Virus record (IMG/VR): IMGVR_UViG_3300047462_000282
Span: 1-64,000 of that record
DNA: 64,000 nucleotides
DNA from: a virus
Direction: 5' to 3' (one strand)
Of this stretch, positions 1 through 64,000 are shown in pieces (position 1 is the stretch's first letter; the number at the start of each line of letters is the position of its first letter). The notes below the pieces were generated by a model, which was not told the origin of the DNA, made no database searches, and saw only the letters and a list, made by a program, of their open reading frames with translations. A program made the translations under genes and the position numbers.

Positions 1-127
1 TTATTCACTCCATATAGCAAAAGCCTATATGGAATAGTGGTACTGAAACGCTTATGAGGCAATCAAATGCTTGAAGAAAAGCTTTTTGAACCTCGGAACC
101 CAACGACTTTAGTCGTTGGTTATTCAG
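1..127 (+). mobile_element. Right-end remnant of an IS200/IS605-family element
   Basis: This stretch matches, with many substitutions, the tnpB end plus right terminus of the intact element at 1597-3175 read on its own coding strand. Both share the subterminal hairpin CCAACGACT-TT-AGTCGTTGG (100-119) and the sequence up to TTATTCAG; they diverge straight after, which places the element boundary near 127. Upstream, 9-bp arms TCCATATAG/CTATATGGA (9-17, 25-33) form a hairpin at the same place as a different-sequence hairpin in the intact copy. The rest of the element lies outside the window. It is a decayed copy in the opposite orientation to the intact one. Confidence 0.8.
3..74 (+). pseudogene. 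Decayed C-terminus of TnpB
   Basis: The frame ending at the TGA at 72-74 reads WNSGTETLMRQSNA, matching the last residues of the intact TnpB (FGNGATEAPMRQFNV). An in-frame TAG at 15-17 interrupts it, so this tnpB copy can no longer make a full C-terminus. The key observation is selection on the DNA/RNA hairpin rather than on the protein: the hairpin arms here have changed together while the reading frame has broken. Confidence 0.7.
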
Positions 128-539
128 CAATGTTCGCTCTGTATTAACGCAGAAACAATGGGATGCAGTAAAATCTCAAGTATATGGCAAAGCGTGGCAT
201 ACTTGTGAAATTTGTGGTGAAGTCGGTCCAAAGCATCCGGTAGAATGTCATGAAATTTGGAATTATGACGACAAGAATTTAATTCAAAAATTGGAAGGTA
301 TGATTGCCTTGTGTCCCGACTGTCACATGGTTAAACATATAGGTCTCGCCCAAACCCGAGGTAAAGGCGAAGCGGCTCTTCAGCATTTGATGAAAGTCAA
401 TAAAATGAAGCGCCCAGAAGCTGATGTTTATGTTAAAGGCTCTTTTTGGACTTGGGTTATGCGCAGCCGTAAACAATGGACTTTGGATATATCTTGCCTG
501 GAAGAGTATGGGATTGACGTCAATAAAATTAAAAAATGA
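128..539 (+). pseudogene. HNH endonuclease, 5' end lost at the IS boundary
   Basis: The open frame runs from the IS remnant to the TGA at 537-539 without a usable start before an internal ATG at 291. Read from 129 it contains a zinc/HNH core: CEICG, then HPVECHEIWNYD, then CPDCHMVKHIGLA, a pattern found in HNH nucleases. The ATG at 291 would drop the first CxxC and the ECHE segment, so the full nuclease cannot be made from it. The simplest reading is that the IS200/IS605 insertion removed the native start. A fusion or non-ATG start is possible but I see none. It overlaps the next gene by 32 bases. Confidence 0.65.
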
Positions 540-867
540 AGATCCTCGTAAAACTGGATTAAAAAATGGATTACGACAATTGACTATTGCACAATTGCAA
601 AGAGTGATTACTTATCCAGAAGAGATGGTACTAGATACCTATAATTATGAGGATGGGAAGTTTTGTCCCCTAGCAGTAGCCTTAGAGCTGGACAAAACCA
701 TGGTAGACCCTTCTCATGACAAAGTTTTTACCGAACTAACCAAACAAGGTTACAAGGTTTACAATACCCGAGGTATAGAGGGACAATTCTATACTACAAA
801 TCGTAAAGAAGATTTGCTAGAAGCTGCCATTGAAGTTCTTAAAGAAAAACAAGAGGAAACTGAGTGA
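508..867 (+). CDS. Hypothetical protein
   Basis: 119-residue protein of unknown function. I chose ATG 508 (MGLTSIKLKNEDPRK) because the reading before it lies entirely inside the HNH frame; GGAAGAG sits immediately upstream, closely spaced. The C-terminal half is rich in charged residues and ends in a helical EAAIEVLKEKQEE segment. Its last four bases overlap the GTG start of infC, so it is probably translationally coupled to IF-3. No membrane segment or metal motif is visible. Confidence 0.6.
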   Translation: MGLTSIKLKNEDPRKTGLKNGLRQLTIAQLQRVITYPEEMVLDTYNYEDGKFCPLAVALELDKTMVDPSHDKVFTELTKQGYKVYNTRGIEGQFYTTNRKEDLLEAAIEVLKEKQEETE

Positions 868-1400
868 GTAACGCACAAACAACTAATCAAAGAATTCGTA
901 TTAACAATCAAATCCGCATCCCACAAATTCGTGTGGTTTTAAGCGATGGAACCAATGCTGGCGTCATGGCAACACGTGATGCACTTAAGATGGCTCAAGA
1001 TCAAGTCCTAGATTTGGTAGAAATTAATCCAAGAGCTGTTCCGCCTGTCTGTAAGATTATGGATTACGGTAAGTATAAGTACGAAGAAAAAAAGAAAATG
1101 GCTGAAGCCAAGAAAAATCAAAGGCTTCAGGAATTGAAAGAACTCACTTTCCGTCCCAATACTGATGAGAATGACTTGAACCACAAGCTTCAGCAAGCCA
1201 AAGAATTTTTGGCAGAGGGACATAAAGTTAAGTTTACTATTCGCTTCCGTGGTCGTGAGATTACCCATCCTCAAGTAGGCAGGGATAAGATGGACTGGAT
1301 TTTGCAGCAGTTAGCTGGCTTGATTGCCCCTGCGCCCTCAACTTCCTTGGAAGGTAAATTTATGAGTATGATAGTTATGCCTACTAAACAAAAGGCATAA
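864..1400 (+). CDS. infC: Translation initiation factor IF-3
   Basis: 178 residues, the normal full length of IF-3. The N-domain (about 1-80) carries the typical RINNQIR and LVEINPRAVPPVCKIMDYGKYKYE segments, followed by the basic linker helix (EEKKKMAEAKKNQ) and a C-domain with ELTFRPNTDENDLNHKL, KVKFTIRFRGRE and the HPQVGRD segment. IF-3 binds the 30S subunit, discriminates start codons and prevents premature 50S joining. Start is GTG 864 overlapping the upstream stop, with AGAGG seven bases before. A phage copy would let the virus bias initiation. It is directly followed by tRNA-Arg. Confidence 0.95.
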   Translation: MSNAQTTNQRIRINNQIRIPQIRVVLSDGTNAGVMATRDALKMAQDQVLDLVEINPRAVPPVCKIMDYGKYKYEEKKKMAEAKKNQRLQELKELTFRPNTDENDLNHKLQQAKEFLAEGHKVKFTIRFRGREITHPQVGRDKMDWILQQLAGLIAPAPSTSLEGKFMSMIVMPTKQKA

Positions 1401-1407
1401 TTGGTAT

Positions 1408-1483
1408 CTCCCCGTAGTTCAGCGGACAGAACGTCAGTTTCCTAAACTGAATGCCGCAGGTTCGAATCCTGCCGGGGAGACCA
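1408..1483 (+). tRNA. tRNA-Arg(CCT)
   Basis: Full cloverleaf of 76 nt: acceptor CTCCCCG/CGGGGAG, D arm GTTC/GAAC, anticodon stem TCAGT/ACTGA around the loop TTCCTAA (anticodon CCT), T arm GCAGG-TTCGAAT-CCTGC, discriminator A and an encoded CCA. It reads AGG arginine codons, which together with AGA are frequent in these AT-rich genes. It lies seven bases after infC and is likely cotranscribed. No other tRNA was seen. Confidence 0.93.
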
Positions 1484-1513
1484 CAAATCTGCCAATAATT
1501 GATCATTCTTATT

Positions 1514-1596
1514 ATGAAGAACGGAACAATTTGCTCCAAACATGGTTGCGAAAAAAACTGAATACAAGAATGCCAATGGCACCTCTCAATTCACTT
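1514..1596 (+). pseudogene. Possible 5' fragment of the HNH gene split by the IS
   Basis: ATG 1514 opens MKNGTICSKHGCEK, with a CxxxxC zinc-ribbon-like start, then a stop after a run of seven A; in the neighbouring frame the sequence continues TEYKNANGTSQFTS up to the IS boundary. Beyond the IS the HNH reading resumes with FGDRKECKREYYQ. Related HNH proteins in this window begin with a CxxC zinc ribbon followed by CxxCxKQY, so this is plausibly the interrupted N-terminus, possibly also frameshifted at the A7 run. This is inference; the joint was not reconstructed to the base. Confidence 0.35.
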
Positions 1597-1765
1597 CTGA
1601 ATAACCAACGACTAAAGTCGTTGGGTTCTGAGGTTTCAAAAGTCTTGCTTCAGACATTGAATTGCCTCATAGGCGCTTCAGTAGCACCATTTCCAAACAA
1701 CTCTGTCTGTTTGGAAGTGATCAAGGCAGATGACTTTGCGATATTGAAAGCCGCATTAACATCCG
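1597..1765 (-). ncRNA. Candidate omega RNA (TnpB guide RNA) region
   Basis: TnpB nucleases use an RNA derived from the 3' end of tnpB and the right end of the element, with the guide taken from flanking DNA. Here that interval holds a 9-bp hairpin TTCCAAACA/TGTTTGGAA (1691-1699, 1708-1716) inside the tnpB 3' coding end and the right-end hairpin (1605-1624). The remnant copy at 1-127 keeps a hairpin at the same spot with different, still complementary arms, which supports an RNA role. The 5' limit given is approximate, and the guide would read into DNA below 1597. Confidence 0.45.
1605..1624 (-). repeat. IS605 right-end subterminal hairpin
   Basis: Nine-base arms CCAACGACT and AGTCGTTGG with a two-base loop. 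The same arms occur in the remnant at 100-119. In this family the transposase TnpA recognises such hairpins as single-stranded DNA. Confidence 0.85.
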
Positions 1766-2666
1766 CATGATCGCTGTGTTTGCAATGACAACAGCTAAAC
1801 CTCTTACCATTTCGTTTTCCAAGTTCGCCACATTTACTACAGTTTTGGCTGGTGTATGCTGGACGAATATGCAATACTGGAATACCTGCAAGTAGAGCTT
1901 TGTAGGCGATCATTGTGCCTAATTGATAGTAGCTCCAAGAGTTCAGAATATAACGGAATGATTTACTATTCTTTTTACTATTGAGAATACCTGTTAGTTG
2001 TTCTAACTTGATACCACAATTGTTGTCTTTAGCAAACTGAACAATCTGTTTGCTAATCTTATGATTAAGATACTTTACTTTTCTGGTTTCTTTACCTTTT
2101 GTTTCTTTCAACTTCTTATATAATTTTTGCTTATGCAAACTACTTCTTAATGCCTTATACTTCTTATGTATATGAGGTGCTTGCTTACCAAGCTTAATAA
2201 CTTTACCACTAATAGGTTCGGCAGCTACCGCACAATGAGATGTTGCATTCAGATCAACTCCAATAAAATTTTCCAATTGTTGCATAGGCTGATCTTGTTG
2301 CTCGAATGCAACATAAGCATAAGTAGCATCTAATTCAATCTGCTTGACCTTTACGATCTGATATTTACTCTCATTGTTTAGCGTTAATTTTAGAGGTACT
2401 ACTCTTATTTTAGAGCTTTCTACCTTGATCGACTGTGCCGGTGCTACTAACTTGATCTTCGTTGGATTGATGCGCTTGCACTTCTTGTTCTTGCCATACT
2501 TGCGGAGAATTTGATTGCTAATTGCTGAAGGCAGACCAATATTAGAGACATTAACTGATGATAATTTCATGCGATTTTTGATCGCATAGTTAGCTACCAA
2601 CGCCGCCTTCCGCAAATGTTCTGTTAGATCGGCATTATGTTTGATTTTGATAACTAATATACTCAT
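1650..2666 (-). CDS. tnpB: TnpB RNA-guided nuclease of the IS605 element
   Basis: 338 residues, slightly short for TnpB (typically about 370-400). RuvC-like catalytic residues are visible: Asp in IGVDLNATSH, Glu in GIKLEQLTG, and Asp in HADVNAAFNIAK; between them lies the zinc ribbon CSKCG...CCHC. All three acidic residues are present, so the nuclease looks active. TnpB cleaves DNA guided by the element's RNA and helps the element persist after excision. Its first four bases overlap the end of tnpA (ATGA), so translation is coupled. Confidence 0.93.
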   Translation of the reverse strand: MSILVIKIKHNADLTEHLRKAALVANYAIKNRMKLSSVNVSNIGLPSAISNQILRKYGKNKKCKRINPTKIKLVAPAQSIKVESSKIRVVPLKLTLNNESKYQIVKVKQIELDATYAYVAFEQQDQPMQQLENFIGVDLNATSHCAVAAEPISGKVIKLGKQAPHIHKKYKALRSSLHKQKLYKKLKETKGKETRKVKYLNHKISKQIVQFAKDNNCGIKLEQLTGILNSKKNSKSFRYILNSWSYYQLGTMIAYKALLAGIPVLHIRPAYTSQNCSKCGELGKRNGKRFSCCHCKHSDHADVNAAFNIAKSSALITSKQTELFGNGATEAPMRQFNV

Positions 2667-3061
2667 CGTGCCTTCTGTTCCAAGATATATTTTTCAACTG
2701 TGGCAGCAGAGATATGTCCCACGCTTTCGCAATAATAACTTCTTGTCCAAAGAGTTGGCAATCTAGTTTTCAATAATGGAAACTCTTCTCTCAATATATG
2801 AGATGATTTGCCTTTCAATTGCTGAACTACATAGTGCGGAGAATGAACTGGAGAGCATTTAATGAAGATATGAACATGATCAGGCATAATTTCCATAGTT
2901 TCAATCTGACAATCAATTGAAGAACTAATCTCAATAAGAAGTTCTTTTAGCCTAACTTCAATCTGATCTACTAAGACTTTACGACGATACTTTGGACACC
3001 AAATAATATGGTATCCAATGTTATAGATTGCCTTATTGCTATGTGTCCATCGTGCGCTCAT
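2663..3061 (-). CDS. tnpA: TnpA Y1 transposase (IS200/IS605)
   Basis: 132 residues, usual length. Contains IIWCPKYRRKVL, the HUH metal motif in MPDHVHIFIKC, and the C-terminal helix VEKYILEQ with the nucleophilic tyrosine. It cuts and rejoins single-stranded element ends at the subterminal hairpins. All catalytic features appear intact, so the element may still be mobile. Confidence 0.95.
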   Translation of the reverse strand: MSARWTHSNKAIYNIGYHIIWCPKYRRKVLVDQIEVRLKELLIEISSSIDCQIETMEIMPDHVHIFIKCSPVHSPHYVVQQLKGKSSHILREEFPLLKTRLPTLWTRSYYCESVGHISAATVEKYILEQKAR

Positions 3062-3150
3062 ACATTACCTTCTGACATGTATATATCAGAAGCTGTATAT
3101 ATTCAAATAAAAATAATATCTATCTGACAAATAACTGCTAACGCATTCAT

Positions 3151-3170
3151 CCAACCACTGAAGTGGTTGG
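3151..3170 (-). repeat. IS605 left-end subterminal hairpin
   Basis: Perfect nine-base arms CCAACCACT and AGTGGTTGG with loop GA, just outside tnpA on the minus strand. It is one base different per arm from the right-end hairpin. A TTG inside it can serve as the start of the downstream HNH remnant. Confidence 0.85.
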
Positions 3171-3913
3171 CTTTCTGCTTTGGAGATCGTAAAGAGTGTA
3201 AGAGAGAATATTACCAAGCTAATAAAGCATCAATCTTACGCTTGAAAAAAGAGTATAGACAGGATAACCTACCTCTCTTGAGAGAAAGAGATAAACAATT
3301 TTATTCTTCTCATAAAGAAGAAAAATTAGAATATCGACGCAGTTACTACGAAGAAAATAAAGAGCAGATCAAGAAAAATTCTGTTGAACGCCAGTATACT
3401 AAAAAGTATAGAGAAAAGAACCCAGAAAAAGTTAAACTTTATAATCAAGAGTATGGTAAAAATTATAGGGCAAACAATAAAGAGAAAATCAGAAAGAAAG
3501 ATCGTAAATACGAAACTGACCGCAGGCAAAATGATCCATCTTACAGATTGAGAAAGAATATCTCCAGATCAATCAATTTTTATCTATCTAAAGTCGGATT
3601 GAATAAAATGAATAGCTGTATGGATTATATTTCTTTTTCTATTCAAGAGCTTATTACTCATATTGAAAAACAATTTGAACCTTGGATGAGTTGGAACAAC
3701 CAAGGAAAGTATCAGGTAGAAATTTGGAAAGATGATGACATTTCTACTTGGACTTGGCAGTTAGATCATATCATTCCACAGAGTTCTTTTGATTTTTCTA
3801 AACCTGAAGAAATTAAGAAGTGCTGGGAATTATCTAACCTTCGACCTTACTCCGCAAAACTCAATGTTATAGAAGGAGATAGGAAGGTTGTTGGATGGCA
3901 AAAAATGGTATAA
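3167..3913 (+). CDS. HNH homing endonuclease, N-terminus replaced by IS sequence
   Basis: The first in-frame start is a TTG within the IS left-end hairpin, so the native N-terminal zinc ribbon is lost. What remains has a long charged coiled-coil of tyrosine-spaced repeats (EYRRSYYEENKEQIKKN and similar, about residues 15-130) and an intact C-terminal nuclease core: NNQGKYQVEIWKDDD, TWTWQLDHIIPQSS, and CWELSNLRPYSAKLN. The same core is found at 23353-24095 and 40683-41132. It overlaps the start of the next gene by 19 bases, typical of a free-standing homing gene lodged at a gene border. Whether any protein is made is unclear. Confidence 0.7.
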   Translation: MAFCFGDRKECKREYYQANKASILRLKKEYRQDNLPLLRERDKQFYSSHKEEKLEYRRSYYEENKEQIKKNSVERQYTKKYREKNPEKVKLYNQEYGKNYRANNKEKIRKKDRKYETDRRQNDPSYRLRKNISRSINFYLSKVGLNKMNSCMDYISFSIQELITHIEKQFEPWMSWNNQGKYQVEIWKDDDISTWTWQLDHIIPQSSFDFSKPEEIKKCWELSNLRPYSAKLNVIEGDRKVVGWQKMV

Positions 3914-4644
3914 TTCTCGCAGGCGGAACTGGCTCTCGTCTAGCCCCACTCACTAGTGTAGTTAATAAACATCTATTAGATCTTAATGGAAAGTTCATTA
4001 TAGATTATCCTATTGATACCCTGAAACAATTGGGTTGTCAAGACGTTACCGTTATTTTGGGTGGCAATCACTTCTCCCAAGTAGTGGGTTATCTTGGCGA
4101 TGGTAGTCGTTATGGAATGAATTTTAATTACGTTTACCAGCCTGAGCCCAAGGGAATCGCTCACGCAATCAGCTTGTGCGAAAGATTCGTTAGAGATGAT
4201 GTTGATTTTTCCGTCATCTTGGGAGACAATGTGTTTGAGAAGGCTCCACGTTGGAATAATCCTAACTGGAAAACTCATCCGCGTGCCCAAATTATGCTGG
4301 CAAATCATCCCTCTTTAACGCGCTTTGGTGTTGCCTCCATAGATGATAATAATAAAATTGTCAAAATTGAAGAAAAGCCTAAGTCATTAGACCCGCAATT
4401 TACTAACATGGCAATCTCTGGATGTTATTTGTTTACTCCAGTTTTCTTTGAGTACTTCAAAGAACTAAAGCCTAGTGCACGTGGTGAATATGAAATTACA
4501 GATATTATTAGAAAATATCTAGAGGCTGATAATCTTCATTACAGTATGGTTAATGGTTTATGGAGCGATGCTGGAACTCATGAATCTATAAGCTATGTCA
4601 ATCATTTTTTCTATCAAAAGGAACACGGAATCACTCAGATGTGA
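3895..4644 (+). CDS. RmlA-like sugar-phosphate nucleotidylyltransferase
   Basis: 249 residues. N-terminal LAGGTGSRLAPLT (residues 8-20) is the nucleotide-binding signature of glucose-1-phosphate thymidylyltransferase-type enzymes, followed by the conserved Lys-His-Leu-Leu and DYPI; VILGDNVF supplies the metal-binding Asp, and EEKP and GEYEITD are conserved later. These enzymes make NDP-sugar from NTP and sugar-1-phosphate. It is about 40 residues shorter than bacterial RmlA, so the allosteric C-terminal helices may be missing. Start ATG has AGGAAGG eight bases upstream. The next gene encodes a matching NDP-sugar epimerase/reductase. Confidence 0.88.
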   Translation: MAKNGIILAGGTGSRLAPLTSVVNKHLLDLNGKFIIDYPIDTLKQLGCQDVTVILGGNHFSQVVGYLGDGSRYGMNFNYVYQPEPKGIAHAISLCERFVRDDVDFSVILGDNVFEKAPRWNNPNWKTHPRAQIMLANHPSLTRFGVASIDDNNKIVKIEEKPKSLDPQFTNMAISGCYLFTPVFFEYFKELKPSARGEYEITDIIRKYLEADNLHYSMVNGLWSDAGTHESISYVNHFFYQKEHGITQM

Positions 4645-4650
4645 TATAAT
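4642..4650 (+). promoter_or_regulatory. Putative extended -10 promoter
   Basis: TGATATAAT (TGN followed by TATAAT) lies at the end of the preceding gene and 34 bases before the next ATG. No convincing -35 is present, as is often so for extended -10 promoters. It would drive the 4684 gene separately from the nucleotidylyltransferase. Confidence 0.4.
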
Positions 4651-4683
4651 AGTTGTTGATTGTTATTTCCTATTTGAGGTATC

Positions 4684-5589
4684 ATGAAAGTATTGACGAT
4701 TGGTAATGGATTTGTAGCCGAACATCTACCACATGAAATTTTGGGCGGCAATGAAAGAGTTGTTGCTAATAGTATTGGGCAGATGCAAAGTATTATTGAG
4801 CAATACAAACCAGATGTGATAGTTAATTGCATTGGCAAGACTGGTCGTCCTAATGTGGACTGGTGCGAAACCCACAAAGAAGAAACTGCATCTGCGAACG
4901 TAGTTCTACCAATCGTGTTGGCTGAAGTTTGTGCCAAGCATTCTGTTCGTCTTGTGCAGATTGGTTCCGGCTGCATTTACTTTGGCGAGTCTCCTAATTT
5001 TCATTATGTGCAAGCTGATGGTAAGCCTATGCCAGATGTTAGCTGGAATATGCCACACACCGTGACATTGCCAGCTAAAAAAATAGATGATGGCTGGATG
5101 GAAACGGACTTTGCTAATCCAAAGTCATTTTACTCAAAGAGTAAGTATGCTTGCGATTTAATGATTGGTAGCATGAGCCATGTAACCACTTTGCGCATTC
5201 GCATGCCAATCTCCACCCGAAACACCTCACGCAACTTGATTAACAAATTGCGAGGCTATAAACAAGTGATTGATATTCCTAACTCAGTTACTTTTATGGA
5301 TGACTTGGCTCGATGTGTAGATTGGGCGATTCAAAATGAAAAAACTGGAATATTCCACGTGACCAATCCAGAGCCTTTAACGGCAGCTCAAGTTATGAGA
5401 GAGTATCAAAAATATGTGCCATCGCATTCTTTCGAAATAATTAGCGAACAGCAACTAGATGGATTAACAACTGCTAAGCGTTCTAACTGTATTATTAACA
5501 GTGATAAATTGGCAGCAGCAGGATTCACTATGACACCAGCTAAACAAGCTCTAGCAGATTGTATGGCTAAATACGTTAAGAATTTATAA
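4684..5589 (+). CDS. NDP-4-keto-6-deoxyhexose epimerase/reductase-like SDR (NRS/ER type)
   Basis: 301 residues with a Rossmann start (MKVLTIGNGFVAEHL), the segment GRPNVDWCETHKEE, SGCIYFGE, the YSKSKYA catalytic Tyr-Lys pair, and LRIRMPIS...NLINKLRGYKQVIDIPNSVTFMDDL. This series is characteristic of the plant UER1/RHM C-terminal domain and mimivirus homologues that convert dTDP/UDP-4-keto-6-deoxyglucose to L-rhamnose by combined epimerisation and reduction, more than of bacterial RmlD. With the upstream nucleotidylyltransferase it suggests rhamnose-type glycan or DNA/virion decoration. No 4,6-dehydratase lies in the window. Ribosome site GAGGT is five bases before ATG. Confidence 0.85.
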   Translation: MKVLTIGNGFVAEHLPHEILGGNERVVANSIGQMQSIIEQYKPDVIVNCIGKTGRPNVDWCETHKEETASANVVLPIVLAEVCAKHSVRLVQIGSGCIYFGESPNFHYVQADGKPMPDVSWNMPHTVTLPAKKIDDGWMETDFANPKSFYSKSKYACDLMIGSMSHVTTLRIRMPISTRNTSRNLINKLRGYKQVIDIPNSVTFMDDLARCVDWAIQNEKTGIFHVTNPEPLTAAQVMREYQKYVPSHSFEIISEQQLDGLTTAKRSNCIINSDKLAAAGFTMTPAKQALADCMAKYVKNL

Positions 5590-5600
5590 TTGGAGATTTT

Positions 5601-5795
5601 ATGTCTAACAAGAATATTACTATTGATTTGAAGGCTCGTACTGACAAAGACGGAATGATTTTTTATGTCGGTAAGGTCAAGGCTCCGGTTTTGATTGATT
5701 GTGAGAAGGGCGCTGTCTTTTTGGTGTTCATTTCTGACAAAGGTGATGAACAACTTCAAATCGCTTTGATGGATAACAAAGACGTCGAGGATTAA
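5601..5795 (+). CDS. Hypothetical small protein
   Basis: 64 residues, unknown. Short beta-rich reading (FYVGKVKAPVLIDCEKGAVFLVFISD) with an acidic C-terminus (MDNKDVED). GGAG six bases before ATG. It follows the epimerase by 11 bases and precedes the next gene by one base, so it is an operon member. No motif recognised. Confidence 0.65.
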   Translation: MSNKNITIDLKARTDKDGMIFYVGKVKAPVLIDCEKGAVFLVFISDKGDEQLQIALMDNKDVED

Positions 5796-5796
5796 C

Positions 5797-6096
5797 ATGC
5801 CAATGCACTTTGAAGAGCTATGGGAAAGATGCGAAAAGCTGCATCAAGAAACCCAAGGCGAAGCGTCACTTATGGACGAGCTAATGATGAAGGTCAATCT
5901 TTACAAAGTGATTGATCAAAAGACAGAAGTTCCCGAAGACGAACGCCAAAAGCTAAAATCTCGCGCAATGGGCGAGATTTTATTGACGTTAACCGGATTG
6001 TCTTTAAAAGACAACATTAACGTATTCGAAGCTTTGAGCATCGCTTTACAATACCGTAGCGTTGAACACTACAGCCAAAAGTATTCAACTACTTAA
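5797..6096 (+). CDS. Hypothetical protein
   Basis: 99 residues, mostly helical and acidic (FEELWERCEKLHQETQ at the start). Contains EVPEDERQKLKSRAMGEILLTLTGLSLKDNINVFEAL, resembling the compact helical proteins common in phage accessory regions. Ends two bases before the stop of a convergent minus-strand gene, so this is the end of the first + strand operon. No function can be given. Confidence 0.65.
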   Translation: MPMHFEELWERCEKLHQETQGEASLMDELMMKVNLYKVIDQKTEVPEDERQKLKSRAMGEILLTLTGLSLKDNINVFEALSIALQYRSVEHYSQKYSTT

Positions 6097-6097
6097 C

Positions 6098-6445
6098 TTA
6101 GACTGCTTTGACAGTGTAAGCGAATGGTAGTAGAGGTGGTTTTGCGTTAAGTAGCTTCTGTACAGTTTGGGTAACTGCGTCAAGAGCTGCTTGGCTTGGT
6201 TGATTGAAGCTCACTTCTAATACATTGCCCTTAGCTTGAATGTCCTTGACAGCAGGCTTTGCTGTTGGTGGTAACGCATTCATAACCACTTTGCCTGGCT
6301 GAAGCTCTGGATGAGCTGGAGCTGGTAGGCTTTGTGGAGGTGGGGCAGATGGATCACCCAAGTGTTGCTGAGCAAGCTTGTTGATGATCTTTTGTTGATT
6401 GGAAGCAATCTTTAGTAACAATTCATTAACCTTCTTCTGATCCAT
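6098..6445 (-). CDS. Hypothetical Pro-rich linker protein
   Basis: 115 residues: an N-terminal helix (MDQKKVNELLLKIASNQQKIINKLAQQ), a proline/alanine linker (about 33-60), and a compact C-terminal alpha/beta segment (NVLEVSFNQPSQAALDAVTQTVQKLL). Such helix-linker-fold layouts are seen in other probable virion proteins of this genome. GGAG-like AGGAG is found six bases before the start. Unknown function. Confidence 0.6.
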   Translation of the reverse strand: MDQKKVNELLLKIASNQQKIINKLAQQHLGDPSAPPPQSLPAPAHPELQPGKVVMNALPPTAKPAVKDIQAKGNVLEVSFNQPSQAALDAVTQTVQKLLNAKPPLLPFAYTVKAV

Positions 6446-6465
6446 AAGTATCTCCTAGTTTCTTC

Positions 6466-6906
6466 TTACTTGAGTTTTTGTTGTAGTAAATAGACTGACG
6501 TTTCGCGGGAACTTGCAATTGCAGGCATCATATCTTCTAATCCCTGAGAAGCGCGACCCTCTTCCTCAAAGCAATCGTAGGCGCTCCTAGAGAATTTAAG
6601 AAATTCTTTCTCGATTGCCAAGGACATTTCCGTGGGTGAACCCTCCAAGCCGCTATACTTCAAAAGAACTTTATGTAGCAGGTCAGCCTGAAGATCATAA
6701 TTTAACACTTCACTACCAAATAGCCCCACAAATTTCTCAGCCGCAACGTCTAGGTCTTCTAATGCAGAATTATACAGTCTTTCAAATAACAAATGATCCC
6801 CATAAAATGGTTCGCCTTTGGTAGTCCAGTGACTATTCTGATGAATTAGAGCGATGGCTTTAAGAGTAGCTATATATAAAGCCGCGACTTTGCTGCACTT
6901 ATCCAT
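6466..6906 (-). CDS. Dps-like ferritin-fold protein
   Basis: 146 residues, close to Dps monomers. IHQNSHWTTKGEPFYGDHLLFERLYNSALEDLDVAAEKFVGLFG follows the Dps pattern; the usual inter-subunit ferroxidase ligands have counterparts at His26, His38, Glu42, Asp53 and Glu57. Dps dodecamers bind iron and protect DNA by removing peroxide. The basic N-terminal DNA-binding tail of some Dps proteins is absent. It is on the minus strand between two other minus genes. A general ferritin-like role is possible, but the residue spacing favours Dps. (Motif given in parts: HWTTKGEPF, DHLLFERL, LEDLDVAAEKF.). Confidence 0.75.
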   Translation of the reverse strand: MDKCSKVAALYIATLKAIALIHQNSHWTTKGEPFYGDHLLFERLYNSALEDLDVAAEKFVGLFGSEVLNYDLQADLLHKVLLKYSGLEGSPTEMSLAIEKEFLKFSRSAYDCFEEEGRASQGLEDMMPAIASSRETSVYLLQQKLK

Positions 6907-6965
6907 TGATTACCTGTTTATAACGGTGGAGGGAATTCCACAAAGATATGCTTTTATTAGTATCT

Positions 6966-7583
6966 TTATAAGGGAAAAGTGCGACCCAAACCACCAGGTC
7001 CCGCTTCTTGCGCATAAACTTCTACCTTTTCATGGTAAACATTTCCAATTTGGGCGGAAAAGTTGTAAAATTGGGGCGGACTAAAGGTCAATGGCATATT
7101 GGAAATTACGTAGCCATGTCCTCCACCGTACCATCGATGCCATGGAGCATCTTTGACCTTTGATACAAAACTCGTTTCTAGCCCATTCACAATGTCTTCT
7201 TTGGTCATTTCAGGAGTAATTCCACCCGAAGTAATTATGTATGTTGGTTGAGCGTGGTAATGGGCAATTACTACATTGTTGTGTTCTTTAAGCCATTTCT
7301 GTATTTTGGGATATTCTCCCGATTCTTCTAATTTACTTAATAGTTTTAAATCAAAATTACCCAAATTGTAAATAACTCCCCTGCTGCAAAGTACTGACAT
7401 AATGTCAATTCTTTTTTGAACCTCATCTAAATTATCATTTGGATAACAAAGATTTCCATTAACGATGATATGTGAGTAATCAGATAATAAACTTTCCAAT
7501 TTTACTAGCTTGCTTAACTGATCGTAAACAGGTCCGACTACTAGAATTTTATGAGTTAGGTTTTGCAGGATACGAGCTGTCAT
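6966..7583 (-). CDS. Metallophosphoesterase-fold protein with degenerate metal motifs
   Basis: 205 residues from ATG 7583 (MTARILQN); a TTG at 7652 would add 23 hydrophobic residues. The calcineurin-like order of motifs is visible but altered: KILVVGPVYDQL instead of GDxH, HIIVNGNLCYPND instead of GDxxD, YNLGNFD instead of GNHE, then VIAHYHAQPTYIITSGGI near the histidine motifs. Several normal metal ligands are missing, so it may be a binding protein rather than a phosphatase. The C-terminus is rich in Gly and Tyr. Fold call is moderately sure; activity is not. Confidence 0.6.
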   Translation of the reverse strand: MTARILQNLTHKILVVGPVYDQLSKLVKLESLLSDYSHIIVNGNLCYPNDNLDEVQKRIDIMSVLCSRGVIYNLGNFDLKLLSKLEESGEYPKIQKWLKEHNNVVIAHYHAQPTYIITSGGITPEMTKEDIVNGLETSFVSKVKDAPWHRWYGGGHGYVISNMPLTFSPPQFYNFSAQIGNVYHEKVEVYAQEAGPGGLGRTFPL

Positions 7584-7698
7584 TTGTGATCTGAATATAA
7601 CTACTTGGACGACACCGAAAATTAATAAAGTTTGCGAACTCGATCTCGACAAATGAATGGGGGATCTTATAGGGGGAGTAGTTATATATTACGGAACC
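7584..7698. promoter_or_regulatory. Divergent intergenic control region
   Basis: The 115 bases between the minus-strand phosphoesterase-like gene and the plus-strand HU-like gene carry the same block AGTAGTTATAT in both directions: minus strand 7594-7604 region, ten bases before its ATG, and plus strand 7678-7688, ending in TTATATATTA (7682-7691) seven bases before ATG 7699. The matched arrangement suggests paired TATAT promoters giving very short leaders. No ribosome site is obvious before either start. Confidence 0.4.
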
Positions 7699-8046
7699 AT
7701 GAAGAAGCCTAAGACAGTTAAACCGTTTTTCTTTAAAGATCGATCTCATCAAGAGATGGTAGATCAACTCAATTCAGATAGTCCTATCAATCTTCAATAC
7801 AATGAAGATTTAGTTAATCGTGTTTATGCTAGATATCCTTTAATTTCCAAAGCAGAAGTAGCTCAGGTAATTACGGCAGTTTTTCAAAGCATGAGGGATT
7901 TGTTGATTCTGGGAAAAGTTCTGAATTTCAATAACTTATTTTTTGATACGAAATTACATTTCTTTGACTATCGCAAGGGCGGTCATATATTACCGTCTTT
8001 AAAAGTGAAAGTTTCTACACCGCCCCCGATGAGGCACCATGAGTGA
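7699..8046 (+). CDS. HU/IHF-like DNA-binding protein
   Basis: 115 residues from ATG 7699 (MKKPKTVKPFFFKD); an earlier ATG at 7657 reads through the promoter-like TATATA. After a basic head, NEDLVNRVYARYPLISKAEVAQV matches the helical dimer half of HU, followed by LILGKVLNFNNLFFDTKLHFF, equivalent to the HU beta saddle start, and a truncated arm. Bends or packages DNA. A second family member is at 9379. Weak ribosome site. Confidence 0.65.
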   Translation: MKKPKTVKPFFFKDRSHQEMVDQLNSDSPINLQYNEDLVNRVYARYPLISKAEVAQVITAVFQSMRDLLILGKVLNFNNLFFDTKLHFFDYRKGGHILPSLKVKVSTPPPMRHHE

Positions 8047-8362
8047 TAAAGATTTATTTGAATTTCCAACTGAAGAAATTGAGGCGACTACTTTAGATTT
8101 AGAATTAGTCCGCAAGAACGTACCATCTTATTCTTCAGAAAAATTATGTGAAATGATTGTATGTGACAGATATTTTGGTTGTTACCGAGAAATTGCAGTC
8201 ATGTGTATGGAAGAGTTAGCAAAACGACGCTTGGCTGGTGATGTTTTTAATTATGAAACATACATTGATAATTCATACAATGATCTGCCTAAGCTCAACT
8301 TCGGAGTATTTGACATCCGAGAAGCGTTACAACAAGCTATCGGTAGAAAGTTGAACAAATGA
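8039..8362 (+). CDS. Hypothetical protein
   Basis: 107 residues, overlapping the HU-like gene by eight bases and the next by four. Acidic N-terminus, then LCEMIVCDRYFGCYREIAVMCMEELAKRRLAG, a cysteine-containing helical region that looks like a conserved core. No recognised domain. Coupled translation suggests a role tied to its neighbours. Confidence 0.6.
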   Translation: MSDKDLFEFPTEEIEATTLDLELVRKNVPSYSSEKLCEMIVCDRYFGCYREIAVMCMEELAKRRLAGDVFNYETYIDNSYNDLPKLNFGVFDIREALQQAIGRKLNK

Positions 8363-8928
8363 ATCGTGTTCTATTGGAAGAAATAGTTAAACATATCTTT
8401 TCTAATTTTGCAGTATATCCTTCTCTTTACGTAGATTTTAATAAAAGCAAATCTTTAATGAGAAATGAGTATCTTTTGTCTGACAAATTAACATTTGAAT
8501 CAGAAGGTGAAGATTCTCAAAATAGTATTTGGGGATGTCAATTATCGGCTGATACACAAGAACTTAAAGTATTGTTAGGAGATTGTTCCCTTACAAAAAA
8601 TTTACCAGAGATGGCAATGGTGATTCAGTTGAAAAATTTACCATTCTATGGTTTATACTTGGTTGGACAAGAACAATTTGATCCTGCAACCCAAATTGAG
8701 CCACCAGAATTTATTGATCCAGAACCAATGATAGCGTGTTCACTTAATGGAAAAGACTGGATGGAATGCAATACTTTTTTGCAAGCAACCTTCCTAGCAG
8801 CCATGGAGCAAGTTAGGGATGTTGGATTGACTTGGAGCAAGTGTTCGAATTATAAAGATCAGCATAGTGCATTACTTTCTTTTATTAGATATCATGATTT
8901 AGTTTACAGGGACGACGATGCGCGGTAA
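8359..8928 (+). CDS. Hypothetical protein
   Basis: 189 residues, ATG overlapping the preceding TGA. Mixed alpha/beta reading with WGCQLSADTQELKVLLGD and a tryptophan-rich C-terminal part (KDWMECNTFLQATFLAAMEQV, GLTWSKCSN). No catalytic or metal motif is apparent and I do not recognise the family. Confidence 0.6.
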   Translation: MNRVLLEEIVKHIFSNFAVYPSLYVDFNKSKSLMRNEYLLSDKLTFESEGEDSQNSIWGCQLSADTQELKVLLGDCSLTKNLPEMAMVIQLKNLPFYGLYLVGQEQFDPATQIEPPEFIDPEPMIACSLNGKDWMECNTFLQATFLAAMEQVRDVGLTWSKCSNYKDQHSALLSFIRYHDLVYRDDDAR

Positions 8929-9379
8929 GAAAAAAGACCCCGAATTTCTTAGTAAGTTTATTGCTGAGTGTGTTGGAAACAATAAATTCACTGCCGAAGA
9001 AATTGTATCCGAAGCTAAGAACAGAATATCTGTAATTGATAATAAAATTAAAGAAGTAGAAAATCTAAAACTAGTTAGATCTAAACTTCTTGATGTAATA
9101 AGTACTTTTGATGAATCAGCCAAAGTTATCTCTTCCAAAGAGATTAAGGCATTAGAATTTTTTAAGATACAATACCCTAATATCTGCAAAGAAATTTGCA
9201 ACAATCTTAAAACGACAAATATGGATATAAGCTGGTTACATAGTAAGTTTTCTAATCAAGATATCGTATTTTGTATTAAACAACTACTCGAACTTAAAAT
9301 TATTACTAAAATGGGTAGTTGTTTATTGCGTGGGGAAGCATTTGACGATTATTTGAATTTTGTATTTCAGGAGAAGTAA
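8918..9379 (+). CDS. Hypothetical protein with coiled-coil and winged-helix-like C-terminus
   Basis: 153 residues. Basic head, a helical coiled-coil segment (NRISVIDNKIKEVENLKLVRSKLLDVI), then a helix-turn-strand region (DISWLHSKFSNQDIVFCIKQLLELKIITKMG) that reads like a small winged helix. A DNA-binding role would fit its position between two HU-like genes, but this is inference. AGGGA precedes the ATG, and it overlaps both neighbours slightly. Confidence 0.55.
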   Translation: MRGKKKDPEFLSKFIAECVGNNKFTAEEIVSEAKNRISVIDNKIKEVENLKLVRSKLLDVISTFDESAKVISSKEIKALEFFKIQYPNICKEICNNLKTTNMDISWLHSKFSNQDIVFCIKQLLELKIITKMGSCLLRGEAFDDYLNFVFQEK

Positions 9380-9714
9380 TGATTCCTGACAGCATTAATC
9401 GTCGAGTATTTTGGCGTTACATTAATAAAAAGATAAATAGATTTGTTCATCATTATCACGTGGCTAGTATAATCGACATTTTGTTTGAAGAGATAGTTAA
9501 AGATTTAAAAAGTGGTAAGCCAATTAAGATATTTAATTTTGGAATTCTAGAACTTAAGAATACAAAACCTCGTTTATATCATGACGTGGTTCGTAAAGAG
9601 ATGGTACTATCTAAAGGTTATAGAATTTTAAGATTCAAATTGACGCCGCCTCTTCGCAAAAAGCTGTGTGAATATCTAGACATTGACAAAACTTTGAGGA
9701 ATGATTATGAGTAG
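9379..9714 (+). CDS. HU/IHF-like DNA-binding protein (second paralogue)
   Basis: 111 residues. INRFVHHYHVASIIDILFEEIVKDLKSGKPIKIFNFGILELKNTKPR follows the HU/IHF layout: two dimerisation helices, the FNFG/LE turn leading into the DNA arm, and a C-terminal strand-helix (ILRFKLTPPLRKKL). The arm tip is atypical. Paralogue of the 7699 product, so a heterodimer as in IHF is possible. Clear AGGAG before the start. (Motif in parts: SIIDILFEEIV, KPIKIFNFGILEL.). Confidence 0.72.
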   Translation: MIPDSINRRVFWRYINKKINRFVHHYHVASIIDILFEEIVKDLKSGKPIKIFNFGILELKNTKPRLYHDVVRKEMVLSKGYRILRFKLTPPLRKKLCEYLDIDKTLRNDYE

Positions 9715-10087
9715 AAAAGGCGCCCGCCCCACCGTGTTCGTTTGTGCAGGTCTCGGAAGCGTCGGAGAATTATTAACTAAAGTAATTCCTGCTGCGTCGC
9801 CCGAGGAAGCATCAAACATATTTACTGAAACTTTTCTAATGCAACCCAAAGAAGTGATGGGTCCGTTTTACAAAAAGAGGGCTCAAGTAATTGAGAACAC
9901 GAGGAATCTTAAATTTTCTAACGAGACTAAAAAGGCTATCTATGATGATTGGACGGTTAACGCGTTCATATTGAAAGAGCCGGAAAACCAGGCATATTTA
10001 GTCTTTATCAAAAGGGTAGATGACAAAAAGATGCCCGCTCCCAAGGGAACTATTACAGTTCCCGTTTCCGACTTGAGGTTCATATAA
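9707..10087 (+). CDS. Hypothetical protein
   Basis: 126 residues from ATG 9707 (MSRKGARPTVFVC); GAGGA is better spaced for this start than for the ATG at 9701. Contains TVFVCAGLGSVGELLTKVIP and a C-terminal strand pair (AYLVFIKRVDD, GTITVPVSDLRFI). No known domain. Its last base overlaps the ATG of the DksA-like gene. Confidence 0.6.
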   Translation: MSRKGARPTVFVCAGLGSVGELLTKVIPAASPEEASNIFTETFLMQPKEVMGPFYKKRAQVIENTRNLKFSNETKKAIYDDWTVNAFILKEPENQAYLVFIKRVDDKKMPAPKGTITVPVSDLRFI

Positions 10088-10437
10088 TGAAAAAAGCTTT
10101 CTTGAAGAAAACTAAAGAAAAATTGCTTGCTCAAAGAGACGAGCTAATTGGTCAGTCTACACAGGGTCACGATATAGACACAGATGGAGATGAAACTGAC
10201 GAAATTCAAGCTCACATTTTAATTGATTTACACAATCAACTTAATACACGTAATAGTGCAAAGTTAACACAAATCGAAGACGCTTTAAAAAGAATCGAAG
10301 ATTCTTCTTATGGTTTGTGCCAAGATTGCGGAGAACAGATTCCGGAAAAACGATTGCTGATTAATCCACATTTTTTAACCTGTGTTGGTTGCGCTGAAGA
10401 GCGTGAGGCAGAGGATAAACAAAGAAAGAGATTCTAA
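10087..10437 (+). CDS. DksA/TraR-family zinc-finger protein
   Basis: 116 residues: a helical hairpin with an acidic tip (DTDGDETDE, about 31-39) and a C4 zinc finger with Cys78, Cys81, Cys99 and Cys102 in YGLCQDCGEQIPEKRLLINP, typical of DksA/TraR. These proteins insert into the RNA polymerase secondary channel and alter promoter response. Shorter than E. coli DksA (151) but longer than TraR (73). A phage copy may retune host transcription during infection. GAGG precedes ATG. Confidence 0.85.
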   Translation: MKKAFLKKTKEKLLAQRDELIGQSTQGHDIDTDGDETDEIQAHILIDLHNQLNTRNSAKLTQIEDALKRIEDSSYGLCQDCGEQIPEKRLLINPHFLTCVGCAEEREAEDKQRKRF

Positions 10438-10440
10438 ATT

Positions 10441-11025
10441 TTGAATACCATTCTACTTGAATCGACCGAGCACGGTGAAATGCCCGTGGACATTTATCAG
10501 AAGCTATCTAATGATCGAATATTATTCATCTGTAATAATATCGATGATAAATTGGCAACTGATATTGTGGCTACGTTGCTATTAAAAGATGCAGAGGATA
10601 CTGATAAAAAAATCACATTATTTATTAACTCTGATGGCGGCGATATTCGCAATGTCTTAATGATTTATGATATGATGAAAATGATTGAATCTCCAATAGA
10701 GACTGTTTGCATTGGATCCGCTATGGATGAAGCCGCAATTATTTTGGCGGCGGGAACTCCTGGCATGAGACTAGCTACGAAAAATTCTGTCATTGCAGTA
10801 AGTCAGCTAGTAACTAATTGGGCATCATTTTCTGACATGACCGACGCGAAAAAAGCTTTAGAAAAAGTAACCGCTGACAACAAAAAAATGATGGATATTT
10901 TTGCTAAGAGCACTAAGAAAACCTATAAGCAAGTTTCGGAAGATTTTGATAGAAGAGTGTTTATGAATGCTTCTGAAGCTGTGAAATATGGGTTAATTGA
11001 TCATGTTGTAGGATCGGCTAAGTAA
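10441..11025 (+). CDS. ClpP-fold protein lacking the catalytic triad (ClpR-like)
   Basis: 194 residues, full ClpP fold from a TTG start; the residues right after it (TILLESTEHGEMPVDIYQKL) already align with the ClpP N-terminus. FINSDGG, IGSAMDEAAIILAAGT and the YGLIDHVV end are conserved, but by alignment with the next gene the nucleophilic Ser is Asp96, the catalytic His is Ser121 and the Asp is Arg172. It is therefore expected to be proteolytically dead. Cyanobacterial and plastid ClpR subunits form mixed rings with ClpP; the adjacent active ClpP suggests the same here. Confidence 0.88.
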   Translation: MNTILLESTEHGEMPVDIYQKLSNDRILFICNNIDDKLATDIVATLLLKDAEDTDKKITLFINSDGGDIRNVLMIYDMMKMIESPIETVCIGSAMDEAAIILAAGTPGMRLATKNSVIAVSQLVTNWASFSDMTDAKKALEKVTADNKKMMDIFAKSTKKTYKQVSEDFDRRVFMNASEAVKYGLIDHVVGSAK

Positions 11026-11034
11026 GGTAAACTC

Positions 11035-11625
11035 ATGAACAAGAAAAGCAATCACGATCATGAACATGCTATGCGTCCGATGATGGGATATGAGGAAACT
11101 TATATTAGACTAGCTAAGGATCGCGTTATTTTTATGTCGGAGATAGTTACTAAAGAATCTGCTGCCCAACTATCAGCCCTCCTATTGTATTATGATCACG
11201 AAGATCATGAATCCATGATTGAGTTGTATATTCATTCGGATGGTGGCGATGCTGCAGGTTTAGCAAACATCATCGATGTAATGCAAATGATTAGGGCGCC
11301 CGTTAAAACTATTTGCATTGGCAAATGTTACTCTGCTGGAGCTGTTATATTGGCTGCTGGCACCAAAGGACAGCGCTATGCTTTCCGAAACGCCAATATT
11401 ATGATTCATGGAATTCAATGCGGCTTCCCATTACCTGGGCATGACGTTATAAATACCAAGAACTATTACGATTTTCTTAAAGAAAACAACGATAACATAA
11501 TGAAAATCCTGGCACAACATACGGGACAGTCCTTGGAAAAAATCAAGGCAGATTGCCTCCATGATGTCTGGTTAGACGCCAAACAGGCGCTAGAATACGG
11601 AATCGTTGACCATATTGTACCTTAA
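11035..11625 (+). CDS. clpP: ClpP-like serine protease
   Basis: 196 residues. HSDGGDAAGL, IGKCYSAGAVILAAGT with nucleophile Ser100, NANIMIHG with His125, and HDVWLDAKQALEYGIVD with Asp177 make an intact catalytic triad. The handle region is near normal length. ClpP forms a double heptameric chamber fed by an AAA unfoldase; no ClpA/X gene is seen here, so the host unfoldase may be used. It is ten bases after the inactive paralogue and closes the operon before a terminator. AAGG precedes ATG. Confidence 0.9.
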   Translation: MNKKSNHDHEHAMRPMMGYEETYIRLAKDRVIFMSEIVTKESAAQLSALLLYYDHEDHESMIELYIHSDGGDAAGLANIIDVMQMIRAPVKTICIGKCYSAGAVILAAGTKGQRYAFRNANIMIHGIQCGFPLPGHDVINTKNYYDFLKENNDNIMKILAQHTGQSLEKIKADCLHDVWLDAKQALEYGIVDHIVP

Positions 11626-11648
11626 CTTGCAGTTTTGTTGTGGAGTCG

Positions 11649-11676
11649 ATAATGCCCTGGTAAAACAGGGCATTAT
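11649..11676 (+). terminator. Rho-independent terminator after the clpP pair
   Basis: Eleven-base stem ATAATGCCCTG/CAGGGCATTAT with loop GTAAAA, followed by TGTTTCT. It closes the operon ending in clpP. Confidence 0.75.
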
Positions 11677-11726
11677 TGTTTCTACTTCCTAAAGAGAAGG
11701 AATATCAATAAAACTTCATCTATGAT

Positions 11727-13268
11727 ATGGAAAAGACTGCCAGAAAGCCGTCTGCTGACCCAGCTCAGGAGAAACTCAGACAAAACAAAGCGCTATGGAA
11801 CAAGGATGTATCCGCCTTTGTTAATGATTTGATCCATTTAAAGAAGCTAATGAATGGTTGGCCATCTAAGTTTTTCAAAGAAAGATCTCGTATTGGTGAA
11901 GCAATGCCTGCAGATCCAGGAACTATTATTGGATCATTAGCAGCGGATTTTCAAGATATTGCTCAGCGTGGTAATTCATTAGTTGCTGAACAATTAGAGT
12001 ATTCTAAAACTCGTCGCAAGAAGCAACCTAAAGCTCCTGCAGCTCTTGCTCCTGAAGCTGGTCCTGCAACCCCTGCTCCAACACCCCCAGCCCCTGGTAC
12101 GCCTGATTTAACTAAACAATTAGCAGCCTGGGAAACTAAATATCAATTGGTGGCACAGGGCTCTAATCCCGTTTCCAGATTTTTCACTAAACTATTAACC
12201 CCTACTATGGGAACTAGTGAGGCAGCAAGAGTTCGTCGTGCAAGAATGGCTATGCTTAATGCCTGTGCTCGTACCTATAAAGATTTGGGGAAACTTCAAG
12301 TGGAAGTTGTAAAATCTTCTAAGTCTAGTATTCCAGCCGCTTTCAAAAAACTAAATGAGGCTTGGAATAGTTGGGTTCTAGTTGCAAGAGGATTTACTAT
12401 CTACAAGAGCAGCATGCCAGCACAAGTTGCAGATCCTGGTGGAGAGATTGCATTACCTCCTGAATTAGAAGCTGAGTTGGATGATGAAAAGGCAAAAGAA
12501 AAAAGAGAAGAGCGTGAGCATTACTCTAATCCATTAGCTGAGCCTTCTGATGAGCTTAAGGATCCAGGCTCGCCAAGAGATGAAGAACCATCAGCGCCAC
12601 CTGAGCCATCATCTACTATTCCTAATGTTTTATTAGAAAGCCTGGATGCCGACAGCGCAAAAAGAATAATATCTGATTATAAAGCCTATGCTCCATTATA
12701 TTTTGGAATAGGTCCACCCGAGCTAATGGAGCTTGGAAATTTGATTGATTCATTTAAAACATCTCCAAAACAAAATAAGAGTAACATAGTCAATCAGATG
12801 AGTACAACGTATGGTCATTTGGTTTCCCAATTAAATTCGGAACTTGGTACCTCTGGTCTTTCTTTAAAAGAAATTGCTACTCAACAAAAAGCTAAAGCAA
12901 AAGTGAAAGCAGTTCCACCTAAGGTAGCACCAGTTCCATCCACTCCACCAGCAGTGGTGACACCACCTGTAGCAACACCAGAACCACCTAAGACAGCTTC
13001 AGCTGAATTAAACAAAGTAGCTCAAGACTTCTTGAAAAAGTGGTATGGTAAAACTATGCACCAACTTAGCTTGTTTGATTCAACTTCTTCTTACCGCCTA
13101 GACATTTATAAGATGGCTGGCGAGATAAGAAAGAGTTTAGATCAAATTATGGATTTGCTTGAGAAGGGCATGGATGTTGATCAGTTAGATCCACTAATTA
13201 AAAGCGTTAATAAAGAAATAACTTCCCTTAGAGGAATGACCCGCGCCTTGCAGCATTCTGGAGTTTAA
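11727..13268 (+). CDS. Large Pro/Ala-rich protein, probably virion-associated
   Basis: 513 residues with three helical blocks joined by disordered linkers: residues about 90-125 (repeated AP/TP), 255-300 (acidic, PPEPSS) and 395-425 (VAPVPSTPPAVVTPP). The basic first block and the C-terminal helical bundle (YRLDIYKMAGEIRKSLDQIMDLL) have no recognised fold. Several proteins upstream of terL share this helical-plus-linker style, so a structural role is plausible but unproven. Terminator upstream; the next gene starts directly at the stop. Confidence 0.6.
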   Translation: MEKTARKPSADPAQEKLRQNKALWNKDVSAFVNDLIHLKKLMNGWPSKFFKERSRIGEAMPADPGTIIGSLAADFQDIAQRGNSLVAEQLEYSKTRRKKQPKAPAALAPEAGPATPAPTPPAPGTPDLTKQLAAWETKYQLVAQGSNPVSRFFTKLLTPTMGTSEAARVRRARMAMLNACARTYKDLGKLQVEVVKSSKSSIPAAFKKLNEAWNSWVLVARGFTIYKSSMPAQVADPGGEIALPPELEAELDDEKAKEKREEREHYSNPLAEPSDELKDPGSPRDEEPSAPPEPSSTIPNVLLESLDADSAKRIISDYKAYAPLYFGIGPPELMELGNLIDSFKTSPKQNKSNIVNQMSTTYGHLVSQLNSELGTSGLSLKEIATQQKAKAKVKAVPPKVAPVPSTPPAVVTPPVATPEPPKTASAELNKVAQDFLKKWYGKTMHQLSLFDSTSSYRLDIYKMAGEIRKSLDQIMDLLEKGMDVDQLDPLIKSVNKEITSLRGMTRALQHSGV

Positions 13269-13676
13269 ATGGAAGAAGGATACATATATATTCATAACAA
13301 TGTGTTTCCAACTCTTCTTGCGATTTCAGAGGATGAACAAACACAAGGATTAATGGAACAGGATTGGCCACCTCCAGTTATGTCATTTATTTATTCACAT
13401 GCTCGCATTAATAAATTTTGGATGAAAAATACTCCGAGTCCATTGGATATTGTTTTCTGTTTGAAGGGTATTGTCAAGCAAATTTGCAAAGGTGAACCTT
13501 ATTCTACTGCCGCAATTGGTGATAATAATTTCAGTGATTTGGTTATTGAGCTTCCTTATGGAACAGCCAATTCTTCTGGAATAAAATTAGGACATAGAGT
13601 CGGTTTGGTAAAGCCTACGGAAGAAGAATTAAAAAAGATTATTGCCGAAAAATACCACAGAATTGTAAAAATTTGA
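13269..13676 (+). CDS. DUF192 family protein
   Basis: 135 residues. The family pattern is visible: early strand, QGLMEQ, FWMKNTPSPLDIVFCLKGIV, and LPYGTANSSGIKLGHRVGL. DUF192 is a small beta-barrel domain of unknown function, often secreted in bacteria; no signal peptide is present here. The FWMKNT core and the Gly-Thr-Ala segment are well kept. Start ATG follows the previous stop with no gap. I cannot assign a role in infection. Confidence 0.8.
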   Translation: MEEGYIYIHNNVFPTLLAISEDEQTQGLMEQDWPPPVMSFIYSHARINKFWMKNTPSPLDIVFCLKGIVKQICKGEPYSTAAIGDNNFSDLVIELPYGTANSSGIKLGHRVGLVKPTEEELKKIIAEKYHRIVKI

Positions 13677-13721
13677 GCCCCTTGCCCCTCAAATTTTCGT
13701 GATTACAATAGAGTCATCAAG

Positions 13722-14708
13722 ATGGAACTCATTCAAGAATTTAATAACATTCTCCAGTCTTTTAATATCAAAGCTTCTTGCGTCAATCATAGCAAAGTTG
13801 ACAGCTATTTCTACTACGATTTGAAGTTGAATCCTCACGCCCGAGTGAAGGACATTCAAAAGTATAGCGACGAGATTTCGCTGGCATTGAAAACGCCATG
13901 CAAACCGAGTGTAAAAGTGCTGCATAATGAGGGCGTGGTTCGTTTGGAATTCGCGTCGCCACGCACAGAGGCACTCAAATTATTGGATGGTTTTACCAAC
14001 AAGCATCTTCCCAAGGGAGAGATAAACTGTTTGTTAGGTCAAACTGTTGATGGACGTTGCATGTGGATGGATTTGGCACAGAATCCGCATATGTTGGTAG
14101 CTGGCACAACTGGCTCCGGTAAGAGCACACTACTCCACAATATAATTGCTAACTTGTTTAATTATAATGATGTTGATCTTCATTTAGTGGACCCAAAGAG
14201 AATCGAATTTGCAGAGTACGAAACTAAACTTGGTGTTCCAGTACTTTATACGTATGATGACGCTTTGCACCTACTTAACAATCTTCTAGAAGTAATGGAA
14301 GATCGATATGACAGGCTTCGTGCAGGTGCGCCAGCTACTAGCCTCAAGCCAATAGTCGTGATGATCGATGAATTTGCCGATCTCATCATGCAAGATAAAG
14401 AGGATGAGTTTTACATTGCGCTATGTCGTTTAGCACAGAAGTGTCGCGCCGCTCGCATTCATTTGGTGCTTGCAACTCAAAGACCATCCGTAAATATTAT
14501 CAACGGCACTATTAAAGCCAATTTCCCGGCACGTATTGCGTGTCGTGTGGCAAGTCACGTCGATTCGAAAGTAATTTTAGACTCCAGCGGAGCAGAAAAT
14601 TTGCTAGGAAAAGGCGATGCACTGATCCGAGATAATTCAAGATATCTAGAGCGATTCCAGGTGGCATATATTACTCCACAAGAAGTGTGTTCATACTTCG
14701 GAAAATAA
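13722..14708 (+). CDS. FtsK/SpoIIIE-type DNA translocase motor
   Basis: 328 residues forming a stand-alone motor domain. Walker A GTTGSGKST at 128-136, the HLVDPKRIEFAEYE segment, Walker B VVMIDEFADL, the LATQRPSVNIINGTIKANFPAR segment and the RVASHVDSKVILD segment are all typical of FtsK. The membrane and gamma (KOPS-reading) domains are missing, as in plasmid and phage FtsK-like pumps. It probably moves double-stranded DNA, perhaps for genome segregation, DNA entry or packaging support. The stop overlaps the next ATG by one base. (Motif in parts: LATQRPSVNII, RVASHVDSK.). Confidence 0.9.
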   Translation: MELIQEFNNILQSFNIKASCVNHSKVDSYFYYDLKLNPHARVKDIQKYSDEISLALKTPCKPSVKVLHNEGVVRLEFASPRTEALKLLDGFTNKHLPKGEINCLLGQTVDGRCMWMDLAQNPHMLVAGTTGSGKSTLLHNIIANLFNYNDVDLHLVDPKRIEFAEYETKLGVPVLYTYDDALHLLNNLLEVMEDRYDRLRAGAPATSLKPIVVMIDEFADLIMQDKEDEFYIALCRLAQKCRAARIHLVLATQRPSVNIINGTIKANFPARIACRVASHVDSKVILDSSGAENLLGKGDALIRDNSRYLERFQVAYITPQEVCSYFGK

Positions 14709-16060
14709 TGTCTTTAGAATCACGTCCCAACAATTTGTTAGAGGTGGATGCTCTTGTCGATGCTTTTTTACGGGAGCACGCTAGTGGCATTGCCACTGTA
14801 CATCGTGTGTTCTTCCATAACAGCGATCCGCTATCTGTTCGTGCTTTGGTTGCAGAATTGATGGATGTGTTGAGAACTGGGAGCGTGACCTTCATCAATA
14901 AGAATGATGATTTAGAGGGTCTTAACTCATATCTTTTCTACATCGTCAACGACTACTGTAAAAAGAAGGCAGTCCCTCAGCTCAAGAAAAAGACAGAATA
15001 TCTATGTCCCGGCTGTTTATTTTTGAAGAAGGAAAATTTGGTTACTATCATTAACAAAGTTTTCAAGTGCGAAGAGTGCGAGGATGAGTTAAGGCAAACA
15101 ATAGATCCAAAAAAGATTGCTTTTTTCAGGACCTTTTTTAAACACAATAAGAACGGTTATCACTGTGAAGATTGCGATAGATTTATTCCGCATCCTTTGG
15201 ATGACTCTCCAATAGTAGCATGTCCCTATTTCGATTGTTGTTTCGTTGGACAATGGTCTAGTCTTGGAAGAATGCATCATCCAAGCTCACAGAGCAACGT
15301 AGAACTTCTTACACTGGACGCGCCCATCAAGAATGGTTCGGGTTTGAAGGGTGACGTGCCAGATGCTGTTATGAACGCCCAAGATCAGTTAGAGATTCGT
15401 GAAGCGCTAGAAAATAAAGTTGCATTAGTACGAGAGGTCATAGACTATCAAAGCAACAATGTTCCCTACAGTAGCTCGGATTTTACTGTCAAGCACAAGT
15501 GTTTAGCCTACCAAGCTTTTGACAATTTGCTGACAAAATATCCAACTGAGATGGTAGATTATCTTTTGAATAAAAGTCGCTCTGGCGGATTTCAACATAA
15601 AATATTTCAAGAATATATTAGGTTGCTCGAAGAGTCTCTTCCCTTCACATTTAAGAAACATAACAAACTTCACAAAGTGGAATCTCTGTTAGATGAGAAT
15701 CTTTCTTTATTTGGAGGAATTAGTGTATTTGATGGAGTAGTTAATGAAAGATTAACTATCAAAAATAATACTCAAGAATTTTATATTGGTGGCAGAAAAG
15801 CTAAGGTAACCAAACCATATTATATTGGTAAGCTTCTGAGTGTTGTTAGAAAAGACAATAAAGAACCAATTATTGATCTTGTATCAGAATATACTTTCTC
15901 TCTTATTAAGATAAAAGACATAACTCCTGGAACTAAAGTAATAGTTACTCATTTAAGAGTACCCCCTCATTACCAAATGGGAGGTATGGTTTACATTAAT
16001 CGAGTTCGTAAGAAAATTGTAGATCGTGCAATTTTGTTGGAAAACAGTAAAGATGAGTAA
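14708..16060 (+). CDS. Zinc-ribbon-rich protein of unknown function
   Basis: 450 residues from ATG 14708 overlapping the ftsK-like stop. N-terminal helical part, then two zinc ribbons: CPGC...CEEC (about 101-128) and CEDC...CPYFDCC (about 155-175). A C-terminal beta-rich domain follows (YIGGRKAKVTKPYYIGKLLSVV). The helical stretch LNSYLFYIVNDYCKK faintly recalls sigma region 2, and the zinc ribbons could suit an RNA-polymerase or nucleic-acid partner, but that is speculation. I do not recognise the family. Confidence 0.6.
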   Translation: MSLESRPNNLLEVDALVDAFLREHASGIATVHRVFFHNSDPLSVRALVAELMDVLRTGSVTFINKNDDLEGLNSYLFYIVNDYCKKKAVPQLKKKTEYLCPGCLFLKKENLVTIINKVFKCEECEDELRQTIDPKKIAFFRTFFKHNKNGYHCEDCDRFIPHPLDDSPIVACPYFDCCFVGQWSSLGRMHHPSSQSNVELLTLDAPIKNGSGLKGDVPDAVMNAQDQLEIREALENKVALVREVIDYQSNNVPYSSSDFTVKHKCLAYQAFDNLLTKYPTEMVDYLLNKSRSGGFQHKIFQEYIRLLEESLPFTFKKHNKLHKVESLLDENLSLFGGISVFDGVVNERLTIKNNTQEFYIGGRKAKVTKPYYIGKLLSVVRKDNKEPIIDLVSEYTFSLIKIKDITPGTKVIVTHLRVPPHYQMGGMVYINRVRKKIVDRAILLENSKDE

Positions 16061-16511
16061 AGCTAAAAAAATCTCTACGTACACCCCTGAAATTATCTAC
16101 ATTAATTTATCATCCTCTTTCATGGCTAGAGCCAGATGTAAATATTGTCAATCTGGTCCAACAGAATATTCTGTTGAAAAAGGTCCTAATCCCATTAGAG
16201 ATCATTCCATAGTTCGTAAGCATTTTAATATTGTTAAGAAGGTCTATAAAAAGATATGCTATGATTTCTATTTAGATACTAATCCATCTGCATTTAATAG
16301 TTTAGCTATGTTTAAACACTCTCCAAGCTATAAAAGTTTAAGCTCTCATGCTTTTAGAAGTAGATTGTACGAAAAGAGCGAATGCAAGGAAACATTATGG
16401 TGTCCGTGTGGTTTGACTGCCTGGGCTTTCAATAATAAAGGTAGTAGGCGCCGTCCCGAGATTAGTCAAAGAAAGGCTCGATATAGATACCCTCACAAGT
16501 TTGATTACTGA
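16053..16511 (+). CDS. Hypothetical zinc-binding protein
   Basis: 152 residues from ATG 16053 inside the end of the upstream gene (8-base overlap). CKYC near residue 30 and CPCG near 122 could form one zinc site. Between them: NPIRDHSIVRKHFNIVKKVYKK and DTNPSAFNSLAMFKHSPSYKSL; the C-terminus is strongly basic (SRRRPEISQRKARYRYPHKF). Basic charge plus zinc suggests nucleic-acid binding. Coupled to the zinc-rich 450-residue protein. Overlaps a convergent gene by 50 bases. Confidence 0.6.
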   Translation: MSKAKKISTYTPEIIYINLSSSFMARARCKYCQSGPTEYSVEKGPNPIRDHSIVRKHFNIVKKVYKKICYDFYLDTNPSAFNSLAMFKHSPSYKSLSSHAFRSRLYEKSECKETLWCPCGLTAWAFNNKGSRRRPEISQRKARYRYPHKFDY

Positions 16512-16914
16512 GGTGTATTGCGCTTAATTTGCGTTTGACTTGTGACTCTAGAGTCAAAAAGTTATCAGATAACTCTTCAAATAGTTTCCATTGTTTATTG
16601 ATTAATTTGTAGCAAGAATAATAGGACAACCTGGCTACTGTATCGTAATAATCTTTGCTAGCAAATTTAAGATGCTCAGGCGCGAGAGTATTGGAGAAAA
16701 ATATCCAATCTCCTAAATTTTGATAGGTTAAAAAATCTTGATTGTATCGGGCTTGCGCAAATAGTAAAGTGACACTATCTTTAGATAGATCGAACTCCGC
16801 CGATTTATATTTTCCATAAATACTAACAATGTATGCTTTGGTGTCGCATTGGCAATCCAAATCCGTTAGAAGTTCTTCAAAAAAATTTGTGATGTTTCCG
16901 TGAAGAGTATCCAT
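16462..16914 (-). CDS. Hypothetical protein
   Basis: 150 residues on the minus strand, convergent with the previous gene (50-base overlap) and divergent from topA. Mixed alpha/beta start (ITNFFEELLTDLDCQCDTKAYIVSIYG) and tyrosine-rich middle (DYYDTVARLSYYSCYKLI). No motif recognised. Its isolated orientation within a + strand region suggests separate regulation or recent acquisition. Confidence 0.55.
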   Translation of the reverse strand: MDTLHGNITNFFEELLTDLDCQCDTKAYIVSIYGKYKSAEFDLSKDSVTLLFAQARYNQDFLTYQNLGDWIFFSNTLAPEHLKFASKDYYDTVARLSYYSCYKLINKQWKLFEELSDNFLTLESQVKRKLSAIHLSNQTCEGIYIEPFFD

Positions 16915-16952
16915 TTATAAATACAGAAATATTGAAAGACATTGGTGACTGA

Positions 16953-18734
16953 ATGAAAACATTAGTGATAGTCGAATCCCCTGCTAAGGGTCAAAAGATT
17001 CAAGAGTATTTGGGTAAAGATTTTATCGTGATGGCAAGTAAAGGTCACATCACAGATTTGGCTAAGGGCGGTCCCTTTGGTTTGGGAGTAGATATCGACA
17101 ATAATTTCAAACCACGATATGTTTTGATGGACGATAGACTTGACATAATGGATAGTTTGTTGGCAGCTGCTAAGAAGGTTGATCAAATCTTTGTAGCAAG
17201 CGACCCTGATAGAGAAGGCGAGGCTATTGCTTGGCACCTAGCAGAACGCCTAGCAGATACCGGCAAACCAATCAAAAGAATGGTGTTCAACGAAATCAAA
17301 AAGGCTAAACTACAAAAAGCCGCTAAAGAGGTTCGCGATATCGACATGAATCTCTTTCACTCGCAGGAAGCAAGAAGAATTTTGGATCGTCTCGTCGGAT
17401 TTACTGCCTCCCCTTTCCTAATGAATTTTTTCGGACCCAAGCTATCAGCTGGGCGTGTTCAGTCAGTAGTTACTCGTATGGTCATTGATCGCGAAAGGGA
17501 AATTGAAGCATTTGTTCCGGAAGATTATTGGACTATTCACGTAGAACTATCTAATGGCGCCGACAGTTTTGAAGCTAAATATCCAGGGAAAGTTACAGAC
17601 CAAAAAAGAGCCAATTATGTAACAACCTCTCTTAACCATAAAGATTATGTTGTTTCAGAGGTTTTGGCAGAGGAAGAGAAGAGGGCTCCGCAAGCCCCTC
17701 TAGTAACTTCTACTTTGCAACGCCTTATGTCTAAGCAACATGGATTTAGTGCTGATCGTACGATGAAGGCAGCTCAGGCTCTTTATGAATCTGGTTATTG
17801 TACTTATATTAGAACCGATTCTGTTCGAGTTGGTGATGAGGCATTATCAGAAGTCAGACAATGGCTTGTTGCAAATAATCATGCAGTTCCAAAGAAAGCA
17901 AATTCTTACAAGAACAAAGATGCGGCACAAGATGCACATGAGTGTATTCGTCCATCTGACCTAACATTGTTGCCCAATGCCAACTATGCCATCATCGACC
18001 CAGATGAGAAACTGGTTTATGAAACTATTTGGAAATGTTTTGTTGCCAGTCAAATGATGCCTGCAGTATATGATACATTAAAGGTAACTGCTCATGTTAA
18101 GGACGATAAATCAGCTGAAGTTAAAGCCTCTGGCAAAGCTCTTAGAAGCCTTGGATTCATGGAGATTTTAGGCAGCGTGGAAGAAAGTAAGATTGAAATT
18201 CCATCTCTCAATGTGGGTGATGCGCTTACTGTACTTGGAAAGCCGCCTGTTAGAGTGGAAAAGAAACAAACTCAACCACCTGCACGTTACTCCGAAGACA
18301 AACTCATCAAAGAGCTGGTTAATAAAAACATTGGTCGTCCAGCAACCTATGCTGAGTTATTGAGCAAAATTACTGCTCGCAATTATGTTGAGAAGAAGGG
18401 TAATGTTTTTCATGCCACCGATTTGGGCAAAAAGATTACTGATGTGCTGGCTCAATATTTTACATTCATGGACTATAATTACACAGCCAAAATGGAACAG
18501 CAATTAGATGAAATAGAGGCTGGAAAAGTTAATCATGTCGATATGCTAAAAAAGTTTTATCCAGAATTCAAACAGGAATTAAACAAGGCATATGTAGGTT
18601 ATGGTGGAACGCTTTGTGATAAATGTGGAAGCCCGATGGCAGTCAGAGAAGCCAAGGAAAGCAAAGAGAAATTTTTAGCTTGTTCTGCATATCCCAAATG
18701 TCGTAATACTAAACCAGTGACAAAAGCCGCATAA
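16953..18734 (+). CDS. topA: DNA topoisomerase I (type IA)
   Basis: 593 residues. TOPRIM domain starts LVIVESPAKGQKIQEYLG with SDPDREGEAIAWHLA (83-97); the nucleophile is Tyr285 in TYIRTDS; DAHECIRPSD and IGRPATYAELLSKI complete the core, and a single C4 zinc ribbon ends it (CDKCGSPM, CSAYPKC). E. coli TopA is 865 residues; most of the C-terminal zinc repeats are missing. It relaxes negative supercoils through single-strand passage. Probably supports phage replication and transcription. Weak ribosome site before ATG 16953. Confidence 0.96.
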   Translation: MKTLVIVESPAKGQKIQEYLGKDFIVMASKGHITDLAKGGPFGLGVDIDNNFKPRYVLMDDRLDIMDSLLAAAKKVDQIFVASDPDREGEAIAWHLAERLADTGKPIKRMVFNEIKKAKLQKAAKEVRDIDMNLFHSQEARRILDRLVGFTASPFLMNFFGPKLSAGRVQSVVTRMVIDREREIEAFVPEDYWTIHVELSNGADSFEAKYPGKVTDQKRANYVTTSLNHKDYVVSEVLAEEEKRAPQAPLVTSTLQRLMSKQHGFSADRTMKAAQALYESGYCTYIRTDSVRVGDEALSEVRQWLVANNHAVPKKANSYKNKDAAQDAHECIRPSDLTLLPNANYAIIDPDEKLVYETIWKCFVASQMMPAVYDTLKVTAHVKDDKSAEVKASGKALRSLGFMEILGSVEESKIEIPSLNVGDALTVLGKPPVRVEKKQTQPPARYSEDKLIKELVNKNIGRPATYAELLSKITARNYVEKKGNVFHATDLGKKITDVLAQYFTFMDYNYTAKMEQQLDEIEAGKVNHVDMLKKFYPEFKQELNKAYVGYGGTLCDKCGSPMAVREAKESKEKFLACSAYPKCRNTKPVTKAA

Positions 18735-18765
18735 CTATTTTTAGAAAGAACGAGTATATCGTTTC

Positions 18766-20082
18766 ATGGTAGATAAAAACAAAGACTATTTGACCCCGGT
18801 TGATATGGAGAGACAAGAGCATTTATCTTTATCGCGTTTAAAGGCGCTTACTCCATCATGTAGTCCTGCTAGTTTAATTACTGCAAGACCGCCAGCAAAT
18901 TTCATAGACTTGATGAATTGGACAAAAGACAATTTTGCTAATGGCGTTCTGAAAGAACCGGTTTTGAAGTTAGTTCATAACAGAATTATCATAGATGGAC
19001 AATTCCTAGAGTTCTGTGAAGAAAACTCTGTGAAGATAGAGTGTCTTTGGAAAGACTCTATTATTTCTTGGAAGTCTGAGAACAATTATGAAAAGTTTTT
19101 TGTTCAGGGAATTTTCCATATCACATCAAAAAATGTGAATTTTATTCATGCAGCCTTATTTCATAAGGGCAATCAGAATGAAGATGAGATTAGCTTTTTT
19201 GTTCTTGTGTCCGAAAAAGACTATGAGAACTATATCGTTTTTCGCAATAAGTTCGATGAGTGGGTTCAACAAAGAGACAGAAGCAATCTTAACATTCATG
19301 TAGTAGATGGAGATGATATTCCGTATACTAAAGATGTTACTTGGGATCAAATGTTCTTGCCCGACGATATCAAAAATGATTTGAAGAGTTTAGTTGAGAA
19401 TTTCTTGGCATCCAAGGATTTTTATCTGGAAAAGAAGATTCCATGGAAGCGTGGCGTGCTATTGTATGGTAAGCCAGGTAATGGTAAGACCTCTATTATT
19501 CGCACCATTATCTCTGAGTATAATTTCAAGCCAGTTACAATTGAACCTGGTGCCGATGACAACTCGGTTCGTGAGGCGTTTTCATATGCCGAAGAACAAA
19601 GTCCGTCTTTATTGTACTTTGAAGACCTAGATTCTCTGTTTGAGAGGGGAGTGGATAAATCAACCTTCTTAAATTTGATGGACGGCATTTCGACAAAAAA
19701 CGGTCTATTGGTGATTGCTACGGCAAATGAAGTTAAAAAGCTAACCGCCAATATTACCCAACGACCATCCCGATTTGATAGAAAATTTGAAATTCCCTTA
19801 CCAAATCAAAAAATGGCTTATATATATCTAAAGAGATGGTTTGGCAATCTCATTGACAACAAGAAATGTAAAGAGCTTGCTAAGTATGCAGAGATGTATG
19901 AGTTTTCTTATGCCTATTTGAAAGAGCTGTATATCTCATCTATGTTCGAGGCTTTGGCTCATAATCGCAAGGCACCGACATTAAAAGATATAGATAATGC
20001 ACTTAATCGCTTAGTAAAAGATAAAAATATATTAAATAGCGGTAACGCTATTAACACGGACAAATACTTTAACAAAGGTTAA
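18766..20082 (+). CDS. AAA+ ATPase, Bcs1-like
   Basis: 438 residues. N-terminal domain (about 1-205) of unknown fold, then one AAA module: Walker A GKPGNGKTS (about 236), Walker B LLYFEDLDSLF, sensor 1 VIATANE, and arginine finger region RPSRFDRKFEIPLPN. The module resembles Bcs1/FtsH-branch AAA ATPases. No membrane helix or protease domain is attached. Phages carry such ATPases as unfoldases or remodelers; the M41-type protease at 36340 lacks an AAA domain and could be a partner, which is only a guess. Confidence 0.85.
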   Translation: MVDKNKDYLTPVDMERQEHLSLSRLKALTPSCSPASLITARPPANFIDLMNWTKDNFANGVLKEPVLKLVHNRIIIDGQFLEFCEENSVKIECLWKDSIISWKSENNYEKFFVQGIFHITSKNVNFIHAALFHKGNQNEDEISFFVLVSEKDYENYIVFRNKFDEWVQQRDRSNLNIHVVDGDDIPYTKDVTWDQMFLPDDIKNDLKSLVENFLASKDFYLEKKIPWKRGVLLYGKPGNGKTSIIRTIISEYNFKPVTIEPGADDNSVREAFSYAEEQSPSLLYFEDLDSLFERGVDKSTFLNLMDGISTKNGLLVIATANEVKKLTANITQRPSRFDRKFEIPLPNQKMAYIYLKRWFGNLIDNKKCKELAKYAEMYEFSYAYLKELYISSMFEALAHNRKAPTLKDIDNALNRLVKDKNILNSGNAINTDKYFNKG

Positions 20083-20098
20083 AACGGGTTATTGAGAA

Positions 20099-20476
20099 AT
20101 GAAAGATAATTATAAGAAATCGAGAAAGAACTTTAAAAAGGCACCGAGGGGAGGTGAATCGAGCCAAGTCGAAGTCAACGACAAATTTGCACATATCCAA
20201 CCAGTGCAAGCACAACCACTAGAAGTCAAAGTTTACCACGGTAATTTTGACAAAGCCCTCCGCGCCTTTAGAGCCCTCGTTCAAAAAGAACGCATTCTCT
20301 CTACCTATAAAGAGAAGCAGTCTTACGAGAAGCCATCTGATAAACACAGGAGAAAACGTAACGAGATGAAGAGAAAGCGTTTGGAAATTGATTCAACCGG
20401 TCAAAATCAATTCTACGAAAGAAAGAATAAGCCTTCTTTCAAGCGCCACCCCAAGTCTAGCGTATCTCCAGAATAA
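20099..20476 (+). CDS. rpsU: Ribosomal protein bS21
   Basis: 125 residues. The bS21 core (about 41-98) reads LEVKVYHGNFDKALRAFRAL, then VQKERILSTYKEKQSYEKPSDKHRRKRNEMKRKRL, matching the bS21 layout with the YEKPS...KRK helix. Cellular bS21 is about 70 residues; here there are unusual N- and C-terminal basic extensions. bS21 sits near the anti-Shine-Dalgarno end of 16S rRNA and influences initiation; phage copies can replace the host one. Preceded by GAGAA before ATG. With IF-3 this makes two initiation-stage proteins in one phage. (Second motif split: KEKQSYEKPSDKHRRKRN.). Confidence 0.88.
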   Translation: MKDNYKKSRKNFKKAPRGGESSQVEVNDKFAHIQPVQAQPLEVKVYHGNFDKALRAFRALVQKERILSTYKEKQSYEKPSDKHRRKRNEMKRKRLEIDSTGQNQFYERKNKPSFKRHPKSSVSPE

Positions 20477-20487
20477 CTGGAAATAAT

Positions 20488-21210
20488 ATGTCTGGAAAAG
20501 TAAAACTTTACAAAAATCCTGAAAGAAATAGACCGACCAACTTAAAGCCCTACATCCCTCAGTATCAACTGAGGGGCGTAGAGCCTGAGGAATACAATAG
20601 TCCGCTATCCGCAAGCTATCGTATTGAGGCGGCTACTAAGCCACAACCTCTTCCTAAAACTAATCCCCGTGCCCCACGACCTATGATGCGTCAGCCTTAT
20701 GCAGAAGCCGTGCCATCACCAGTGGGCAGAGGTAAAGGACCATTACCAAATGTTGGTAACAACATGGAACAAACTTGGTCCAGTGTAGATGGAGAGATTA
20801 TTGATGATCTTTCCGAAGATATTGATATTGACCAAGAGATGCTCGATAACAATGATTTTGTTAGCGACGCAGCTTTAGGCATTTCTAGCGAGTCCGATTC
20901 TGAAGAGCCCTTGGAGGTTGAAGATGCTCCGGTGCAACCACCTGCCAAGACTTTCTTAACAGAAAATGAACTTCAAGATGCATTGCATGAAGAGTACTTA
21001 TCTGCCGTTCTAAAGAACTTAAATGAAGGTGAGTTTGTACTTCTAGTAGATGGCAAAGCCATCTGTTCCGGTGATTTAGATGCAGTTCAGGAACAGACTA
21101 GGGCGCTCGTGTTTGGAGAGCATCCGTTGTGTGGTGGAGACCCGATGCCAATTGAGGACATTACTGTCCTACGAAGAGTTAAATTTAAAATTGGACTCTT
21201 TTTGGAATAA
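20488..21210 (+). CDS. Hypothetical protein with disordered acidic centre
   Basis: 240 residues. Basic, proline-rich N-terminal third (PRAPRPMMRQPYAEAVP), a strongly acidic middle (about 100-150, IDDLSEDIDIDQEMLDNNDF), and a folded C-terminal part (about 155-240) with EFVLLVDGKAICSGDLDAV. The C-terminal piece looks like a small alpha/beta domain. Unknown. It follows bS21 by 11 bases. Confidence 0.6.
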   Translation: MSGKVKLYKNPERNRPTNLKPYIPQYQLRGVEPEEYNSPLSASYRIEAATKPQPLPKTNPRAPRPMMRQPYAEAVPSPVGRGKGPLPNVGNNMEQTWSSVDGEIIDDLSEDIDIDQEMLDNNDFVSDAALGISSESDSEEPLEVEDAPVQPPAKTFLTENELQDALHEEYLSAVLKNLNEGEFVLLVDGKAICSGDLDAVQEQTRALVFGEHPLCGGDPMPIEDITVLRRVKFKIGLFLE

Positions 21211-21221
21211 TAGGAGTTTCT

Positions 21222-22040
21222 ATGACCGACGAAAAAAGAAAAGCTTCTGATGTGTTGCTAGAACTAGAATCTGATATTAAGGTTCTAATTGGTATTGTTC
21301 GCTCTCAAGATTTAAGTCTTAAGATCGTTTCTAATAAGTTAAATGAAGTAATGCAGATTGTGGAAAAACTATCAGCTGGTCCACCAAAAATTACGGTAGA
21401 GGCTGTACAGGTTCCGCCGCAAACTTGGCGCTATCAAAACCAGAGCGTTCCACTTGATTCTGAAAAGCAAGGTTCTAACATACCATTTGATCCTGAAAGA
21501 CGAGTTCCCATTTCTGCAGATAATAAACTGCCACTAGAGAATTCTCCAAAAGGATTTAGGAGAACTTCTAGGCCAGAAACTTTTGAGGGCGATAATGCTT
21601 ATTTACCAAAATCCGAACCAGAAGAAACTCACAAATATCCAGTTCAACTTCCTAAGGCACCACCAGGAAGAGGTCCACAAGCGGAAGCTTTTGTTCCACC
21701 CGAAGCTACCAACAAAACAGCGCCAACTAAAACTAAATTAGCACATCCAGCTTTAGCGCAAAATGCTATTCCAGTTCAACAACGTGTAGTTAATAAAAGT
21801 GGTAACTCCGTGTTTTTGGCGGATGTAGAGATTGTTTCTCACTCAAGTGGAGAGACGGTTTCTAAAACTAGAACCAATGGAACTGGTAAATGGCAAGCTG
21901 CTTTACCTATTGGCGGATATAGAGTCACTGTTCGCAAACGAGAGTCTTTAACCAAAGAAAAGATTGAAGCAGTTCAAGATGTTGAAGTTGATGGCAGCGT
22001 ATCTCCATTGGAGTTACAAGTCATGATTATTAAGTCATAA
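21222..22040 (+). CDS. Protein with C-terminal carboxypeptidase-regulatory-like beta domain
   Basis: 272 residues: an N-terminal helix suited to oligomerisation (LELESDIKVLIGIVRSQ), a long Pro-rich linker (about 65-175), then a beta-sandwich segment VFLADVEIVSHSSGETVSKT...GTGKWQAALPIGGYRVTV typical of CarboxypepD_reg/transthyretin-like domains. Such domains occur on phage virion surfaces. A structural or decoration role fits but is not shown. Good GGAG before ATG. Confidence 0.65.
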   Translation: MTDEKRKASDVLLELESDIKVLIGIVRSQDLSLKIVSNKLNEVMQIVEKLSAGPPKITVEAVQVPPQTWRYQNQSVPLDSEKQGSNIPFDPERRVPISADNKLPLENSPKGFRRTSRPETFEGDNAYLPKSEPEETHKYPVQLPKAPPGRGPQAEAFVPPEATNKTAPTKTKLAHPALAQNAIPVQQRVVNKSGNSVFLADVEIVSHSSGETVSKTRTNGTGKWQAALPIGGYRVTVRKRESLTKEKIEAVQDVEVDGSVSPLELQVMIIKS

Positions 22041-22053
22041 TTTAGGTTTACAT

Positions 22054-22782
22054 ATGAGTAAGAAATTTGGGGTTATAGTTGCAGACCCGCCGTGGTCGTT
22101 TTCTGATTCTTTAAAGATGTCAGATGTTAAACGTGGTGCCAAGGCTAACTACAGCACCATGTCAATTTCTGATATTAAGCAGTTGCCAGTAAAAGACTTT
22201 ATCTCGCCTTCTGGTAGCATCTTGGCTTTATGGGTTCCATCCTCGCTATTGCAAGAAGGTTTAGATACCATGAGTGCTTGGGGTTTCCATCATAAACAAA
22301 CTTATATTTGGGTTAAGAATAAAAAAGAATCGTTTAAATCTTTTTTGCCAGGACTCCTAAAAGATATAATATCAACTGGTTATTTACTTGAAAAGCGACC
22401 AGGTGTTTCTAATAGTGATAAATATAAGTTAAAGGTTTGGCAAAATTATTTTATTAACTCTTTTAAAGAATTATCACTTGATAATGTATTAGCTTTTGGA
22501 ATGGGTCGTTTATTTAGACAGACTCATGAAATTTGTTTAATAGGAACCAGCAATAACAAGATATACAAGCAACTAGCCAACAAATCTCAGCGCTCTGTAT
22601 GTTTCGCTGAAAATTTGAAACATTCAGCTAAGCCCGAGACATTGCAGGATTCATTGGAGATTATGTTTCCAAAGAGTGATAAGCTTGAATTATTTGCTCG
22701 TCGTGTTCGTCCAGACTGGACTTGCTTAGGCAATGAGGTTTGTTACGGCGAGGATATCAGGGACTCACTCGCTAATTTATAA
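22054..22782 (+). CDS. MT-A70-family adenine methyltransferase
   Basis: 242 residues. VIVADPPWSF carries the catalytic DPPW at 11-14; then YSTMSISDIKQLP, LWVPSS, GFHHKQTYIWVKN, HEICLIG, and the C-terminal HSAKPETLQDSLEIMFP followed by KLELFARR...WTCLGNE. These proteins N6-methylate adenine in DNA or RNA; phage members usually modify DNA to evade restriction. An insertion of about 60 residues (about 88-150) lies between the IWVKN strand and the HEICLIG strand. AGG before ATG. Last gene before a clear promoter region. Confidence 0.9.
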   Translation: MSKKFGVIVADPPWSFSDSLKMSDVKRGAKANYSTMSISDIKQLPVKDFISPSGSILALWVPSSLLQEGLDTMSAWGFHHKQTYIWVKNKKESFKSFLPGLLKDIISTGYLLEKRPGVSNSDKYKLKVWQNYFINSFKELSLDNVLAFGMGRLFRQTHEICLIGTSNNKIYKQLANKSQRSVCFAENLKHSAKPETLQDSLEIMFPKSDKLELFARRVRPDWTCLGNEVCYGEDIRDSLANL

Positions 22783-22853
22783 TATTAGTATCCCTTGACC
22801 GTTCAATTTCCAAGGATTATTGTGTCGTCATGTCAAGGCAAATTATTTTTAAT

Positions 22854-22881
22854 TTGACATATCAATAAAGCGATATACAAT
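22854..22881 (+). promoter_or_regulatory. Sigma70-type promoter
   Basis: TTGACA at 22854-22859 and TACAAT at 22876-22881 with a 16-base spacer, one mismatch to consensus overall. The -35 is half of an inverted repeat TGTCAA (22831-22836)/TTGACA. It would begin transcription about ten bases before the ATG of the ribbon-helix-helix gene at 22898. This is the best consensus promoter I found in the window. Confidence 0.7.
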
Positions 22882-22889
22882 ATATATCG
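22871..22889. promoter_or_regulatory. Operator-like inverted repeat over the -10
   Basis: CGATATA (22871-22877) and TATATCG (22883-22889) are perfect inverted arms around CAATA, covering the -10 TACAAT. The downstream gene encodes a ribbon-helix-helix protein, the type that commonly represses its own promoter through such sites. Confidence 0.6.
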
Positions 22890-22897
22890 GAGAAAAA

Positions 22898-23356
22898 ATG
22901 TTGATTCCAAAATTATTGAGAATTGATAAGGCGACAATTCAAGAAATTGAAGAGTTAGCTCGCAAATTATCAGAAAAAGAACATACCTCATTTTCTGCTC
23001 TGGTTAGAACTCTAATTAGAAAAGGACTAGATAATATGCCTAAATCAATAATTAATTCAGAGCAAGTTAAGAAAGCGGTACATGATGTCGTAGATAAGGC
23101 ATTGGAAGCATGTGCTTATCAACAAGAGGCAAATGGTATACCATATGAAGGTTTTGATTATGAAAATCTTAATGAAAATGGACTACCAACATCAATGGGT
23201 TTGGTAGAGCCTAGTGTAGAAATGAAAAAATTCTCAGATACAAAGCCAACACAAGCTAAAATAACAATTGAATTTTATTTTGGCGAAGAAAGCCACAGAG
23301 ATAAGCATGGCAAATTGTTTTGTATGCCGGTAATTGATCTAACAAATATCAAATGA
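22898..23356 (+). CDS. Ribbon-helix-helix regulator
   Basis: 152 residues. The first 45 match the MetJ/Arc/CopG fold: strand LLRIDKATIQEIEELARKL, turn, and helix SFSALVRTLIRKGLDN. The remainder is acidic with EVKKAVHDVVDKALEACAYQ-like helices (from about 50) and a beta-rich end (KITIEFYFGEE). The promoter and palindrome right upstream suggest autoregulation. It may set the timing of the genes that follow. GGAG lies seven bases before ATG. The last four bases overlap the broken HNH gene. Confidence 0.75.
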   Translation: MLIPKLLRIDKATIQEIEELARKLSEKEHTSFSALVRTLIRKGLDNMPKSIINSEQVKKAVHDVVDKALEACAYQQEANGIPYEGFDYENLNENGLPTSMGLVEPSVEMKKFSDTKPTQAKITIEFYFGEESHRDKHGKLFCMPVIDLTNIK

Positions 23357-24095
23357 AGATTTGTTCTAAATGCGGGCTACCAAAAGATGAAAGTTGTTTT
23401 AGTAAGGGCGGTAAAGGCTATCTAAAATCGCAATGTAAAGATTGTGATAAACAATATCGTTATGACCATAAAGCAGAACAACAAGAATATGATAGACAGT
23501 ATTATCAGGACAATAAAAAACCGATTTATGAAGCTAATAAGCCGCTCTTCAAAGAAAAGAATGCCAAGTATTACCAAGAAAACAAAGAAGAAATAAAGAG
23601 TCGAGTTCGTGAGTATGCTACTGAAAATGCGGATAAACTGAAGGAAAATAGAAAACAGTATTACGAAGAGAACAAAGAAGTCATTCTTGAAAATCAGAAA
23701 GAGTATTACGAAAATAATTTTGAGATGTGTAGGGCTACAAGAGAACAGTATCGACTCTCTCACAAAGAAGAAAGAAATAAAAATCAAAAGCTACGATATG
23801 ATACCGATCCTTTCTTTAGATTAAGGATGAACTTATCTACCGCCATATTTGGTTTCTTGAAAAAGAAAAACAGTTTGAGCCGTGGATGACATGGGATAAT
23901 CAAGGGAAGTATGATCGTAAAAATTGGGACGATAATGCTCCTACAACATGGACTTGGAATATAGATCATATAATTCCACATTCCTCATTGCCATATTCAA
24001 GTATGGAAGACGACAATTTCAAAAAGTGTTGGGCGTTGAATAATTTACGCCCGCTATCAGCAAAGCAAAATCTAATCGATGGCAATAGAAGATGA
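23353..24095 (+). pseudogene. HNH homing endonuclease broken by deletion and frameshift
   Basis: Two frames together make one HNH protein. Frame one (23353-23889) has a CxxC...CxxC zinc ribbon (CSKCGLPKDE, CKDCDKQYR) and a coiled-coil of ENKE repeats, then ends in an unrelated tail after LKKK. The second frame resumes at QFEPWMTWDNQGKY and holds the nuclease core TWTWNIDHIIPHSS and CWALNNLRPLSAKQN to 24095. Compared with the 3167 and 40683 proteins, roughly 22-26 residues plus a frame are missing at a GAAAAA/GAAAAA repeat (23858-23870), consistent with a slippage deletion. No complete protein is expected. Confidence 0.8.
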
Positions 24096-24604
24096 ATAAG
24101 AAAACGTTATTACTTAATGCGTCTTATGAAGTGATCGCATTTATACCTGAGCGCAAGGTCTTCAAACTTTTGTTCAAAGACAAGGTTGAAGTCATTTCCA
24201 ATTGGGATGACAAGATCGTTTGGGGTCAAGGAAAGATTAAGCACCCATCTGTTTTGAGATTGAAGAATCACGTTAAAAGAAATTACTTCAATTCTAATTT
24301 CAGCCGTAAAGCTTTGGTTAAAAGAGACAGAAGCACTTGCCAATACTGTGGTAAGAAGCTAACTGCGTCCCAAATTACCATCGACCATGTTCTGCCAAGA
24401 GCACAGGGAGGCATCACGTCCTTCACTAACTGTGTAGTTTGTTGCCAGATTTGTAACAACAAAAAGGCAGATAGAACGCCAGAACAAGCTAGCATGGTAT
24501 TGCTAAAGAGACCTACCCATCCATCTTTTTCTGCACAGCATTATGTTGCTGACCCACAAGAGCATTGGCATCCAGATTGGGATGATTTCTTGGGTAATTC
24601 CTAA
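24092..24604 (+). CDS. HNH endonuclease (bacterial/phage 5' NASYE family)
   Basis: 170 residues, intact. N-terminal LLLNASYEVIAFIPERKVF and KHPSVLRLKNHV, then RDRSTCQYCGKKLTASQ, TIDHVLPRAQGG, NCVVCCQICNNKKADRTPEQA. The metal-bound HNH core is complete with its CxxC zinc pair. It belongs to a family common in phage and bacterial genomes, different from the DHIIPQ homing proteins nearby. Its ATG overlaps the stop of the broken HNH gene (ATGA). Followed by a long hairpin. Confidence 0.88.
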   Translation: MNKKTLLLNASYEVIAFIPERKVFKLLFKDKVEVISNWDDKIVWGQGKIKHPSVLRLKNHVKRNYFNSNFSRKALVKRDRSTCQYCGKKLTASQITIDHVLPRAQGGITSFTNCVVCCQICNNKKADRTPEQASMVLLKRPTHPSFSAQHYVADPQEHWHPDWDDFLGNS

Positions 24605-24649
24605 TAAAATTCACCATTTCTAATGGAATAGTGATTAAAGCATCAAAAA

Positions 24650-24684
24650 TGAAGGAGTTAATGTAACTTACATTAACTCCTTCA
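24650..24684 (+). terminator. Strong hairpin after the HNH gene
   Basis: Fifteen-base perfect arms (24650-24664 and 24670-24684, core GGAGTTAATGT/ACATTAACTCC) with loop AACTT. There is no clean T run after it, so it may act as a bidirectional block or mRNA end rather than a classical terminator. Confidence 0.55.
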
Positions 24685-24717
24685 ATCATGCAATATTACC
24701 GAATACTATATAGTCTC

Positions 24718-24729
24718 CCGATATATAGG
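24718..24729 (+). promoter_or_regulatory. GATATAT-motif promoter candidate
   Basis: CCGATATATAGG just after the hairpin and before the 24737 gene; one of at least eight junction copies of GATATAT in this window. The AGGA at its end also serves as ribosome site. Confidence 0.4.
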
Positions 24730-24736
24730 ATGGACC

Positions 24737-24982
24737 ATGACCTCGGTAAGCTGTAACTGCATAATTTGTGCCAATGAATTTGACCCAGACGAGCTGGAAA
24801 GCGTCGCTTTGTCTAAAATCAACGTCACCTCTTTTAAGGTTTGCCAAGCATGCCTTGAGAGTTCTGATCCAGCCGAAGACTATCGTCAGGTTCGTGAGAT
24901 CGTAAATGGCTATTTGAAAGCTTCTGGTACTCGTCAATTATTTGGTGAAGTACAAGATATTCTTGATTCTAGAAAGAAATAA
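24737..24982 (+). CDS. Small zinc-ribbon protein
   Basis: 81 residues. CNCIICANEFDPDEL and KVCQACLE give two CxxC pairs for one zinc; the rest is helical (DYRQVREIVNGYLKASG). Function unknown. AGGA seven bases before ATG. First gene after the hairpin at 24650. Confidence 0.65.
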   Translation: MTSVSCNCIICANEFDPDELESVALSKINVTSFKVCQACLESSDPAEDYRQVREIVNGYLKASGTRQLFGEVQDILDSRKK

Positions 24983-24987
24983 GGTTA

Positions 24988-25137
24988 ATGGTTGTTGATT
25001 TTGAATTGACACTGAATCGTTTCGGATTCAAGTGGATAGGTGTAAACAAAATCCAATTTGCATTCTTTAGAGTTGCATGGTGGAAAGTGCCCGGCAAGTA
25101 TGCGGTTAGTTTTGAGATAAACTGGCGCACATCATAA
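24988..25137 (+). CDS. Small ORF, hypothetical
   Basis: 49 residues starting MVVDFELTLNRFGFKWIG and ending in SFEINWRTS, with AAGG before ATG 24988. Beta-rich and aromatic (AFFRVAWWKV). It directly follows the zinc protein and fills what would otherwise be a 350-base gap. Its stop overlaps the stop of a minus-strand ORF by a few bases. Confidence 0.5.
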   Translation: MVVDFELTLNRFGFKWIGVNKIQFAFFRVAWWKVPGKYAVSFEINWRTS

Positions 25138-25287
25138 TATTTCTATGATAATGACGCGAGGCGTTTCCTCTTCGTCTTTCTTTTTCTCTACTGGTGGCGG
25201 CGGTCCCAGTTCGATGTATAGAGGTTCAGGTTCCCACTCTTTCTTTTGTTGGATCTTAGGATCATACAAAGGGTCAAAGATATCCAT
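25132..25287 (-). CDS. Small ORF on the minus strand, hypothetical
   Basis: 51 residues (MDIFDPLYDPKIQQKKEWEP, then a PPPP turn and an acidic/basic KKKDEEE tail ending in VIIIEIL). A consensus GGAGG lies eight bases before the start, which is the main support. Convergent with the 24988 ORF. Likely an intrinsically disordered peptide; unknown. Confidence 0.5.
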   Translation of the reverse strand: MDIFDPLYDPKIQQKKEWEPEPLYIELGPPPPVEKKKDEEETPRVIIIEIL

Positions 25288-25332
25288 GCTAACCTCCATA
25301 GTTAATATGCCTGCATAGTAATAAGGATCACT

Positions 25333-25539
25333 ATGTTATGCGAAAATTGTTCTAAGCTCGCTTCTGTCAATACTAAGAAGGCTTGTGTCCGCTGTCAACA
25401 GACTGTTTTTATATCAATAGCTGTGCTATGCGAAGTTTGTTCTGCAAACAACAAGCAATGCGCCGCCTGCCTCAAAAGAATAATAAGTGCTGCGGAGAGG
25501 AACCGACACAGAGGTTGTGGGTGTGGCGGTAGAAAATAG
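25333..25539 (+). CDS. Small cysteine-rich protein
   Basis: 68 residues with four CxxC pairs: CENC, CVRC, CEVC and CAAC, then a basic end with HRGCGCGGRK. Probably binds two zinc ions. Function unknown; size and pattern suit a nucleic-acid or protein adaptor. AAGGATC before ATG. Confidence 0.6.
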   Translation: MLCENCSKLASVNTKKACVRCQQTVFISIAVLCEVCSANNKQCAACLKRIISAAERNRHRGCGCGGRK

Positions 25540-25545
25540 GCAACT

Positions 25546-25555
25546 GATATATAGG
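25546..25555 (+). promoter_or_regulatory. GATATAT-motif promoter candidate
   Basis: GATATATAGG just before the peptide deformylase start at 25562. Its AGG also provides the ribosome site, as at 24718. Confidence 0.35.
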
Positions 25556-25561
25556 TAAGTG

Positions 25562-26098
25562 ATGATTATTACGAATAATGAAGAGGCGCTCCGCGTCAAA
25601 TGTGAGGATGTTTCACTTGATGAAGTGGGTTCCTTAATTGCTACTCTAGAAAATGAGCTTAATCAAGCCAACCGATTGGGTAAGGGTGGCATTGGGTTAG
25701 CGGCGCCACAAATAGGTATTGCTAAAAATATTGCAATTATCAGGCTGGGTAAAGGATTGGACCTAAATTTAGTGAATGCTAAAATCCAAAATGGATATGA
25801 TCCCCTGATGTTTAGACAGGAGGGATGTTTATCTTTTCCTGGTCGCACAGAAGACACCACCCGTTTTCAAGAAGTACATGTTACTAACAATTTAGTAGAG
25901 CCGTACAGTTTCGTAGCAACTGGCTTATTGGCAGTGGTATGCCAGCACGAAATTGATCATCTTAGTTCCACTTTGTTTATGGATCGTGCCATTCCTAAAA
26001 TCGCGCCCGTTATCAATAAAACCAAGGTGGGACCTAATCAGCCATGCATTTGTGGCTCTGGGAAGAAATATAAAAAGTGTTGCGGGAAGGTATTATAA
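25562..26098 (+). CDS. def: Peptide deformylase with C-terminal SEC-C zinc motif
   Basis: 178 residues. The three deformylase motifs are present: [10 protein letters not shown] (43-52), EGCLSFPG with Cys89, and QHEIDHL with His129, Glu130 and His133. It removes formyl groups from nascent N-termini. After the catalytic domain a SEC-C motif follows ([18 protein letters not shown], about 158-174), a zinc module known from the SecA C-terminus, where it contacts ribosome and SecB. I know no standard deformylase with this tail. Start ATG 25562 preferred over GTG 25559 by spacing. Confidence 0.93.
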
Positions 26099-26331
26099 TG
26101 GAAAAAGAAAAAGAATTACCAAGTGAAATGTTGGTTGCTGAGGCTTTGATTAGACTTAAAGCGCTTGAAAATGTATTAATTGCTGCCGGTGTAGTTACAC
26201 AAGACGCCCTTAATCAAGAAATAAAGAAATTGAATGATCAGCTTTCTAGAGTTATTTTAGAAAAGGCACAAGTTTCCGGTAATATTGATGAAATTATCAA
26301 AAATCTTAACAAGAAAAGCACCGATAACTGA
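26098..26331 (+). CDS. Hypothetical small coiled-coil protein
   Basis: 77 residues from ATG 26098 (TAATG overlap with the deformylase stop). Helical and coiled-coil throughout: EALIRLKALENVLIAAGVV and EIKKLNDQLSRVILEKAQV. Ends with one base overlapping the thioredoxin-like gene. Unknown role, tightly coupled on both sides. Confidence 0.6.
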   Translation: MEKEKELPSEMLVAEALIRLKALENVLIAAGVVTQDALNQEIKKLNDQLSRVILEKAQVSGNIDEIIKNLNKKSTDN

Positions 26332-26630
26332 TGTTGTTTTTAACTCAAGAAGTCGATTTAACTTTTAATAAAAAAGTGCAATCCATCTATTTTTATGCAT
26401 CCTGGATGCCTTTTCATAAGAAAATGCTTAATATAATTGAAAAGATAGAAGAAAAACATAAAGACATTGGATTCTTTGCCATAGATGTAGACCATTTTAA
26501 AGGATTATGTCGTCGCTTCAATATAGAATCAATTCCTAGTGTTTTGATTTTAGTAGATGGAGCAGAAGTTAAAAGGATTAATGGTTTGGTTATGACGAGC
26601 GCATTGAGGAGCGCATTTGCTGATATATAA
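26331..26630 (+). CDS. Thioredoxin-fold protein lacking the redox cysteines
   Basis: 99 residues, thioredoxin length. YFYASWMPFHKKM stands where WCGPC normally lies: Met26 and His29 replace both cysteines. The IDVD strand, the IESIPSVLILVDG segment with the cis-proline, and the last helix are conserved. It cannot be an ordinary disulfide reductase. Such proteins can serve as scaffolds or processivity factors (as host thioredoxin does for T7 polymerase). Start overlaps the previous stop. Confidence 0.75.
   Translation: MLFLTQEVDLTFNKKVQSIYFYASWMPFHKKMLNIIEKIEEKHKDIGFFAIDVDHFKGLCRRFNIESIPSVLILVDGAEVKRINGLVMTSALRSAFADI
26621..26630 (+). promoter_or_regulatory. GATATAT-motif promoter candidate
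   Basis: TGATATATAA spans the end of the thioredoxin-like gene, 31 bases before the ATG at 26662. Being partly coding, it is a weaker case than the purely intergenic copies. Confidence 0.3.
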
Positions 26631-26661
26631 TAACTGAATGCCCATAAATTTGGAGAATATC

Positions 26662-27006
26662 ATGAGTAAGAAGAAGACTGGAAAAGAACCAACCTTAGCG
26701 CAACAAGCACAAGCCGCACATCAAACTAAAGCGGAGCAAGTTGCAACATCTTTAGCTGGAACTGAAGCAGGTACTATTTGGAATGAGATTAAGGATAAGA
26801 GCATCGAAATGTTTGCCCTTCCAGATCAGAAAGTCCATATGCATGCTACTCCAGTAAACATTGAGCCTAGCAAGTTGTATTTAACTGCTACTTCTACTGC
26901 AGTTCTTCCCTCATTGGAAGTTGCTGTTGGTAAAGCTTATGTGGTGGAGCTAGCAGATAGATTTCTAATTGTCTCGCGCGCTGTTACTCCGCTCACTAAG
27001 AAATAA
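26662..27006 (+). CDS. Hypothetical protein
   Basis: 114 residues from ATG 26662, chosen because GGAG lies seven bases upstream; an ATG at 26638 has no such site. Ala/Gln-rich disordered head (about 1-40), then a small beta-rich domain (KVHMHATPVNIEPSKLYLTA, KAYVVELADRFLIVS). Unknown; could be a virion component. Confidence 0.6.
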   Translation: MSKKKTGKEPTLAQQAQAAHQTKAEQVATSLAGTEAGTIWNEIKDKSIEMFALPDQKVHMHATPVNIEPSKLYLTATSTAVLPSLEVAVGKAYVVELADRFLIVSRAVTPLTKK

Positions 27007-27016
27007 TTGAGGTCAC

Positions 27017-27529
27017 ATGCCATTTGACGAAGAAGATACTGAGCAGCCTTCTGTACAATCGCAGAAGCTTGGTCTAAAAAATGTTAGCAGCCAGAAGTCT
27101 ATCTTCGATTCTATGCCAAAGAAGCCTACTCAAGAGGATTTGGATCGTAAAGTTAAAAACAGTGAAGAGCGTAAATCTGGATACAGAGTCCGCGCCGCAG
27201 ACTTGGCAACACAGTTTAACAAATGCTTAGCAGATAAAACTCTGCCAGAAAATAAGAATATTTTCCAAAATGAAATGGAAAAAGAAATCATGACCAAGAT
27301 GGTCCAGCTTGCAATTGATATCAATAATGATCCAGCAGAGCAGGAAGGCATGGGATCATTGGGCTGGATTACTTTATTGATGAGAACTGTTTTTAAACAG
27401 CGAGACAAAATTAATAAGTTAGAATATGCAGTATTGCAATTGGAAAAAAGAACAAATCCAGCCACATTATCCGAAACGATTTCAAAAGAAATTTCTAAGG
27501 CACTTGACGCCAATAAAAAGAGTGAATAA
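27017..27529 (+). CDS. Hypothetical protein
   Basis: 170 residues. Disordered polar head (about 1-45), helical centre (GYRVRAADLATQFNKCLADK, MTKMVQLAIDINNDPAEQEG) and a C-terminal coiled coil (DKINKLEYAVLQLEKRTN). GAGG before ATG. No recognised domain. Confidence 0.6.
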   Translation: MPFDEEDTEQPSVQSQKLGLKNVSSQKSIFDSMPKKPTQEDLDRKVKNSEERKSGYRVRAADLATQFNKCLADKTLPENKNIFQNEMEKEIMTKMVQLAIDINNDPAEQEGMGSLGWITLLMRTVFKQRDKINKLEYAVLQLEKRTNPATLSETISKEISKALDANKKSE

Positions 27530-27536
27530 CTTGGCT

Positions 27537-27716
27537 ATGATAACCAAAGAACTACTATTGTCATTAATTTCCGAAGAGAAAGATAATTTTAGTAAATATT
27601 CACAATTATGTGCCCATTACCAAATACAACCGGATCCTTTAGCTCGGGCGAGACACCAGGGGAAGCTGGAGATTTTGCAATGCCTTCTTCAGGAAAAGCC
27701 TTCTACCAAGATTTAA
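27537..27716 (+). CDS. Hypothetical small protein
   Basis: 59 residues, helical (MITKELLLSLISEEKDNFSK). It overlaps the start of the primase zinc-domain gene by 37 bases and follows the preceding stop closely. No clear ribosome site was found; the compact operon context is the main reason to keep it. Confidence 0.45.
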   Translation: MITKELLLSLISEEKDNFSKYSQLCAHYQIQPDPLARARHQGKLEILQCLLQEKPSTKI

Positions 27717-28240
27717 TCCGTCGCGCTAACTCGGTTCCTATTACCCGTTTATTTAAGTATTATAGATTGCGTGTAGACGAAATCAATCGCAAAATTATTT
27801 GTCCCATTCCATCTCATTCAGGAGGACGTGAAAATTCTGCCTCTTTCCATTACTATCCTCAAACCAATACCTTCTGGTGTTTTGGTTGCAAGACAGGTGT
27901 AGGCTGTTGCGAGCTAGTAGCTGCCATGGAAGGTATTTCTAAAGCAAAAGCTGCCTTCAAAATAATAGATCTGTTTAATGGAGATGTCAGTGATGAAGGA
28001 TTCATTAGCAGAGAGGATTTCTCTGAAAAATTGGAAGTTATGTTGGATTTTTCTGCCTGTGTCAGAGAATTTCGACTCGATCATATTGATGAAGAATCGC
28101 AGTCATTTATTGATCATATCTGCTCGGTATATGATGACTTGAATCTCAAACACAAGACTCTAAATAACGAGGCGCTCCGTCGCATCGTTGAAGAACTGAA
28201 AGAAGAGATTAATTCTTACAAACCATGTCGCACACTATAA
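27680..28240 (+). CDS. DnaG-type primase zinc-binding domain (split primase, part 1)
   Basis: 186 residues from ATG 27680. ICPIPSHSGGRENSASFHYY...FWCFGCKTGVGCCELVAAMEG is the CHC2 zinc fold of DnaG: zinc ligands Cys and His in CPIPSH, and CFGC. It recognises template and primer start. The catalytic TOPRIM part is absent; the tail after about 85 is helical and acidic. A separate gene at 49602 carries the TOPRIM core. It overlaps sbcD by 16 bases. (Motif in parts: CPIPSHSGGRENSASFHYY, WCFGCKTG.). Confidence 0.85.
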   Translation: MPSSGKAFYQDLIRRANSVPITRLFKYYRLRVDEINRKIICPIPSHSGGRENSASFHYYPQTNTFWCFGCKTGVGCCELVAAMEGISKAKAAFKIIDLFNGDVSDEGFISREDFSEKLEVMLDFSACVREFRLDHIDEESQSFIDHICSVYDDLNLKHKTLNNEALRRIVEELKEEINSYKPCRTL

Positions 28241-29418
28241 TTCTGGGTGATGTACATTTAGGTAAAGGACTAAATATCGGTAAAGCTGGTATTGGTTCCA
28301 ATCTAAATAGTCGCATCGTAGACCAACTTAATTTATTGGACTGGACGCTTGATCAGGCGATAGAATGTCATGCCGATTACATTATTATTACCGGTGATGT
28401 TTTTGAAGATCCAAAGCCTCATCCCGCACTTATTACACTGTTCATTTCCTGGCTGAAAAAGTGCGAGGCGTATGGTGTCAATGTGGTTGTGATTATGGGA
28501 AACCACGATGTGGTTCGTGCCGGAAATGTAATGACCTCTCCGCTTGATATCATCAGTGAAGTAGAGTTGAGCAACGTAAGTGTTTACAAAGACATCGACA
28601 GTATCTTGATAGATTCTGTCGCTTTTACTTTGGTTCCATTCCGTGATAGAAAATCGTTTGGAACCAGCTCTGCTGCTGAAGCCATTTCACTTATCCGTGA
28701 CAGCTTGGTGTATGAATTGGCTGGATTACCAGTGACGTATAAGAAGGTGTTAATCGGACACCTTGCCATCGAAGGATCAATCCCGGTAGGCGATGAAATC
28801 GATGACTTAGCAAACGAGTTGTTTTGTCCGTTGGATATGTTCCAAGGATACGATTATGTTTGGATGGGGCACGTTCATAAGCCGCAGATAATGAAGAAAA
28901 AGAATCCATACATTGCCCATATTGGCAGTATGGATATTTCCAATTTTTCTGAAACAGATCACAAAAAGTTCATTGTGATAATGAATTGTGTAACTGGAGA
29001 GTGGGTTACTAGTGAACTACCAACTAGACCTCTCAAAAAAGTTAGCATCACCGTTCCAAAGGATACCGAAGATCCTACTGAATATGTTCTAGAAGAACTA
29101 AAGAAGGTTGATTCTTGGGACAAGTCCATTGTCAAAGTTGAGGTATCGCTCGCTGCCCCTGAACTAAAATCAGTTAGCAAATCGTCGTTGGAGAAGTTTT
29201 TATCTTCTCAAGGCGCCTACAATGTTACTAGCATAACAGAATCTAAAAAAGTTGGATTGGTTAAGAAGGATGCCAACAATACAATTGATACAAAAATGGA
29301 TGTAACTTCCGCTATTAAAACATACTCAGACACGTATGTGGATGTGAATTTGCGCTCGTCTTTTATTGAGGTAGCCATGGATATCTACGCGACTTATAAG
29401 GCGGAGGCTAAAGAATGA
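28225..29418 (+). CDS. sbcD: SbcD/Mre11-like nuclease
   Basis: 397 residues. GDVHLGKG, ITGDVFEDPKPH, IMGNHDVV, VLIGHLAIEG and MGHVHKPQ are the metallophosphoesterase nuclease motifs in order, with all normal metal ligands. With SbcC it trims DNA ends and opens hairpins; T4 uses the equivalent gp47/gp46 for recombination-dependent replication. The C-terminal part (about 265-397) includes capping and SbcC-binding regions. ATGA overlap with sbcC. Confidence 0.94.
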   Translation: MSHTIILGDVHLGKGLNIGKAGIGSNLNSRIVDQLNLLDWTLDQAIECHADYIIITGDVFEDPKPHPALITLFISWLKKCEAYGVNVVVIMGNHDVVRAGNVMTSPLDIISEVELSNVSVYKDIDSILIDSVAFTLVPFRDRKSFGTSSAAEAISLIRDSLVYELAGLPVTYKKVLIGHLAIEGSIPVGDEIDDLANELFCPLDMFQGYDYVWMGHVHKPQIMKKKNPYIAHIGSMDISNFSETDHKKFIVIMNCVTGEWVTSELPTRPLKKVSITVPKDTEDPTEYVLEELKKVDSWDKSIVKVEVSLAAPELKSVSKSSLEKFLSSQGAYNVTSITESKKVGLVKKDANNTIDTKMDVTSAIKTYSDTYVDVNLRSSFIEVAMDIYATYKAEAKE

Positions 29419-31637
29419 AGCCAGTTAGACTGTACATTGACAACTTCATGTGCTATGATAAGGCGTTTATCGATTTTACACAATTTAGCGCCGCCCTTCT
29501 TGTGGGCAAAGCTGAGAACAATGAACTAATCGCAAACGGTGTAGGTAAGACTACAATCTTTAAAGCTATTGAATATGTACTATTCAATCATGCAGACATC
29601 AACTTAGAAAAAATTATTAGAGACGATTCTGCCTCTTGTAAAATTGTGTTTGACTTCCTGATTGGAGATCAAGAGTATCGTATCGCGCGAACCAGAACCA
29701 AGAAGGGCAGTACCAATTTAGTATTATTGGAGAGAAATGGTACGCCAGGCACAGAGGAAGAAGTATATTACTCTGCAACCGAGGAACCTTGGATTGACAA
29801 GAAGGTAACAGAAAAATTCTGGAAGAACCTATCTGGCAGTCGCTCAGGTGATACCGAAAAAGATTTGGCTAAGTTAGTCAAGATTAATTATAAGTCATTT
29901 CGTAGCACATATCATTTCGTACAAAATGATCTGTCTGGTCTATCCACAGTTACTGCTGAGAAGCGAAAGGGCATTTTAAAAGAACCCCTCAACCTTATCA
30001 TTTACACTAAGCTATGTCAAATGGCTAAAGATAAGGCTAATGTCATTTCTAAAGAAATCGAAAGACATAAAACTCTGCTTGAAACTTTGGGAGATCCAGA
30101 CAAAGAGTTGCTCGAACTGGCAAAGCAGCTGGTATCAGTAGAGCAGAGCTTGAATGAAAAGGGTGCAGTCCTTGCAGACTGTCAATCTGAAATAGAAGGC
30201 TACACCCAGAAGGTGAATGAACTAACAACCGCCCATGCAAATATAGAGAGTAAATTTGCTTCTTTATTGGCAAACGAGCGCCAGTTGACTGCTGACCGCT
30301 CCAAACTAGAAACATCCGTCAAAGAGTATCAGTCAAAAAAGTCCAACGTTATCAAGTCGGCTAATGAGTTAGTTGGAGAAATCAAGTCTCTCAAAGACAA
30401 TCAAGTTAAACTGGCTACGATAGACTATTCTCAAATCGATATTTTGAACGAAGAAGTTGAAAAGAAAAAAGAGATTGTCACCCAGCACAATGTCAATATT
30501 AGGACTAATTTGGCAGACACTGAAAAGCTCAAGGTACCTTTCCCCGATGAGAGTTATTGTGATCGTTGTCGTCAACCAATGACAGATAAACATCGCAAAG
30601 AAGAGAAAACGCGCATTGCTAATGAGATGAAAGTTTGTCAAGCAAATATTCAAGAAGCCAAGAAAAATATTGCAGCCCTCAATGCAGAAATTACTACTCA
30701 TTTACAAACCATTAACAGTCTCAAGCTATCCAAAAAGCAATTGGAAGATGTTAACACGCAAATTACTGCTAAGACCAAAGAGTTGCAAGACAAGGGCGCG
30801 CTTCATGACGAGTACAAAGAGTTGCATGCTAAATTCACTGCTGAATTAACAGATAAGATTAAGGAACTGGAAGAGGTTTCTAATTTATTGAAGGACTCTT
30901 CTTTAGATGAGGCAAAGTTGCTCAAGGAACAGATTCAGGTTGAAAAGCAAAAAATTGCTGCCGTAATGACAACTGTCACTACTCTTAATAAGGAAATCAA
31001 CCACTTTAATAATAACAAAGCGGTTATTCAAAATAATATCGATCAGAAAACTAAGAACAAGGCAAAGAAGAATGAGTTAACTAAATCTTTGGTAGATTTG
31101 GAAGAAAAGTTCGTAGTGTACCCGTCAGTTGTACAAGCCTTCTCTACAACTGGTATCCCTAATCTCATCATCCAAAATGTTCTGGATGACTTGCAGGTAG
31201 AAGCTAATAACCTATTATCTCAGTTAAAGCCAGGGCTTCAATTATCTTTCTCGGTGGAAAAGACCGTAGAAAAAACTGGCGACCAAGCAGATACTCTAGA
31301 CATTAATTATACCGTCAATGGTAGAGAGAGGTACTATGAGCAATTGTCAGGAGCTATGAAACTTGCCGTTTCTTTCGCTCTCAAGCTTGGACTATCTTTC
31401 TTGCTACAGAAAATGCTAGATGTAAATGTTCAATTGCTTTTATTGGATGAAATAGATCAATCTTTAGATAAAGCTAGCATAGATGCTTTTGCTGATATCA
31501 TTAAGTTTTTCCAAAAAGATTACAACATTCTAGTCATCACCCACAATGATCGTTTAAAAGATAAATTCTCGCACGCTATATTGGTTGAGCAAGACACTAA
31601 CATGGTATCCAAGGCGAGAGTAGTCTCCTCTTGGTGA
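29415..31637 (+). CDS. sbcC: SbcC/Rad50-like SMC-family ATPase
   Basis: 740 residues, shorter than E. coli SbcC (1048) and close to T4 gp46-type proteins. The P-loop reads ANGVGKTTIFKAIEYVLF with an extra stretch (KAENNELI) after the leading Gly31; long coiled coils surround a zinc hook YCDRCRQPM (near residue 381); signature EQLSGAMKLAVSF and Walker B LLLLDEIDQSLD close the ATPase. It pairs with SbcD. The genes are translationally coupled by ATGA. Confidence 0.93.
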   Translation: MKPVRLYIDNFMCYDKAFIDFTQFSAALLVGKAENNELIANGVGKTTIFKAIEYVLFNHADINLEKIIRDDSASCKIVFDFLIGDQEYRIARTRTKKGSTNLVLLERNGTPGTEEEVYYSATEEPWIDKKVTEKFWKNLSGSRSGDTEKDLAKLVKINYKSFRSTYHFVQNDLSGLSTVTAEKRKGILKEPLNLIIYTKLCQMAKDKANVISKEIERHKTLLETLGDPDKELLELAKQLVSVEQSLNEKGAVLADCQSEIEGYTQKVNELTTAHANIESKFASLLANERQLTADRSKLETSVKEYQSKKSNVIKSANELVGEIKSLKDNQVKLATIDYSQIDILNEEVEKKKEIVTQHNVNIRTNLADTEKLKVPFPDESYCDRCRQPMTDKHRKEEKTRIANEMKVCQANIQEAKKNIAALNAEITTHLQTINSLKLSKKQLEDVNTQITAKTKELQDKGALHDEYKELHAKFTAELTDKIKELEEVSNLLKDSSLDEAKLLKEQIQVEKQKIAAVMTTVTTLNKEINHFNNNKAVIQNNIDQKTKNKAKKNELTKSLVDLEEKFVVYPSVVQAFSTTGIPNLIIQNVLDDLQVEANNLLSQLKPGLQLSFSVEKTVEKTGDQADTLDINYTVNGRERYYEQLSGAMKLAVSFALKLGLSFLLQKMLDVNVQLLLLDEIDQSLDKASIDAFADIIKFFQKDYNILVITHNDRLKDKFSHAILVEQDTNMVSKARVVSSW

Positions 31638-31646
31638 GGAGAGTAA

Positions 31647-32228
31647 ATGTATAAGATAGCGATTTGTGGCAAGGCAAATACTGGGAAAAACACCGTTAGT
31701 AAATTAATAGTAGACGAGCCTAGATTGAAATTAGATAGTTACAAATTAATTGCTTTTGCCGACCCCATAAAAGAAATAGCTAAGCTCATGTTTCCTGAAA
31801 TCAAAAGGAAATGGCTTTATGGCTCATCAAAATATCGAGCCCAAGCTATCCCTAATGCTTTCAAGGATGGCAATCCGTTGACCATCCGACAGCTACTGAT
31901 TGATCTGGGAACTGGTGTGGGTCGAGCCTATCGAGAGACAACTTGGTTGGATGCTTTTGACTATACCTTCGAGAAATCTAAGAAAAACAACATAGACATA
32001 GTAATTGTAACTGATGTGCGCTTCCGTAATGAATTTGATCATTTAAAGAAAATGGGGTTCTTTCAAATTAGACTTTTGAGAGATGCCCACTTGAAAATCA
32101 ATCATTCTAGTGAAACTAATCAAGACTCTATTCATGACCAAGAATTTGATTATGTATTGTCTAATAATGGTACGTTAGATGACTTGAAATTGGAAGTAAC
32201 TAAAATTGTAACAAAGCTCGTGTCCTAA
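31647..32228 (+). CDS. Deoxynucleoside monophosphate kinase
   Basis: 193 residues. P-loop GKANTGKNT at 8-16; LIAFADPIKEIAKLMFP; LTIRQLLIDLGTGVGRAY with TTWLDAF; and IVTDVRFRNEFDHLKKMG, followed by RLLRDA, all typical of T4 gp1-type dNMP kinases. It phosphorylates dNMPs to supply DNA synthesis. GAGGAG before ATG. It follows sbcC by nine bases. Confidence 0.9.
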   Translation: MYKIAICGKANTGKNTVSKLIVDEPRLKLDSYKLIAFADPIKEIAKLMFPEIKRKWLYGSSKYRAQAIPNAFKDGNPLTIRQLLIDLGTGVGRAYRETTWLDAFDYTFEKSKKNNIDIVIVTDVRFRNEFDHLKKMGFFQIRLLRDAHLKINHSSETNQDSIHDQEFDYVLSNNGTLDDLKLEVTKIVTKLVS

Positions 32229-32242
32229 GTATATTATGGCAT

Positions 32243-32566
32243 ATGCTTATCATGAGCATGGAGAGTTTGAAGCAAGAGTATGTACCAAAATATTTGGCGG
32301 GCGGGGAACAAAAGTTCTATCGTTTTTTACTACTTTTAGCCTTAAATAAGATAGTTTTGATGGAAAAGGGAGTAGCCCGAGGGTCTCTTCCTGAGTTGGA
32401 ATTTTTAGACTATCATGATTGTTTTTTGATCCTGTATAGACGAGAGGGCGAAGCAGACTATTTGCAAATGGCAAAGCTTTTCCGCCGAGCAGCTCATAAG
32501 ATTTATCGAGTGATGCTCAGAAAGAATATGACTGTTTCCAACGCAAAGTTTCTAAATTTGGTATAA
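32243..32566 (+). CDS. Hypothetical helical protein
   Basis: 107 residues; ATG 32252 or 32258 could also be the start, and no strong ribosome site decides between them. Helical, with FYRFLLLLALNKIVLMEKGV and the basic KLFRRAAHKIYRVMLRKN. Nothing recognised. A TATAAT near the 3' end (32561) is probably chance. Confidence 0.55.
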   Translation: MLIMSMESLKQEYVPKYLAGGEQKFYRFLLLLALNKIVLMEKGVARGSLPELEFLDYHDCFLILYRREGEADYLQMAKLFRRAAHKIYRVMLRKNMTVSNAKFLNLV

Positions 32567-32567
32567 T

Positions 32568-33560
32568 ATGGTTGTAATTAGCGTTTCCGTTACAGAATCA
32601 ATTGAACAGATTATGTCGGGCATTCCGAAGTCTGTTACAATTACCACAAATGTCCCTGCCACCATTTTCTATACGTTGGATGGCAGCGTCCCCAACTTGT
32701 TCTCTACCATGTACACGGGACCTGTATTTTTGCCCACCAACAAGCTCACCGTAATTTTAAACATTCTTGCCACCAATGGAACGGATTCCTCCCCCATTGT
32801 CTCTGAAACTTATCAGACGGACGTAGTAGATAGCAATGCACGCCTGCCACATGCACCTACGGATGTGCCACCAGGCACCAATTTACAAGAATTATATCCT
32901 TTTGGTGACAATGGCATCCAACCAGAGGGTATTTATGGAAACCCTGGTGATGCAGGTGTTACAGTAGATAACCCTGCCCAACCTCAAATTGCTAGCGGTT
33001 TTGATGGTGCTGGTAATGAAACAGGGTTCACCAATCAACCTTATGATTTAGTAAATTACAATATTAAATACTCCACTACCAATGCCGAGGGTGAAACTGG
33101 ACCTGGTGTTGGCAATCTTCCTGCCAATGTTAAGATTCAGCCTGTGATTGCTCCGCCTGAAGAGTCTCAACAGTTTTCTAATATGTTTGATCCCAGAGCT
33201 TTCGTTATTTTCCAAGACACCACCCAAGAGAATCCAAACGATCCGCCAGCCATCAACAGAATGCATTTCACTCTAGAAGACAACGAAAAAGCTAGAGATG
33301 GAAATGCTTATTTTAATACTGGATTAGATGCTCCACCTGTTAGTGGAACTTTTTTGCGTTCACATTATAATCCAAGAACTAATATGATGACGTATTATTA
33401 TTTTGACTCTTGGACTAATAAGTGGATCATTAGCACAACTCCATTTAATCCTAATGGACCATTCGATGGAAATATGTCCAGCATGGCTCAAGCAGGTGGT
33501 GGCTCAGGTGGAAGATTTGTATTTGAGTGGTTAGAATTTACTAGAAGAGTTCTGTTCTAA
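32568..33560 (+). CDS. Protein with N-terminal chitobiase/hexosaminidase C-type beta domain
   Basis: 330 residues. After a short head, SVTITTNVPATIFYTLDGSVP, STMYTGPVFLPTNKLTVIL and ATNGTDSSPI match the CHB_HEX_C immunoglobulin-like domain (about 15-85), found at surfaces. A long Gly/Asn/Pro-rich middle follows and a C-terminal part with MTYYYFDSWTNKWIIST (about 265-282). Probably a virion or fibre protein; no enzyme domain is visible. (First motif in parts: TITTNVPATIFYTLDGS.). Confidence 0.65.
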   Translation: MVVISVSVTESIEQIMSGIPKSVTITTNVPATIFYTLDGSVPNLFSTMYTGPVFLPTNKLTVILNILATNGTDSSPIVSETYQTDVVDSNARLPHAPTDVPPGTNLQELYPFGDNGIQPEGIYGNPGDAGVTVDNPAQPQIASGFDGAGNETGFTNQPYDLVNYNIKYSTTNAEGETGPGVGNLPANVKIQPVIAPPEESQQFSNMFDPRAFVIFQDTTQENPNDPPAINRMHFTLEDNEKARDGNAYFNTGLDAPPVSGTFLRSHYNPRTNMMTYYYFDSWTNKWIISTTPFNPNGPFDGNMSSMAQAGGGSGGRFVFEWLEFTRRVLF

Positions 33561-33609
33561 TTAGAATTAACTATTTCTTCATAAAAATTAAATACGACAG
33601 CATTTCTGA

Positions 33610-33619
33610 CGATATATAG
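33610..33619 (+). promoter_or_regulatory. GATATAT-motif promoter candidate
   Basis: CGATATATAG in an 89-base noncoding gap, 31 bases before the nuclease ATG at 33650. One of the clearest intergenic copies of this motif. Confidence 0.5.
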
Positions 33620-33649
33620 ATTTGCACATATTAATCGAAAGAAAAATTA

Positions 33650-34438
33650 ATGTCAGAAGATTTGCGCCTGTCGGTCAGCAAAACCAAAACTTTTAAGGAT
33701 TGCAAAGCTAAATTCAAATTCTGCTACGTGGAAAAGCTCCCACGCAAGGATTGGGATTTCCACACCTTTGGTAAGTTTTGCCACAAAGTATTAGAAGAGT
33801 TTCACAATGCGTATATTGCACGAGACTCTCAGCTTGCATTCAATGTAGAAATGGGTAATTCTTATAAGCTTGCTATTAAGGAGTTTGGCGATAAGATGAC
33901 TCCTGAAATGAAAAAAGATTGCTGGGCAATTATAGATAAATATCTTCGCATTGTTACCCATGACAAGAAAAATAATTTATCAGCCAATGTGATTGCCTGT
34001 GAGAAAAATTTTGAATTACCAGTTGGTGAAAATATTATATTAAACGGGATGATTGACAGGATTCAAATCGATGACGATAATGTTGTGCATGTTTGTGACT
34101 ATAAAACAGTCAAAAATAAAAAATATCTGAAGGATGATTTCTTTCAATTATTGACGTATGCTTACGTTATAATTTCAGAGAATCCAAGCATAACTAAAGT
34201 TAGAGCATCCTATATTTTATTGAGACATGATTTCGAGTATATTACTACTGAGTTCTCAGTCCCTGAGATTTTGACTATTAAAGATCAGTATGTTGAGTAT
34301 GCTCGTCAAATGCTTACGGAAAAGGAATTTACTCCCAATCCAACTGTGTTATGTAATTTCTGTGATTTTCTACAAAACTGCCCAGAAGGCAAAACTAAAG
34401 CATTCAACCAAAATGTTTATGGTGAAGTGAGCTGGTAA
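33650..34438 (+). CDS. Cas4/AddB-like PD-(D/E)XK nuclease with predicted 4Fe-4S cluster
   Basis: 262 residues. Motifs in order: GKFCHKVLEEF (His45), LNGMIDRI (Asp), VCDYKT (Asp-x-Lys) and QLLTYAY (Gln). An early Cys18 and a C-terminal Cys235/238/244 set (CNFCDFLQNC) fit the cluster layout of Cas4 and AddB. It probably processes DNA ends. No Cas1/Cas2 or CRISPR is nearby, so phage recombination is the likely role. It ends in GEVSW, the same five residues found at the start of the SSB. Confidence 0.85.
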   Translation: MSEDLRLSVSKTKTFKDCKAKFKFCYVEKLPRKDWDFHTFGKFCHKVLEEFHNAYIARDSQLAFNVEMGNSYKLAIKEFGDKMTPEMKKDCWAIIDKYLRIVTHDKKNNLSANVIACEKNFELPVGENIILNGMIDRIQIDDDNVVHVCDYKTVKNKKYLKDDFFQLLTYAYVIISENPSITKVRASYILLRHDFEYITTEFSVPEILTIKDQYVEYARQMLTEKEFTPNPTVLCNFCDFLQNCPEGKTKAFNQNVYGEVSW

Positions 34439-34447
34439 GAGGAACAA

Positions 34448-35695
34448 ATGCAAATTGAAGTAACTGAATTAGAACCATGTAAGCTGTCCGTTAAATATGA
34501 AGCGGGAGCTTTTGAAATCCTCAATAAAAGAGGAGAGATTTTAAATGCTTTCAAGAAAGCTCCGGTACCAGGCTTTAGAGAGGGCAAGGCAACTATCGAT
34601 GTGATTAAGGTGCATTACCGCCAACAAATCGAGGAGTCCCTGAAGCGCGCTCTAGCAGAAGATGCTTATCACAATACTCTGTTCGAAAAGAAGATTCGTC
34701 CCCATGGTGCACCAAAGTTCAATACTTTGTTGTTAGCCGATGGCAAGTTCACTTGTGATTTTGAACTGTACACCAAACCAGATTTTGAGTTGGCTCCTTT
34801 CAAGGAAATGGAAGTGCCAAAGCCTCATGCATCGCACACGGCAGTAGAGGTTGGAGAGCAAATGCTCCAAGAGCTACGTGTACGTTTTGGTGATGTGGTT
34901 CCATATTCGGAAACTGATTTCGTTCAAATGGGCGACAACGTTATTGTGGACTACGAAGGTTCCGTGGATGGCACCGTTGAACCAAATCTATCAGCTACTG
35001 GAGAAATGATTACCATGGGTCGTAGTTCTGTGCCACAGTTTGATAGTAACTTGTTGGGCATGACTCTTGGAGAAGTTAGAGAGTTTGATATGGTAGTTCC
35101 AGAAAATGGATTACCATCTTTGTCTGGTAAGACAGTTCATATGAAGGCTACTCTGGTTATGGGATCCAAGACTACGCCTTGTGCCCTAGATGATGAGCTT
35201 GCTAAAAAGTTAGGTAAGAAAGACTATCCAGAACTGCGTGATTTTGTATTTTCAACGGCAGGAGCCAGACTTGAGAATGAAAGCAAAATGATGCTAACTG
35301 AAGCGGTTGCTGTCAAAATGGTAGATGACAATAAGTTCTCAGTTCCTAACTGGATGTCTTTGTCAGAAGCACAATATTTGGCACACCAATCCAAATTAGA
35401 TTGGGCAACCTTACCAGATTCAGATAAAGAAAAGTATATGGAGCTGGCTGAAAAGAATGTTAAACTATCGCTTATCTTAGACAAGATCAGAGAAGTAGAG
35501 CCAGAAGCTCAGCTGTCTGATCAAGAAGTATTTGAAGTTATTAAACAGAACCTGGCTCATACCCAAGTTCAGAAACCAATTGATGATATTATCAAAGAGA
35601 TGAATAGAACAGGATATCTACAAATTTTATTCTCTCGTATCAGAGATGAAAACACACTAGATTTTGTAGTTAAAAAAGCAAAAGTAATCGAGTAA
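34448..35695 (+). CDS. tig: Trigger factor chaperone
   Basis: 415 residues, near the cellular length of about 430. The N-domain has the ribosome-docking loop GFREGKA (42-48), followed by the FKBP-like PPIase domain (about 150-240; NVIVDYEGSVDGT, FDSNLLGMTLGEVREFD) and helical arms to the end (EVFEVIKQNLAHTQVQKPI). Trigger factor sits at the exit tunnel and shields nascent chains. A phage copy is unusual and could be tuned to fold abundant virion proteins. GAGG before ATG. Confidence 0.95.
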   Translation: MQIEVTELEPCKLSVKYEAGAFEILNKRGEILNAFKKAPVPGFREGKATIDVIKVHYRQQIEESLKRALAEDAYHNTLFEKKIRPHGAPKFNTLLLADGKFTCDFELYTKPDFELAPFKEMEVPKPHASHTAVEVGEQMLQELRVRFGDVVPYSETDFVQMGDNVIVDYEGSVDGTVEPNLSATGEMITMGRSSVPQFDSNLLGMTLGEVREFDMVVPENGLPSLSGKTVHMKATLVMGSKTTPCALDDELAKKLGKKDYPELRDFVFSTAGARLENESKMMLTEAVAVKMVDDNKFSVPNWMSLSEAQYLAHQSKLDWATLPDSDKEKYMELAEKNVKLSLILDKIREVEPEAQLSDQEVFEVIKQNLAHTQVQKPIDDIIKEMNRTGYLQILFSRIRDENTLDFVVKKAKVIE

Positions 35696-35705
35696 GAGGA
35701 TTAAT

Positions 35706-36023
35706 ATGAGTAAGACCAAAGATCAAGCACCGTCCGCATTTCCAGAGAAATGGCTCAAGATAATTAACAAGAGCCCAGAGTTCAAGGACACTGCAGATGC
35801 TGCAAGCGAAGAAGATTTGAAAAAGATCATCGTAGAATGTGAAGGTAACATTTATACTGTAGAAGCTGAAATGGCTGCCGACACTAAACTCAATAGCGCC
35901 AAGGAATTAGTTAAAGAGTATTCTGCTGCACATAAAGATGCCCTAAAATACCAGATGGCAAAGATTAAGTATGCCTTATTTTTGTTAGAAGGTAAAGGCG
36001 TTGAATTAGACAATAAAGATTAA
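35706..36023 (+). CDS. Hypothetical helical protein
   Basis: 105 residues, helical and acidic (EEDLKKIIVECEGNIYTVEA, KDALKYQMAKIKYALFLLEG). GAGG before ATG, eleven bases after trigger factor. No domain recognised; it may act together with trigger factor, but this is from position only. Confidence 0.6.
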   Translation: MSKTKDQAPSAFPEKWLKIINKSPEFKDTADAASEEDLKKIIVECEGNIYTVEAEMAADTKLNSAKELVKEYSAAHKDALKYQMAKIKYALFLLEGKGVELDNKD

Positions 36024-36028
36024 TTGTA

Positions 36029-36062
36029 TTTCATCATCTACTGTTATAGTAAGATGATGAAA
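36029..36062 (+). promoter_or_regulatory. Hairpin enclosing the start of the next gene
   Basis: Eleven-base arms TTTCATCATCT (36029-36039) and AGATGATGAAA (36052-36062) with a 12-base loop; the second arm contains both candidate ATG codons (36054, 36057). A folded mRNA would hide the start. It could also be a weak terminator for the preceding gene. Confidence 0.45.
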
Positions 36063-36335
36063 GTTGAACGATTTACCATTCAAGCCTGTTGTGGAAGAAC
36101 TTCATTGATCTTCAAAACGGACCAACCTTTAACTACAGGGCACCTAGCATCGCTAGTTGCCCTTGGTTTTAAAGAGGCTCCCCACTTTACTAAAGCCGGA
36201 ATTCTATATGTGGATAATCCGGACTTGATAGTAACGGGTCCAATTGGGTCCGACCGCCTACAAGTTAAGTGCAAAGTCGCTGATTGTCAGCAAAAGATCA
36301 ATGATTTTGAGGTGTTACTACAGCAATTAGGGTGA
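36054..36335 (+). CDS. Hypothetical protein
   Basis: 93 residues from ATG 36054 (MMKVERFTIQACCGRTSLIF). Compact alpha/beta pattern with CC near 11-12 and VKCKVADCQQKINDF near the end. Unknown. The start lies in a hairpin and lacks a good ribosome site, so translation may be regulated or coupled to the preceding gene. Confidence 0.55.
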   Translation: MMKVERFTIQACCGRTSLIFKTDQPLTTGHLASLVALGFKEAPHFTKAGILYVDNPDLIVTGPIGSDRLQVKCKVADCQQKINDFEVLLQQLG

Positions 36336-36339
36336 GAAC

Positions 36340-36996
36340 ATGTCCAATAAGGGTGTCGGGTCGATTGACTATTTCCGTAAGAAAGTAACAAAAACTTACG
36401 AATTTATCTCGACCTCATACCATGAGGCTGGGCATACTGTGTATGGATTGCTTAATTATATGAATATTGAGTCTATTATTGTCTACGAAGACAAAAAACT
36501 CAAAAGAATTTGCGGCTTTACATACTATGATTCTCCCAAATTAGATAGTATTGAGTGCGATGAGCTACTTTCTAATCGAGTTCATGCAGAAATAGGTCTG
36601 TCCTATGCTGGGTTGGTTGCGGAAAAGCGCCAATTTGCATTAGCTTCGGGTTCTAATAAATTTCCACTATTCTTAAAAGATGGCTCCTCAGATGACACTA
36701 TTGAGGCTTCTAACATAATGAGAAAGTATCAAGTTGCCCCTCCTGGAAGAAAAAGATATGAGTTCAAAAAGAAAATGATTAGGGAAGTGGGCACCCAATT
36801 ACAAGAACATTGGGATGCTGTTACAATAATAGCACATGCTTTGTTCCGTAAGAAACAACTCAGCACCGCCGAAGTTAAAGATTTACTGATAAAAAAGAGC
36901 AAAAATAAGAAATTCTGGAAAAATCAATTCAAAATGATTGAGTCTATTTATTTAGAAGATGGCTCTTCAGTTTTTCCTCAATCGATTATCAATTAA
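36340..36996 (+). CDS. Stand-alone M41 (FtsH-type) zinc protease
   Basis: 218 residues. STSYHEAGHTVYGLL carries the metal motif HEAGH (28-32); LSYAGLVAEKR and GSSDDTIEASNIMRKY match FtsH M41 helices, the latter including the third zinc ligand region. The AAA module and membrane helices of FtsH are missing. Proteolysis would need an external unfoldase or unfolded substrates. The Bcs1-like ATPase at 18766 is a candidate partner, unproven. GAGAACATG start region. Confidence 0.8.
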   Translation: MSNKGVGSIDYFRKKVTKTYEFISTSYHEAGHTVYGLLNYMNIESIIVYEDKKLKRICGFTYYDSPKLDSIECDELLSNRVHAEIGLSYAGLVAEKRQFALASGSNKFPLFLKDGSSDDTIEASNIMRKYQVAPPGRKRYEFKKKMIREVGTQLQEHWDAVTIIAHALFRKKQLSTAEVKDLLIKKSKNKKFWKNQFKMIESIYLEDGSSVFPQSIIN

Positions 36997-37101
36997 CCGT
37001 ATTCCCTGGCAAGACATACTTGATCTACTTTATTAGATCAGAAACGCTCGTGAGTGAGTTAGATATGTTCATGTCATAATACAAACCCAAGGAAGTGTAT
37101 C

Positions 37102-40100
37102 ATGATGGATTTTGTTTCATTACATAATCAAACCGATTTTTCTATTCTCGATTCTTTAGTATCGCCTAAGGCTCTGTTTCAACGAGCCAAAGAACTTGGG
37201 CAGACAGCATTAGCCATAACAGACCACGGAACACTTGCTGGCGCATGGGATGCCATGAAAGCCGCAAAAGATACTGGTGTCAAATTGATTATGGGTTGTG
37301 AATGCTACTTCGTGGATGACGCTACCCACGTAGAAGAAAAGTTTAGACATGTAGTGTTGCTTGCTAAAAATGCTACAGGCTACCGTAATCTGCTCACGCT
37401 AAACAAAAAGGGATTTGACCAGGGTTCGTTTTTAGGTAAGCGAGTCTATCCAATCATAGACTGGAAATTATTAGAACAATACTCTGAAGGTCTCATTTGC
37501 TTAACTGCATGCGGCAATGGTATTGTTAGCCAATTGCTAATGAATAAAAAGTTCGATGAGGCAGAAAAAACTATACTGAAACTCAAATCATTGTTTGGAG
37601 ATAATTTGGGGCTAGAGATTCAGCCAAACAATATGAAGCGTGGTTCCAATATTTTCAATGATGAAATTGATCAGCAGTTTTTGAACAGGCGTTTAATTGA
37701 TCTTGGAAAGATTCATGGTGTCAAAGTAGTGCCAGCATGCAATGCTCACTATGCGAAGAAAGAAGATTCAGACGTTCATAACGTATTTTTGGCAATTGGT
37801 TCACATCAGCCAGTGTTCTCCAACTATCGTTTGCGTTATCCAGTTCCTGAATTTTATTTGAAGACGGGCGACGAGGTAAAAGCATTCTTTACTAGAAACT
37901 ATGGCGAGGCTTATGCAGAAGAGCTGTGCGCTAACACTTTGTACTTTGCGGACATGTGTGAGAAACCAGATTGGATTGATCCAAAGTTCTCCAATCCAAG
38001 CGGCAAAGAGCTGCCAATTTTCCCGGTAAAGGACGAGCCAGACTATGCAGAATTTCTAAAGTGGGCGATTCATCAGGATGATGCTGTAAAGAAACTAGAG
38101 GAAGATAAACAGTTTCTAAGATTTCATTGTCAAAAGTTTTTTGAGTCTCGTATCAAAGACTTGAATGATGAGAAGCGTATTCAATATAATCTTCGATTAG
38201 AAGAAGAGTTGGACGTTATCGAATTTCATGGCTTCTCAAGCTACATGTTGATTGTGGCTGACTACATTGACTGGGCTCGCAAAAATGATATTGCTGTGGG
38301 CGATGGTCGAGGCTCTGTAGGAGGTTCGCTAATTGCATTCCTTCTAGGAATTCACCAAGCAGACCCTATTAAGTATGATTTGATTTTTGCTCGTTTTCAC
38401 AACAAGGAAAAGTCCAGTTTCCCAGATATTGATACTGACTTTGCTCCGTCTGGACGCGTGCGCGTGCAGGAGTACTTACGTAAAAAATATGGTGAAGATC
38501 ATGTAGCTCACGTATCTAACGTAAACACTATCACACCAAAAGTTTATGTCCGAGATATTTCTAGAGCCTGCGAACTTGGTGGGTCCCGTGAACGAGCCAT
38601 TGAAATTGGCAATGAAGTAGCAGATTGTATTCCATCAGATATCCATTCCATCGATGACGCTTTTACTAAGGTTCCACTATTTTCAGAGTACTGCAAAAGA
38701 TATCCAGAGTTCATAAAGTACAAGGATATTTGTGGCAAGTATCGAGCTTGGTCCACTCACGCTGGTGGTATTATCATTTCTGCCCGTCCCCTGACTGGTT
38801 TGGTTCCGTTACGAAAAGATAAGGACGGCGCCCTAGCTATCGAGTACGATAAAGAAAAAGCGGAAGAAAATGGTTTGGTCAAGATGGATACCTTAGGATT
38901 AGCTACTCTAGACATTATTGGTGAGACTTACAAAATCATCCGCGAACGCGGAAAGGTGCCACCTCCCTTCATCATCGATTATGATGTTTATGATAAGCCA
39001 TCTTATGATCTAATTACGAGCGGTGATACTTTCTGTGTTTTCCAGCTAGGTACCAGTGGAGGTACCATTGATTTGTGCCGTCGCATCAAACCAGCCAACA
39101 TCAATGACCTGGCAAACATCAACGCTTTGGCGAGACCATCCGCCCGCGACATGCGCAACGACTTCATCAAAACCAGGGATGGAGAGAAGAAGATGACTCT
39201 GCTACATCCAAAGCTAGGCAGAGCTTTCAATAGCACTTATGGCTTCGGTTTATATGAAGAGTGCTTGATGTATTTGGCTCAGGACGTCGCAGGATGGAGC
39301 CTTCACTCTGCAGATCGCTTGCGCAAACTGACTAAGGAAAAGGGCAAGAATCCAAAAAAAGCACAGCAATGGAGATCGGAATTCATTGCAGATGCCGTTA
39401 AGAATGGTGTACAAGAAGCTATCGCTCAGCGTATTTGGGATGAAGTAGTTGACAAGTTTCAAGGCTACGGATTCAACGTCTCTCATGCTGTGTTGTATTC
39501 TATGACTGGATACAAGACCGCTTTCTTGAAAGCCAACTTCCCAATAGAGTTTTTATTGGCAAACTTAATGGCAGAAGTCAGATCTAATGCTCCCGACTCC
39601 AAGAGCAACATTGAGAAGATCAAGAAGGAGCTTCGAGGTCATCGCGTCAAGTTATTGCCACCGGATATCAATACCTCACAATTAACTTATACTATTTCGG
39701 ACGGCAATAAGCTGTTGACCGGTTTGGACGCCCTAAAGTTCGTAGGAGAAGACGCTATCAAAGACATTATCCAGAAGCGCCCCTTCAAGAGCTTCTTCGA
39801 TTTCATGGCGCGTGTAGATTCTAAGAAAGTGCGTGCGAACAGCATTCAAGCATTGGCAGCTGCAGGAGCTATGGATTCTTTTAAGATTCCAAGAAAGCTT
39901 CTGTTCTTGTACTGCTCCGATTATAGGAAGAAATTACAAGTATGGTTGAAGAAGCATAATCCAAATCTTGAAGAGTTTGTTTATCCTTGGCCAAGTGAGC
40001 CAGATTGGAAAATCTCTGAACTATATGCACTTGAACAATTTTATCTTGCTGAATCATTTGTTTGTAAACCAGCTGATGCATATGGTAAATTTTTCAAAGA

Positions 40101-40620
40101 TACACATAAGACAGTTTATGATATCAAGAAGTCTAAAGATAAGACTAAGTTAGCTCCAATCAAAGCAATTATTAGAAGTTATTTTGAATTCAAGGTAAAG
40201 AAAGAGACCAGTAAATATTATGGTCAATCTATGATCAAAGCGGTTATAGAAGACGCCAATGGTGACCAATGCGGATGTACTATCTTTCCAGATCGCTGGA
40301 AGACAGTCCAAGATCGTATCAAAGAAGTCAATAGTAAAGCCGAATTCGATGTTGGTGTAGCTTTGAGCTTCGCTGGAAACACCAATAATTATGAAGATGA
40401 TATGGGCGTGATTTTAGACGATTTGTTTGATGTAGCTTGCATTCCAGCGCTTCCGGCTGACTTGAAAGCTAAAAAGATAAATTTGAAAGAAGCTAAAGCT
40501 AAAATCACGCAAGAAAAGAGCAAAAAGTCTAAGGATCCCAAAGACTTATTGGAACGCATTGAAGACTCTTTATATGATGAGGGACTGATTGATTTAGAGG
40601 AAGAAAACCCTGACGACTGA
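37102..40620 (+). CDS. dnaE: DNA polymerase III alpha subunit
   Basis: 1172 residues, full DnaE size. PHP domain at the N-terminus (LHNQTDFSILDS, ITDHGTLAGAWD, NAHYAKKEDSDVH); palm with GDGRGSVGGSLIAF and catalytic PDIDTDF (441-447); finger and tau-contact regions follow, and a C-terminal OB-fold (about 1005-1110). An unusual replicase choice for a phage, since most use PolA or PolB types. The Lys-rich tail ends in DLEEENPDD. It would rely on host or unseen phage clamp. AAGGAAG precedes ATG. Confidence 0.96.
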   Translation: MMDFVSLHNQTDFSILDSLVSPKALFQRAKELGQTALAITDHGTLAGAWDAMKAAKDTGVKLIMGCECYFVDDATHVEEKFRHVVLLAKNATGYRNLLTLNKKGFDQGSFLGKRVYPIIDWKLLEQYSEGLICLTACGNGIVSQLLMNKKFDEAEKTILKLKSLFGDNLGLEIQPNNMKRGSNIFNDEIDQQFLNRRLIDLGKIHGVKVVPACNAHYAKKEDSDVHNVFLAIGSHQPVFSNYRLRYPVPEFYLKTGDEVKAFFTRNYGEAYAEELCANTLYFADMCEKPDWIDPKFSNPSGKELPIFPVKDEPDYAEFLKWAIHQDDAVKKLEEDKQFLRFHCQKFFESRIKDLNDEKRIQYNLRLEEELDVIEFHGFSSYMLIVADYIDWARKNDIAVGDGRGSVGGSLIAFLLGIHQADPIKYDLIFARFHNKEKSSFPDIDTDFAPSGRVRVQEYLRKKYGEDHVAHVSNVNTITPKVYVRDISRACELGGSRERAIEIGNEVADCIPSDIHSIDDAFTKVPLFSEYCKRYPEFIKYKDICGKYRAWSTHAGGIIISARPLTGLVPLRKDKDGALAIEYDKEKAEENGLVKMDTLGLATLDIIGETYKIIRERGKVPPPFIIDYDVYDKPSYDLITSGDTFCVFQLGTSGGTIDLCRRIKPANINDLANINALARPSARDMRNDFIKTRDGEKKMTLLHPKLGRAFNSTYGFGLYEECLMYLAQDVAGWSLHSADRLRKLTKEKGKNPKKAQQWRSEFIADAVKNGVQEAIAQRIWDEVVDKFQGYGFNVSHAVLYSMTGYKTAFLKANFPIEFLLANLMAEVRSNAPDSKSNIEKIKKELRGHRVKLLPPDINTSQLTYTISDGNKLLTGLDALKFVGEDAIKDIIQKRPFKSFFDFMARVDSKKVRANSIQALAAAGAMDSFKIPRKLLFLYCSDYRKKLQVWLKKHNPNLEEFVYPWPSEPDWKISELYALEQFYLAESFVCKPADAYGKFFKDTHKTVYDIKKSKDKTKLAPIKAIIRSYFEFKVKKETSKYYGQSMIKAVIEDANGDQCGCTIFPDRWKTVQDRIKEVNSKAEFDVGVALSFAGNTNNYEDDMGVILDDLFDVACIPALPADLKAKKINLKEAKAKITQEKSKKSKDPKDLLERIEDSLYDEGLIDLEEENPDD

Positions 40621-40682
40621 TATTATAATTAACTTTTTGAAATAAAAGTAGATTTGATCTATCAATACTTTCATATTTTGAT

Positions 40683-41132
40683 ATGAAAGAAACAAAACGA
40701 TGCATAACTTGCGGCTTTCTAAATGTCCCCAGCGCTTTTCGTGGTGACAGCGATATATGTAGGGAGTGTACAAGGGAAATAAGACGATTTAAAAGTAAAA
40801 TTCATAATTTAATTCGTTTTTCTGTTAAATATGATACAATATCATATATTTGGAAGTATTTGCCTTTTGATGCTCGAACATTAAAAAATCATTTGGAAAG
40901 TCAATTTGAATTTTGGATGCATTGGAAAAATCAAGGAAAGTATAAAATAAGTGATTGGAATGACAATGATGCTTCTACTTGGTTTTGGCAAATAGATCAT
41001 ATAATTCCGCAAGGGGCTTTTTTATTTACTTCTGTTGAAGATGAGGCTTTTCGTCTTTGTTGGTCATTAGATAATTTGAGACCAATTTCTGCAAAAGCCA
41101 ATGCCCTTAAAAATAGAAAGTTAGTACTATGA
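40683..41132 (+). CDS. HNH homing endonuclease, intact
   Basis: 149 residues. Zinc ribbon CITCGFLN...CRECTRE at the N-terminus, then the shared core HWKNQGKYKISDWNDND, TWFWQIDHIIPQGA and CWSLDNLRPISAKANA. It lacks the long coiled coil of the relatives at 3167 and 23353. Intact, so it is the likely active member. AT-rich leader (40621-40682) and low GC set it off from neighbours, suggesting transfer. ATGA overlap with the next gene. Confidence 0.85.
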   Translation: MKETKRCITCGFLNVPSAFRGDSDICRECTREIRRFKSKIHNLIRFSVKYDTISYIWKYLPFDARTLKNHLESQFEFWMHWKNQGKYKISDWNDNDASTWFWQIDHIIPQGAFLFTSVEDEAFRLCWSLDNLRPISAKANALKNRKLVL

Positions 41133-42025
41133 AATTGAAAGAATGGGCTGAAAAAACTGGTGTTAAATACTTAACCGCCTATCGATGGTTTAAGGCTGGC
41201 ACTTTACCAGTCAAAGCTTACCAAACTGAGTCTGGTACCATCATTGTTGAAGGTGAGCGCGAAGCGGAGCGCGAGGAAAAACAAATGATGAATAATAGTG
41301 CAATTTCTCTTGTTGTCAAAAAAACTGTTGAATTGAGTGGAACTGATGCTTCTATTGAAGATTTTGCTTCTTGGATTTTATCAAATTTTTCCCTTAAACT
41401 TAACAGCGTTTCAGAAGAGCCAATTTACTCTAGAAATAAACCAAAAACTGAAGATGTTCAAAACCACTTCAAGCAATTCATAAAGCCAAATGGTGAAAAG
41501 CCAAAGCCAAATATGTTTGTTGCTCCAGAAGAAGCAATAGATGCTCTAGTAGCTAAGGCAGACGATCTTACCCAAAAAGAACTAGTGGAAGAAATACAAA
41601 AGATTGGAGCAGAGTCAATTGAAATTGGTGAAGTTCCCGAAGTACAAGATTTAATGAAAGACCTGTCAGTTGCATTGCAACCACAGACAAATACAGTGTT
41701 TCAATCTGGTCTAGAGAGCCATGTAAGACTTTATGACCAAGTTGCCGATGGCGTCGTTACAAGAAGTGTTGACTTAACTCCACAACTCAACTATACCGGC
41801 TCTACTAACGCCGCCCTCGGCAACAACTTATCTATAAACTCAGCAGATCCAAGTTTGTATGTACAACCTCAATCTGTTATGTTTAATTCTTCTGTCATGT
41901 TTAACTCTTCCGTACCTGTTGCTACTGGTGCCTTTAAGCCTACGCAAAAAGAATTGGAAGCTGTTAAAACTTTTGAAAAGCCAAGAAGAGGCAGAAAGTC
42001 TCATAAAAAATTAGGAACACAATGA
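41129..42025 (+). CDS. Protein with IS607-type MerR-like HTH head
   Basis: 298 residues. The first 45 (MKLKEWAEKTGVKYLTAYRW, then LPVKAYQTESGTIIVE) match the winged HTH of IS607 serine recombinases; the recombinase domain is absent and is replaced by an unrelated region with helices, a Pro-rich stretch and an NSSVMFNSSV tandem repeat near 250. The C-terminus is basic (KPRRGRKSHKKLG). DNA binding is likely; the target is unknown. It may be a domesticated transposon domain fused to a phage protein. Confidence 0.7.
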   Translation: MKLKEWAEKTGVKYLTAYRWFKAGTLPVKAYQTESGTIIVEGEREAEREEKQMMNNSAISLVVKKTVELSGTDASIEDFASWILSNFSLKLNSVSEEPIYSRNKPKTEDVQNHFKQFIKPNGEKPKPNMFVAPEEAIDALVAKADDLTQKELVEEIQKIGAESIEIGEVPEVQDLMKDLSVALQPQTNTVFQSGLESHVRLYDQVADGVVTRSVDLTPQLNYTGSTNAALGNNLSINSADPSLYVQPQSVMFNSSVMFNSSVPVATGAFKPTQKELEAVKTFEKPRRGRKSHKKLGTQ

Positions 42026-42645
42026 ATTCATTCGTCACATTTATCAAAAAGAATCCTGTCCTTTTGACCCGTTATGTGGGTTTGGGAGTTGCATTGGTTG
42101 ACAAAGCAGTAAGTCCTTTGAACAGGTTAATGTCGCGCTTGCTGGAAGTTCAAGGAATTGACCCGTCTACTAAACCAGGTGATCGTGAAAGAAAAGCTTT
42201 AATTGATGCTATGGATAGAATTCCTGATCCGCACGATTTCGATACTGATTTTGATCTTTCTCGTTTTCGCGCTGGGAAACTTAAAAAAGTTAATGCCGAG
42301 TTGAAGGATCTCAATCTGACCATGGACAAGTTTCGCGATTTGACTGATTTAACCAATTTGTCAGATAAACCTGCTATACAAGCAGCCGTTGCCCCATCTA
42401 AGAGGGAAGATCCAGATCCACTTCAAGAGTTGGCAGATTTTGCAGACAGATACAATGTCAAGGGTTTTGAAGATGCGGTTCTAAAAATTAAAGAATATGC
42501 TGAAGATATAACCGCCTCTCCAATACAAGTTACTCGTAGCCGCCAACCAACAGCAGTCGCTGGTGGCAACAAAGCAATCAAAGGCAAGCCTAAGACTGTC
42601 AAGACTTTTAAGAAGGTTGTTTTTAGGAGAGTAGACGGCAAATAA
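42022..42645 (+). CDS. Hypothetical protein
   Basis: 207 residues, ATGA overlap with the preceding gene. Helical with DFDTDFDLSRFRAGKLKKVN and DLNLTMDKFRDLTDLTNLSD; basic tail GKPKTVKTFKKVVFRRVDGK. The similar end VFRR(V) recurs in the next gene (PVFRRVK). No domain recognised. Confidence 0.55.
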   Translation: MNSFVTFIKKNPVLLTRYVGLGVALVDKAVSPLNRLMSRLLEVQGIDPSTKPGDRERKALIDAMDRIPDPHDFDTDFDLSRFRAGKLKKVNAELKDLNLTMDKFRDLTDLTNLSDKPAIQAAVAPSKREDPDPLQELADFADRYNVKGFEDAVLKIKEYAEDITASPIQVTRSRQPTAVAGGNKAIKGKPKTVKTFKKVVFRRVDGK

Positions 42646-42668
42646 TTTTGCATATACTATGAGGTCTC

Positions 42669-43079
42669 ATGTCAATTAGAGCGGTCAAACAATATTCTGA
42701 TAGAGGTTCCATTAAGGATTTGGCTGCCAATGCTAAGGATCCATATGTTCCAGAAGAGGCGCCAAAAGCGTCCGAACTAAGAATGAAAAAATTGTTAGAA
42801 TATGCTCAGCAGGATAAAAAAATGCAATCAGCGCTGGGTATTATTACGATCGATTACATTGCTGATAAAAATGCGCTCCCCTTGAGTGTATACCGTTTGA
42901 GAAAAATAGTTGATGATATAAAATCTAAGTCATCGGAACCAATCGATCAGTTTGGGCAAGAGCTATCCAAAATATTTGGAATTGAACATACTGCTGATTC
43001 TGATGCCTACTGGAACAATAGAAAAATGGTTAAAAGTGCGAGTGTTCGCAAACCTCCAGTTTTTAGAAGGGTTAAGTAA
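42669..43079 (+). CDS. Hypothetical protein
   Basis: 136 residues. Helical with SELRMKKLLEYAQQDKKMQS and ADKNALPLSVYRLRKIVDDI. Ends RKPPVFRRVK, resembling the upstream protein's end (VVFRRVDGK), which suggests a shared C-terminal tag or related origin. GAGG before ATG; CATATACTATGAGG lies just upstream. Confidence 0.55.
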   Translation: MSIRAVKQYSDRGSIKDLAANAKDPYVPEEAPKASELRMKKLLEYAQQDKKMQSALGIITIDYIADKNALPLSVYRLRKIVDDIKSKSSEPIDQFGQELSKIFGIEHTADSDAYWNNRKMVKSASVRKPPVFRRVK

Positions 43080-43910
43080 ATGAAGTGTACATCTTGTGAA
43101 ATAGAAATAAATCCACAATGGAAACATGCCGTTGAAATTAACGTTTGTCCATTCTGTGGCAAACACATTATGGAAGAGCATTTAAAGAATCTATTTGTTT
43201 CTTTACGTGAGACCATGGATTCCTTGGCATCATATCAAGATCAATTAAATGATTGGATGCTATCTAATCATAATTACATCAAAACTGATTCGCCAAATAT
43301 CGGCATGTACATGCCAAAAGATTTGGTTAAGGAATTGAAAAAGGCTCAAGATGAGCAAGATTTCTTGGCTCGCAAGCAATCTATTGTAAAGGTTAAGACC
43401 GAAACTGGCGAAGAGGATGTCTTAGTTGAAAAGATTCAATCTGAGGAAAAAACTAACGAGTTCTTTAAAAGAGCCGAAGTTATCAAAAGCCCAGCTCCCG
43501 CCCAAGGCGCCCCAGTTGCAAATGCCAGCTTTCAATCCCCAGCGGAAAAGACTCAGCATTTTAAGAAAGTTGTTCAACAAATCAAGAAAGCAGGAACCAC
43601 TGCTATAAATCAAGATGGCGCAGCCGACATGATTTCACCAGAGATGATGGAGAACGCAGATCCAGAGGCAGTAGCCGAATTTGAATCTTTGCTTTCTGGC
43701 AACGAGATTGCCTCCTCGCTTCCGACTACAGATGACGATGAGATTCCATCTGTAGTTCTAGCTATGGCTAACAAGGGCAAAGGCAATAGTGCTAGCAGCG
43801 CCGCCGATTTGCTCAAGTTACAGCAAATGCAAGAAAGAGTTAGAAGCTCCAAAGAGAATTTTGAATCAGGCGTAAATCGTGGTAAAGGCGGCTTCTCCAG
43901 AAGTGGTTGA
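43080..43910 (+). CDS. Hypothetical zinc-ribbon and coiled-coil protein
   Basis: 276 residues. N-terminal zinc ribbon CTSCEIEIN...CPFCGKHI (3-28), then a helical segment (LFVSLRETMDSLASYQDQLN), a disordered middle and a helical end (AADLLKLQQMQERVRSSKEN). Start ATG follows the previous stop with no gap. Zinc and helices suggest protein or nucleic-acid contacts; no function can be given. Confidence 0.6.
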   Translation: MKCTSCEIEINPQWKHAVEINVCPFCGKHIMEEHLKNLFVSLRETMDSLASYQDQLNDWMLSNHNYIKTDSPNIGMYMPKDLVKELKKAQDEQDFLARKQSIVKVKTETGEEDVLVEKIQSEEKTNEFFKRAEVIKSPAPAQGAPVANASFQSPAEKTQHFKKVVQQIKKAGTTAINQDGAADMISPEMMENADPEAVAEFESLLSGNEIASSLPTTDDDEIPSVVLAMANKGKGNSASSAADLLKLQQMQERVRSSKENFESGVNRGKGGFSRSG

Positions 43911-43928
43911 TATCAACAAAGGTAAGTT

Positions 43929-44225
43929 ATGAAAGTAGTTGATAATAAAAAAGTGGATATGACTGAAGATGAGTGGTCTTTGTACCAGAAAATCGTCAAG
44001 TCTTATACTACTGCCACCAATAAGGGTGAAGATCTATTTAGAGATTTATTTGAAACGGATAATAATGGTATAATCATTTTCTTGAAACCACCATCAAAAT
44101 TCCGAACGAGCTTTGAAGTATTCTTATTCTTGATGAGTCTAATGCAGCACCAACACCTTCGTTTAATGCATAAACAGTTAGATGAGCTAGCAGCCGAAGT
44201 TAAAGAAAAATTAAAGGACAAATGA
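43929..44225 (+). CDS. Hypothetical protein
   Basis: 98 residues, compact and mostly helical (DEWSLYQKIVKSYTTATNKG, FEVFLFLMSLMQHQHLRLMH). Overlaps the next gene by four bases. AAGGTAAG before ATG. Nothing recognised. Confidence 0.6.
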   Translation: MKVVDNKKVDMTEDEWSLYQKIVKSYTTATNKGEDLFRDLFETDNNGIIIFLKPPSKFRTSFEVFLFLMSLMQHQHLRLMHKQLDELAAEVKEKLKDK

Positions 44226-44467
44226 GCCATTATAGCGAAGCTGAAAAGCAAAGCATAAAAAGGTTCATTATCGATAAAGTGTCTAAAACTTTAGATGATG
44301 CCATGGTCAATTTGGAAAAAGCTTATGATTATGACCCATTCCGTGGGAAAGTTTGGATAGATAACTTTCACGGCACTTTTGAGCTACATTTCACTCCAGC
44401 TAACGAAATGAATGACGGTAAAAATTATAACTTATTTTTCGATCATAAAAGGTCAGACAAATATTAA
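44222..44467 (+). CDS. Hypothetical protein
   Basis: 81 residues. Helical first half (EAEKQSIKRFIIDKVSKTLD) and a beta-rich end (GKVWIDNFHGTFELHFTPAN). ATGA coupling to the gene before. Unknown. Confidence 0.6.
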   Translation: MSHYSEAEKQSIKRFIIDKVSKTLDDAMVNLEKAYDYDPFRGKVWIDNFHGTFELHFTPANEMNDGKNYNLFFDHKRSDKY

Positions 44468-44490
44468 TTTGTCGAGAAATAGTTCATTAC

Positions 44491-44501
44491 ATTATATATT
44501 A
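44491..44501 (+). promoter_or_regulatory. TATATATTA promoter candidate before the recombination genes
   Basis: ATTATATATTA lies 15 bases before ATG 44517 in a short gap, similar to the TTATATATTA at 7682. It may start the transcript of the 44517 and recA genes. Confidence 0.4.
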
Positions 44502-44516
44502 CAGAAGGAAGACAAC

Positions 44517-45029
44517 ATGACCCAACAAGTAAGACTGGGTGATCTTTTAGGCACTGATTTAGAGGAAAATTTCTCTGATTTTGACCTAACTGAAATCGAA
44601 AAGGTATTAGAGCATCTTAGAGATGTAGACGCAATTGACTTAGCTCACGTAGAGCTTCTGCAACAGCAGGCATTACGAGGCGCGGACGTTATGTCTATCT
44701 ATCTAGGTAAAATGGTAAAGACAATAGGATATCTAGAAGCTAAAGTAAATAGTATAAAGAATAAAGTAGCGTTGGAGTATCAAGCACCTGATGGCGCTCG
44801 TACCACCACCGATATGAAAAAATGGGCATCAGAACAATCGCCCGAAGTCGAAAAAGCACAAATAAAATTAGCAGCAGCCAAAGGCAGCAAACTTCTCCTT
44901 GATCGCAAATATGAAATTTTAGTGAAGGCTCACCATCATTTCAAAGATATTGCACAAGGGTTACGCAGGACAATCCTCGGATATAGTCCTGTCACTCCAA
45001 GTGAACCTGTCCCCGAAGGCTATGAATGA
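44517..45029 (+). CDS. Possible UvsY-like recombination mediator
   Basis: 170 residues from ATG 44517 with AGAAGGAAG upstream. Helical: DLTEIEKVLEHLRDVDAIDL and a C-terminal bundle KLLLDRKYEILVKAHHHFKD. It directly precedes the RecA/UvsX-like gene, has the size and all-helical nature of T4 UvsY, and contains a lysine-rich region before the bundle. The sequence match is too weak to be sure; a RecA-loading role is inferred mainly from position. Confidence 0.5.
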   Translation: MTQQVRLGDLLGTDLEENFSDFDLTEIEKVLEHLRDVDAIDLAHVELLQQQALRGADVMSIYLGKMVKTIGYLEAKVNSIKNKVALEYQAPDGARTTTDMKKWASEQSPEVEKAQIKLAAAKGSKLLLDRKYEILVKAHHHFKDIAQGLRRTILGYSPVTPSEPVPEGYE

Positions 45030-45041
45030 TAGGGAGATAAA

Positions 45042-46241
45042 ATGTCGAATAAATTTGAAGCGTTTTTTAAAAGTTATGCAGACTCGGAAGAGCAATTAGA
45101 TTTCAAAATGGCTCATGAAACCGTGGGCGAAAAGGTTCCTTGTATTTCCACTGGTTCAGTGGCATTAGATGATGCACTCTCTTCGGGCGGTCTTCCTAAG
45201 GGAAGATTGATGCAGTATTATGGTCCTACCGGAAGCGGCAAGACTCTCATGGCTATGATAGCCATGCTAGAAGCCCAACGTCAAGATCCTACTGCACAAC
45301 AGATGTTTATCGATGCAGAGCAAACTTTCGATCCCAACTGGGCAGAAGTTTTGGGAGTAGATACTTCCCGTGTCATTCACGTTTTCGGCGATGCAGCAGC
45401 TAATGGACGCAAGTGCTTTGAAATGTTGCTTGGAGTTCCAAAGGAAGACGCAAAGACTCACGTGCTTAAAGGCAAGTCCAAAGAAGGATTGCTTGATAAG
45501 ATTGCAAATGGCGAATTCAATATCAATATGATTGTACTAGATTCATTGGGATCTATTGTGCCACCTGGAGAAGATACTTCAGTAGTTGGTAAGATGAACA
45601 TGGCTCTATTAGCAAGATTCTTAACTACTACCTTCAAAAAGCTTACTCTAGAAGTTAGCAAGGCAAATATTCCGTTCATTATTATCAACCATAAGAAAGA
45701 TAATATGGATCCATATGGTGCCGACCATACTTATTCCGGTGGAAATACTTATGCGCACACGCTTAGCGCTAACGTTTATTTTGAAGCCGTTCAACGCAAG
45801 GATGCTATGATTCTTGACGAGAAGGAAAATAAGGTTGGACACCCACTTAGAGCTACGATTGAAAAATCAAAGTTTGGACCTTGGCCAAGAAAATGCGAAT
45901 TCAAAGTAAACTTCGGAATCGGTGTTATAGACAGACACGAAGAAATCGCGCAGCTCGCGTTGGATTACAATGTGGTAACTAAACCAACTACTGTTTCCCA
46001 CGAGTACGGTGACCGTAAATGGGTTGGATTTCCTAAGTTCTGTGAAGCTATCAGAGATGATGCGGCTTTAGCATCTGAGTTGCTGCTAAAAGTCAATGAG
46101 GCTCGTGAGACCAAAATGGAACAAAAGAGGAAAGAGCAAGCTGATAAAAGAGCTGCTTTTGAAGCCCAATTGTCCGGTAAAACGGTTTCAGTCTCGGATG
46201 ATGATTCTGAAAAGAAGAAGAGTAAGAAAGGCAGTAAGTAA
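45042..46241 (+). CDS. recA: RecA/UvsX-like recombinase
   Basis: 399 residues. Walker A GPTGSGKT (61-68), MFIDAEQTFDPNWAEVLGVD, Walker B NMIVLDSLGSI, and the DNA-binding L2 region near FIIINHKKDNMDPYG with the GGNTYAHTLSAN segment. It lacks the large E. coli RecA C-domain; instead it ends with a Lys-rich tail. It forms filaments for strand exchange and recombination-dependent replication. GGGAG before ATG. The stop overlaps the next ATG. Confidence 0.94.
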   Translation: MSNKFEAFFKSYADSEEQLDFKMAHETVGEKVPCISTGSVALDDALSSGGLPKGRLMQYYGPTGSGKTLMAMIAMLEAQRQDPTAQQMFIDAEQTFDPNWAEVLGVDTSRVIHVFGDAAANGRKCFEMLLGVPKEDAKTHVLKGKSKEGLLDKIANGEFNINMIVLDSLGSIVPPGEDTSVVGKMNMALLARFLTTTFKKLTLEVSKANIPFIIINHKKDNMDPYGADHTYSGGNTYAHTLSANVYFEAVQRKDAMILDEKENKVGHPLRATIEKSKFGPWPRKCEFKVNFGIGVIDRHEEIAQLALDYNVVTKPTTVSHEYGDRKWVGFPKFCEAIRDDAALASELLLKVNEARETKMEQKRKEQADKRAAFEAQLSGKTVSVSDDDSEKKKSKKGSK

Positions 46242-46588
46242 TGGCTGAAAAAGATTTTGCAATTAGCGTAACGTCAGCCCCTAACATGGGCACCATTTCT
46301 AGGAAACCCTCCTATTTGGTGACATTAGAGGACTCTAGCTCCGGAAAAGGTACTAAGCACAGGCGCTTCATTACTATAGACAAACCAGATATGCAAAACG
46401 GGTTTGTTTTAGTTAAGGGTACTTATTCCGATTTATCAGAAGATGAAATTGCGGGTTCCTTCATTGAAATTTTGTCTAGCACTCCAAAAGAAGAATTGCT
46501 GGATATGATGTTCCCGGCACAAAAAGTTTTCAGCATTAGAAGCTTAGTTTTTAATGCAAACAAACCATCTACCTTGGTAGGAAAGTGA
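46241..46588 (+). CDS. Hypothetical protein
   Basis: 115 residues (TAATG overlap with recA). Beta-rich with RKPSYLVTLEDSSSGKGTKH, FVLVKGTYSDLSEDEIAGSF and a C-terminal KVFSIRSLVF. Operon position between recA and a small DNA-binding protein suggests a recombination or replication role; no domain is recognised. Confidence 0.6.
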   Translation: MAEKDFAISVTSAPNMGTISRKPSYLVTLEDSSSGKGTKHRRFITIDKPDMQNGFVLVKGTYSDLSEDEIAGSFIEILSSTPKEELLDMMFPAQKVFSIRSLVFNANKPSTLVGK

Positions 46589-46596
46589 GTAAGTAA

Positions 46597-46911
46597 ATGG
46601 CATCTATAAGTAAGACAAATGGACGTAGAAGTTCTGTAACAAACAGCGTTAATGACATTGTTTGTCGCGGTATTTCTTCAATAATGGAAAGACACAATGT
46701 TAGCACTTGGACTGGAACGATGACTGAGTTGACAACTGCTCTCAACAGAGTTTTGAGCAAGAGACAGCGAACTCTTCTACCAGGTTCTCCCGGCGCTCTC
46801 AGAGTGGTAATTAATAGCGTGGTCAACAGACTTCGCAACAGAGGTATTGGCGTAAGATTCGGTCGTACATCTGATCATACTCGCACTCGTTTCGTTAGAT
46901 TCGCACGCTAA
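46597..46911 (+). CDS. Stand-alone winged-helix DNA-binding protein
   Basis: 104 residues, basic. WTGTMTELTTALNRVL, LLPGSPGALRVVINSVVNRL and RGIGVRFGRTSDHTRTRFVRF match the winged helix found at the C-terminus of many phage/plasmid primase-helicase proteins. Here it stands alone next to recA and SSB. It probably binds DNA, perhaps aiding replication initiation. A short head of Ser/Arg precedes the fold. Confidence 0.7.
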   Translation: MASISKTNGRRSSVTNSVNDIVCRGISSIMERHNVSTWTGTMTELTTALNRVLSKRQRTLLPGSPGALRVVINSVVNRLRNRGIGVRFGRTSDHTRTRFVRFAR

Positions 46912-46994
46912 TGTGCTAAGATAAAAAACAGTCGATTCGTTAACAAGAAAAAGTACATTTCGTACAAAAAGAAGAAAAACATTAGGAGATCAAC

Positions 46995-47702
46995 ATGACT
47001 ACATTCGGTGAAGTATCCTGGAACGATGACGTTTTCCCAGGCGGTGAAGGTAAGAAAAACACTAACAGCAAAGACCTATTCCTTAGATTGGAAGAGGGTT
47101 CTAATGAGATGAGACTCATTACTCAACCTTTCCAGTATTTGGTTCACAAGGTAAAGAAGGATGCAAGCAATCCAAAGGACTTCGGACAGAAAGTTTCTTG
47201 TTCCGCAATCCATGGTAGCTGCCCTTGCTGTGATGCTGGCGACAAAGCTAAGCCACGTTGGCTACTTGGCGTAATCAGCCGCAAGACTGGAACCTATAAG
47301 ATTCTAGACATCTCTTTCGCAGTTTTCTCTCAGATTAGAAAGCTTGCAAGAAACACCCAACGTTGGGGAGATCCAACCAAGTATGACGTCGATATTGTTG
47401 TCGATAAGAACGGTGGAGCAACTGGTTACTACTCTGTACAACCAATCTCCAAGGAGCCACTATCTGCTGCCGATCAAGTCCTAAAGGACAAGGCTGATCT
47501 AGACGATCTAAAGCGCAGAGTTACTCCTCCAACCGCAGAAACTGTCCAAAAGAGATTGGACAGAATCAATGGCGTAGCTAGTGACGCTCCTGTTGCAGGT
47601 AAAACTGCTACAGCAGCAGCTCCTAAGGCTGCCCCAGCCGTCAGCATGACTGACGACGAAGAGTTGGCTGAGACTTTCCCATCTTATGATGGTCAGTCAT
47701 AA
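46995..47702 (+). CDS. Single-stranded DNA-binding protein, T4 gp32-like
   Basis: 235 residues. Zinc-containing OB core: VSCSAIHGSCPCCDAGDKAK (three to four cysteines), RWLLGVISRKTGTYKILDIS, and WGDPTKYDVDIVVDKNGGAT, as in gp32-type proteins. An Ala-rich linker leads to an acidic tail (DDEELAETFPSYDG), the usual site for partner binding. Starts MTTFGEVSWND. Strong AGGAG before ATG. Followed by a clear terminator. Confidence 0.85.
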   Translation: MTTFGEVSWNDDVFPGGEGKKNTNSKDLFLRLEEGSNEMRLITQPFQYLVHKVKKDASNPKDFGQKVSCSAIHGSCPCCDAGDKAKPRWLLGVISRKTGTYKILDISFAVFSQIRKLARNTQRWGDPTKYDVDIVVDKNGGATGYYSVQPISKEPLSAADQVLKDKADLDDLKRRVTPPTAETVQKRLDRINGVASDAPVAGKTATAAAPKAAPAVSMTDDEELAETFPSYDGQS

Positions 47703-47717
47703 TTAGCCCATAATTCA

Positions 47718-47758
47718 AAAGGGATTCGGGTTAACTCTCGAATCCCTTTCTATTTTGT
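47718..47758 (+). terminator. Rho-independent terminator after SSB
   Basis: Eleven-base stem AAAGGGATTCG/CGAATCCCTTT (47718-47728, 47739-47749) followed by CTATTTTGTT. It separates the recombination operon from the RuvC/DnaJ/primase group. Confidence 0.85.
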
Positions 47759-47759
47759 T

Positions 47760-47769
47760 CGATATATTA
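47760..47769 (+). promoter_or_regulatory. GATATAT-motif promoter candidate
   Basis: CGATATATTA directly after the SSB terminator and six bases before ATG 47776. The terminator-motif-gene order supports a promoter function; the short distance would give a nearly leaderless mRNA. Confidence 0.5.
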
Positions 47770-47775
47770 CCTAAT

Positions 47776-48333
47776 ATGAAAAAGGTATTAGGTTTCGATG
47801 TATCGAGTACTACCATTGGTTGGTGCTTATTAGAATTTGATGAATCAAATAATAAGATAGAGTATGTTACCGCTGGTTATGTAAAGCCCCTTAAAAAGGG
47901 AAGTATTATTGAACGTATTGTAGATACTCGAAATAAAATTCAAGATATTATTGATCAAGTTAAACCAGATTATATTGGAATTGAAGATATCATTCAATTT
48001 ATGAAAGGTCATAGTACTGCTAAAACCATCATTATGTTAACAACATTTAATAGAATGATTGGTTTATGTGCTTATGATTATTTGAAAAAGTCTCCAGAAC
48101 TATTTAGTGTAATGTCTATTAGACACGGATTAAAAACTGATAAAGATTTACCTAAAAAAGAAGATATGCCAGAATTGGTAGCAAAGCATTTAGAGATTAG
48201 TTTCCCATATGAGTATAATAAAAAGGGTAAGGTCAGGGTTGAAAGCTTTGACATGGCTGATGGTATCGCTGTAGCTTTGTATTATGCTTTTGTGTTGACT
48301 GGCAGAGTGAAGCGCAAGGTTAAGAAAAAATGA
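47776..48333 (+). CDS. RuvC-like Holliday junction resolvase
   Basis: 185 residues from ATG 47776 (MKKVLGFDVSSTTIGW). The RNase H-like motif Asp8 in GFDVSSTTIGW, IGIEDI (Glu) and SFDMADGIAVALYYA (two Asp) give the catalytic set. It would resolve branched DNA before packaging. An upstream in-frame ATG at 47755 reads through the terminator and motif, so it was rejected. The C-terminus is basic (RVKRKVKKK). Overlaps dnaJ by four bases. Confidence 0.88.
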   Translation: MKKVLGFDVSSTTIGWCLLEFDESNNKIEYVTAGYVKPLKKGSIIERIVDTRNKIQDIIDQVKPDYIGIEDIIQFMKGHSTAKTIIMLTTFNRMIGLCAYDYLKKSPELFSVMSIRHGLKTDKDLPKKEDMPELVAKHLEISFPYEYNKKGKVRVESFDMADGIAVALYYAFVLTGRVKRKVKKK

Positions 48334-49256
48334 ATTTGAAGGACGCATACTCAATCTTAGAAATTCCGCAAACCTCTACACCAGAGGAAGCTAAGAAAAA
48401 GTATCGTGACCTCACCAAGAAGTTTCATCCCGACATTAACAAAGAGCCGGGAGCTGAGGATAAATTCAAGAAAATTAATGAAGCCTACCAAGTGGTCTCT
48501 ACTGGTAAGAGTACAGACCGACAACAATTTCGTCAAACCAATACTTATAATCCATTTGGCAGACAGAATGTTATTTATGCTGATCACATTAATATTTCAA
48601 CCACTATTTCTTTCAAAGAGTCAATAGAAGGCTGTAATAAAGAAATAACATTTAATAGAAATGTCAAATGCAAGCCTTGCGGTGGTCAAGGAGAATCAAC
48701 TATAAATAATGGTTGTGCCAAGTGTGGCGGGCGAGGTCAAGTAGTAATGAGGCAGGGCAACATGGTTATGGTTCAGACATGTGATAAATGTTTTGGCAGA
48801 GCTGATGTTGAGTCTTGTTCTGCTTGCAATGGAGAAGGTTTTGTGCAAGCAGAAACATCTATTACAGTGAATATTCAAGGTGGAAGAAATAATGGAGATA
48901 CTTTGAGATTAGCTGGAATGGGAAATTATGTTGGTAATTTTGGACCTATAGAACAGTACACTGATGCTCATCTAAATGTTCAAGTTATTCCAGAATCTGG
49001 TTTGTCACTGGATGGTACCAGTGTAGTGTGTCAATTACAGCTTTCTTTGCTAGAGGCTTTGAAAGGTTGCCAAAAGAGTGTTAAAACGATTGATGGAGAA
49101 ACGACTATCGATATTAAGCCGTTATCTAGACATAAAGAAGAGGTTGTTCTTCCTAAGCTTGGAGTTAATCGACAGGGAGATCAAAGAGTTATTTTGGATA
49201 TAAAATATCCAGATAATATAGATAATTTGATTAATGGACTTTCAAAGGAAATATAA
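48330..49256 (+). CDS. dnaJ: DnaJ-type Hsp40 co-chaperone
   Basis: 308 residues, class I layout in short form. J-domain with HPD at 33-35; the Gly/Phe region is reduced; zinc module has CKPCGGQG, CAKCGGRG, CDKCFGR and CSACNGEG (third repeat deviates from CxxCxGxG); then NGDTLRLAGMGN and the C-terminal substrate domains. It stimulates DnaK, which is not encoded here, so host DnaK is the expected partner. ATGA overlap with the resolvase. Confidence 0.93.
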   Translation: MNLKDAYSILEIPQTSTPEEAKKKYRDLTKKFHPDINKEPGAEDKFKKINEAYQVVSTGKSTDRQQFRQTNTYNPFGRQNVIYADHINISTTISFKESIEGCNKEITFNRNVKCKPCGGQGESTINNGCAKCGGRGQVVMRQGNMVMVQTCDKCFGRADVESCSACNGEGFVQAETSITVNIQGGRNNGDTLRLAGMGNYVGNFGPIEQYTDAHLNVQVIPESGLSLDGTSVVCQLQLSLLEALKGCQKSVKTIDGETTIDIKPLSRHKEEVVLPKLGVNRQGDQRVILDIKYPDNIDNLINGLSKEI

Positions 49257-49594
49257 TGCCATTTTCTATGCCATGTGCAACTAAAGGTTGTGGTAAAATT
49301 ATGGAGCCCTATCTAGATCCAAAGACTGATAAAGTATATTGTTCTTTGTGCGATGGAGAGCTGCCTAACATTACGCATTTCGTCAAAATACAGATGAAGA
49401 GCTTAAAACAATTTCGACAAAAATCTCCCAAGCCGTTTGCAATCAAATGTCAAAAGTGCGAAAAAGAAGATCAGCCAGTGATATCTGGTGACGATATAGT
49501 GTGTCCAGGGTGCAACAAGCCACACTCTCATTTGAGCGAGCCCTTCAAGATCATGTTGAGAGATAAATTAAGAACAGTAAATAAAGACGTGTAA
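49256..49594 (+). CDS. Hypothetical zinc-ribbon protein
   Basis: 112 residues with three or four CxxC-type pairs: CATKGCGK, CSLCDGE, CQKCEKE and CPGCNKP, forming two zinc ribbons. It sits between dnaJ and the primase core and overlaps dnaJ by one base. The primase core it precedes has no zinc domain of its own, but the CHC2 part is elsewhere (27680). Function unknown. Confidence 0.65.
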   Translation: MPFSMPCATKGCGKIMEPYLDPKTDKVYCSLCDGELPNITHFVKIQMKSLKQFRQKSPKPFAIKCQKCEKEDQPVISGDDIVCPGCNKPHSHLSEPFKIMLRDKLRTVNKDV

Positions 49595-49601
49595 GAGGCA
49601 T

Positions 49602-50378
49602 ATGCTAGATAAAATTGTGGAGTCGTGCAGATTCCTACTCAACAATTTTCCAGAAGCACAAGAGAGCCTATCCTATTTAGATTCTCGTATTAATAAAGAA
49701 AGTCAAGAACTGTTTCAGTTTGGTTACTTTCCTGGAATTCATAATTTGCAAGCCCTGACCTCCCTGGTTGGTGAGGAAGAGCTGCAAAAAAATGGTCTCT
49801 TATATCATAAGACCATTGAGGATTCCCTTTGTCCAAGAACAATAAGCTTTTGCTATTTTGAAGACCATCATTTAGTAATGCCCTTCCGTAACATCTATGG
49901 CAAGATTGTTGCTATGGTAGGCAGAAATTTACTGACGGATGAAGAAAGAAAAGTTGGTAAAATATCCAAATATAAGAATACAGCTGAATCTACTGAATTT
50001 AAGAAAGGTAATTTATTATTTGGTCTTTATGAAAATAAACAACATATTTTAGACCAAAACTGCGTCTATGTCGTAGAAGGTCAATTCGACGTCATTAAAG
50101 CTGTTGAAAAGGGATTTAGAAATGTGGTCGCATTAGGAACTTCTAATATGACTGCCTATCAATTTTCTGTCATCAGCAGATACACCAATAACATATTTTT
50201 ATTATTGGATAACGATGTTTCTGGTGAAAAGGGGAGGAAAAAGATAATAGAAAACTTTGGCAAATTTGTCAATATTCGTAATTTTTACATACCTGAAAGC
50301 TATAATGACATTGATGAATACATTACCAAGGGTAAGATTGGTAGTTATGAAGATATGTCTTTCGTTGTAAAGGACTAA
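49602..50378 (+). CDS. DnaG-type primase TOPRIM catalytic core (split primase, part 2)
   Basis: 258 residues. FQFGYFPGIHNLQAL and LVMPFRNIYGKIVAMVGRNL match the DnaG N-terminal core; then YKNTAE, LLFGLYENK, CVYVVEGQFDVIKA with the TOPRIM Glu (about 155-168), and LLLDNDVSGEKG with the DxD (about 205-216). There is no zinc domain and no helicase-interaction domain. With the CHC2 protein at 27680 it would rebuild a primase. GAGGCAT before ATG. Followed by a promoter-like gap. Confidence 0.88.
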   Translation: MLDKIVESCRFLLNNFPEAQESLSYLDSRINKESQELFQFGYFPGIHNLQALTSLVGEEELQKNGLLYHKTIEDSLCPRTISFCYFEDHHLVMPFRNIYGKIVAMVGRNLLTDEERKVGKISKYKNTAESTEFKKGNLLFGLYENKQHILDQNCVYVVEGQFDVIKAVEKGFRNVVALGTSNMTAYQFSVISRYTNNIFLLLDNDVSGEKGRKKIIENFGKFVNIRNFYIPESYNDIDEYITKGKIGSYEDMSFVVKD

Positions 50379-50408
50379 GAATTTACTTTAATTCCAAACC
50401 CTTATCAT

Positions 50409-50417
50409 TGATATATT
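50409..50417 (+). promoter_or_regulatory. GATATAT-motif promoter candidate
   Basis: TGATATATT in the 71-base gap before the sigma-like gene, 32 bases before ATG 50450. Confidence 0.45.
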
Positions 50418-50449
50418 CTGATTCAGTCTCTACTTTATAGGGGTTCAAT

Positions 50450-50890
50450 ATGACCAAAAGACAAAATCGTTCAGATCGTTACCAGTGGGTGTTGTTAGAA
50501 ACAGTTTGCTCAAATGACATGATGGAAGCGTTTTGTAACGAAGATAGTATCTACAATAGGTTAAATCCGTTTGAGTATAACGAAAACCTCATTGAACTGG
50601 AAGAACAACTAAAGAAAGAGTTTTGGAGAGTGGTAGATACACTACTTACCCCAAGACAAAGAGAAGTAATCCGTCTTTATGCGGATGGCTATACCCAAAT
50701 GGAAATAGCTAAGATGTTAAATGTTAATCAAAGTTCCATTACCAAGTCTTTGAATGGTAACGTGGACTATAAAAACGGTAAGAAGATTTACGGCGGAGCC
50801 CGTAAGAAAATTCGCAAGATCATCGAAAATGATGAGAAAATCAAGGAAATTCTCGCCAAAATGGCTGAGACTAGAGAAGAGAAATGGTAA
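50450..50890 (+). CDS. Sigma region 4-like HTH regulator
   Basis: 146 residues. LLTPRQREVIRLYADGYTQM, EIAKMLNVNQSSITKSL is a typical sigma70 region 4/LuxR-like helix-turn-helix (about 66-102), followed by a basic helical tail (ARKKIRKII). The N-terminal part does not look like sigma region 2. It may be a phage transcription factor for the late genes, since it is its own short operon right before the probable virion genes. GGGG before ATG, strong terminator after. Confidence 0.75.
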   Translation: MTKRQNRSDRYQWVLLETVCSNDMMEAFCNEDSIYNRLNPFEYNENLIELEEQLKKEFWRVVDTLLTPRQREVIRLYADGYTQMEIAKMLNVNQSSITKSLNGNVDYKNGKKIYGGARKKIRKIIENDEKIKEILAKMAETREEKW

Positions 50891-50915
50891 AATTACCAGC
50901 ATAGAATGTGTAAAG

Positions 50916-50950
50916 TGCCCAGTTTATTCGTAAGCTGGGCATTTTCTTTT
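50916..50950 (+). terminator. Rho-independent terminator with UUCG tetraloop
   Basis: TGCCCAGTTTA (50916-50926) pairs with TAAGCTGGGCA (50931-50941) around TTCG, one G-U pair; then TTTTCTTTT. It ends the regulator gene's transcript. Confidence 0.88.
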
Positions 50951-51014
50951 GTCCATAATACTACCAATAATTCTCTATGTATGGTAAGGCATATTCTGTT
51001 CAACGGGAGACGTG

Positions 51015-51467
51015 ATGTCAAAAAATTCGATAGATTACTCTGGTTTAGCACACAAAATCTACAAGAAAGCCTTTAAACTCAGCGAGGTTAAGGACCAGCT
51101 TGAGTCTGTGGCTTGGGATGTAGTTAGATTTAAGGACGGGGATAAGGGTGCTGATTTATGGCAAGTCCAAAGCGCAGAAGATGGTGAATACATCGTTGCC
51201 CTATACCAACCTGAAGAAGAAGAAAAGACTGCTTGGGAAGTAACCGTTAGTAAGACTGCAAGCGACTTGCAAGTCTCTTACAAAGGCGATCCAATTGTCA
51301 GATTGGCTGCTGAAAAACTAGGAATCCCACGCGCAGAGTTGCATGCGGTTCCAGGATACTTACCTTCTAAATTAGCTGCTAACAAGAAATTGGTCAAGGC
51401 TTTATTAAATGAGCTTTCCGAATCAGCTAAAAAAGAGGTATTAAATAAATACCCTGAGTTGGTTTAA
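51015..51467 (+). CDS. Hypothetical protein, probable virion gene cluster
   Basis: 150 residues from ATG 51015 with GGGAGA upstream. A beta-rich middle (EDGEYIVALYQPEEEEKTAW, EVTVSKTASDLQVSYKGD) and a helical C-terminus (LPSKLAANKKLVKALLNEL). It opens the gene run leading to terL, so a structural role is likely. No family recognised. Confidence 0.6.
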   Translation: MSKNSIDYSGLAHKIYKKAFKLSEVKDQLESVAWDVVRFKDGDKGADLWQVQSAEDGEYIVALYQPEEEEKTAWEVTVSKTASDLQVSYKGDPIVRLAAEKLGIPRAELHAVPGYLPSKLAANKKLVKALLNELSESAKKEVLNKYPELV

Positions 51468-51488
51468 CATTATAGAATAGGTGTGTAA

Positions 51489-53096
51489 ATGAGCCTCGAC
51501 AAAATTCAACAACTAGTAGGTTCTCTAGCAAAGTCCGTAGAAGATAACGAGAGAATAGCTACCCCAATTCTTGCCGCTAAGTTAGCCAAGGCAGTAGATG
51601 CTTACCCAAGTGACCACACTATCGGCGCAATGTCCAGAGTGGTTCACAAAATGGCATCCAATAACACCATGTTCATCCGCAAAGCGGAATTGAGAACGCT
51701 TTACAACAAACTGTATACTCGTAATACTAAGTTTGCTGAGTTGTTCCAAAATGAAATGGGTCAAGTAGAAGAGCTAAAAGGAGCTACTACTTATCAGAGA
51801 GACGAAGCAGTTCAAGTGAATCCATACGAAGTTGGTGACACTGTACTAGCCAACGCACTGCAAAGTGTATTCGACAAGCACCTACCAGTCAAGATGTACT
51901 CTCAACCACTAGCTGATAAGGCTATGGCATCTGTTGCTTCCACTTTGGATGCTTGGAATTTGAAGCCAAGTGCCATTGCAGTAAGTGATGGTAACGACAA
52001 GTTCATTGTAATTAAGGCTGATTACGAAACTCCAAAGGGAGTCACTAGCTTTTATGTTCCAGTAGAAGTCCAAAATAACAAGGTAGTTGAAGCCGAAGTT
52101 TTCATGGGAAATACTGGTCCACAAGAGTTGAACTATACCGCACTAAAGGCTTATCTAACTACTTTTGCTGGTAACAAGTTGTCAATCAGTGGCACCAGCA
52201 TTTTGAGCGTACTAACCACCGCAGCTTCTGAGAATCGCGAAGTTAGTGATGCAGAAATTGCTTTGACTAAGCTAAATGCTACCAGACAAGGTAAAGCTGA
52301 ATTCTTCCAGAATCAGATTGTTGGACAGAAAATTGCCGAGGCATCTAAGAAGGATGTTGAACTTCCAAAATACGATGAATTCGTTTCTTTTGAAAAGCAA
52401 TTTACTTCCGCATATGGACAAGCAGCGTTCCAATTTGGTGCTGACAAGGTTAAAGTTGCCAGAGACCACATTGTTAGAGAGCTAACTGGTTATGGTCACA
52501 AGAACCCTCAAGTTAATGTTGCTAAGAGTGATGACCATACTATTTTCTACAACGTCGCCTTAGACGCTGGCAGAGTTGGTTTCGTTGTTCCAGTCAAGCT
52601 AGCTGATGGTAAGATTACTAAGCCTAGCGTTATGTTGTGCAACGGCACCGTATCCTCATTCAACCAAGAAGGTATTAACGAGTTGTATGTCAGCAATGCC
52701 AGCGATTTCAAAGCTGCAGCAGCTGCATCTCCACAATTCGAATTGAAGCCAAGTGATTTGTTAGCAAACATCAGAAAAGCACTTGCCGAAGGCAACCATG
52801 CTAGTGCAGAAGATGCTTTGAATGTGCTATCAAGCGCTGGAGATGAGAAGGCTTATGCCACTGGATTCCAGCTATTCATGCAATGTCTAGCTAATAAGAA
52901 GGAAGCAACTGCTCCATCTCAATGTTCTAAGATGGTTAGAAACGCAAGCAGCGAGCACCCAATTTGCAGCCATACCGGCTTGCCAGTTCACAAAGTATAT
53001 CAAGACAAAGATGGTAACTGCCGTCCTCTTTACAGAAGAGGAATGGAAGAAACCTATGAGGGCGCGGTTTTCAATAACTCTAAGATCTTCGGGTGA
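51489..53096 (+). CDS. Large protein with internal duplication, probable structural protein
   Basis: 535 residues. Helical head (about 1-120), then two related beta-rich modules: TSFYVPVEVQNNKVVEAEVF (about residue 180-215) and VGFVVPVKLADGKITKPSVM (about 355-390), each preceded by a helix and followed by a similar turn. The C-terminus has CSHTGLPVHKVYQDKDGNC, perhaps a metal or disulfide site. Codon choice here is skewed to CTA and CCA. Position and size suit an abundant virion protein, but I cannot call it the capsid. Confidence 0.6.
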   Translation: MSLDKIQQLVGSLAKSVEDNERIATPILAAKLAKAVDAYPSDHTIGAMSRVVHKMASNNTMFIRKAELRTLYNKLYTRNTKFAELFQNEMGQVEELKGATTYQRDEAVQVNPYEVGDTVLANALQSVFDKHLPVKMYSQPLADKAMASVASTLDAWNLKPSAIAVSDGNDKFIVIKADYETPKGVTSFYVPVEVQNNKVVEAEVFMGNTGPQELNYTALKAYLTTFAGNKLSISGTSILSVLTTAASENREVSDAEIALTKLNATRQGKAEFFQNQIVGQKIAEASKKDVELPKYDEFVSFEKQFTSAYGQAAFQFGADKVKVARDHIVRELTGYGHKNPQVNVAKSDDHTIFYNVALDAGRVGFVVPVKLADGKITKPSVMLCNGTVSSFNQEGINELYVSNASDFKAAAAASPQFELKPSDLLANIRKALAEGNHASAEDALNVLSSAGDEKAYATGFQLFMQCLANKKEATAPSQCSKMVRNASSEHPICSHTGLPVHKVYQDKDGNCRPLYRRGMEETYEGAVFNNSKIFG

Positions 53097-53099
53097 TCT

Positions 53100-53990
53100 A
53101 TGAGATTGGCAAGGCTCGCTAAACTCTACGCTTGGAAATACAAGATCGCTGCCTCCCCAGCTGATTTAGAGAACGACTTGCGCCGTAAAATCATTGTGTT
53201 GTGGACTTATCCAAACAAGAATTTCGGAATTCTTAAGGCATGCGCTGAATCTGGTGCGGCAAAACCACAAACACCAAATGAACGTAAAGCAGTAGCTGGA
53301 TATCAATTCTGTAAACAATTATTGTCAATTATTGATTATTTGAAAGTTAATTATCTAAATATTAGTTTGCCAGAAATTAGAGAAGTATTAACCGACTTAA
53401 TTCAATTAATCAATTCTAATAAAGATATGAAATTTAGTTCTGATGGTGCGCCGTCTGAAGATGGAGAACCATCTGCAGTTCAATTTCCACATGTTTCTGA
53501 ATTAATTTTTCAAATGGTACCTATTTCTAAGAAGCATGATATGAAGCTTAGAAATGAACAGTTTGGCAAAGCTAAAACTGGTTTGGCTAGAATTATGAGT
53601 GTGGCTATTGGGATGATGGATGATATCCATGAACTAGAAAGAGTTGCTCCAGAAAAATTCCAAGGTTATCAACCACAAACAGAGGTTGATATTGACCAGC
53701 CAATGCCTGGAAGATTTGCTCCTCAAAGGGCACCACTGTCTGAATATGATATCATTGACTTTATTAGGCAGCATGGCAGTGAATATGGCATCTCCTCTCA
53801 AGAGGATTGGGGCACTGTTTTCCGTGATGACCCTCAATTAAAACAAGATATGACAACGGTTATTAATGCATTGAATAGAGGACATTATCCAAAGGATTCT
53901 GCAGATGTCAAGATGCAAATCGCTGAGATCATTAAGAATCACGAACAAAGAAAGTCTTCCAATGCCCCTCTTTTTGAGGACGTAGAATAA
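53100..53990 (+). CDS. Hypothetical protein
   Basis: 296 residues, three bases after the previous stop. Helical (KIIVLWTYPNKNFGILKACA, LPEIREVLTDLIQLINSNKD), acidic linker near 125-135, and a C-terminal helical segment (YDIIDFIRQHGSEYGISSQE). Probably part of the virion set. Nothing recognised. Confidence 0.55.
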   Translation: MRLARLAKLYAWKYKIAASPADLENDLRRKIIVLWTYPNKNFGILKACAESGAAKPQTPNERKAVAGYQFCKQLLSIIDYLKVNYLNISLPEIREVLTDLIQLINSNKDMKFSSDGAPSEDGEPSAVQFPHVSELIFQMVPISKKHDMKLRNEQFGKAKTGLARIMSVAIGMMDDIHELERVAPEKFQGYQPQTEVDIDQPMPGRFAPQRAPLSEYDIIDFIRQHGSEYGISSQEDWGTVFRDDPQLKQDMTTVINALNRGHYPKDSADVKMQIAEIIKNHEQRKSSNAPLFEDVE

Positions 53991-54002
53991 ACAGAGGCAC
54001 TT

Positions 54003-54722
54003 ATGAGAATCGCAGAAATGTTACAAGCTATCGCATCTTGGCTGGAAAGTCCAGACAATGAGGCTTTGCTATTAGCCGAATATCACGACGACAGCATGAA
54101 AGTTGTTGCCGAGAATTGTGTTCTTGCTGCCGCTCTTTTAAAGAGTGCCGCTGAACAAGTATCCGAAATGGAACCACCTCCAGAATCCAATTTAACTCCT
54201 GAAAACATCCAGGAAATTGCTAATCTTGCCAATGCTTTCGACGCTTCCGGTGATCCAGGTCTAAAGAAGCAAGCTTCTGTACTTGACGAACTACTACTAT
54301 CTATTGCAGCTCCGCCAAATGCTTATGCTGAGAGAAAAGATCTACAAGAGCAAAGATTAGTCGAACTAAAGAAAAAGTACGAGCAACCTCGTGAAGATTT
54401 GGCTGAAGCTAACTTGATTAACAAGTCAGAAAAGGCAATTGATAAAAGTGAGATGACCAAGAGATACAATATTTTGGAAGCTCCACTTAGCTCCAGATAT
54501 TGTCCAGATCATCCAGGCGTTCAAATTGCTCGTGTGGGTGAACACATGTGGCAATGCGAGATGGATAAGAAAACCTATAACTTTGAGACCGGTTTCGAAT
54601 TGAACAATGGTGCCAAGGTTCCAGGTGGTGACGTTGCTCAACAAACTCAGAACTCTCTTAACGTTCCATATCACGCTATCTTCGATACCCGTGAAGGCAG
54701 ACTTGGTTACAACAAGCCATGA
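54003..54722 (+). CDS. Hypothetical protein
   Basis: 239 residues. Helical head (MLQAIASWLESPDNEALLLA), Pro-rich turn, helical middle (RLVELKKKYEQPREDLAEAN) and a C-terminal zinc-ribbon-like piece with CPDHPG and MWQCEMD, of the kind that has a CxxH/C pair. AGAGG before ATG. Function unknown. Confidence 0.55.
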   Translation: MRIAEMLQAIASWLESPDNEALLLAEYHDDSMKVVAENCVLAAALLKSAAEQVSEMEPPPESNLTPENIQEIANLANAFDASGDPGLKKQASVLDELLLSIAAPPNAYAERKDLQEQRLVELKKKYEQPREDLAEANLINKSEKAIDKSEMTKRYNILEAPLSSRYCPDHPGVQIARVGEHMWQCEMDKKTYNFETGFELNNGAKVPGGDVAQQTQNSLNVPYHAIFDTREGRLGYNKP

Positions 54723-54731
54723 AGGATTTTA

Positions 54732-55490
54732 ATGAACAAACCAGCTTACAAAAAAATTCTGGAGCATCCAGATAAGGATGAAATTATTGCTAAGTTGGTG
54801 ACTGGTCAATCGCCTGCCGAGATACATGAATGGTTAAAAGCTAAATATACCAATGTAAGTGAATCGAAGTTTGTCTTAACTGAGAAACTTCTAAAGTCAT
54901 TTCAAAATACATATTTAGATTTCTATAATGATATTCAAGAAGATTTAGCTAAAACTAAAACGGCTCTGGCAACCAACACCTCTGATCAGCTAGATTTAGC
55001 AGTCAAGGGCAATCCAGCATATAAAGATGCTATGCTCAAGCTTGCCAATGGAGAGCTAGATGTTGATAGAATTTTAGCTAATTTAGCTATTAATATAGAG
55101 ACTCGTTTGTCTCAAATTTTTGATTATATTCAGGAAAATCCTAGGGATGTTAATACTAGAATAGACCGCTTGATCACAGAATATGCTGATACCTTGGGTA
55201 ATTTATTAGATAAATACCATAAGTGGAAGGAAGTTCGCCCTGATCAAATCATCCAGCACAACGTGACTTTGCAGGTCGTAGACCAGCATATTTCGGTATT
55301 TCATGATGTAATCAAAGAGGTTTTATCTCAAATGGATTTGGAAACTTCCCTATATTTCATGGAAGTATTCAATGAGAAAATGGCTAAGCTAAAGATGCCA
55401 ACTCCAGAAGCTCCGCCATCAACTGAGATGAAACTTGCTGAAGCTAAATTGCTTAACGAGACCATCAATAAGAAGATTAACGAGTCATGA
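54732..55490 (+). CDS. Hypothetical helical protein
   Basis: 252 residues, helical. IIAKLVTGQSPAEIHEWLKA near the start resembles a compact HTH (terminase small subunit-like heads sometimes look like this, but the likeness is weak), followed by long helices (RLSQIFDYIQENPRDVNTRI) and a coiled-coil end. It is a few genes upstream of terL. GAAGG before ATG; four-base overlap with the next gene. Confidence 0.55.
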   Translation: MNKPAYKKILEHPDKDEIIAKLVTGQSPAEIHEWLKAKYTNVSESKFVLTEKLLKSFQNTYLDFYNDIQEDLAKTKTALATNTSDQLDLAVKGNPAYKDAMLKLANGELDVDRILANLAINIETRLSQIFDYIQENPRDVNTRIDRLITEYADTLGNLLDKYHKWKEVRPDQIIQHNVTLQVVDQHISVFHDVIKEVLSQMDLETSLYFMEVFNEKMAKLKMPTPEAPPSTEMKLAEAKLLNETINKKINES

Positions 55491-57436
55491 CCAACAAACA
55501 CCACTCACCAATTATCGATATGCCATCCAAGGAACAATTGGAAATGGCTACTCGTCCATCTGATGAAGAATTGGTGTTGAATCCAGAAATGAAGACTAAG
55601 CTTGAAAAGTTGATGAAGTATTTTGATGAGGTGGGCATCGACTACTCTAAATTTGATCCAGAGTCCATACCTCACCTAGATTTTAGCAAAAAGGACGCAT
55701 ATCCAAATTTCGACCAATACATGCACATCCCTGGGCAGCACAATACCCAAAAGTGGTTGGCAGCAGTTCGTTCTATTTATCAAACGGAGAAAAGTGGCAG
55801 TGGTCGTGTAGATGCTATTCGTAAAGCTACTTCAGGTTGGAATATCATGGAGACTTATGACTTCTTGAACTGGCTAAAATATCATGAATCAGGAGATCAC
55901 TTGAAATACAAATTTGCACAACTATGGTATGAAAACGGTGCTCCCGGTTATTTTTTACATGTGAAACCAGATCCAGTCAAAGAGCCAGAACCACAAGTTA
56001 CTGGACGTGACATTGATTTCGCCAGAGACTCTGTTACCGAAAAGACTGAGCGTAAACAAATTATCGAGAAGCAAAGAAATAAAATCATTGGACGCTTGGA
56101 CTCAGCAGAAAAATTGCTAAGATCGCCTGATGGTCAAATCTTCTCTGGAAAAGAATTCGAATCACTACTGGAATCCATCTACGAATTAAAGAAGAGGATT
56201 CAGATGGTTAACAAGATTAGCTCTTCAACTAGATTGTATGAAGATATGATTGTGCGTCAAGCTAACGTACTTCAAAGGCAAGGTTTTACTAAGGCAGCAT
56301 CTGTACTACATTCTTTGGCTCAAAGCCCAGCACAATCTGGAGAAGAGGTAAAAGAGCAAGGTGAAGCAGGCGCTGGAAATGTAATTCCTCCAGCTACGCC
56401 ACCAGACGATCCAACAGGTGCTGGTCATCCAGGCGCTCCAGGAGGATTGCCATCTATGGGTCCAGGTATGCCTCAAAACGCGCCTTCTGATAGCGTTCCA
56501 GAAACTGGTCCTAACGAAAATTTTCCAGGCAATCCACAAGGTGGCGGAGGACAAGCTGCAACCACAACTCAAGCCCCAAACTCTTTGCCAGTAGAGCCAC
56601 AAAAATCGAAAGGCATTAGTGAGTTTTTGGAAGGCATGGAAACATCCAAGTTCACTACTGATGAGGGTGTAGCAGAAGATGATGGATTAGAAGTTGACGA
56701 CAACATCAATGTAGCTGACGATGATATGCTATTGGTTACAGAGGCACAAGCAGCTCCACCAGGACCAATTGATGAGCCAATGACTACAGCTCCAGCACCA
56801 GCACCATTGGATCCCGCTCCGATCCCAACTCCAAAAGCACCTGTTGCACCAGATGCTCCCGCAACCGAAGAGCCCTTGGAAGTAACTGAAGATGATATTG
56901 CTGCTCCACCAGGAGAAGCTGCAGTGCCCGCTGCTAGCGACTTTGATAACAAAGTTGATGCAGTATTTGCAAACATCACTGTTGCTGACGTAGTTGCCAA
57001 ACTAGAAGACTTAGCCAAAATTTACAAGACCAGAGAAGTTCCAAGACAACTTGGAATTGTAGATATGATGTTAGGCAGTCTTGGACTTGCCTCCTATTTC
57101 CCTTCTCTATCCGAAGCAACCAACAAAGCTCTTGAATCAAATAACTATATCTCTACTCGTTTGGAAGACATTTTATCCAAGCTACGTGGTGGTATGGCTG
57201 GTAATGAAATTGATTTGAAGGGCGGAGAGACTACTGAAAAACCAGAGGTGGCTGCACTTAAGGGAAAATTGCAACAAGATGAAGATAAAGAAAAGGCTCG
57301 TAAGAAGATGAGAAAAGAACAAGAAGCCGCCGAATTAGCTGGTCCTGCCAAGGAAACTCCAGAAGTAGAAATCGCAGAAGATTTAGGCGCCCCTCCAGCA
57401 GCTGCACCTCGTCCGCCTGTCGCCCCAACCGTATAA
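55487..57436 (+). CDS. Large protein with disordered Pro/Gly/Ala-rich centre
   Basis: 649 residues: folded N-terminal part (about 1-270; GQHNTQKWLAAVRSIYQTEK, helical bundle), a long low-complexity centre (about 285-490) of Pro, Gly and acidic residues, and a helical C-terminal block (about 490-620) ending in a Pro/Ala tail. ATGA overlap with the gene before. Such layouts occur in phage neck, scaffold or tegument-like proteins. No domain recognised. Confidence 0.55.
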   Translation: MTNKHHSPIIDMPSKEQLEMATRPSDEELVLNPEMKTKLEKLMKYFDEVGIDYSKFDPESIPHLDFSKKDAYPNFDQYMHIPGQHNTQKWLAAVRSIYQTEKSGSGRVDAIRKATSGWNIMETYDFLNWLKYHESGDHLKYKFAQLWYENGAPGYFLHVKPDPVKEPEPQVTGRDIDFARDSVTEKTERKQIIEKQRNKIIGRLDSAEKLLRSPDGQIFSGKEFESLLESIYELKKRIQMVNKISSSTRLYEDMIVRQANVLQRQGFTKAASVLHSLAQSPAQSGEEVKEQGEAGAGNVIPPATPPDDPTGAGHPGAPGGLPSMGPGMPQNAPSDSVPETGPNENFPGNPQGGGGQAATTTQAPNSLPVEPQKSKGISEFLEGMETSKFTTDEGVAEDDGLEVDDNINVADDDMLLVTEAQAAPPGPIDEPMTTAPAPAPLDPAPIPTPKAPVAPDAPATEEPLEVTEDDIAAPPGEAAVPAASDFDNKVDAVFANITVADVVAKLEDLAKIYKTREVPRQLGIVDMMLGSLGLASYFPSLSEATNKALESNNYISTRLEDILSKLRGGMAGNEIDLKGGETTEKPEVAALKGKLQQDEDKEKARKKMRKEQEAAELAGPAKETPEVEIAEDLGAPPAAAPRPPVAPTV

Positions 57437-57449
57437 TTGAAACAAATGA

Positions 57450-58223
57450 ATGAAACTCCGAGAACTACTCCACACGATGCAGGAAGTACAAAAGAAAATA
57501 GGGTCAGCTAAACCCTATATTTGTGGTGGTACGCCCCGCGATAAGTATATGGGGCACTTAGAGAATATTTCAGATTTGGATATTACTACAGGCGATAAGA
57601 CTGTAGACTATTTGTCTCAAGAATTTGCTATTGAACTAAAAAAGAAGTACAACATCACCAGAAAAACTATGGAAGATGGTCATAGCACTATCTTTGTGGG
57701 TACTCTGAAAATGGACTTCTCATCTAATTTTAATGTCCCAGGCATCGAACAAATTTTAGCTGCTCGTGGCATTCCCAATGCTACCGATATGCAAAAAGAG
57801 ATGTTTAGTCGTGACTTCACATGTAACGCTTTACTACTATCAATGGACCTAAAAAATATTGTAGATCCAACCAATAGAGGGTTTAAAGACATCAAAGAAA
57901 GAAAAATCAGAACTTGTTTAGATCCAAAAACCACACTCACTTCCAATAGAAATAGAGTGATTCGAGCCATTTATTTAGCTGCTAAGTTGGATTTTGATTT
58001 AGATGATGCTATTGTTGAATTTGTACAAAAGAATCCAGAATCGGTTAAAATTTCCACTGAGAAGTCCATGGTAGAAAAGCTAAATGAAGCCTTCAAGCGT
58101 GATGCCGATAAATCTAGCTATTTAATTACTAAATTAGGTCTATGGAATCATATTCCTATTACCGAAGCCGTATATCCTTACTATATGAAAGCAGTTAAAG
58201 GGAAAACCAATGTGCCCAAATAA
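57450..58223 (+). CDS. CCA-adding tRNA nucleotidyltransferase-like enzyme
   Basis: 257 residues, class II nucleotidyltransferase fold. YICGGTPRDKYMG (24-35) has the GG and RD pairs; ISDLDITTGD has the two catalytic Asp (42 and 44); RDFTCNALLLSMD and a following IRTCLDP segment complete the head and neck. It lacks the long C-terminal body of bacterial enzymes (about 400 residues). It likely adds or repairs CCA on tRNA; poly(A) polymerase is the alternative. Its placement within probable virion genes is unusual. Overlaps the next gene by 14 bases. Confidence 0.85.
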   Translation: MKLRELLHTMQEVQKKIGSAKPYICGGTPRDKYMGHLENISDLDITTGDKTVDYLSQEFAIELKKKYNITRKTMEDGHSTIFVGTLKMDFSSNFNVPGIEQILAARGIPNATDMQKEMFSRDFTCNALLLSMDLKNIVDPTNRGFKDIKERKIRTCLDPKTTLTSNRNRVIRAIYLAAKLDFDLDDAIVEFVQKNPESVKISTEKSMVEKLNEAFKRDADKSSYLITKLGLWNHIPITEAVYPYYMKAVKGKTNVPK

Positions 58224-59316
58224 AAAAGCATATTTTCAAGGCGACGGCGGACCTAATGAACCAACACCTGGAAAAAAGAAATACAAATCAGATCCTGCAA
58301 TCGTGGTGCAACCTCGTTTCGAGGAACCATTTTATCGCAACTACGATTTGTATACAATTCCGGGAATGGAGCACGTCGGTCCAGGAACTGGCTGGCATGG
58401 TCTGCAAAATTACAAAAGTGTTAAAGAGTTTTTGGATGCCCGTCGTGAACGTCTAAAACCACGTTATGTTGCCGATGATTCTTGGCAAATGGATAATGGT
58501 AATCGTGTAAAGAAAAATCCTGAACGTCAAGCTAGGGCTTCCATTTTTGAAAAAATTATTAAACAAGCCCGTATGCCAGGCATGAGTCTGGTTCATAAGT
58601 TAAATGACAAGTTTAAGGGCGATGACAATGATGGTCCAAACTTTGATTATGGTGATGGTGCCTATACTGCGATGAGTGAAGGTAAGAAGATAAAGACTAT
58701 TACAGATGCTCCACATAAGAGCCCAGGCGCTTTCTTTGCTGACGATAATGAAGATCATATGCTGCCTCCCAAAGAGCATGGAACTTCAATCTATGACTGG
58801 AAGAATAGCCCATATCAAGGAGTGCCTAAGGCTCCTAAGAAGAAACATGATGTGCATTCTATAGATTATCCAATTGATGAAAATATTGGGTCAGGTCCTA
58901 TCTTGGGAGATTCCGAGTCCTACAACAGCCCTATTCAGTTAGGTCCTACTGGCGAACCAGATACCTCAATTTCTCCTGAATCAGTTAATTTAGGAGATTC
59001 CGAGAGCTATCCTTACTCTGCCCAGATAGGCGGCTTGCTAGACAAGTACCTGCCTCAAAATGACTCCGAGGATAAAACCCCGGCTGAGCTAGATTTCGGG
59101 CGCGATTATACTGGCGATGAGCCTAAGATGGATTCTGAAAAAGTTAAGAATTTAATAGATAAGTATTTGAATCCAGCCCCTACCTCTGGCTTGTTTGGAT
59201 TGCCAGATGGAGTAGACTTGCCAGATGAAGATTTAGGAAATCCAACGAATATTAACCCAGATTACGGCACAACAGATGTCGGAATCACTATGTATGAAGA
59301 TAAATGGAATATTTAA
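58210..59316 (+). CDS. Hypothetical repeat-containing protein
   Basis: 368 residues, Gly/Asp/Pro-rich and probably flexible. An imperfect repeat LGDSESYNSPIQLG / LGDSESYPYSAQIG (about 235 and 262) is followed by two LLDKYL/LIDKYL motifs. FYRNYDLYTIPGMEHVGPGT lies near the start. It overlaps the CCA-adding gene. Likely virion-associated, based on position. Confidence 0.55.
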   Translation: MCPNKKAYFQGDGGPNEPTPGKKKYKSDPAIVVQPRFEEPFYRNYDLYTIPGMEHVGPGTGWHGLQNYKSVKEFLDARRERLKPRYVADDSWQMDNGNRVKKNPERQARASIFEKIIKQARMPGMSLVHKLNDKFKGDDNDGPNFDYGDGAYTAMSEGKKIKTITDAPHKSPGAFFADDNEDHMLPPKEHGTSIYDWKNSPYQGVPKAPKKKHDVHSIDYPIDENIGSGPILGDSESYNSPIQLGPTGEPDTSISPESVNLGDSESYPYSAQIGGLLDKYLPQNDSEDKTPAELDFGRDYTGDEPKMDSEKVKNLIDKYLNPAPTSGLFGLPDGVDLPDEDLGNPTNINPDYGTTDVGITMYEDKWNI

Positions 59317-59348
59317 CCTACGGCTATTATTACATATAAAGGCATACA

Positions 59349-59356
59349 GATATATG
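59349..59356 (+). promoter_or_regulatory. GATATAT-motif promoter candidate
   Basis: GATATATG in a 64-base gap, 24 bases before ATG 59381. Confidence 0.4.
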
Positions 59357-59380
59357 AAAACCCGTTCTAGAGGTATCTAA

Positions 59381-60325
59381 ATGTCACTACAGTCAGAAGC
59401 ACAATTACTAGTTGTTGACCCATCAGGTGGAATGCCAATGGGCGGAAGTCCTATGGAACTGGTACCATTGGAAGTTTCCGAGGTACATCCAGATCATCCA
59501 GCTGAGGCTACCATGTCTCCACTTGAAGTAGGCGAACCGGGCGAAATTTCTATTGTAATTGAAGATCTTCCCGGCGCTCCTCCAGGCACCCATGACCCTG
59601 AGCCAGAGCCACACATTGAAGTTCACGAAGACGATAAAGACAATATCGATGACAATGATGCTAAGAAATCCAAAAAGGATCCTAAGTGGGATTGGGAATC
59701 TAGAGGCGCCAAAGGTTTTATTGCTTGGGTTAAAGAACGTTGTGATGATGTTCCAAAGCATTCCGGTTATGATACCGCAGGACTTGAGAGAGCAGTCGCT
59801 TATCTAGACAGACTAGATAACGAAATTTCCAAGGCAATGAGATTGGATTTGGATGGCGAATTAGATGCAGACCAAATTGAAAAAGTCAGAGCCACCATTG
59901 ATAATGGTATTGAGAGACTACACGATCGTCTTGACAAAGTAAAGAAACACAAGAAGACCAGCCGCAAGAAGAAGTCCGAGTTCGAGCCTGATGGCATTGT
60001 TAAAGAAGCACAAAAGGTAACCGGAGTTCAGGGCATCTACATCGTGGCACCACTATTGACTTCAAGAATTGCCCGAGTCTGTATTAACGGAATGGTTTCT
60101 GCAGGTCATGACATTGAGGATTTGTTTGACAGACAAGTCAAGTACTATAATCTAAACAAGCGCGAACAAGCTGAAGTAATGCAACTTTTGATGGACATGG
60201 GTTATGCCGTTCGTCAAGACAGAGGCTTCATGCCAGATCAAGATTTGCATGTTGAGGATAGCGACAATATGGATTGGGCAGCTAATTACAACAACGGCGC
60301 AAACATTTGGGGCGAGAAGAAATAA
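59381..60325 (+). CDS. Hypothetical protein, probable virion cluster
   Basis: 314 residues. Acidic Pro-rich head (about 1-95), helical Lys-rich centre (AVAYLDRLDNEISKAMRLDL, DKVKKHKKTSRKKK) and a C-terminal folded part (VQGIYIVAPLLTSRIARVCI, LFDRQVKYYNLNKREQAEVM). AGAGG before ATG; TAATG coupling to the next gene. Unknown. Confidence 0.55.
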   Translation: MSLQSEAQLLVVDPSGGMPMGGSPMELVPLEVSEVHPDHPAEATMSPLEVGEPGEISIVIEDLPGAPPGTHDPEPEPHIEVHEDDKDNIDDNDAKKSKKDPKWDWESRGAKGFIAWVKERCDDVPKHSGYDTAGLERAVAYLDRLDNEISKAMRLDLDGELDADQIEKVRATIDNGIERLHDRLDKVKKHKKTSRKKKSEFEPDGIVKEAQKVTGVQGIYIVAPLLTSRIARVCINGMVSAGHDIEDLFDRQVKYYNLNKREQAEVMQLLMDMGYAVRQDRGFMPDQDLHVEDSDNMDWAANYNNGANIWGEKK

Positions 60326-60978
60326 TGTCCAAGTATACCAGACACCAACCAGTAGTTTCGAGAGAGGCTGATTCCAGCATTGATGAGGATCACTGGCTTC
60401 GCCAATTTCAAAGAAAGTTGGAGAAGGGTGCTGTACAACCTCGCACTATTGAGAACTCTTTGTTTGATCAAATTAATTCCATCATGAATGGAAAATCAAA
60501 GTATCCTTCTGTAGAGGCAGCAGTAGAAGATATGAAGGAAAGAAGTGGATTGTCTGCTTATCTAGACAAAATCAAGCAATCTGCTGATGAGAATGTATCT
60601 GTCAAAACTAAAGTAGCATCGGATCAAAATGATGCTATGGAAAAGAAAGTTGACATGATTCCAATCGTTCTCAAGAAGATGCCACAGATTCACAAAACTT
60701 TAGAGAACTATATTAGAGACAGCAAGGGCAATTTACCAGTTCCAGCAATCATTGAGAAAATCAGATCCATTCACAAATCTGACGTCTCTGATGCCAAGGA
60801 TTGGGACGACGATAATTTAATTAGATTGGTTAGTAAGATGAATTTAGAGGCTAAGAAGAACAACCCAGCAAGTTATGAAAGCTACAGTAACTTAGGCTCT
60901 CGTGATACTGGATCTGATACAGAGATTGACCCATCTAATACTGATGCGTTTCACGCTCTGACCCCAGTGAAGGATTAA
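60325..60978 (+). CDS. Hypothetical helical protein
   Basis: 217 residues from ATG 60325 overlapping the previous TAA. Helical with LDKIKQSADENVSVKTKVAS and VLKKMPQIHKTLENYIRDSK. The end overlaps the convergent HNH gene by 44 bases, which suggests the HNH gene was inserted later. Position just before terL. Unknown. Confidence 0.55.
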   Translation: MSKYTRHQPVVSREADSSIDEDHWLRQFQRKLEKGAVQPRTIENSLFDQINSIMNGKSKYPSVEAAVEDMKERSGLSAYLDKIKQSADENVSVKTKVASDQNDAMEKKVDMIPIVLKKMPQIHKTLENYIRDSKGNLPVPAIIEKIRSIHKSDVSDAKDWDDDNLIRLVSKMNLEAKKNNPASYESYSNLGSRDTGSDTEIDPSNTDAFHALTPVKD

Positions 60979-61468
60979 TCTTCTTCCTAGTTACTCTAAT
61001 AATAACTTCTGGCTTCTTATGTGGACAATATCCAAAGAAACCTTTTGCACAATTGCAATTAAAACAAAGCAATTGGTATTTATCTTTAGGAAAATTATTT
61101 TGAATTAGCCAACGATAAAGTTTGCCGCCCGTTTTCTTTCCATTCTTTTTTCTATCTTCCGCCCCATCATTATGAGTGTGATCAATTGTTAAAAATTCTA
61201 AAATAGTTTCGCCACAACAAGTGCACATGCTACCATAAGCTTCTATGACCTTTCTTTTATTTTCAAGATCGTATTCTCTTTGCTGCTCTCTAATTAACTC
61301 TTTTCTTTCAAAATATCTGCGTTTACCTTTAGCTTTAGTGCAGCTAATACATAAATAATTAGCCTGTTGTATATCACTTGGTCTGGTGTTATCTTTTGTT
61401 AAAGGTCTAAGACAATGTATACAGTCTTTTCCTTCATAGGTGTAAGGTCCACGTTTTTTCTTGTCCAT
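60935..61468 (-). CDS. HNH endonuclease facing terL
   Basis: 177 residues from ATG 61468 (MDKKKRGPYTYEG); an upstream ATG at 61490 (in the inverted repeat) would add a few residues. Zinc ribbon CIHCLRPL...CISCTKAK, a basic helical linker, then CTCCGETILEFLTIDHTHNDG and LLCFNCNCAKGFFG, a full HNH core. HNH genes beside terL can aid packaging, but the opposite strand and a separate operon make a homing role at least as likely. No ribosome site is seen before either start. Confidence 0.85.
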   Translation of the reverse strand: MDKKKRGPYTYEGKDCIHCLRPLTKDNTRPSDIQQANYLCISCTKAKGKRRYFERKELIREQQREYDLENKRKVIEAYGSMCTCCGETILEFLTIDHTHNDGAEDRKKNGKKTGGKLYRWLIQNNFPKDKYQLLCFNCNCAKGFFGYCPHKKPEVIIRVTRKKINPSLGSERETHQY

Positions 61469-61496
61469 GGCAATATTCTGAAATATTGCCATGGAC
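61463..61496. repeat. Perfect 15-bp inverted repeat carrying two start codons
   Basis: GTCCATGGCAATATT (61463-61477) and AATATTGCCATGGAC (61482-61496) around CTGA. The left arm holds the ATG of the minus-strand HNH gene, the right arm that of terL, so both genes begin with the same 15 bases. It could be a shared operator, a start-sequestering mRNA hairpin, or a duplication left by insertion of the HNH gene. Confidence 0.85.
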
Positions 61497-63353
61497 GATA
61501 AAGAGCTTTTTGAAAAACTTAAGAAACAACTTCTCAGTCTTGACCCAGTAACATTTTGCCAGCTCAATTTAACATTAGATGGTAAACCATTTAGATTAGA
61601 GGGCAATGGCTATCGACCTTTTGCCGACATTTATCGTTACATTGGAATTAAAGCTTTAGAGCCTAACGCCAAGCCAGTTATCATGGTTAAAGGTCGTCAG
61701 GTCGGAGCTACTACTATGGCAAGCGCCCTTGAAATGTATTTCATGGGCTCAGGAATTTTTGGTATTGGCGAGAAACCTCCAATTAGAGTTATCCATGCCT
61801 TTCCTCAATTAGAATTGGCTGCCGCTTACTCTAAAACTAAACTTAATCAAATCATCGTTACTGCTGTTCCTGCTGTTGGTCAAGAGAAGAAGACTGGTAA
61901 AGCCAAGTCTTGTATGCAGGTTCTACTAGATCAATCTACGGCTACTAGCGACTCTTTGCACTTCAAGCAATTTGTTGGCGGCAACCATTTGTGGGTAGAA
62001 TCGGTTGGACTTGACGGCGACCGCATCATGGGTCGTACTGCTGACGTTATTTTCTTTGACGAAGTTCAGAAGACTACTGGAATGGCAATCGGTAACTCCC
62101 TCAAAGTTCTTACCACTGCTAAGTATGGTAAGCCATCTAAGGGTGTGCAGGTGTATTTTGGAACGCCACGTCGTAAGGGTTCCGATTTCTACAAGATGTG
62201 GCAAACATCTTCCCAACAGTATTATTACTTAGGCTGTGAGCAATGTAAAGAGCATTTCCCACTTTATACTCCTGGCTCTGATGATTGGCAGAAAATTTGG
62301 TTGCATGGCTTCGTCGTCAAATGCACTCACTGTGGACATGAACAAGATAAGCGCGAAGCTGCCGAGCGCGGTAAGTGGGTTGCTCTTAAGAATTCTGACG
62401 ATGAAGATTGTTTAATGATTGGGTTTCATATAAACCAGCTTTACATGCCTATGTTCAGTAAAGAAGATATCTTGAATGAAATGCCTGGCGTTCATCCAAT
62501 CAATACTGAACGCGTATTTCAAAACGAAGTGTTGGGTGAGTTCTTTCAGGGAGATTCTAGCCCTATTACTCCAGAAGAAATTAGAGATAAATGTGCTGAT
62601 GTTGGTAGAAAATTTTCCGCCCGCATTGAGAAGTCTCAAGATAATATCATCGTCGTTGGAATAGACTATGGCGCACGTTCCGACTTGGAACAACTAGCTA
62701 ATCCAGATAAAGTTAAAGCTGTAGGACAATCTTACAGTACTGCCGTAGTTTTGCAGGTATCTGGTCCTGGACTACTATCTATTGAGTTTGCAACTAAGTT
62801 TAGGCGTAATGATTTGGAAAGTAAAAAGGGAATCATCGATCAGATTATGAGGCAGTACAGCATTCAGTTGGCAGTAGGAGATATTGGTTACTCTAATGAC
62901 TTTTCTGCAATTTTACATAATACCTATGGCGACCGCTATCTAGTTTCTCGCGCTCATAATAGAGTTAATGGTCACGTTAAGTATACTGAAGAGGCATTTC
63001 CAAAAGAAATAGTTTTTGAAAGAGATTATTATATTGGTGAATTATATGAACAAATGAAAAAGGGAATGATTAGATTTCCATTTGGAGATTATGAAAAAGT
63101 AGCTTGGTTAATTGAGCATTGTACTAGTATGGAGATTAAACCAGCAATTTCAAGGGGCGGAGATCCAAGTGTTCATTATGTTAAAGGAAGTACTCCAAAC
63201 GATGGTTTTATGGCATTATTGAATGCATACATTGCTTATAAATTCCTAATAACAAACGGATTTAGCAATAATAATCCAATTCTTCAGCAACAAAACTATC
63301 AACAAATCAAAAAACCACTTGTAGCTAGCGGGTATATGCCTCGTAAGTTTTAA
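61491..63353 (+). CDS. terL: Terminase large subunit
   Basis: 620 residues. ATPase with a deviant P-loop MVKGRQVGATTMAS (Ala73 in place of the usual Lys; Lys67 may serve, as in lambda gpA), Walker B VIFFDEVQ, the coupling FGTPRRKGSDFYKMW segment, a CEQC...CTHC zinc pair (about 247-287), and the RNase H-like nuclease start VVGIDYGARSD. It packages DNA into the head. Start ATG is in the inverted repeat and has no ribosome site. Portal gene follows. Confidence 0.93.
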   Translation: MDDKELFEKLKKQLLSLDPVTFCQLNLTLDGKPFRLEGNGYRPFADIYRYIGIKALEPNAKPVIMVKGRQVGATTMASALEMYFMGSGIFGIGEKPPIRVIHAFPQLELAAAYSKTKLNQIIVTAVPAVGQEKKTGKAKSCMQVLLDQSTATSDSLHFKQFVGGNHLWVESVGLDGDRIMGRTADVIFFDEVQKTTGMAIGNSLKVLTTAKYGKPSKGVQVYFGTPRRKGSDFYKMWQTSSQQYYYLGCEQCKEHFPLYTPGSDDWQKIWLHGFVVKCTHCGHEQDKREAAERGKWVALKNSDDEDCLMIGFHINQLYMPMFSKEDILNEMPGVHPINTERVFQNEVLGEFFQGDSSPITPEEIRDKCADVGRKFSARIEKSQDNIIVVGIDYGARSDLEQLANPDKVKAVGQSYSTAVVLQVSGPGLLSIEFATKFRRNDLESKKGIIDQIMRQYSIQLAVGDIGYSNDFSAILHNTYGDRYLVSRAHNRVNGHVKYTEEAFPKEIVFERDYYIGELYEQMKKGMIRFPFGDYEKVAWLIEHCTSMEIKPAISRGGDPSVHYVKGSTPNDGFMALLNAYIAYKFLITNGFSNNNPILQQQNYQQIKKPLVASGYMPRKF

Positions 63354-63359
63354 ATAACT

Positions 63360-63369
63360 CGATATATTA
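63360..63369 (+). promoter_or_regulatory. GATATAT-motif promoter candidate
   Basis: CGATATATTA in the gap between terL and the portal gene, 43 bases before ATG 63412. Confidence 0.45.
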
Positions 63370-63411
63370 TTAGTTGAGTATAGTATAGGGTATAGTGGAA
63401 AATGAGGTTCC

Positions 63412-64000
63412 ATGTCTGGTTTAAAAAAGTCCAAGTCAGAACAGTATTTAGAAAACAGATCGACTGTTCCGCAAGTAAGTGCCCTTATGGCTCAAGGCGT
63501 ATCACAATTTAGAAGAGACGGATTATCTGAAGAAGTAGAGCAAGGTCTATTTAGAGATGGTTCTGGACCTAATGTTAAAGAATTTGGTCAGACTGCTAAT
63601 TCAGTAGTTGCTGCTTCTGTTGGTATGAAAAAGTACGGTCAAGCTGTCAGCAGTGTCGGCGGCATGTTCCGTGGCATTCATGGCGATTCTATCAAACAAA
63701 CACCAGAAGTATATTCTCCACTATGGCTTAACAGCAACCTCAATCTTCCTCGTGATAGAGCTACTATCAACGCCTGGTGCCGTAGCTTTTATGCTTTGAA
63801 TCCATTCGTTCATAACGCTATCAATCTTCACAGCACATACCCAATCAGCAAGCTTAACATAAAGTGCCCTAACAAAGAAATTGAGAAATTCTTCAATGAC
63901 ATGATTGAAGAGATTGACTTGATGAACATTTGCGTTCAAATTGCGCAGGAATATTGGTTGTTAGGTGAAGCATTTGTTTATGCTGAGCTAGATGAAAGCC
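63412..64000 (+). CDS. Portal protein, N-terminal part (runs off the window)
   Basis: 196 residues visible from ATG 63412 with GAGG upstream: disordered head (MSGLKKSKSEQYLE...), then TINAWCRSFYALNPFVHNAI and DLMNICVQIAQEYWLLGEAF, the helix pair and GEAFVY strand typical of phage portal proteins. The portal forms the dodecameric DNA channel at the head vertex. It immediately follows terL, the usual order. The C-terminus is outside the window. Confidence 0.85.
   Translation, partial: MSGLKKSKSEQYLENRSTVPQVSALMAQGVSQFRRDGLSEEVEQGLFRDGSGPNVKEFGQTANSVVAASVGMKKYGQAVSSVGGMFRGIHGDSIKQTPEVYSPLWLNSNLNLPRDRATINAWCRSFYALNPFVHNAINLHSTYPISKLNIKCPNKEIEKFFNDMIEEIDLMNICVQIAQEYWLLGEAFVYAELDES

Follow-up and report, generated by a model that had tools for sequence, protein, structure and literature searches.

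The question raised by this locus is whether the many genes for translation and protein quality control carried by one phage work together on the host ribosome. The original prediction described a dispersed kit forming a near-complete path from start-codon choice to folding or degradation of the new chain, with which the phage would rebuild the entry and exit sites of the ribosome for its own proteins. The window analysed here comprises 64,000 nucleotides and belongs to a phage record of 193.5 kb (IMGVR_UViG_3300047462_000282); its features are listed in Table 1. On the whole, the identities proposed at first hold well: Pfam profiles confirm IF-3, bS21, the deformylase with SEC-C, trigger factor, DnaJ and the two ClpP proteins, ARAGORN finds one tRNA-Arg(CCT) in the window, and the range 864-58223 is correct. 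Chance matches appear a very unlikely source of the window families, because these recur above cut-offs in relatives (the M41 protein by protein search).

Table 1. Features of the window and the evidence for each
Feature	Position	Strand	Evidence
IF-3 (infC), both domains, 178 aa, GTG start	864..1400	+	Pfam IF3_N 1.9e-31, IF3_C 1.1e-26; phrog_9787
tRNA-Arg (CCT)	1408..1483	+	ARAGORN
ClpP', triad-less, N-terminal axial segment kept	10441..11025	+	Pfam CLP_protease 1.2e-51
ClpP, catalytic (Ser-His-Asp), without N-terminal axial segment	11035..11625	+	Pfam CLP_protease 4.1e-47
AAA ATPase between Clp pair and bS21, possible partner	18766..20082	+	Pfam AAA 1.6e-19
bS21, long N- and C-terminal extensions, 125 aa	20099..20476	+	Pfam Ribosomal_S21 5.2e-14, residues 42-94; relatives' alignment
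Peptide deformylase with C-terminal SEC-C tail	25559..26098	+	Pfam PF01327, PF02810; 34-sequence alignment; AlphaFold2 pLDDT 91.7
Trigger factor, three-domain layout, GFREGK loop, 415 aa	34448..35695	+	Pfam Trigger_N 8.1e-20, Trigger_C 7.6e-08
Stand-alone FtsH-type M41 peptidase, no AAA+ domain	36340..36996	+	Invariant residues; FtsH profile match; Foldseek
DnaJ (J, zinc, C-terminal domains)	48330..49256	+	Pfam DnaJ, DnaJ_C
Short nucleotidyltransferase, polyA-polymerase/CCA head domain only	57450..58223	+	Pfam PF01743 (PolyA_pol) only

The relatives were collected in two ways. Fourteen were picked by their terminase, a choice free of bias toward tailed deformylases, and a separate search for distant relatives used six patterns, one of which is the SEC-C tail itself and favours tailed enzymes. 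Among the 14 terminase-chosen records, deformylase, trigger factor, bS21, the Clp pair, M41 and DnaJ are each present in 12. The contigs of the two records missing this core, G003 and G012, extend upstream from the terminase match for only about 11.5 and 8.1 kb and stop short of the region, which explains the absence; both do carry the short nucleotidyltransferase, which is the core-region gene nearest to the terminase. All 22 records that hold the complete set of ClpP, bS21, deformylase, trigger factor and M41 have these five genes on one strand in the same order, over a span of 19.1-29.2 kb; the independent records are fewer than 22, since G000 and G001 are one virus and G008 and G010 look near-identical. 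The genes are therefore not dispersed as first described, and instead form a conserved ordered block. In the phage collection, no near match is found for the first 25 kb of the window, and the terminase matches are about 25% identical (20 of 62 listed).

The block is joined by genes outside the window. A methionine aminopeptidase (Peptidase_M24, 2.1e-33) lies at record positions 183790-184584, and all 13 records whose contig continues for more than 139 kb downstream of the deformylase carry it, while the 12 with a shorter downstream stretch do not; the gene is thus absent only from contigs that stop too early, and a patchy distribution was rejected. Judged from gene content, this aminopeptidase together with deformylase, trigger factor, the Clp pair, DnaJ and M41 is a conserved core of the phage clade, which we call the exit-side set. 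The gene previously named as a CCA-adding enzyme is in fact the short nucleotidyltransferase, for which Pfam matches the head domain and neither the RNA-binding body nor the tail domains; its GG..RD, D.D and SRD.T.N motifs are invariant in 13 sequences, the window included. A full class-II CCA enzyme of 411 aa with RNA-binding domains is located outside the window, at record positions 87218-88453.

In the deformylase, both parts are matched by Pfam (Pep_deformylase 1.4e-27; SEC-C 2.5e-08, with 34 bits against a cut-off of 20.4), and comparison with relatives makes the ATG at 25562 the likelier start. Motifs I (GxGLAAxQ), II (EGCLS) and III (QHExDH) are present, with G46, Q51, E88, C90, H130, E131 and H134 invariant in 34 sequences; motif III reads HEIGH or HEINH in some relatives. 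In the same sequences the SEC-C ligands C163, C165 and C174 are invariant and C175 is kept in at least 90%. Over the 27 closest sequences, the window included, mean identity is 0.73 in the tail, 0.31 in the linker and 0.61 in the core. The final helix of the AlphaFold2 model covers residues 140-143 and is followed by a loose linker and tail, with a confidence of only 64-83; no helix of four or more residues occurs after 143 in the model, and the C-terminal ribosome-binding helix of the E. coli type is accordingly missing from it. The SEC-C tail replaces the usual helix in all 12 core-holding terminase-chosen records. Across 112 deformylase loci, a strict tail pattern missed 15, each of them a spacing or ligand variant on reading, and a looser pattern gives a Cys-rich tail at all 112. 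G004 has a second, weak deformylase match of 41.8 bits.

Of 50,697 annotated phage records, 127 match the deformylase, and among the 40 matches listed of these 127 none extends beyond query residue 158, which leaves the tail uncovered. The published 634,780-base uncultured phage LR745206.1 has the same deformylase-SEC-C fusion, unannotated, and LR756508.1 does not have it. In the best 80 of 441 bacterial loci, deformylase motifs are found in 37 and the SEC-C motif in 40, with both in one frame in none of these 80; bacterial fusions may exist among the rest. Within the portion of the literature available to us, only work on Streptomyces proteins mentions both deformylase and SEC-C. A helix-less deformylase ending in a SecA-type zinc tail looks to be a new feature.

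The C-terminal ribosome-binding helix is a feature of type 1B deformylases and not of all, and SEC-C modules are found in many proteins, with possible partners other than ribosomes. The tail may serve a SecB-like or phage protein, or the stability of the enzyme, and have no ribosome role, which we regard as a real possibility, short of an even chance. The only moderately confident model of the tail leaves room for this, as does the description of viral deformylases, Vp16 among them, as active in vivo without a ribosome-interacting region (PMC5591237); set against it is the position of the tail, that of the E. coli helix which contacts the ribosome (PMC5591237). Moreover, the tail is basic (median net charge of +6.5 over the last 30 residues in 34 sequences), and its type is shown to bind ribosomes in SecA, whose metal-binding domain alone co-sediments with them and whose tail crosslinks to uL23 (PMC6620043).

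The initiation side behaves differently from the exit-side set. IF-3 is found in 7 of the 14 terminase-chosen records, and not in five of the 12 that hold the core, of which two look like one virus and G009 is maybe cut short. The records in which it is not found include G004, G008, G010, G014 and G021, each with at least 67 kb of contig upstream of the deformylase; missing despite room, it shows that the entry side is not fixed. The IF-3 matches of G024-G026 are placed close to the deformylase, at a distance of 0.4-0.5 kb, and IF-3 is well known in phages, with 44 matching records in the phage collection. Joint presence in relatives is borne out for bS21, deformylase, trigger factor and the Clp pair and is patchy for IF-3. 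The alignment of bS21 left out identical sequences and those below set lengths. Shine-Dalgarno matches of at least 4 bases are found for 0.52 of 181 genes against 0.25 in shuffles, so that a loss of these sites is not seen, and this ordinary frequency argues against a special initiation signal on phage genes. Few of the mechanically listed ORFs of at least 150 aa end in TAG (1 of 140 and 3 of 102), and a CTA-anticodon tRNA is present; recoding of TAG is nevertheless not supported, as the long frames with recognised genes, inspected by eye, have it upstream of the start or as the stop and not inside.

The variable genes bear on another explanation, in which the genes were acquired singly, each boosting or protecting general protein synthesis and repair, with no joint exit machine and no preference for phage proteins. 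Besides the coming and going of IF-3, it draws on EF-Ts. Where that gene occurs, it sits 77-121 kb upstream; of the 13 records that extend more than 122 kb in this direction 11 have it, and the other two, in which it is not found despite enough contig, are the distant G024 and G025. Varied translation genes are also known in huge phages (Al-Shayeb et al. 2020, PMC7162821). The core genes are interleaved with DNA-metabolism genes, which this explanation would expect, and shared position may for this reason reflect the plan of the phage genome and not shared function, a point against any reading of the block as one unit. We nevertheless consider separate acquisition rather unlikely: six families occur in every terminase-chosen record covering the region, the five placed genes stay in fixed order, the aminopeptidase is never missing where there is room, and the deformylase tail and the division of labour in the Clp pair are specialised and conserved.

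The trigger factor profile matches E. coli trigger factor (1w26, 3e-38, positions 12-397). Its PPIase domain gives no separate FKBP match in Pfam, and the profile aligns to isolated PPIase domains such as 1l1p. In the loop, G42 and R44 are invariant in 27 sequences, GFR is kept in 26 of 27, and 5 of 28 carry His or Arg in place of the final Lys; loop identity is 0.84, against 0.52-0.62 by domain. The window protein is 57-70% identical to 23 of 26 aligned relatives and 33-38% to three, and less than 30% to the 18 matching phage-collection records. In DnaJ, the central domain is slightly below the Pfam cut-off (31.5 against 32.7 bits), and DnaJ_C is found in 25 of 31 records. Hsp70 is found in none of the 31, with 12 of 14 controls positive; ClpX, GroEL and EF-Tu were not noticed in the ORF lists, read by eye. 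Since Hsp70 is absent from these records, the phage seems to supply partner proteins for host engines. Of the near-complete path suggested at first, then, the exit-side set stands as a clade core, IF-3 at the entry is variable, and at least one engine, Hsp70, is lacking.

The M41 protein has no Pfam or PHROG match. Its assignment as a stand-alone FtsH-type protease is upheld by a 25-sequence profile that matches FtsH (7vhp, E 7.2e-06) and by a model (pLDDT 91.5) that matches FtsH-family structures in Foldseek. The zinc site, H28, E29, G31, H32 and Asp119, is invariant in the 25 sequences. Neither the fused AAA+ domain nor the membrane anchor of FtsH was found in its 218 aa, which have no AAA match in Pfam.

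The two Clp copies show complementary losses. In 20 distinct pairs, the upstream ClpP' has all three triad residues replaced in every one and keeps the N-terminal gate segment in 19; by these residues it is a ClpP-fold pseudoprotease, inactive as had been proposed. The downstream ClpP keeps Ser and His in all 20, with Asp as the acid in 12 and Glu in 8, and has the axial segment in none; its PDB alignments start at residue 18-22 in all but one of the 60 chains listed. A tree of phage rows only (four of 48 dropped, two as duplicates and two from unrelated loci) gives two clades, ClpP' with 99/100 and ClpP with 93/83 support, whose subgroups correspond by eye. This loss of the triad in one copy and of the gate segment in the other looks to be a further new feature. 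ClpP-fold prohead proteases are common in phages, and the top PHROG matches of both copies are head maturation proteases. Still, it is improbable that the Clp pair and M41 are virion-maturation proteases unrelated to translation, since a separate gene at record positions 70589-74167 matches head maturation protease phrog_18299 (1.1e-15, second after a family of unknown function), both copies match the cellular CLP_protease family over nearly the full length of that family, ClpP' retains the segment facing the unfoldase, and an inactive subunit would serve no evident purpose in cutting a prohead.

Overall, the comparisons place the proteins in the named families, show most key residues retained (ClpP' excepted) and the gene order constant, and suggest from sequence that the virus may take over the site where proteins leave the ribosome. 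The best explanation as a whole, which we hold at about even confidence, is a conserved huge-phage block for the fate of proteins on leaving the ribosome. The deformylase would take off formyl groups at the tunnel exit, held by the SEC-C zinc tail in place of the E. coli-type helix. The phage trigger factor would dock beside it by way of the GFRxGK loop, and the methionine aminopeptidase of the phage would act next. bS21, plus IF-3 where present, would bias initiation on host 30S subunits. Some failing chains would be passed by phage DnaJ to host DnaK, and others would enter a mixed Clp barrel, in which the ClpP' ring serves as gate and dock for host ClpX or ClpA and the second ring does the cutting. 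One principle would underlie all of this: small exchangeable partners come from the phage, and the ATP- and GTP-driven engines from the host.

A stronger version of this block is possible, and we put it forward tentatively as doubtful: a viral exit-site machine in which the phage re-anchors the deformylase at the tunnel exit by its SecA-type zinc tail and displaces the deformylase, aminopeptidase and trigger factor of the host, coupled to a split-function Clp barrel. One ring would then act as gate and ClpX dock only and the other would cut only, with neither homomer working, and the host unfoldase would be forced to feed a chamber controlled by the phage. The published case for phage translation control, in the work available to us, concerns mainly initiation, elongation and tRNA supply. 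If the conserved block does act on deformylation, folding and degradation, the takeover would move to the other end of the ribosome, and could be tested with small proteins, by one tail deletion and one two-subunit protease. Natural variants would be at hand for asking how a deformylase is retained at the exit without the usual helix, and what the ClpP gate loops do apart from catalysis.

Compared with known systems, the phage deformylase shares catalytic motifs I-III and the fold with the E. coli and viral enzymes, and differs in having the zinc tail where E. coli has its helix and Vp16 has nothing. The trigger factor has the three domains and GFRxGK loop of its cellular counterparts and is here encoded by a phage; the M41 peptidase shares HExGH, the Asp ligand and the fold with FtsH, without the AAA+ domain, in only 218 aa. 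Active and triad-less ClpP/ClpR subunits also occur together in cyanobacteria, plastids and apicoplasts (PMC7966870); the likeness is by features, the tree being phage-only, and here the genes are viral and the active subunit additionally lacks the N-terminal gate segment. Huge-phage translation genes and a proposed takeover of host ribosomes have already been published by Al-Shayeb et al. 2020 (PMC7162821), with IF-3, bS21 with an N-terminal extension, deformylase, CCA enzyme, EF-Ts and tRNAs in common, while the available main text does not mention chaperone, Clp, trigger factor, methionine aminopeptidase or SEC-C ('trigger' occurs once, in another sense). The bS21 phage clades of Chen et al. 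2022 (PMC9723584) share bS21, chaperones and Clp protease with the present one, and two families of Clp protease lie close to bS21 there, in 50 and 47 genomes; deformylase, an initiation factor and an inactive ClpP copy, unmentioned in the available part of that paper, are found here beside them.

Relatives were chosen in two ways. Selection by terminase alone (the best 80 of 103 relatives, then contigs of at least 100 kb) gives 14 IMG/VR records, and the full set of 31 consists of these, G000 (the IMG/VR virus record whose bases 1-64,000 make up the window) and 16 more contigs of at least 100 kb from the best 80 of 193 deformylase relatives. Among the 14 terminase-chosen records, deformylase, trigger factor, bS21, two ClpP, the M41 (FtsH-type) protease and DnaJ are each found in 12, the polyA-polymerase head in all 14, the aminopeptidase in eight, IF-3 in seven and EF-Ts in six. 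Of the two records missing the core, G003 has about 11.5 kb of contig upstream of its terminase match and G012 about 8.1 kb; in the window, the terminase comes 13 kb after the start of DnaJ and 36 kb after that of deformylase. The short nucleotidyltransferase, nearest to the terminase, is retained in both. Since these two contigs stop short of the region, the core is present in every terminase-chosen record spanning it. Downstream of the deformylase, at a distance of 139-180 kb, comes the aminopeptidase: the 13 records whose contigs extend that far all have it, and the 12 with at most 123 kb all lack it. Of 13 records whose upstream contig exceeds 122 kb, 11 have EF-Ts, which lies 77-121 kb upstream of the deformylase; the other two are the distant G024 and G025. 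IF-3 is not found in G004, G008, G010, G014 and G021, each with at least 67 kb upstream of the deformylase (G009, with only 24.7 kb, is too short to judge), and its presence across relatives is truly variable. Trigger factor is present in 12 of the 16 deformylase-chosen records and absent from G027-G030, which are more distant. Judged from these sequence comparisons, conservation in the kit is concentrated on the exit side, and IF-3 makes the entry side less constant. The proposal that the phage rebuilds both the entry and the exit of the ribosome for its own proteins is half right, a preference for phage proteins being speculative.

The genes ClpP, bS21, deformylase, trigger factor and M41 follow one order on one strand in 22 of the 22 records holding all five, with a span of 19.1-29.2 kb (median 24.9); the 22 include G000 and its overlapping partner G001, which are one virus, and G008 and G010, which look near-duplicate. 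Where present among them, IF-3 precedes the deformylase by 14-28 kb; in the more distant G024-G026 the two matches are 0.4-0.5 kb apart, e.g. G025:151240-151922, where the IF-3 match is under the family cut-off. Hsp70 is found in none of the 31 records, some being fragments, with 12 of 14 control genomes positive; the phage DnaJ must therefore rely on host DnaK, if it acts as DnaJ. By eye, GroEL, EF-Tu and ClpX are not noticed in the ORF lists of G000 and G001. The phage seems to bring partner proteins rather than engines.

The gene inventory is correct, and bigger than claimed. IF-3, bS21, deformylase with SEC-C, trigger factor, DnaJ and two ClpP are all recovered by Pfam and PHROG scans, and the one tRNA-Arg(CCT) by ARAGORN. 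For the FtsH-type protein, Pfam and PHROG give no match; its 25-sequence family profile matches FtsH (E 7.2e-06), H28, E29, H32 and D119 are zinc-site residues invariant in the family, and the predicted structure resembles FtsH-family chains. Unlike FtsH, it is without the AAA+ part. The CCA-adding enzyme was misplaced: the short window protein is a head domain only (Pfam), with active-site motifs kept in 13 sequences, but a complete enzyme is encoded elsewhere in the record of 193,526 bases. Three further observations on gene content, two of them judged by eye, are a pair resembling TnpA/TnpB of an IS200/IS605 element near the tRNA and IF-3, a tubulin/FtsZ-like protein recognised from a GGGSGAG stretch, and, at locus L003, a protein with long collagen-like GPTGP repeats.

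Features of the window, its record G000, the overlapping record G001 and locus L003
Feature	Location	Strand	Remark
IF-3	window 864-1400	+	
tRNA-Arg(CCT)	window 1408-1483	+	
TnpA/TnpB-like pair	window 1650-3061	-	two genes
ClpP'	window 10441-11025		triad-less
ClpP	window 11035-11625		catalytic
bS21	window 20099-20476	+	
Deformylase + SEC-C	window 25559-26098	+	
Trigger factor	window 34448-35695	+	
M41 (FtsH-type)	window 36340-36996	+	
DnaJ	window 48330-49256	+	
Short nucleotidyltransferase	window 57450-58223		
Full CCA enzyme	record 87218-88453		411 aa; beyond window
Tubulin/FtsZ-like protein	record 167342-168706	+	454 aa
Methionine aminopeptidase	record 183790-184584		beyond window
Collagen-like repeat protein	L003:6014-12790	+	2258 aa
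Thg1-like protein	L458:3787-4572	-	G001
Thg1-like protein	L461:14612-15496	-	G001
J domain-kinase protein	L463:5870-6901	-	G001
CTA-anticodon tRNA	L463:11329-11420	-	G001
NAD salvage pair	G001:170699-173223	-	

G001 (IMGVR_UViG_3300049215_000529, 204,190 bases) overlaps G000: for each of eight genes the paired coordinates sum to 89,787, identity is 99-100% at the deformylase, trigger-factor and terminase loci, and all 1,786 overlapping bases compared are identical. By arithmetic, the genome covered by the two is at least about 308 kb long. The non-overlapping part of G001 has 31 more tRNA genes and encodes tyrosyl-tRNA synthetase, EF-Ts, GroES and peptidyl-tRNA hydrolase 2. It also encodes two proteins resembling Thg1 (the tRNA-His guanylyltransferase family), in a phage with two tRNA-His genes. 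A CTA-anticodon tRNA, typed Pyl by ARAGORN, adjoins tRNA-Ser genes and has a long variable arm; TAG is the stop of 1 of 140 listed ORFs of at least 150 aa in G000 and of 3 of the 102 from the G001 part, and the tRNA has the look of an amber reader in a TAG-avoiding phage. In addition, G001 has a single protein joining a J domain to a protein kinase domain, and neighbouring NAMPT-like and nicotinamide-nucleotide adenylyltransferase-like genes (judged by eye).

For the phage trigger factor there is a PHROG family, phrog_26774, that carries no function label, and its profile aligns with E. coli trigger factor nearly end to end, PPIase region included (3e-38). The GFRxGK loop is the ribosome contact of trigger factor, and with an identity of 0.84 against 0.52-0.62 it exceeds every domain measured in conservation, although 5 of 28 sequences have His or Arg instead of its Lys. 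Matches in an annotated phage collection number 18 in 50,697 records, none reaching 30% identity.

With identical sequences collapsed, the distinct Clp pairs number 20. Every upstream copy lacks the whole triad: Ser is replaced by Asp, Asn or Lys, His by Ser, Thr, Asn or Gly, and the acid Asp by Arg, Lys, Ile, Gln or Leu. All downstream copies keep Ser and His, with Asp as the third residue in 12 and Glu in eight. The N-terminal ExTxxG axial segment is found in 19 dead copies (exception G009) and no active copy, and among the 60 PDB chains listed for each, alignments start at residue 4-7 for the dead copy (three exceptions) and 18-22 for the active one (one exception). ClpP N-terminal loops are described as gating the axial pore and as ordered upon ClpX binding (PMC9035409). 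In the tree, dead copies form one clade (99/100 support) and active copies another (93/83), with subgroups corresponding by eye; therefore the two seem, from sequence, to have long travelled together. Such complementary loss would be expected of two proteins that function only as a mixed barrel, and this pair may do so. A separate head maturation protease in the record argues against a purely structural role. Among distant relatives, the ClpP of G024 and that of G026 have both triad and axial segment, G026 having an additional partial match, and that of G025 has the triad without the segment. As a side observation, the lost Ser and Asp sites of the dead copies seem to covary, mostly Asp with Arg, otherwise Asn with Lys, Ile or Gln, or Lys with Leu, perhaps a salt bridge replacing the triad.

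Huge phages with IF-1, IF-3, bS21, deformylase, CCA enzyme, and elongation and release factors are already published, and ribosome takeover by them already proposed (PMC7162821), as are bS21 phages carrying chaperones and Clp protease (PMC9723584). A jumbo-phage review mentions ClpP and IF-3 but neither deformylase nor trigger factor (PMC7824862). Among the literature matches listed, mostly without subscription journals, no paper describes a deformylase fused to SEC-C, or a phage that encodes an inactive ClpP alongside an active partner. These two specialised parts of the kit, the deformylase with its tail and the Clp pair with its divided functions, are the main grounds for further study.

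In the deformylase, the three catalytic motifs are intact (34-sequence alignment), and the FMD stretch is followed by a loosely structured linker and then by SEC-C, a module named after the SecA metal-binding domain. C163, C165 and C174 are invariant and C175 is kept in at least 90% of the 34 sequences; tail variants (e.g. KKCSCH, an enlarged loop) retain Cys or His at the ligand sites. Among the 27 closest deformylases, mean pairwise identity is highest in the catalytic motifs (0.93), followed by the tail (0.73), the core (0.61) and the linker (0.31). The tail is present in all 12 terminase-chosen records carrying the deformylase. In the model (pLDDT 91.7), the predicted fold matches E. coli deformylase and the final helix is placed at 140-143. 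The SecA metal-binding domain alone is reported to co-sediment with ribosomes, and the SecA tail to crosslink to uL23 (PMC6620043). The SEC-C tail may thus anchor the phage deformylase at the tunnel exit. Viral deformylases are described as devoid of the C-terminal ribosome-helix region; in E. coli deformylase, FMD is a short 3-10 helix running into the ribosome helix, and this C-terminal helix docks beside the tunnel exit (PMC5591237).
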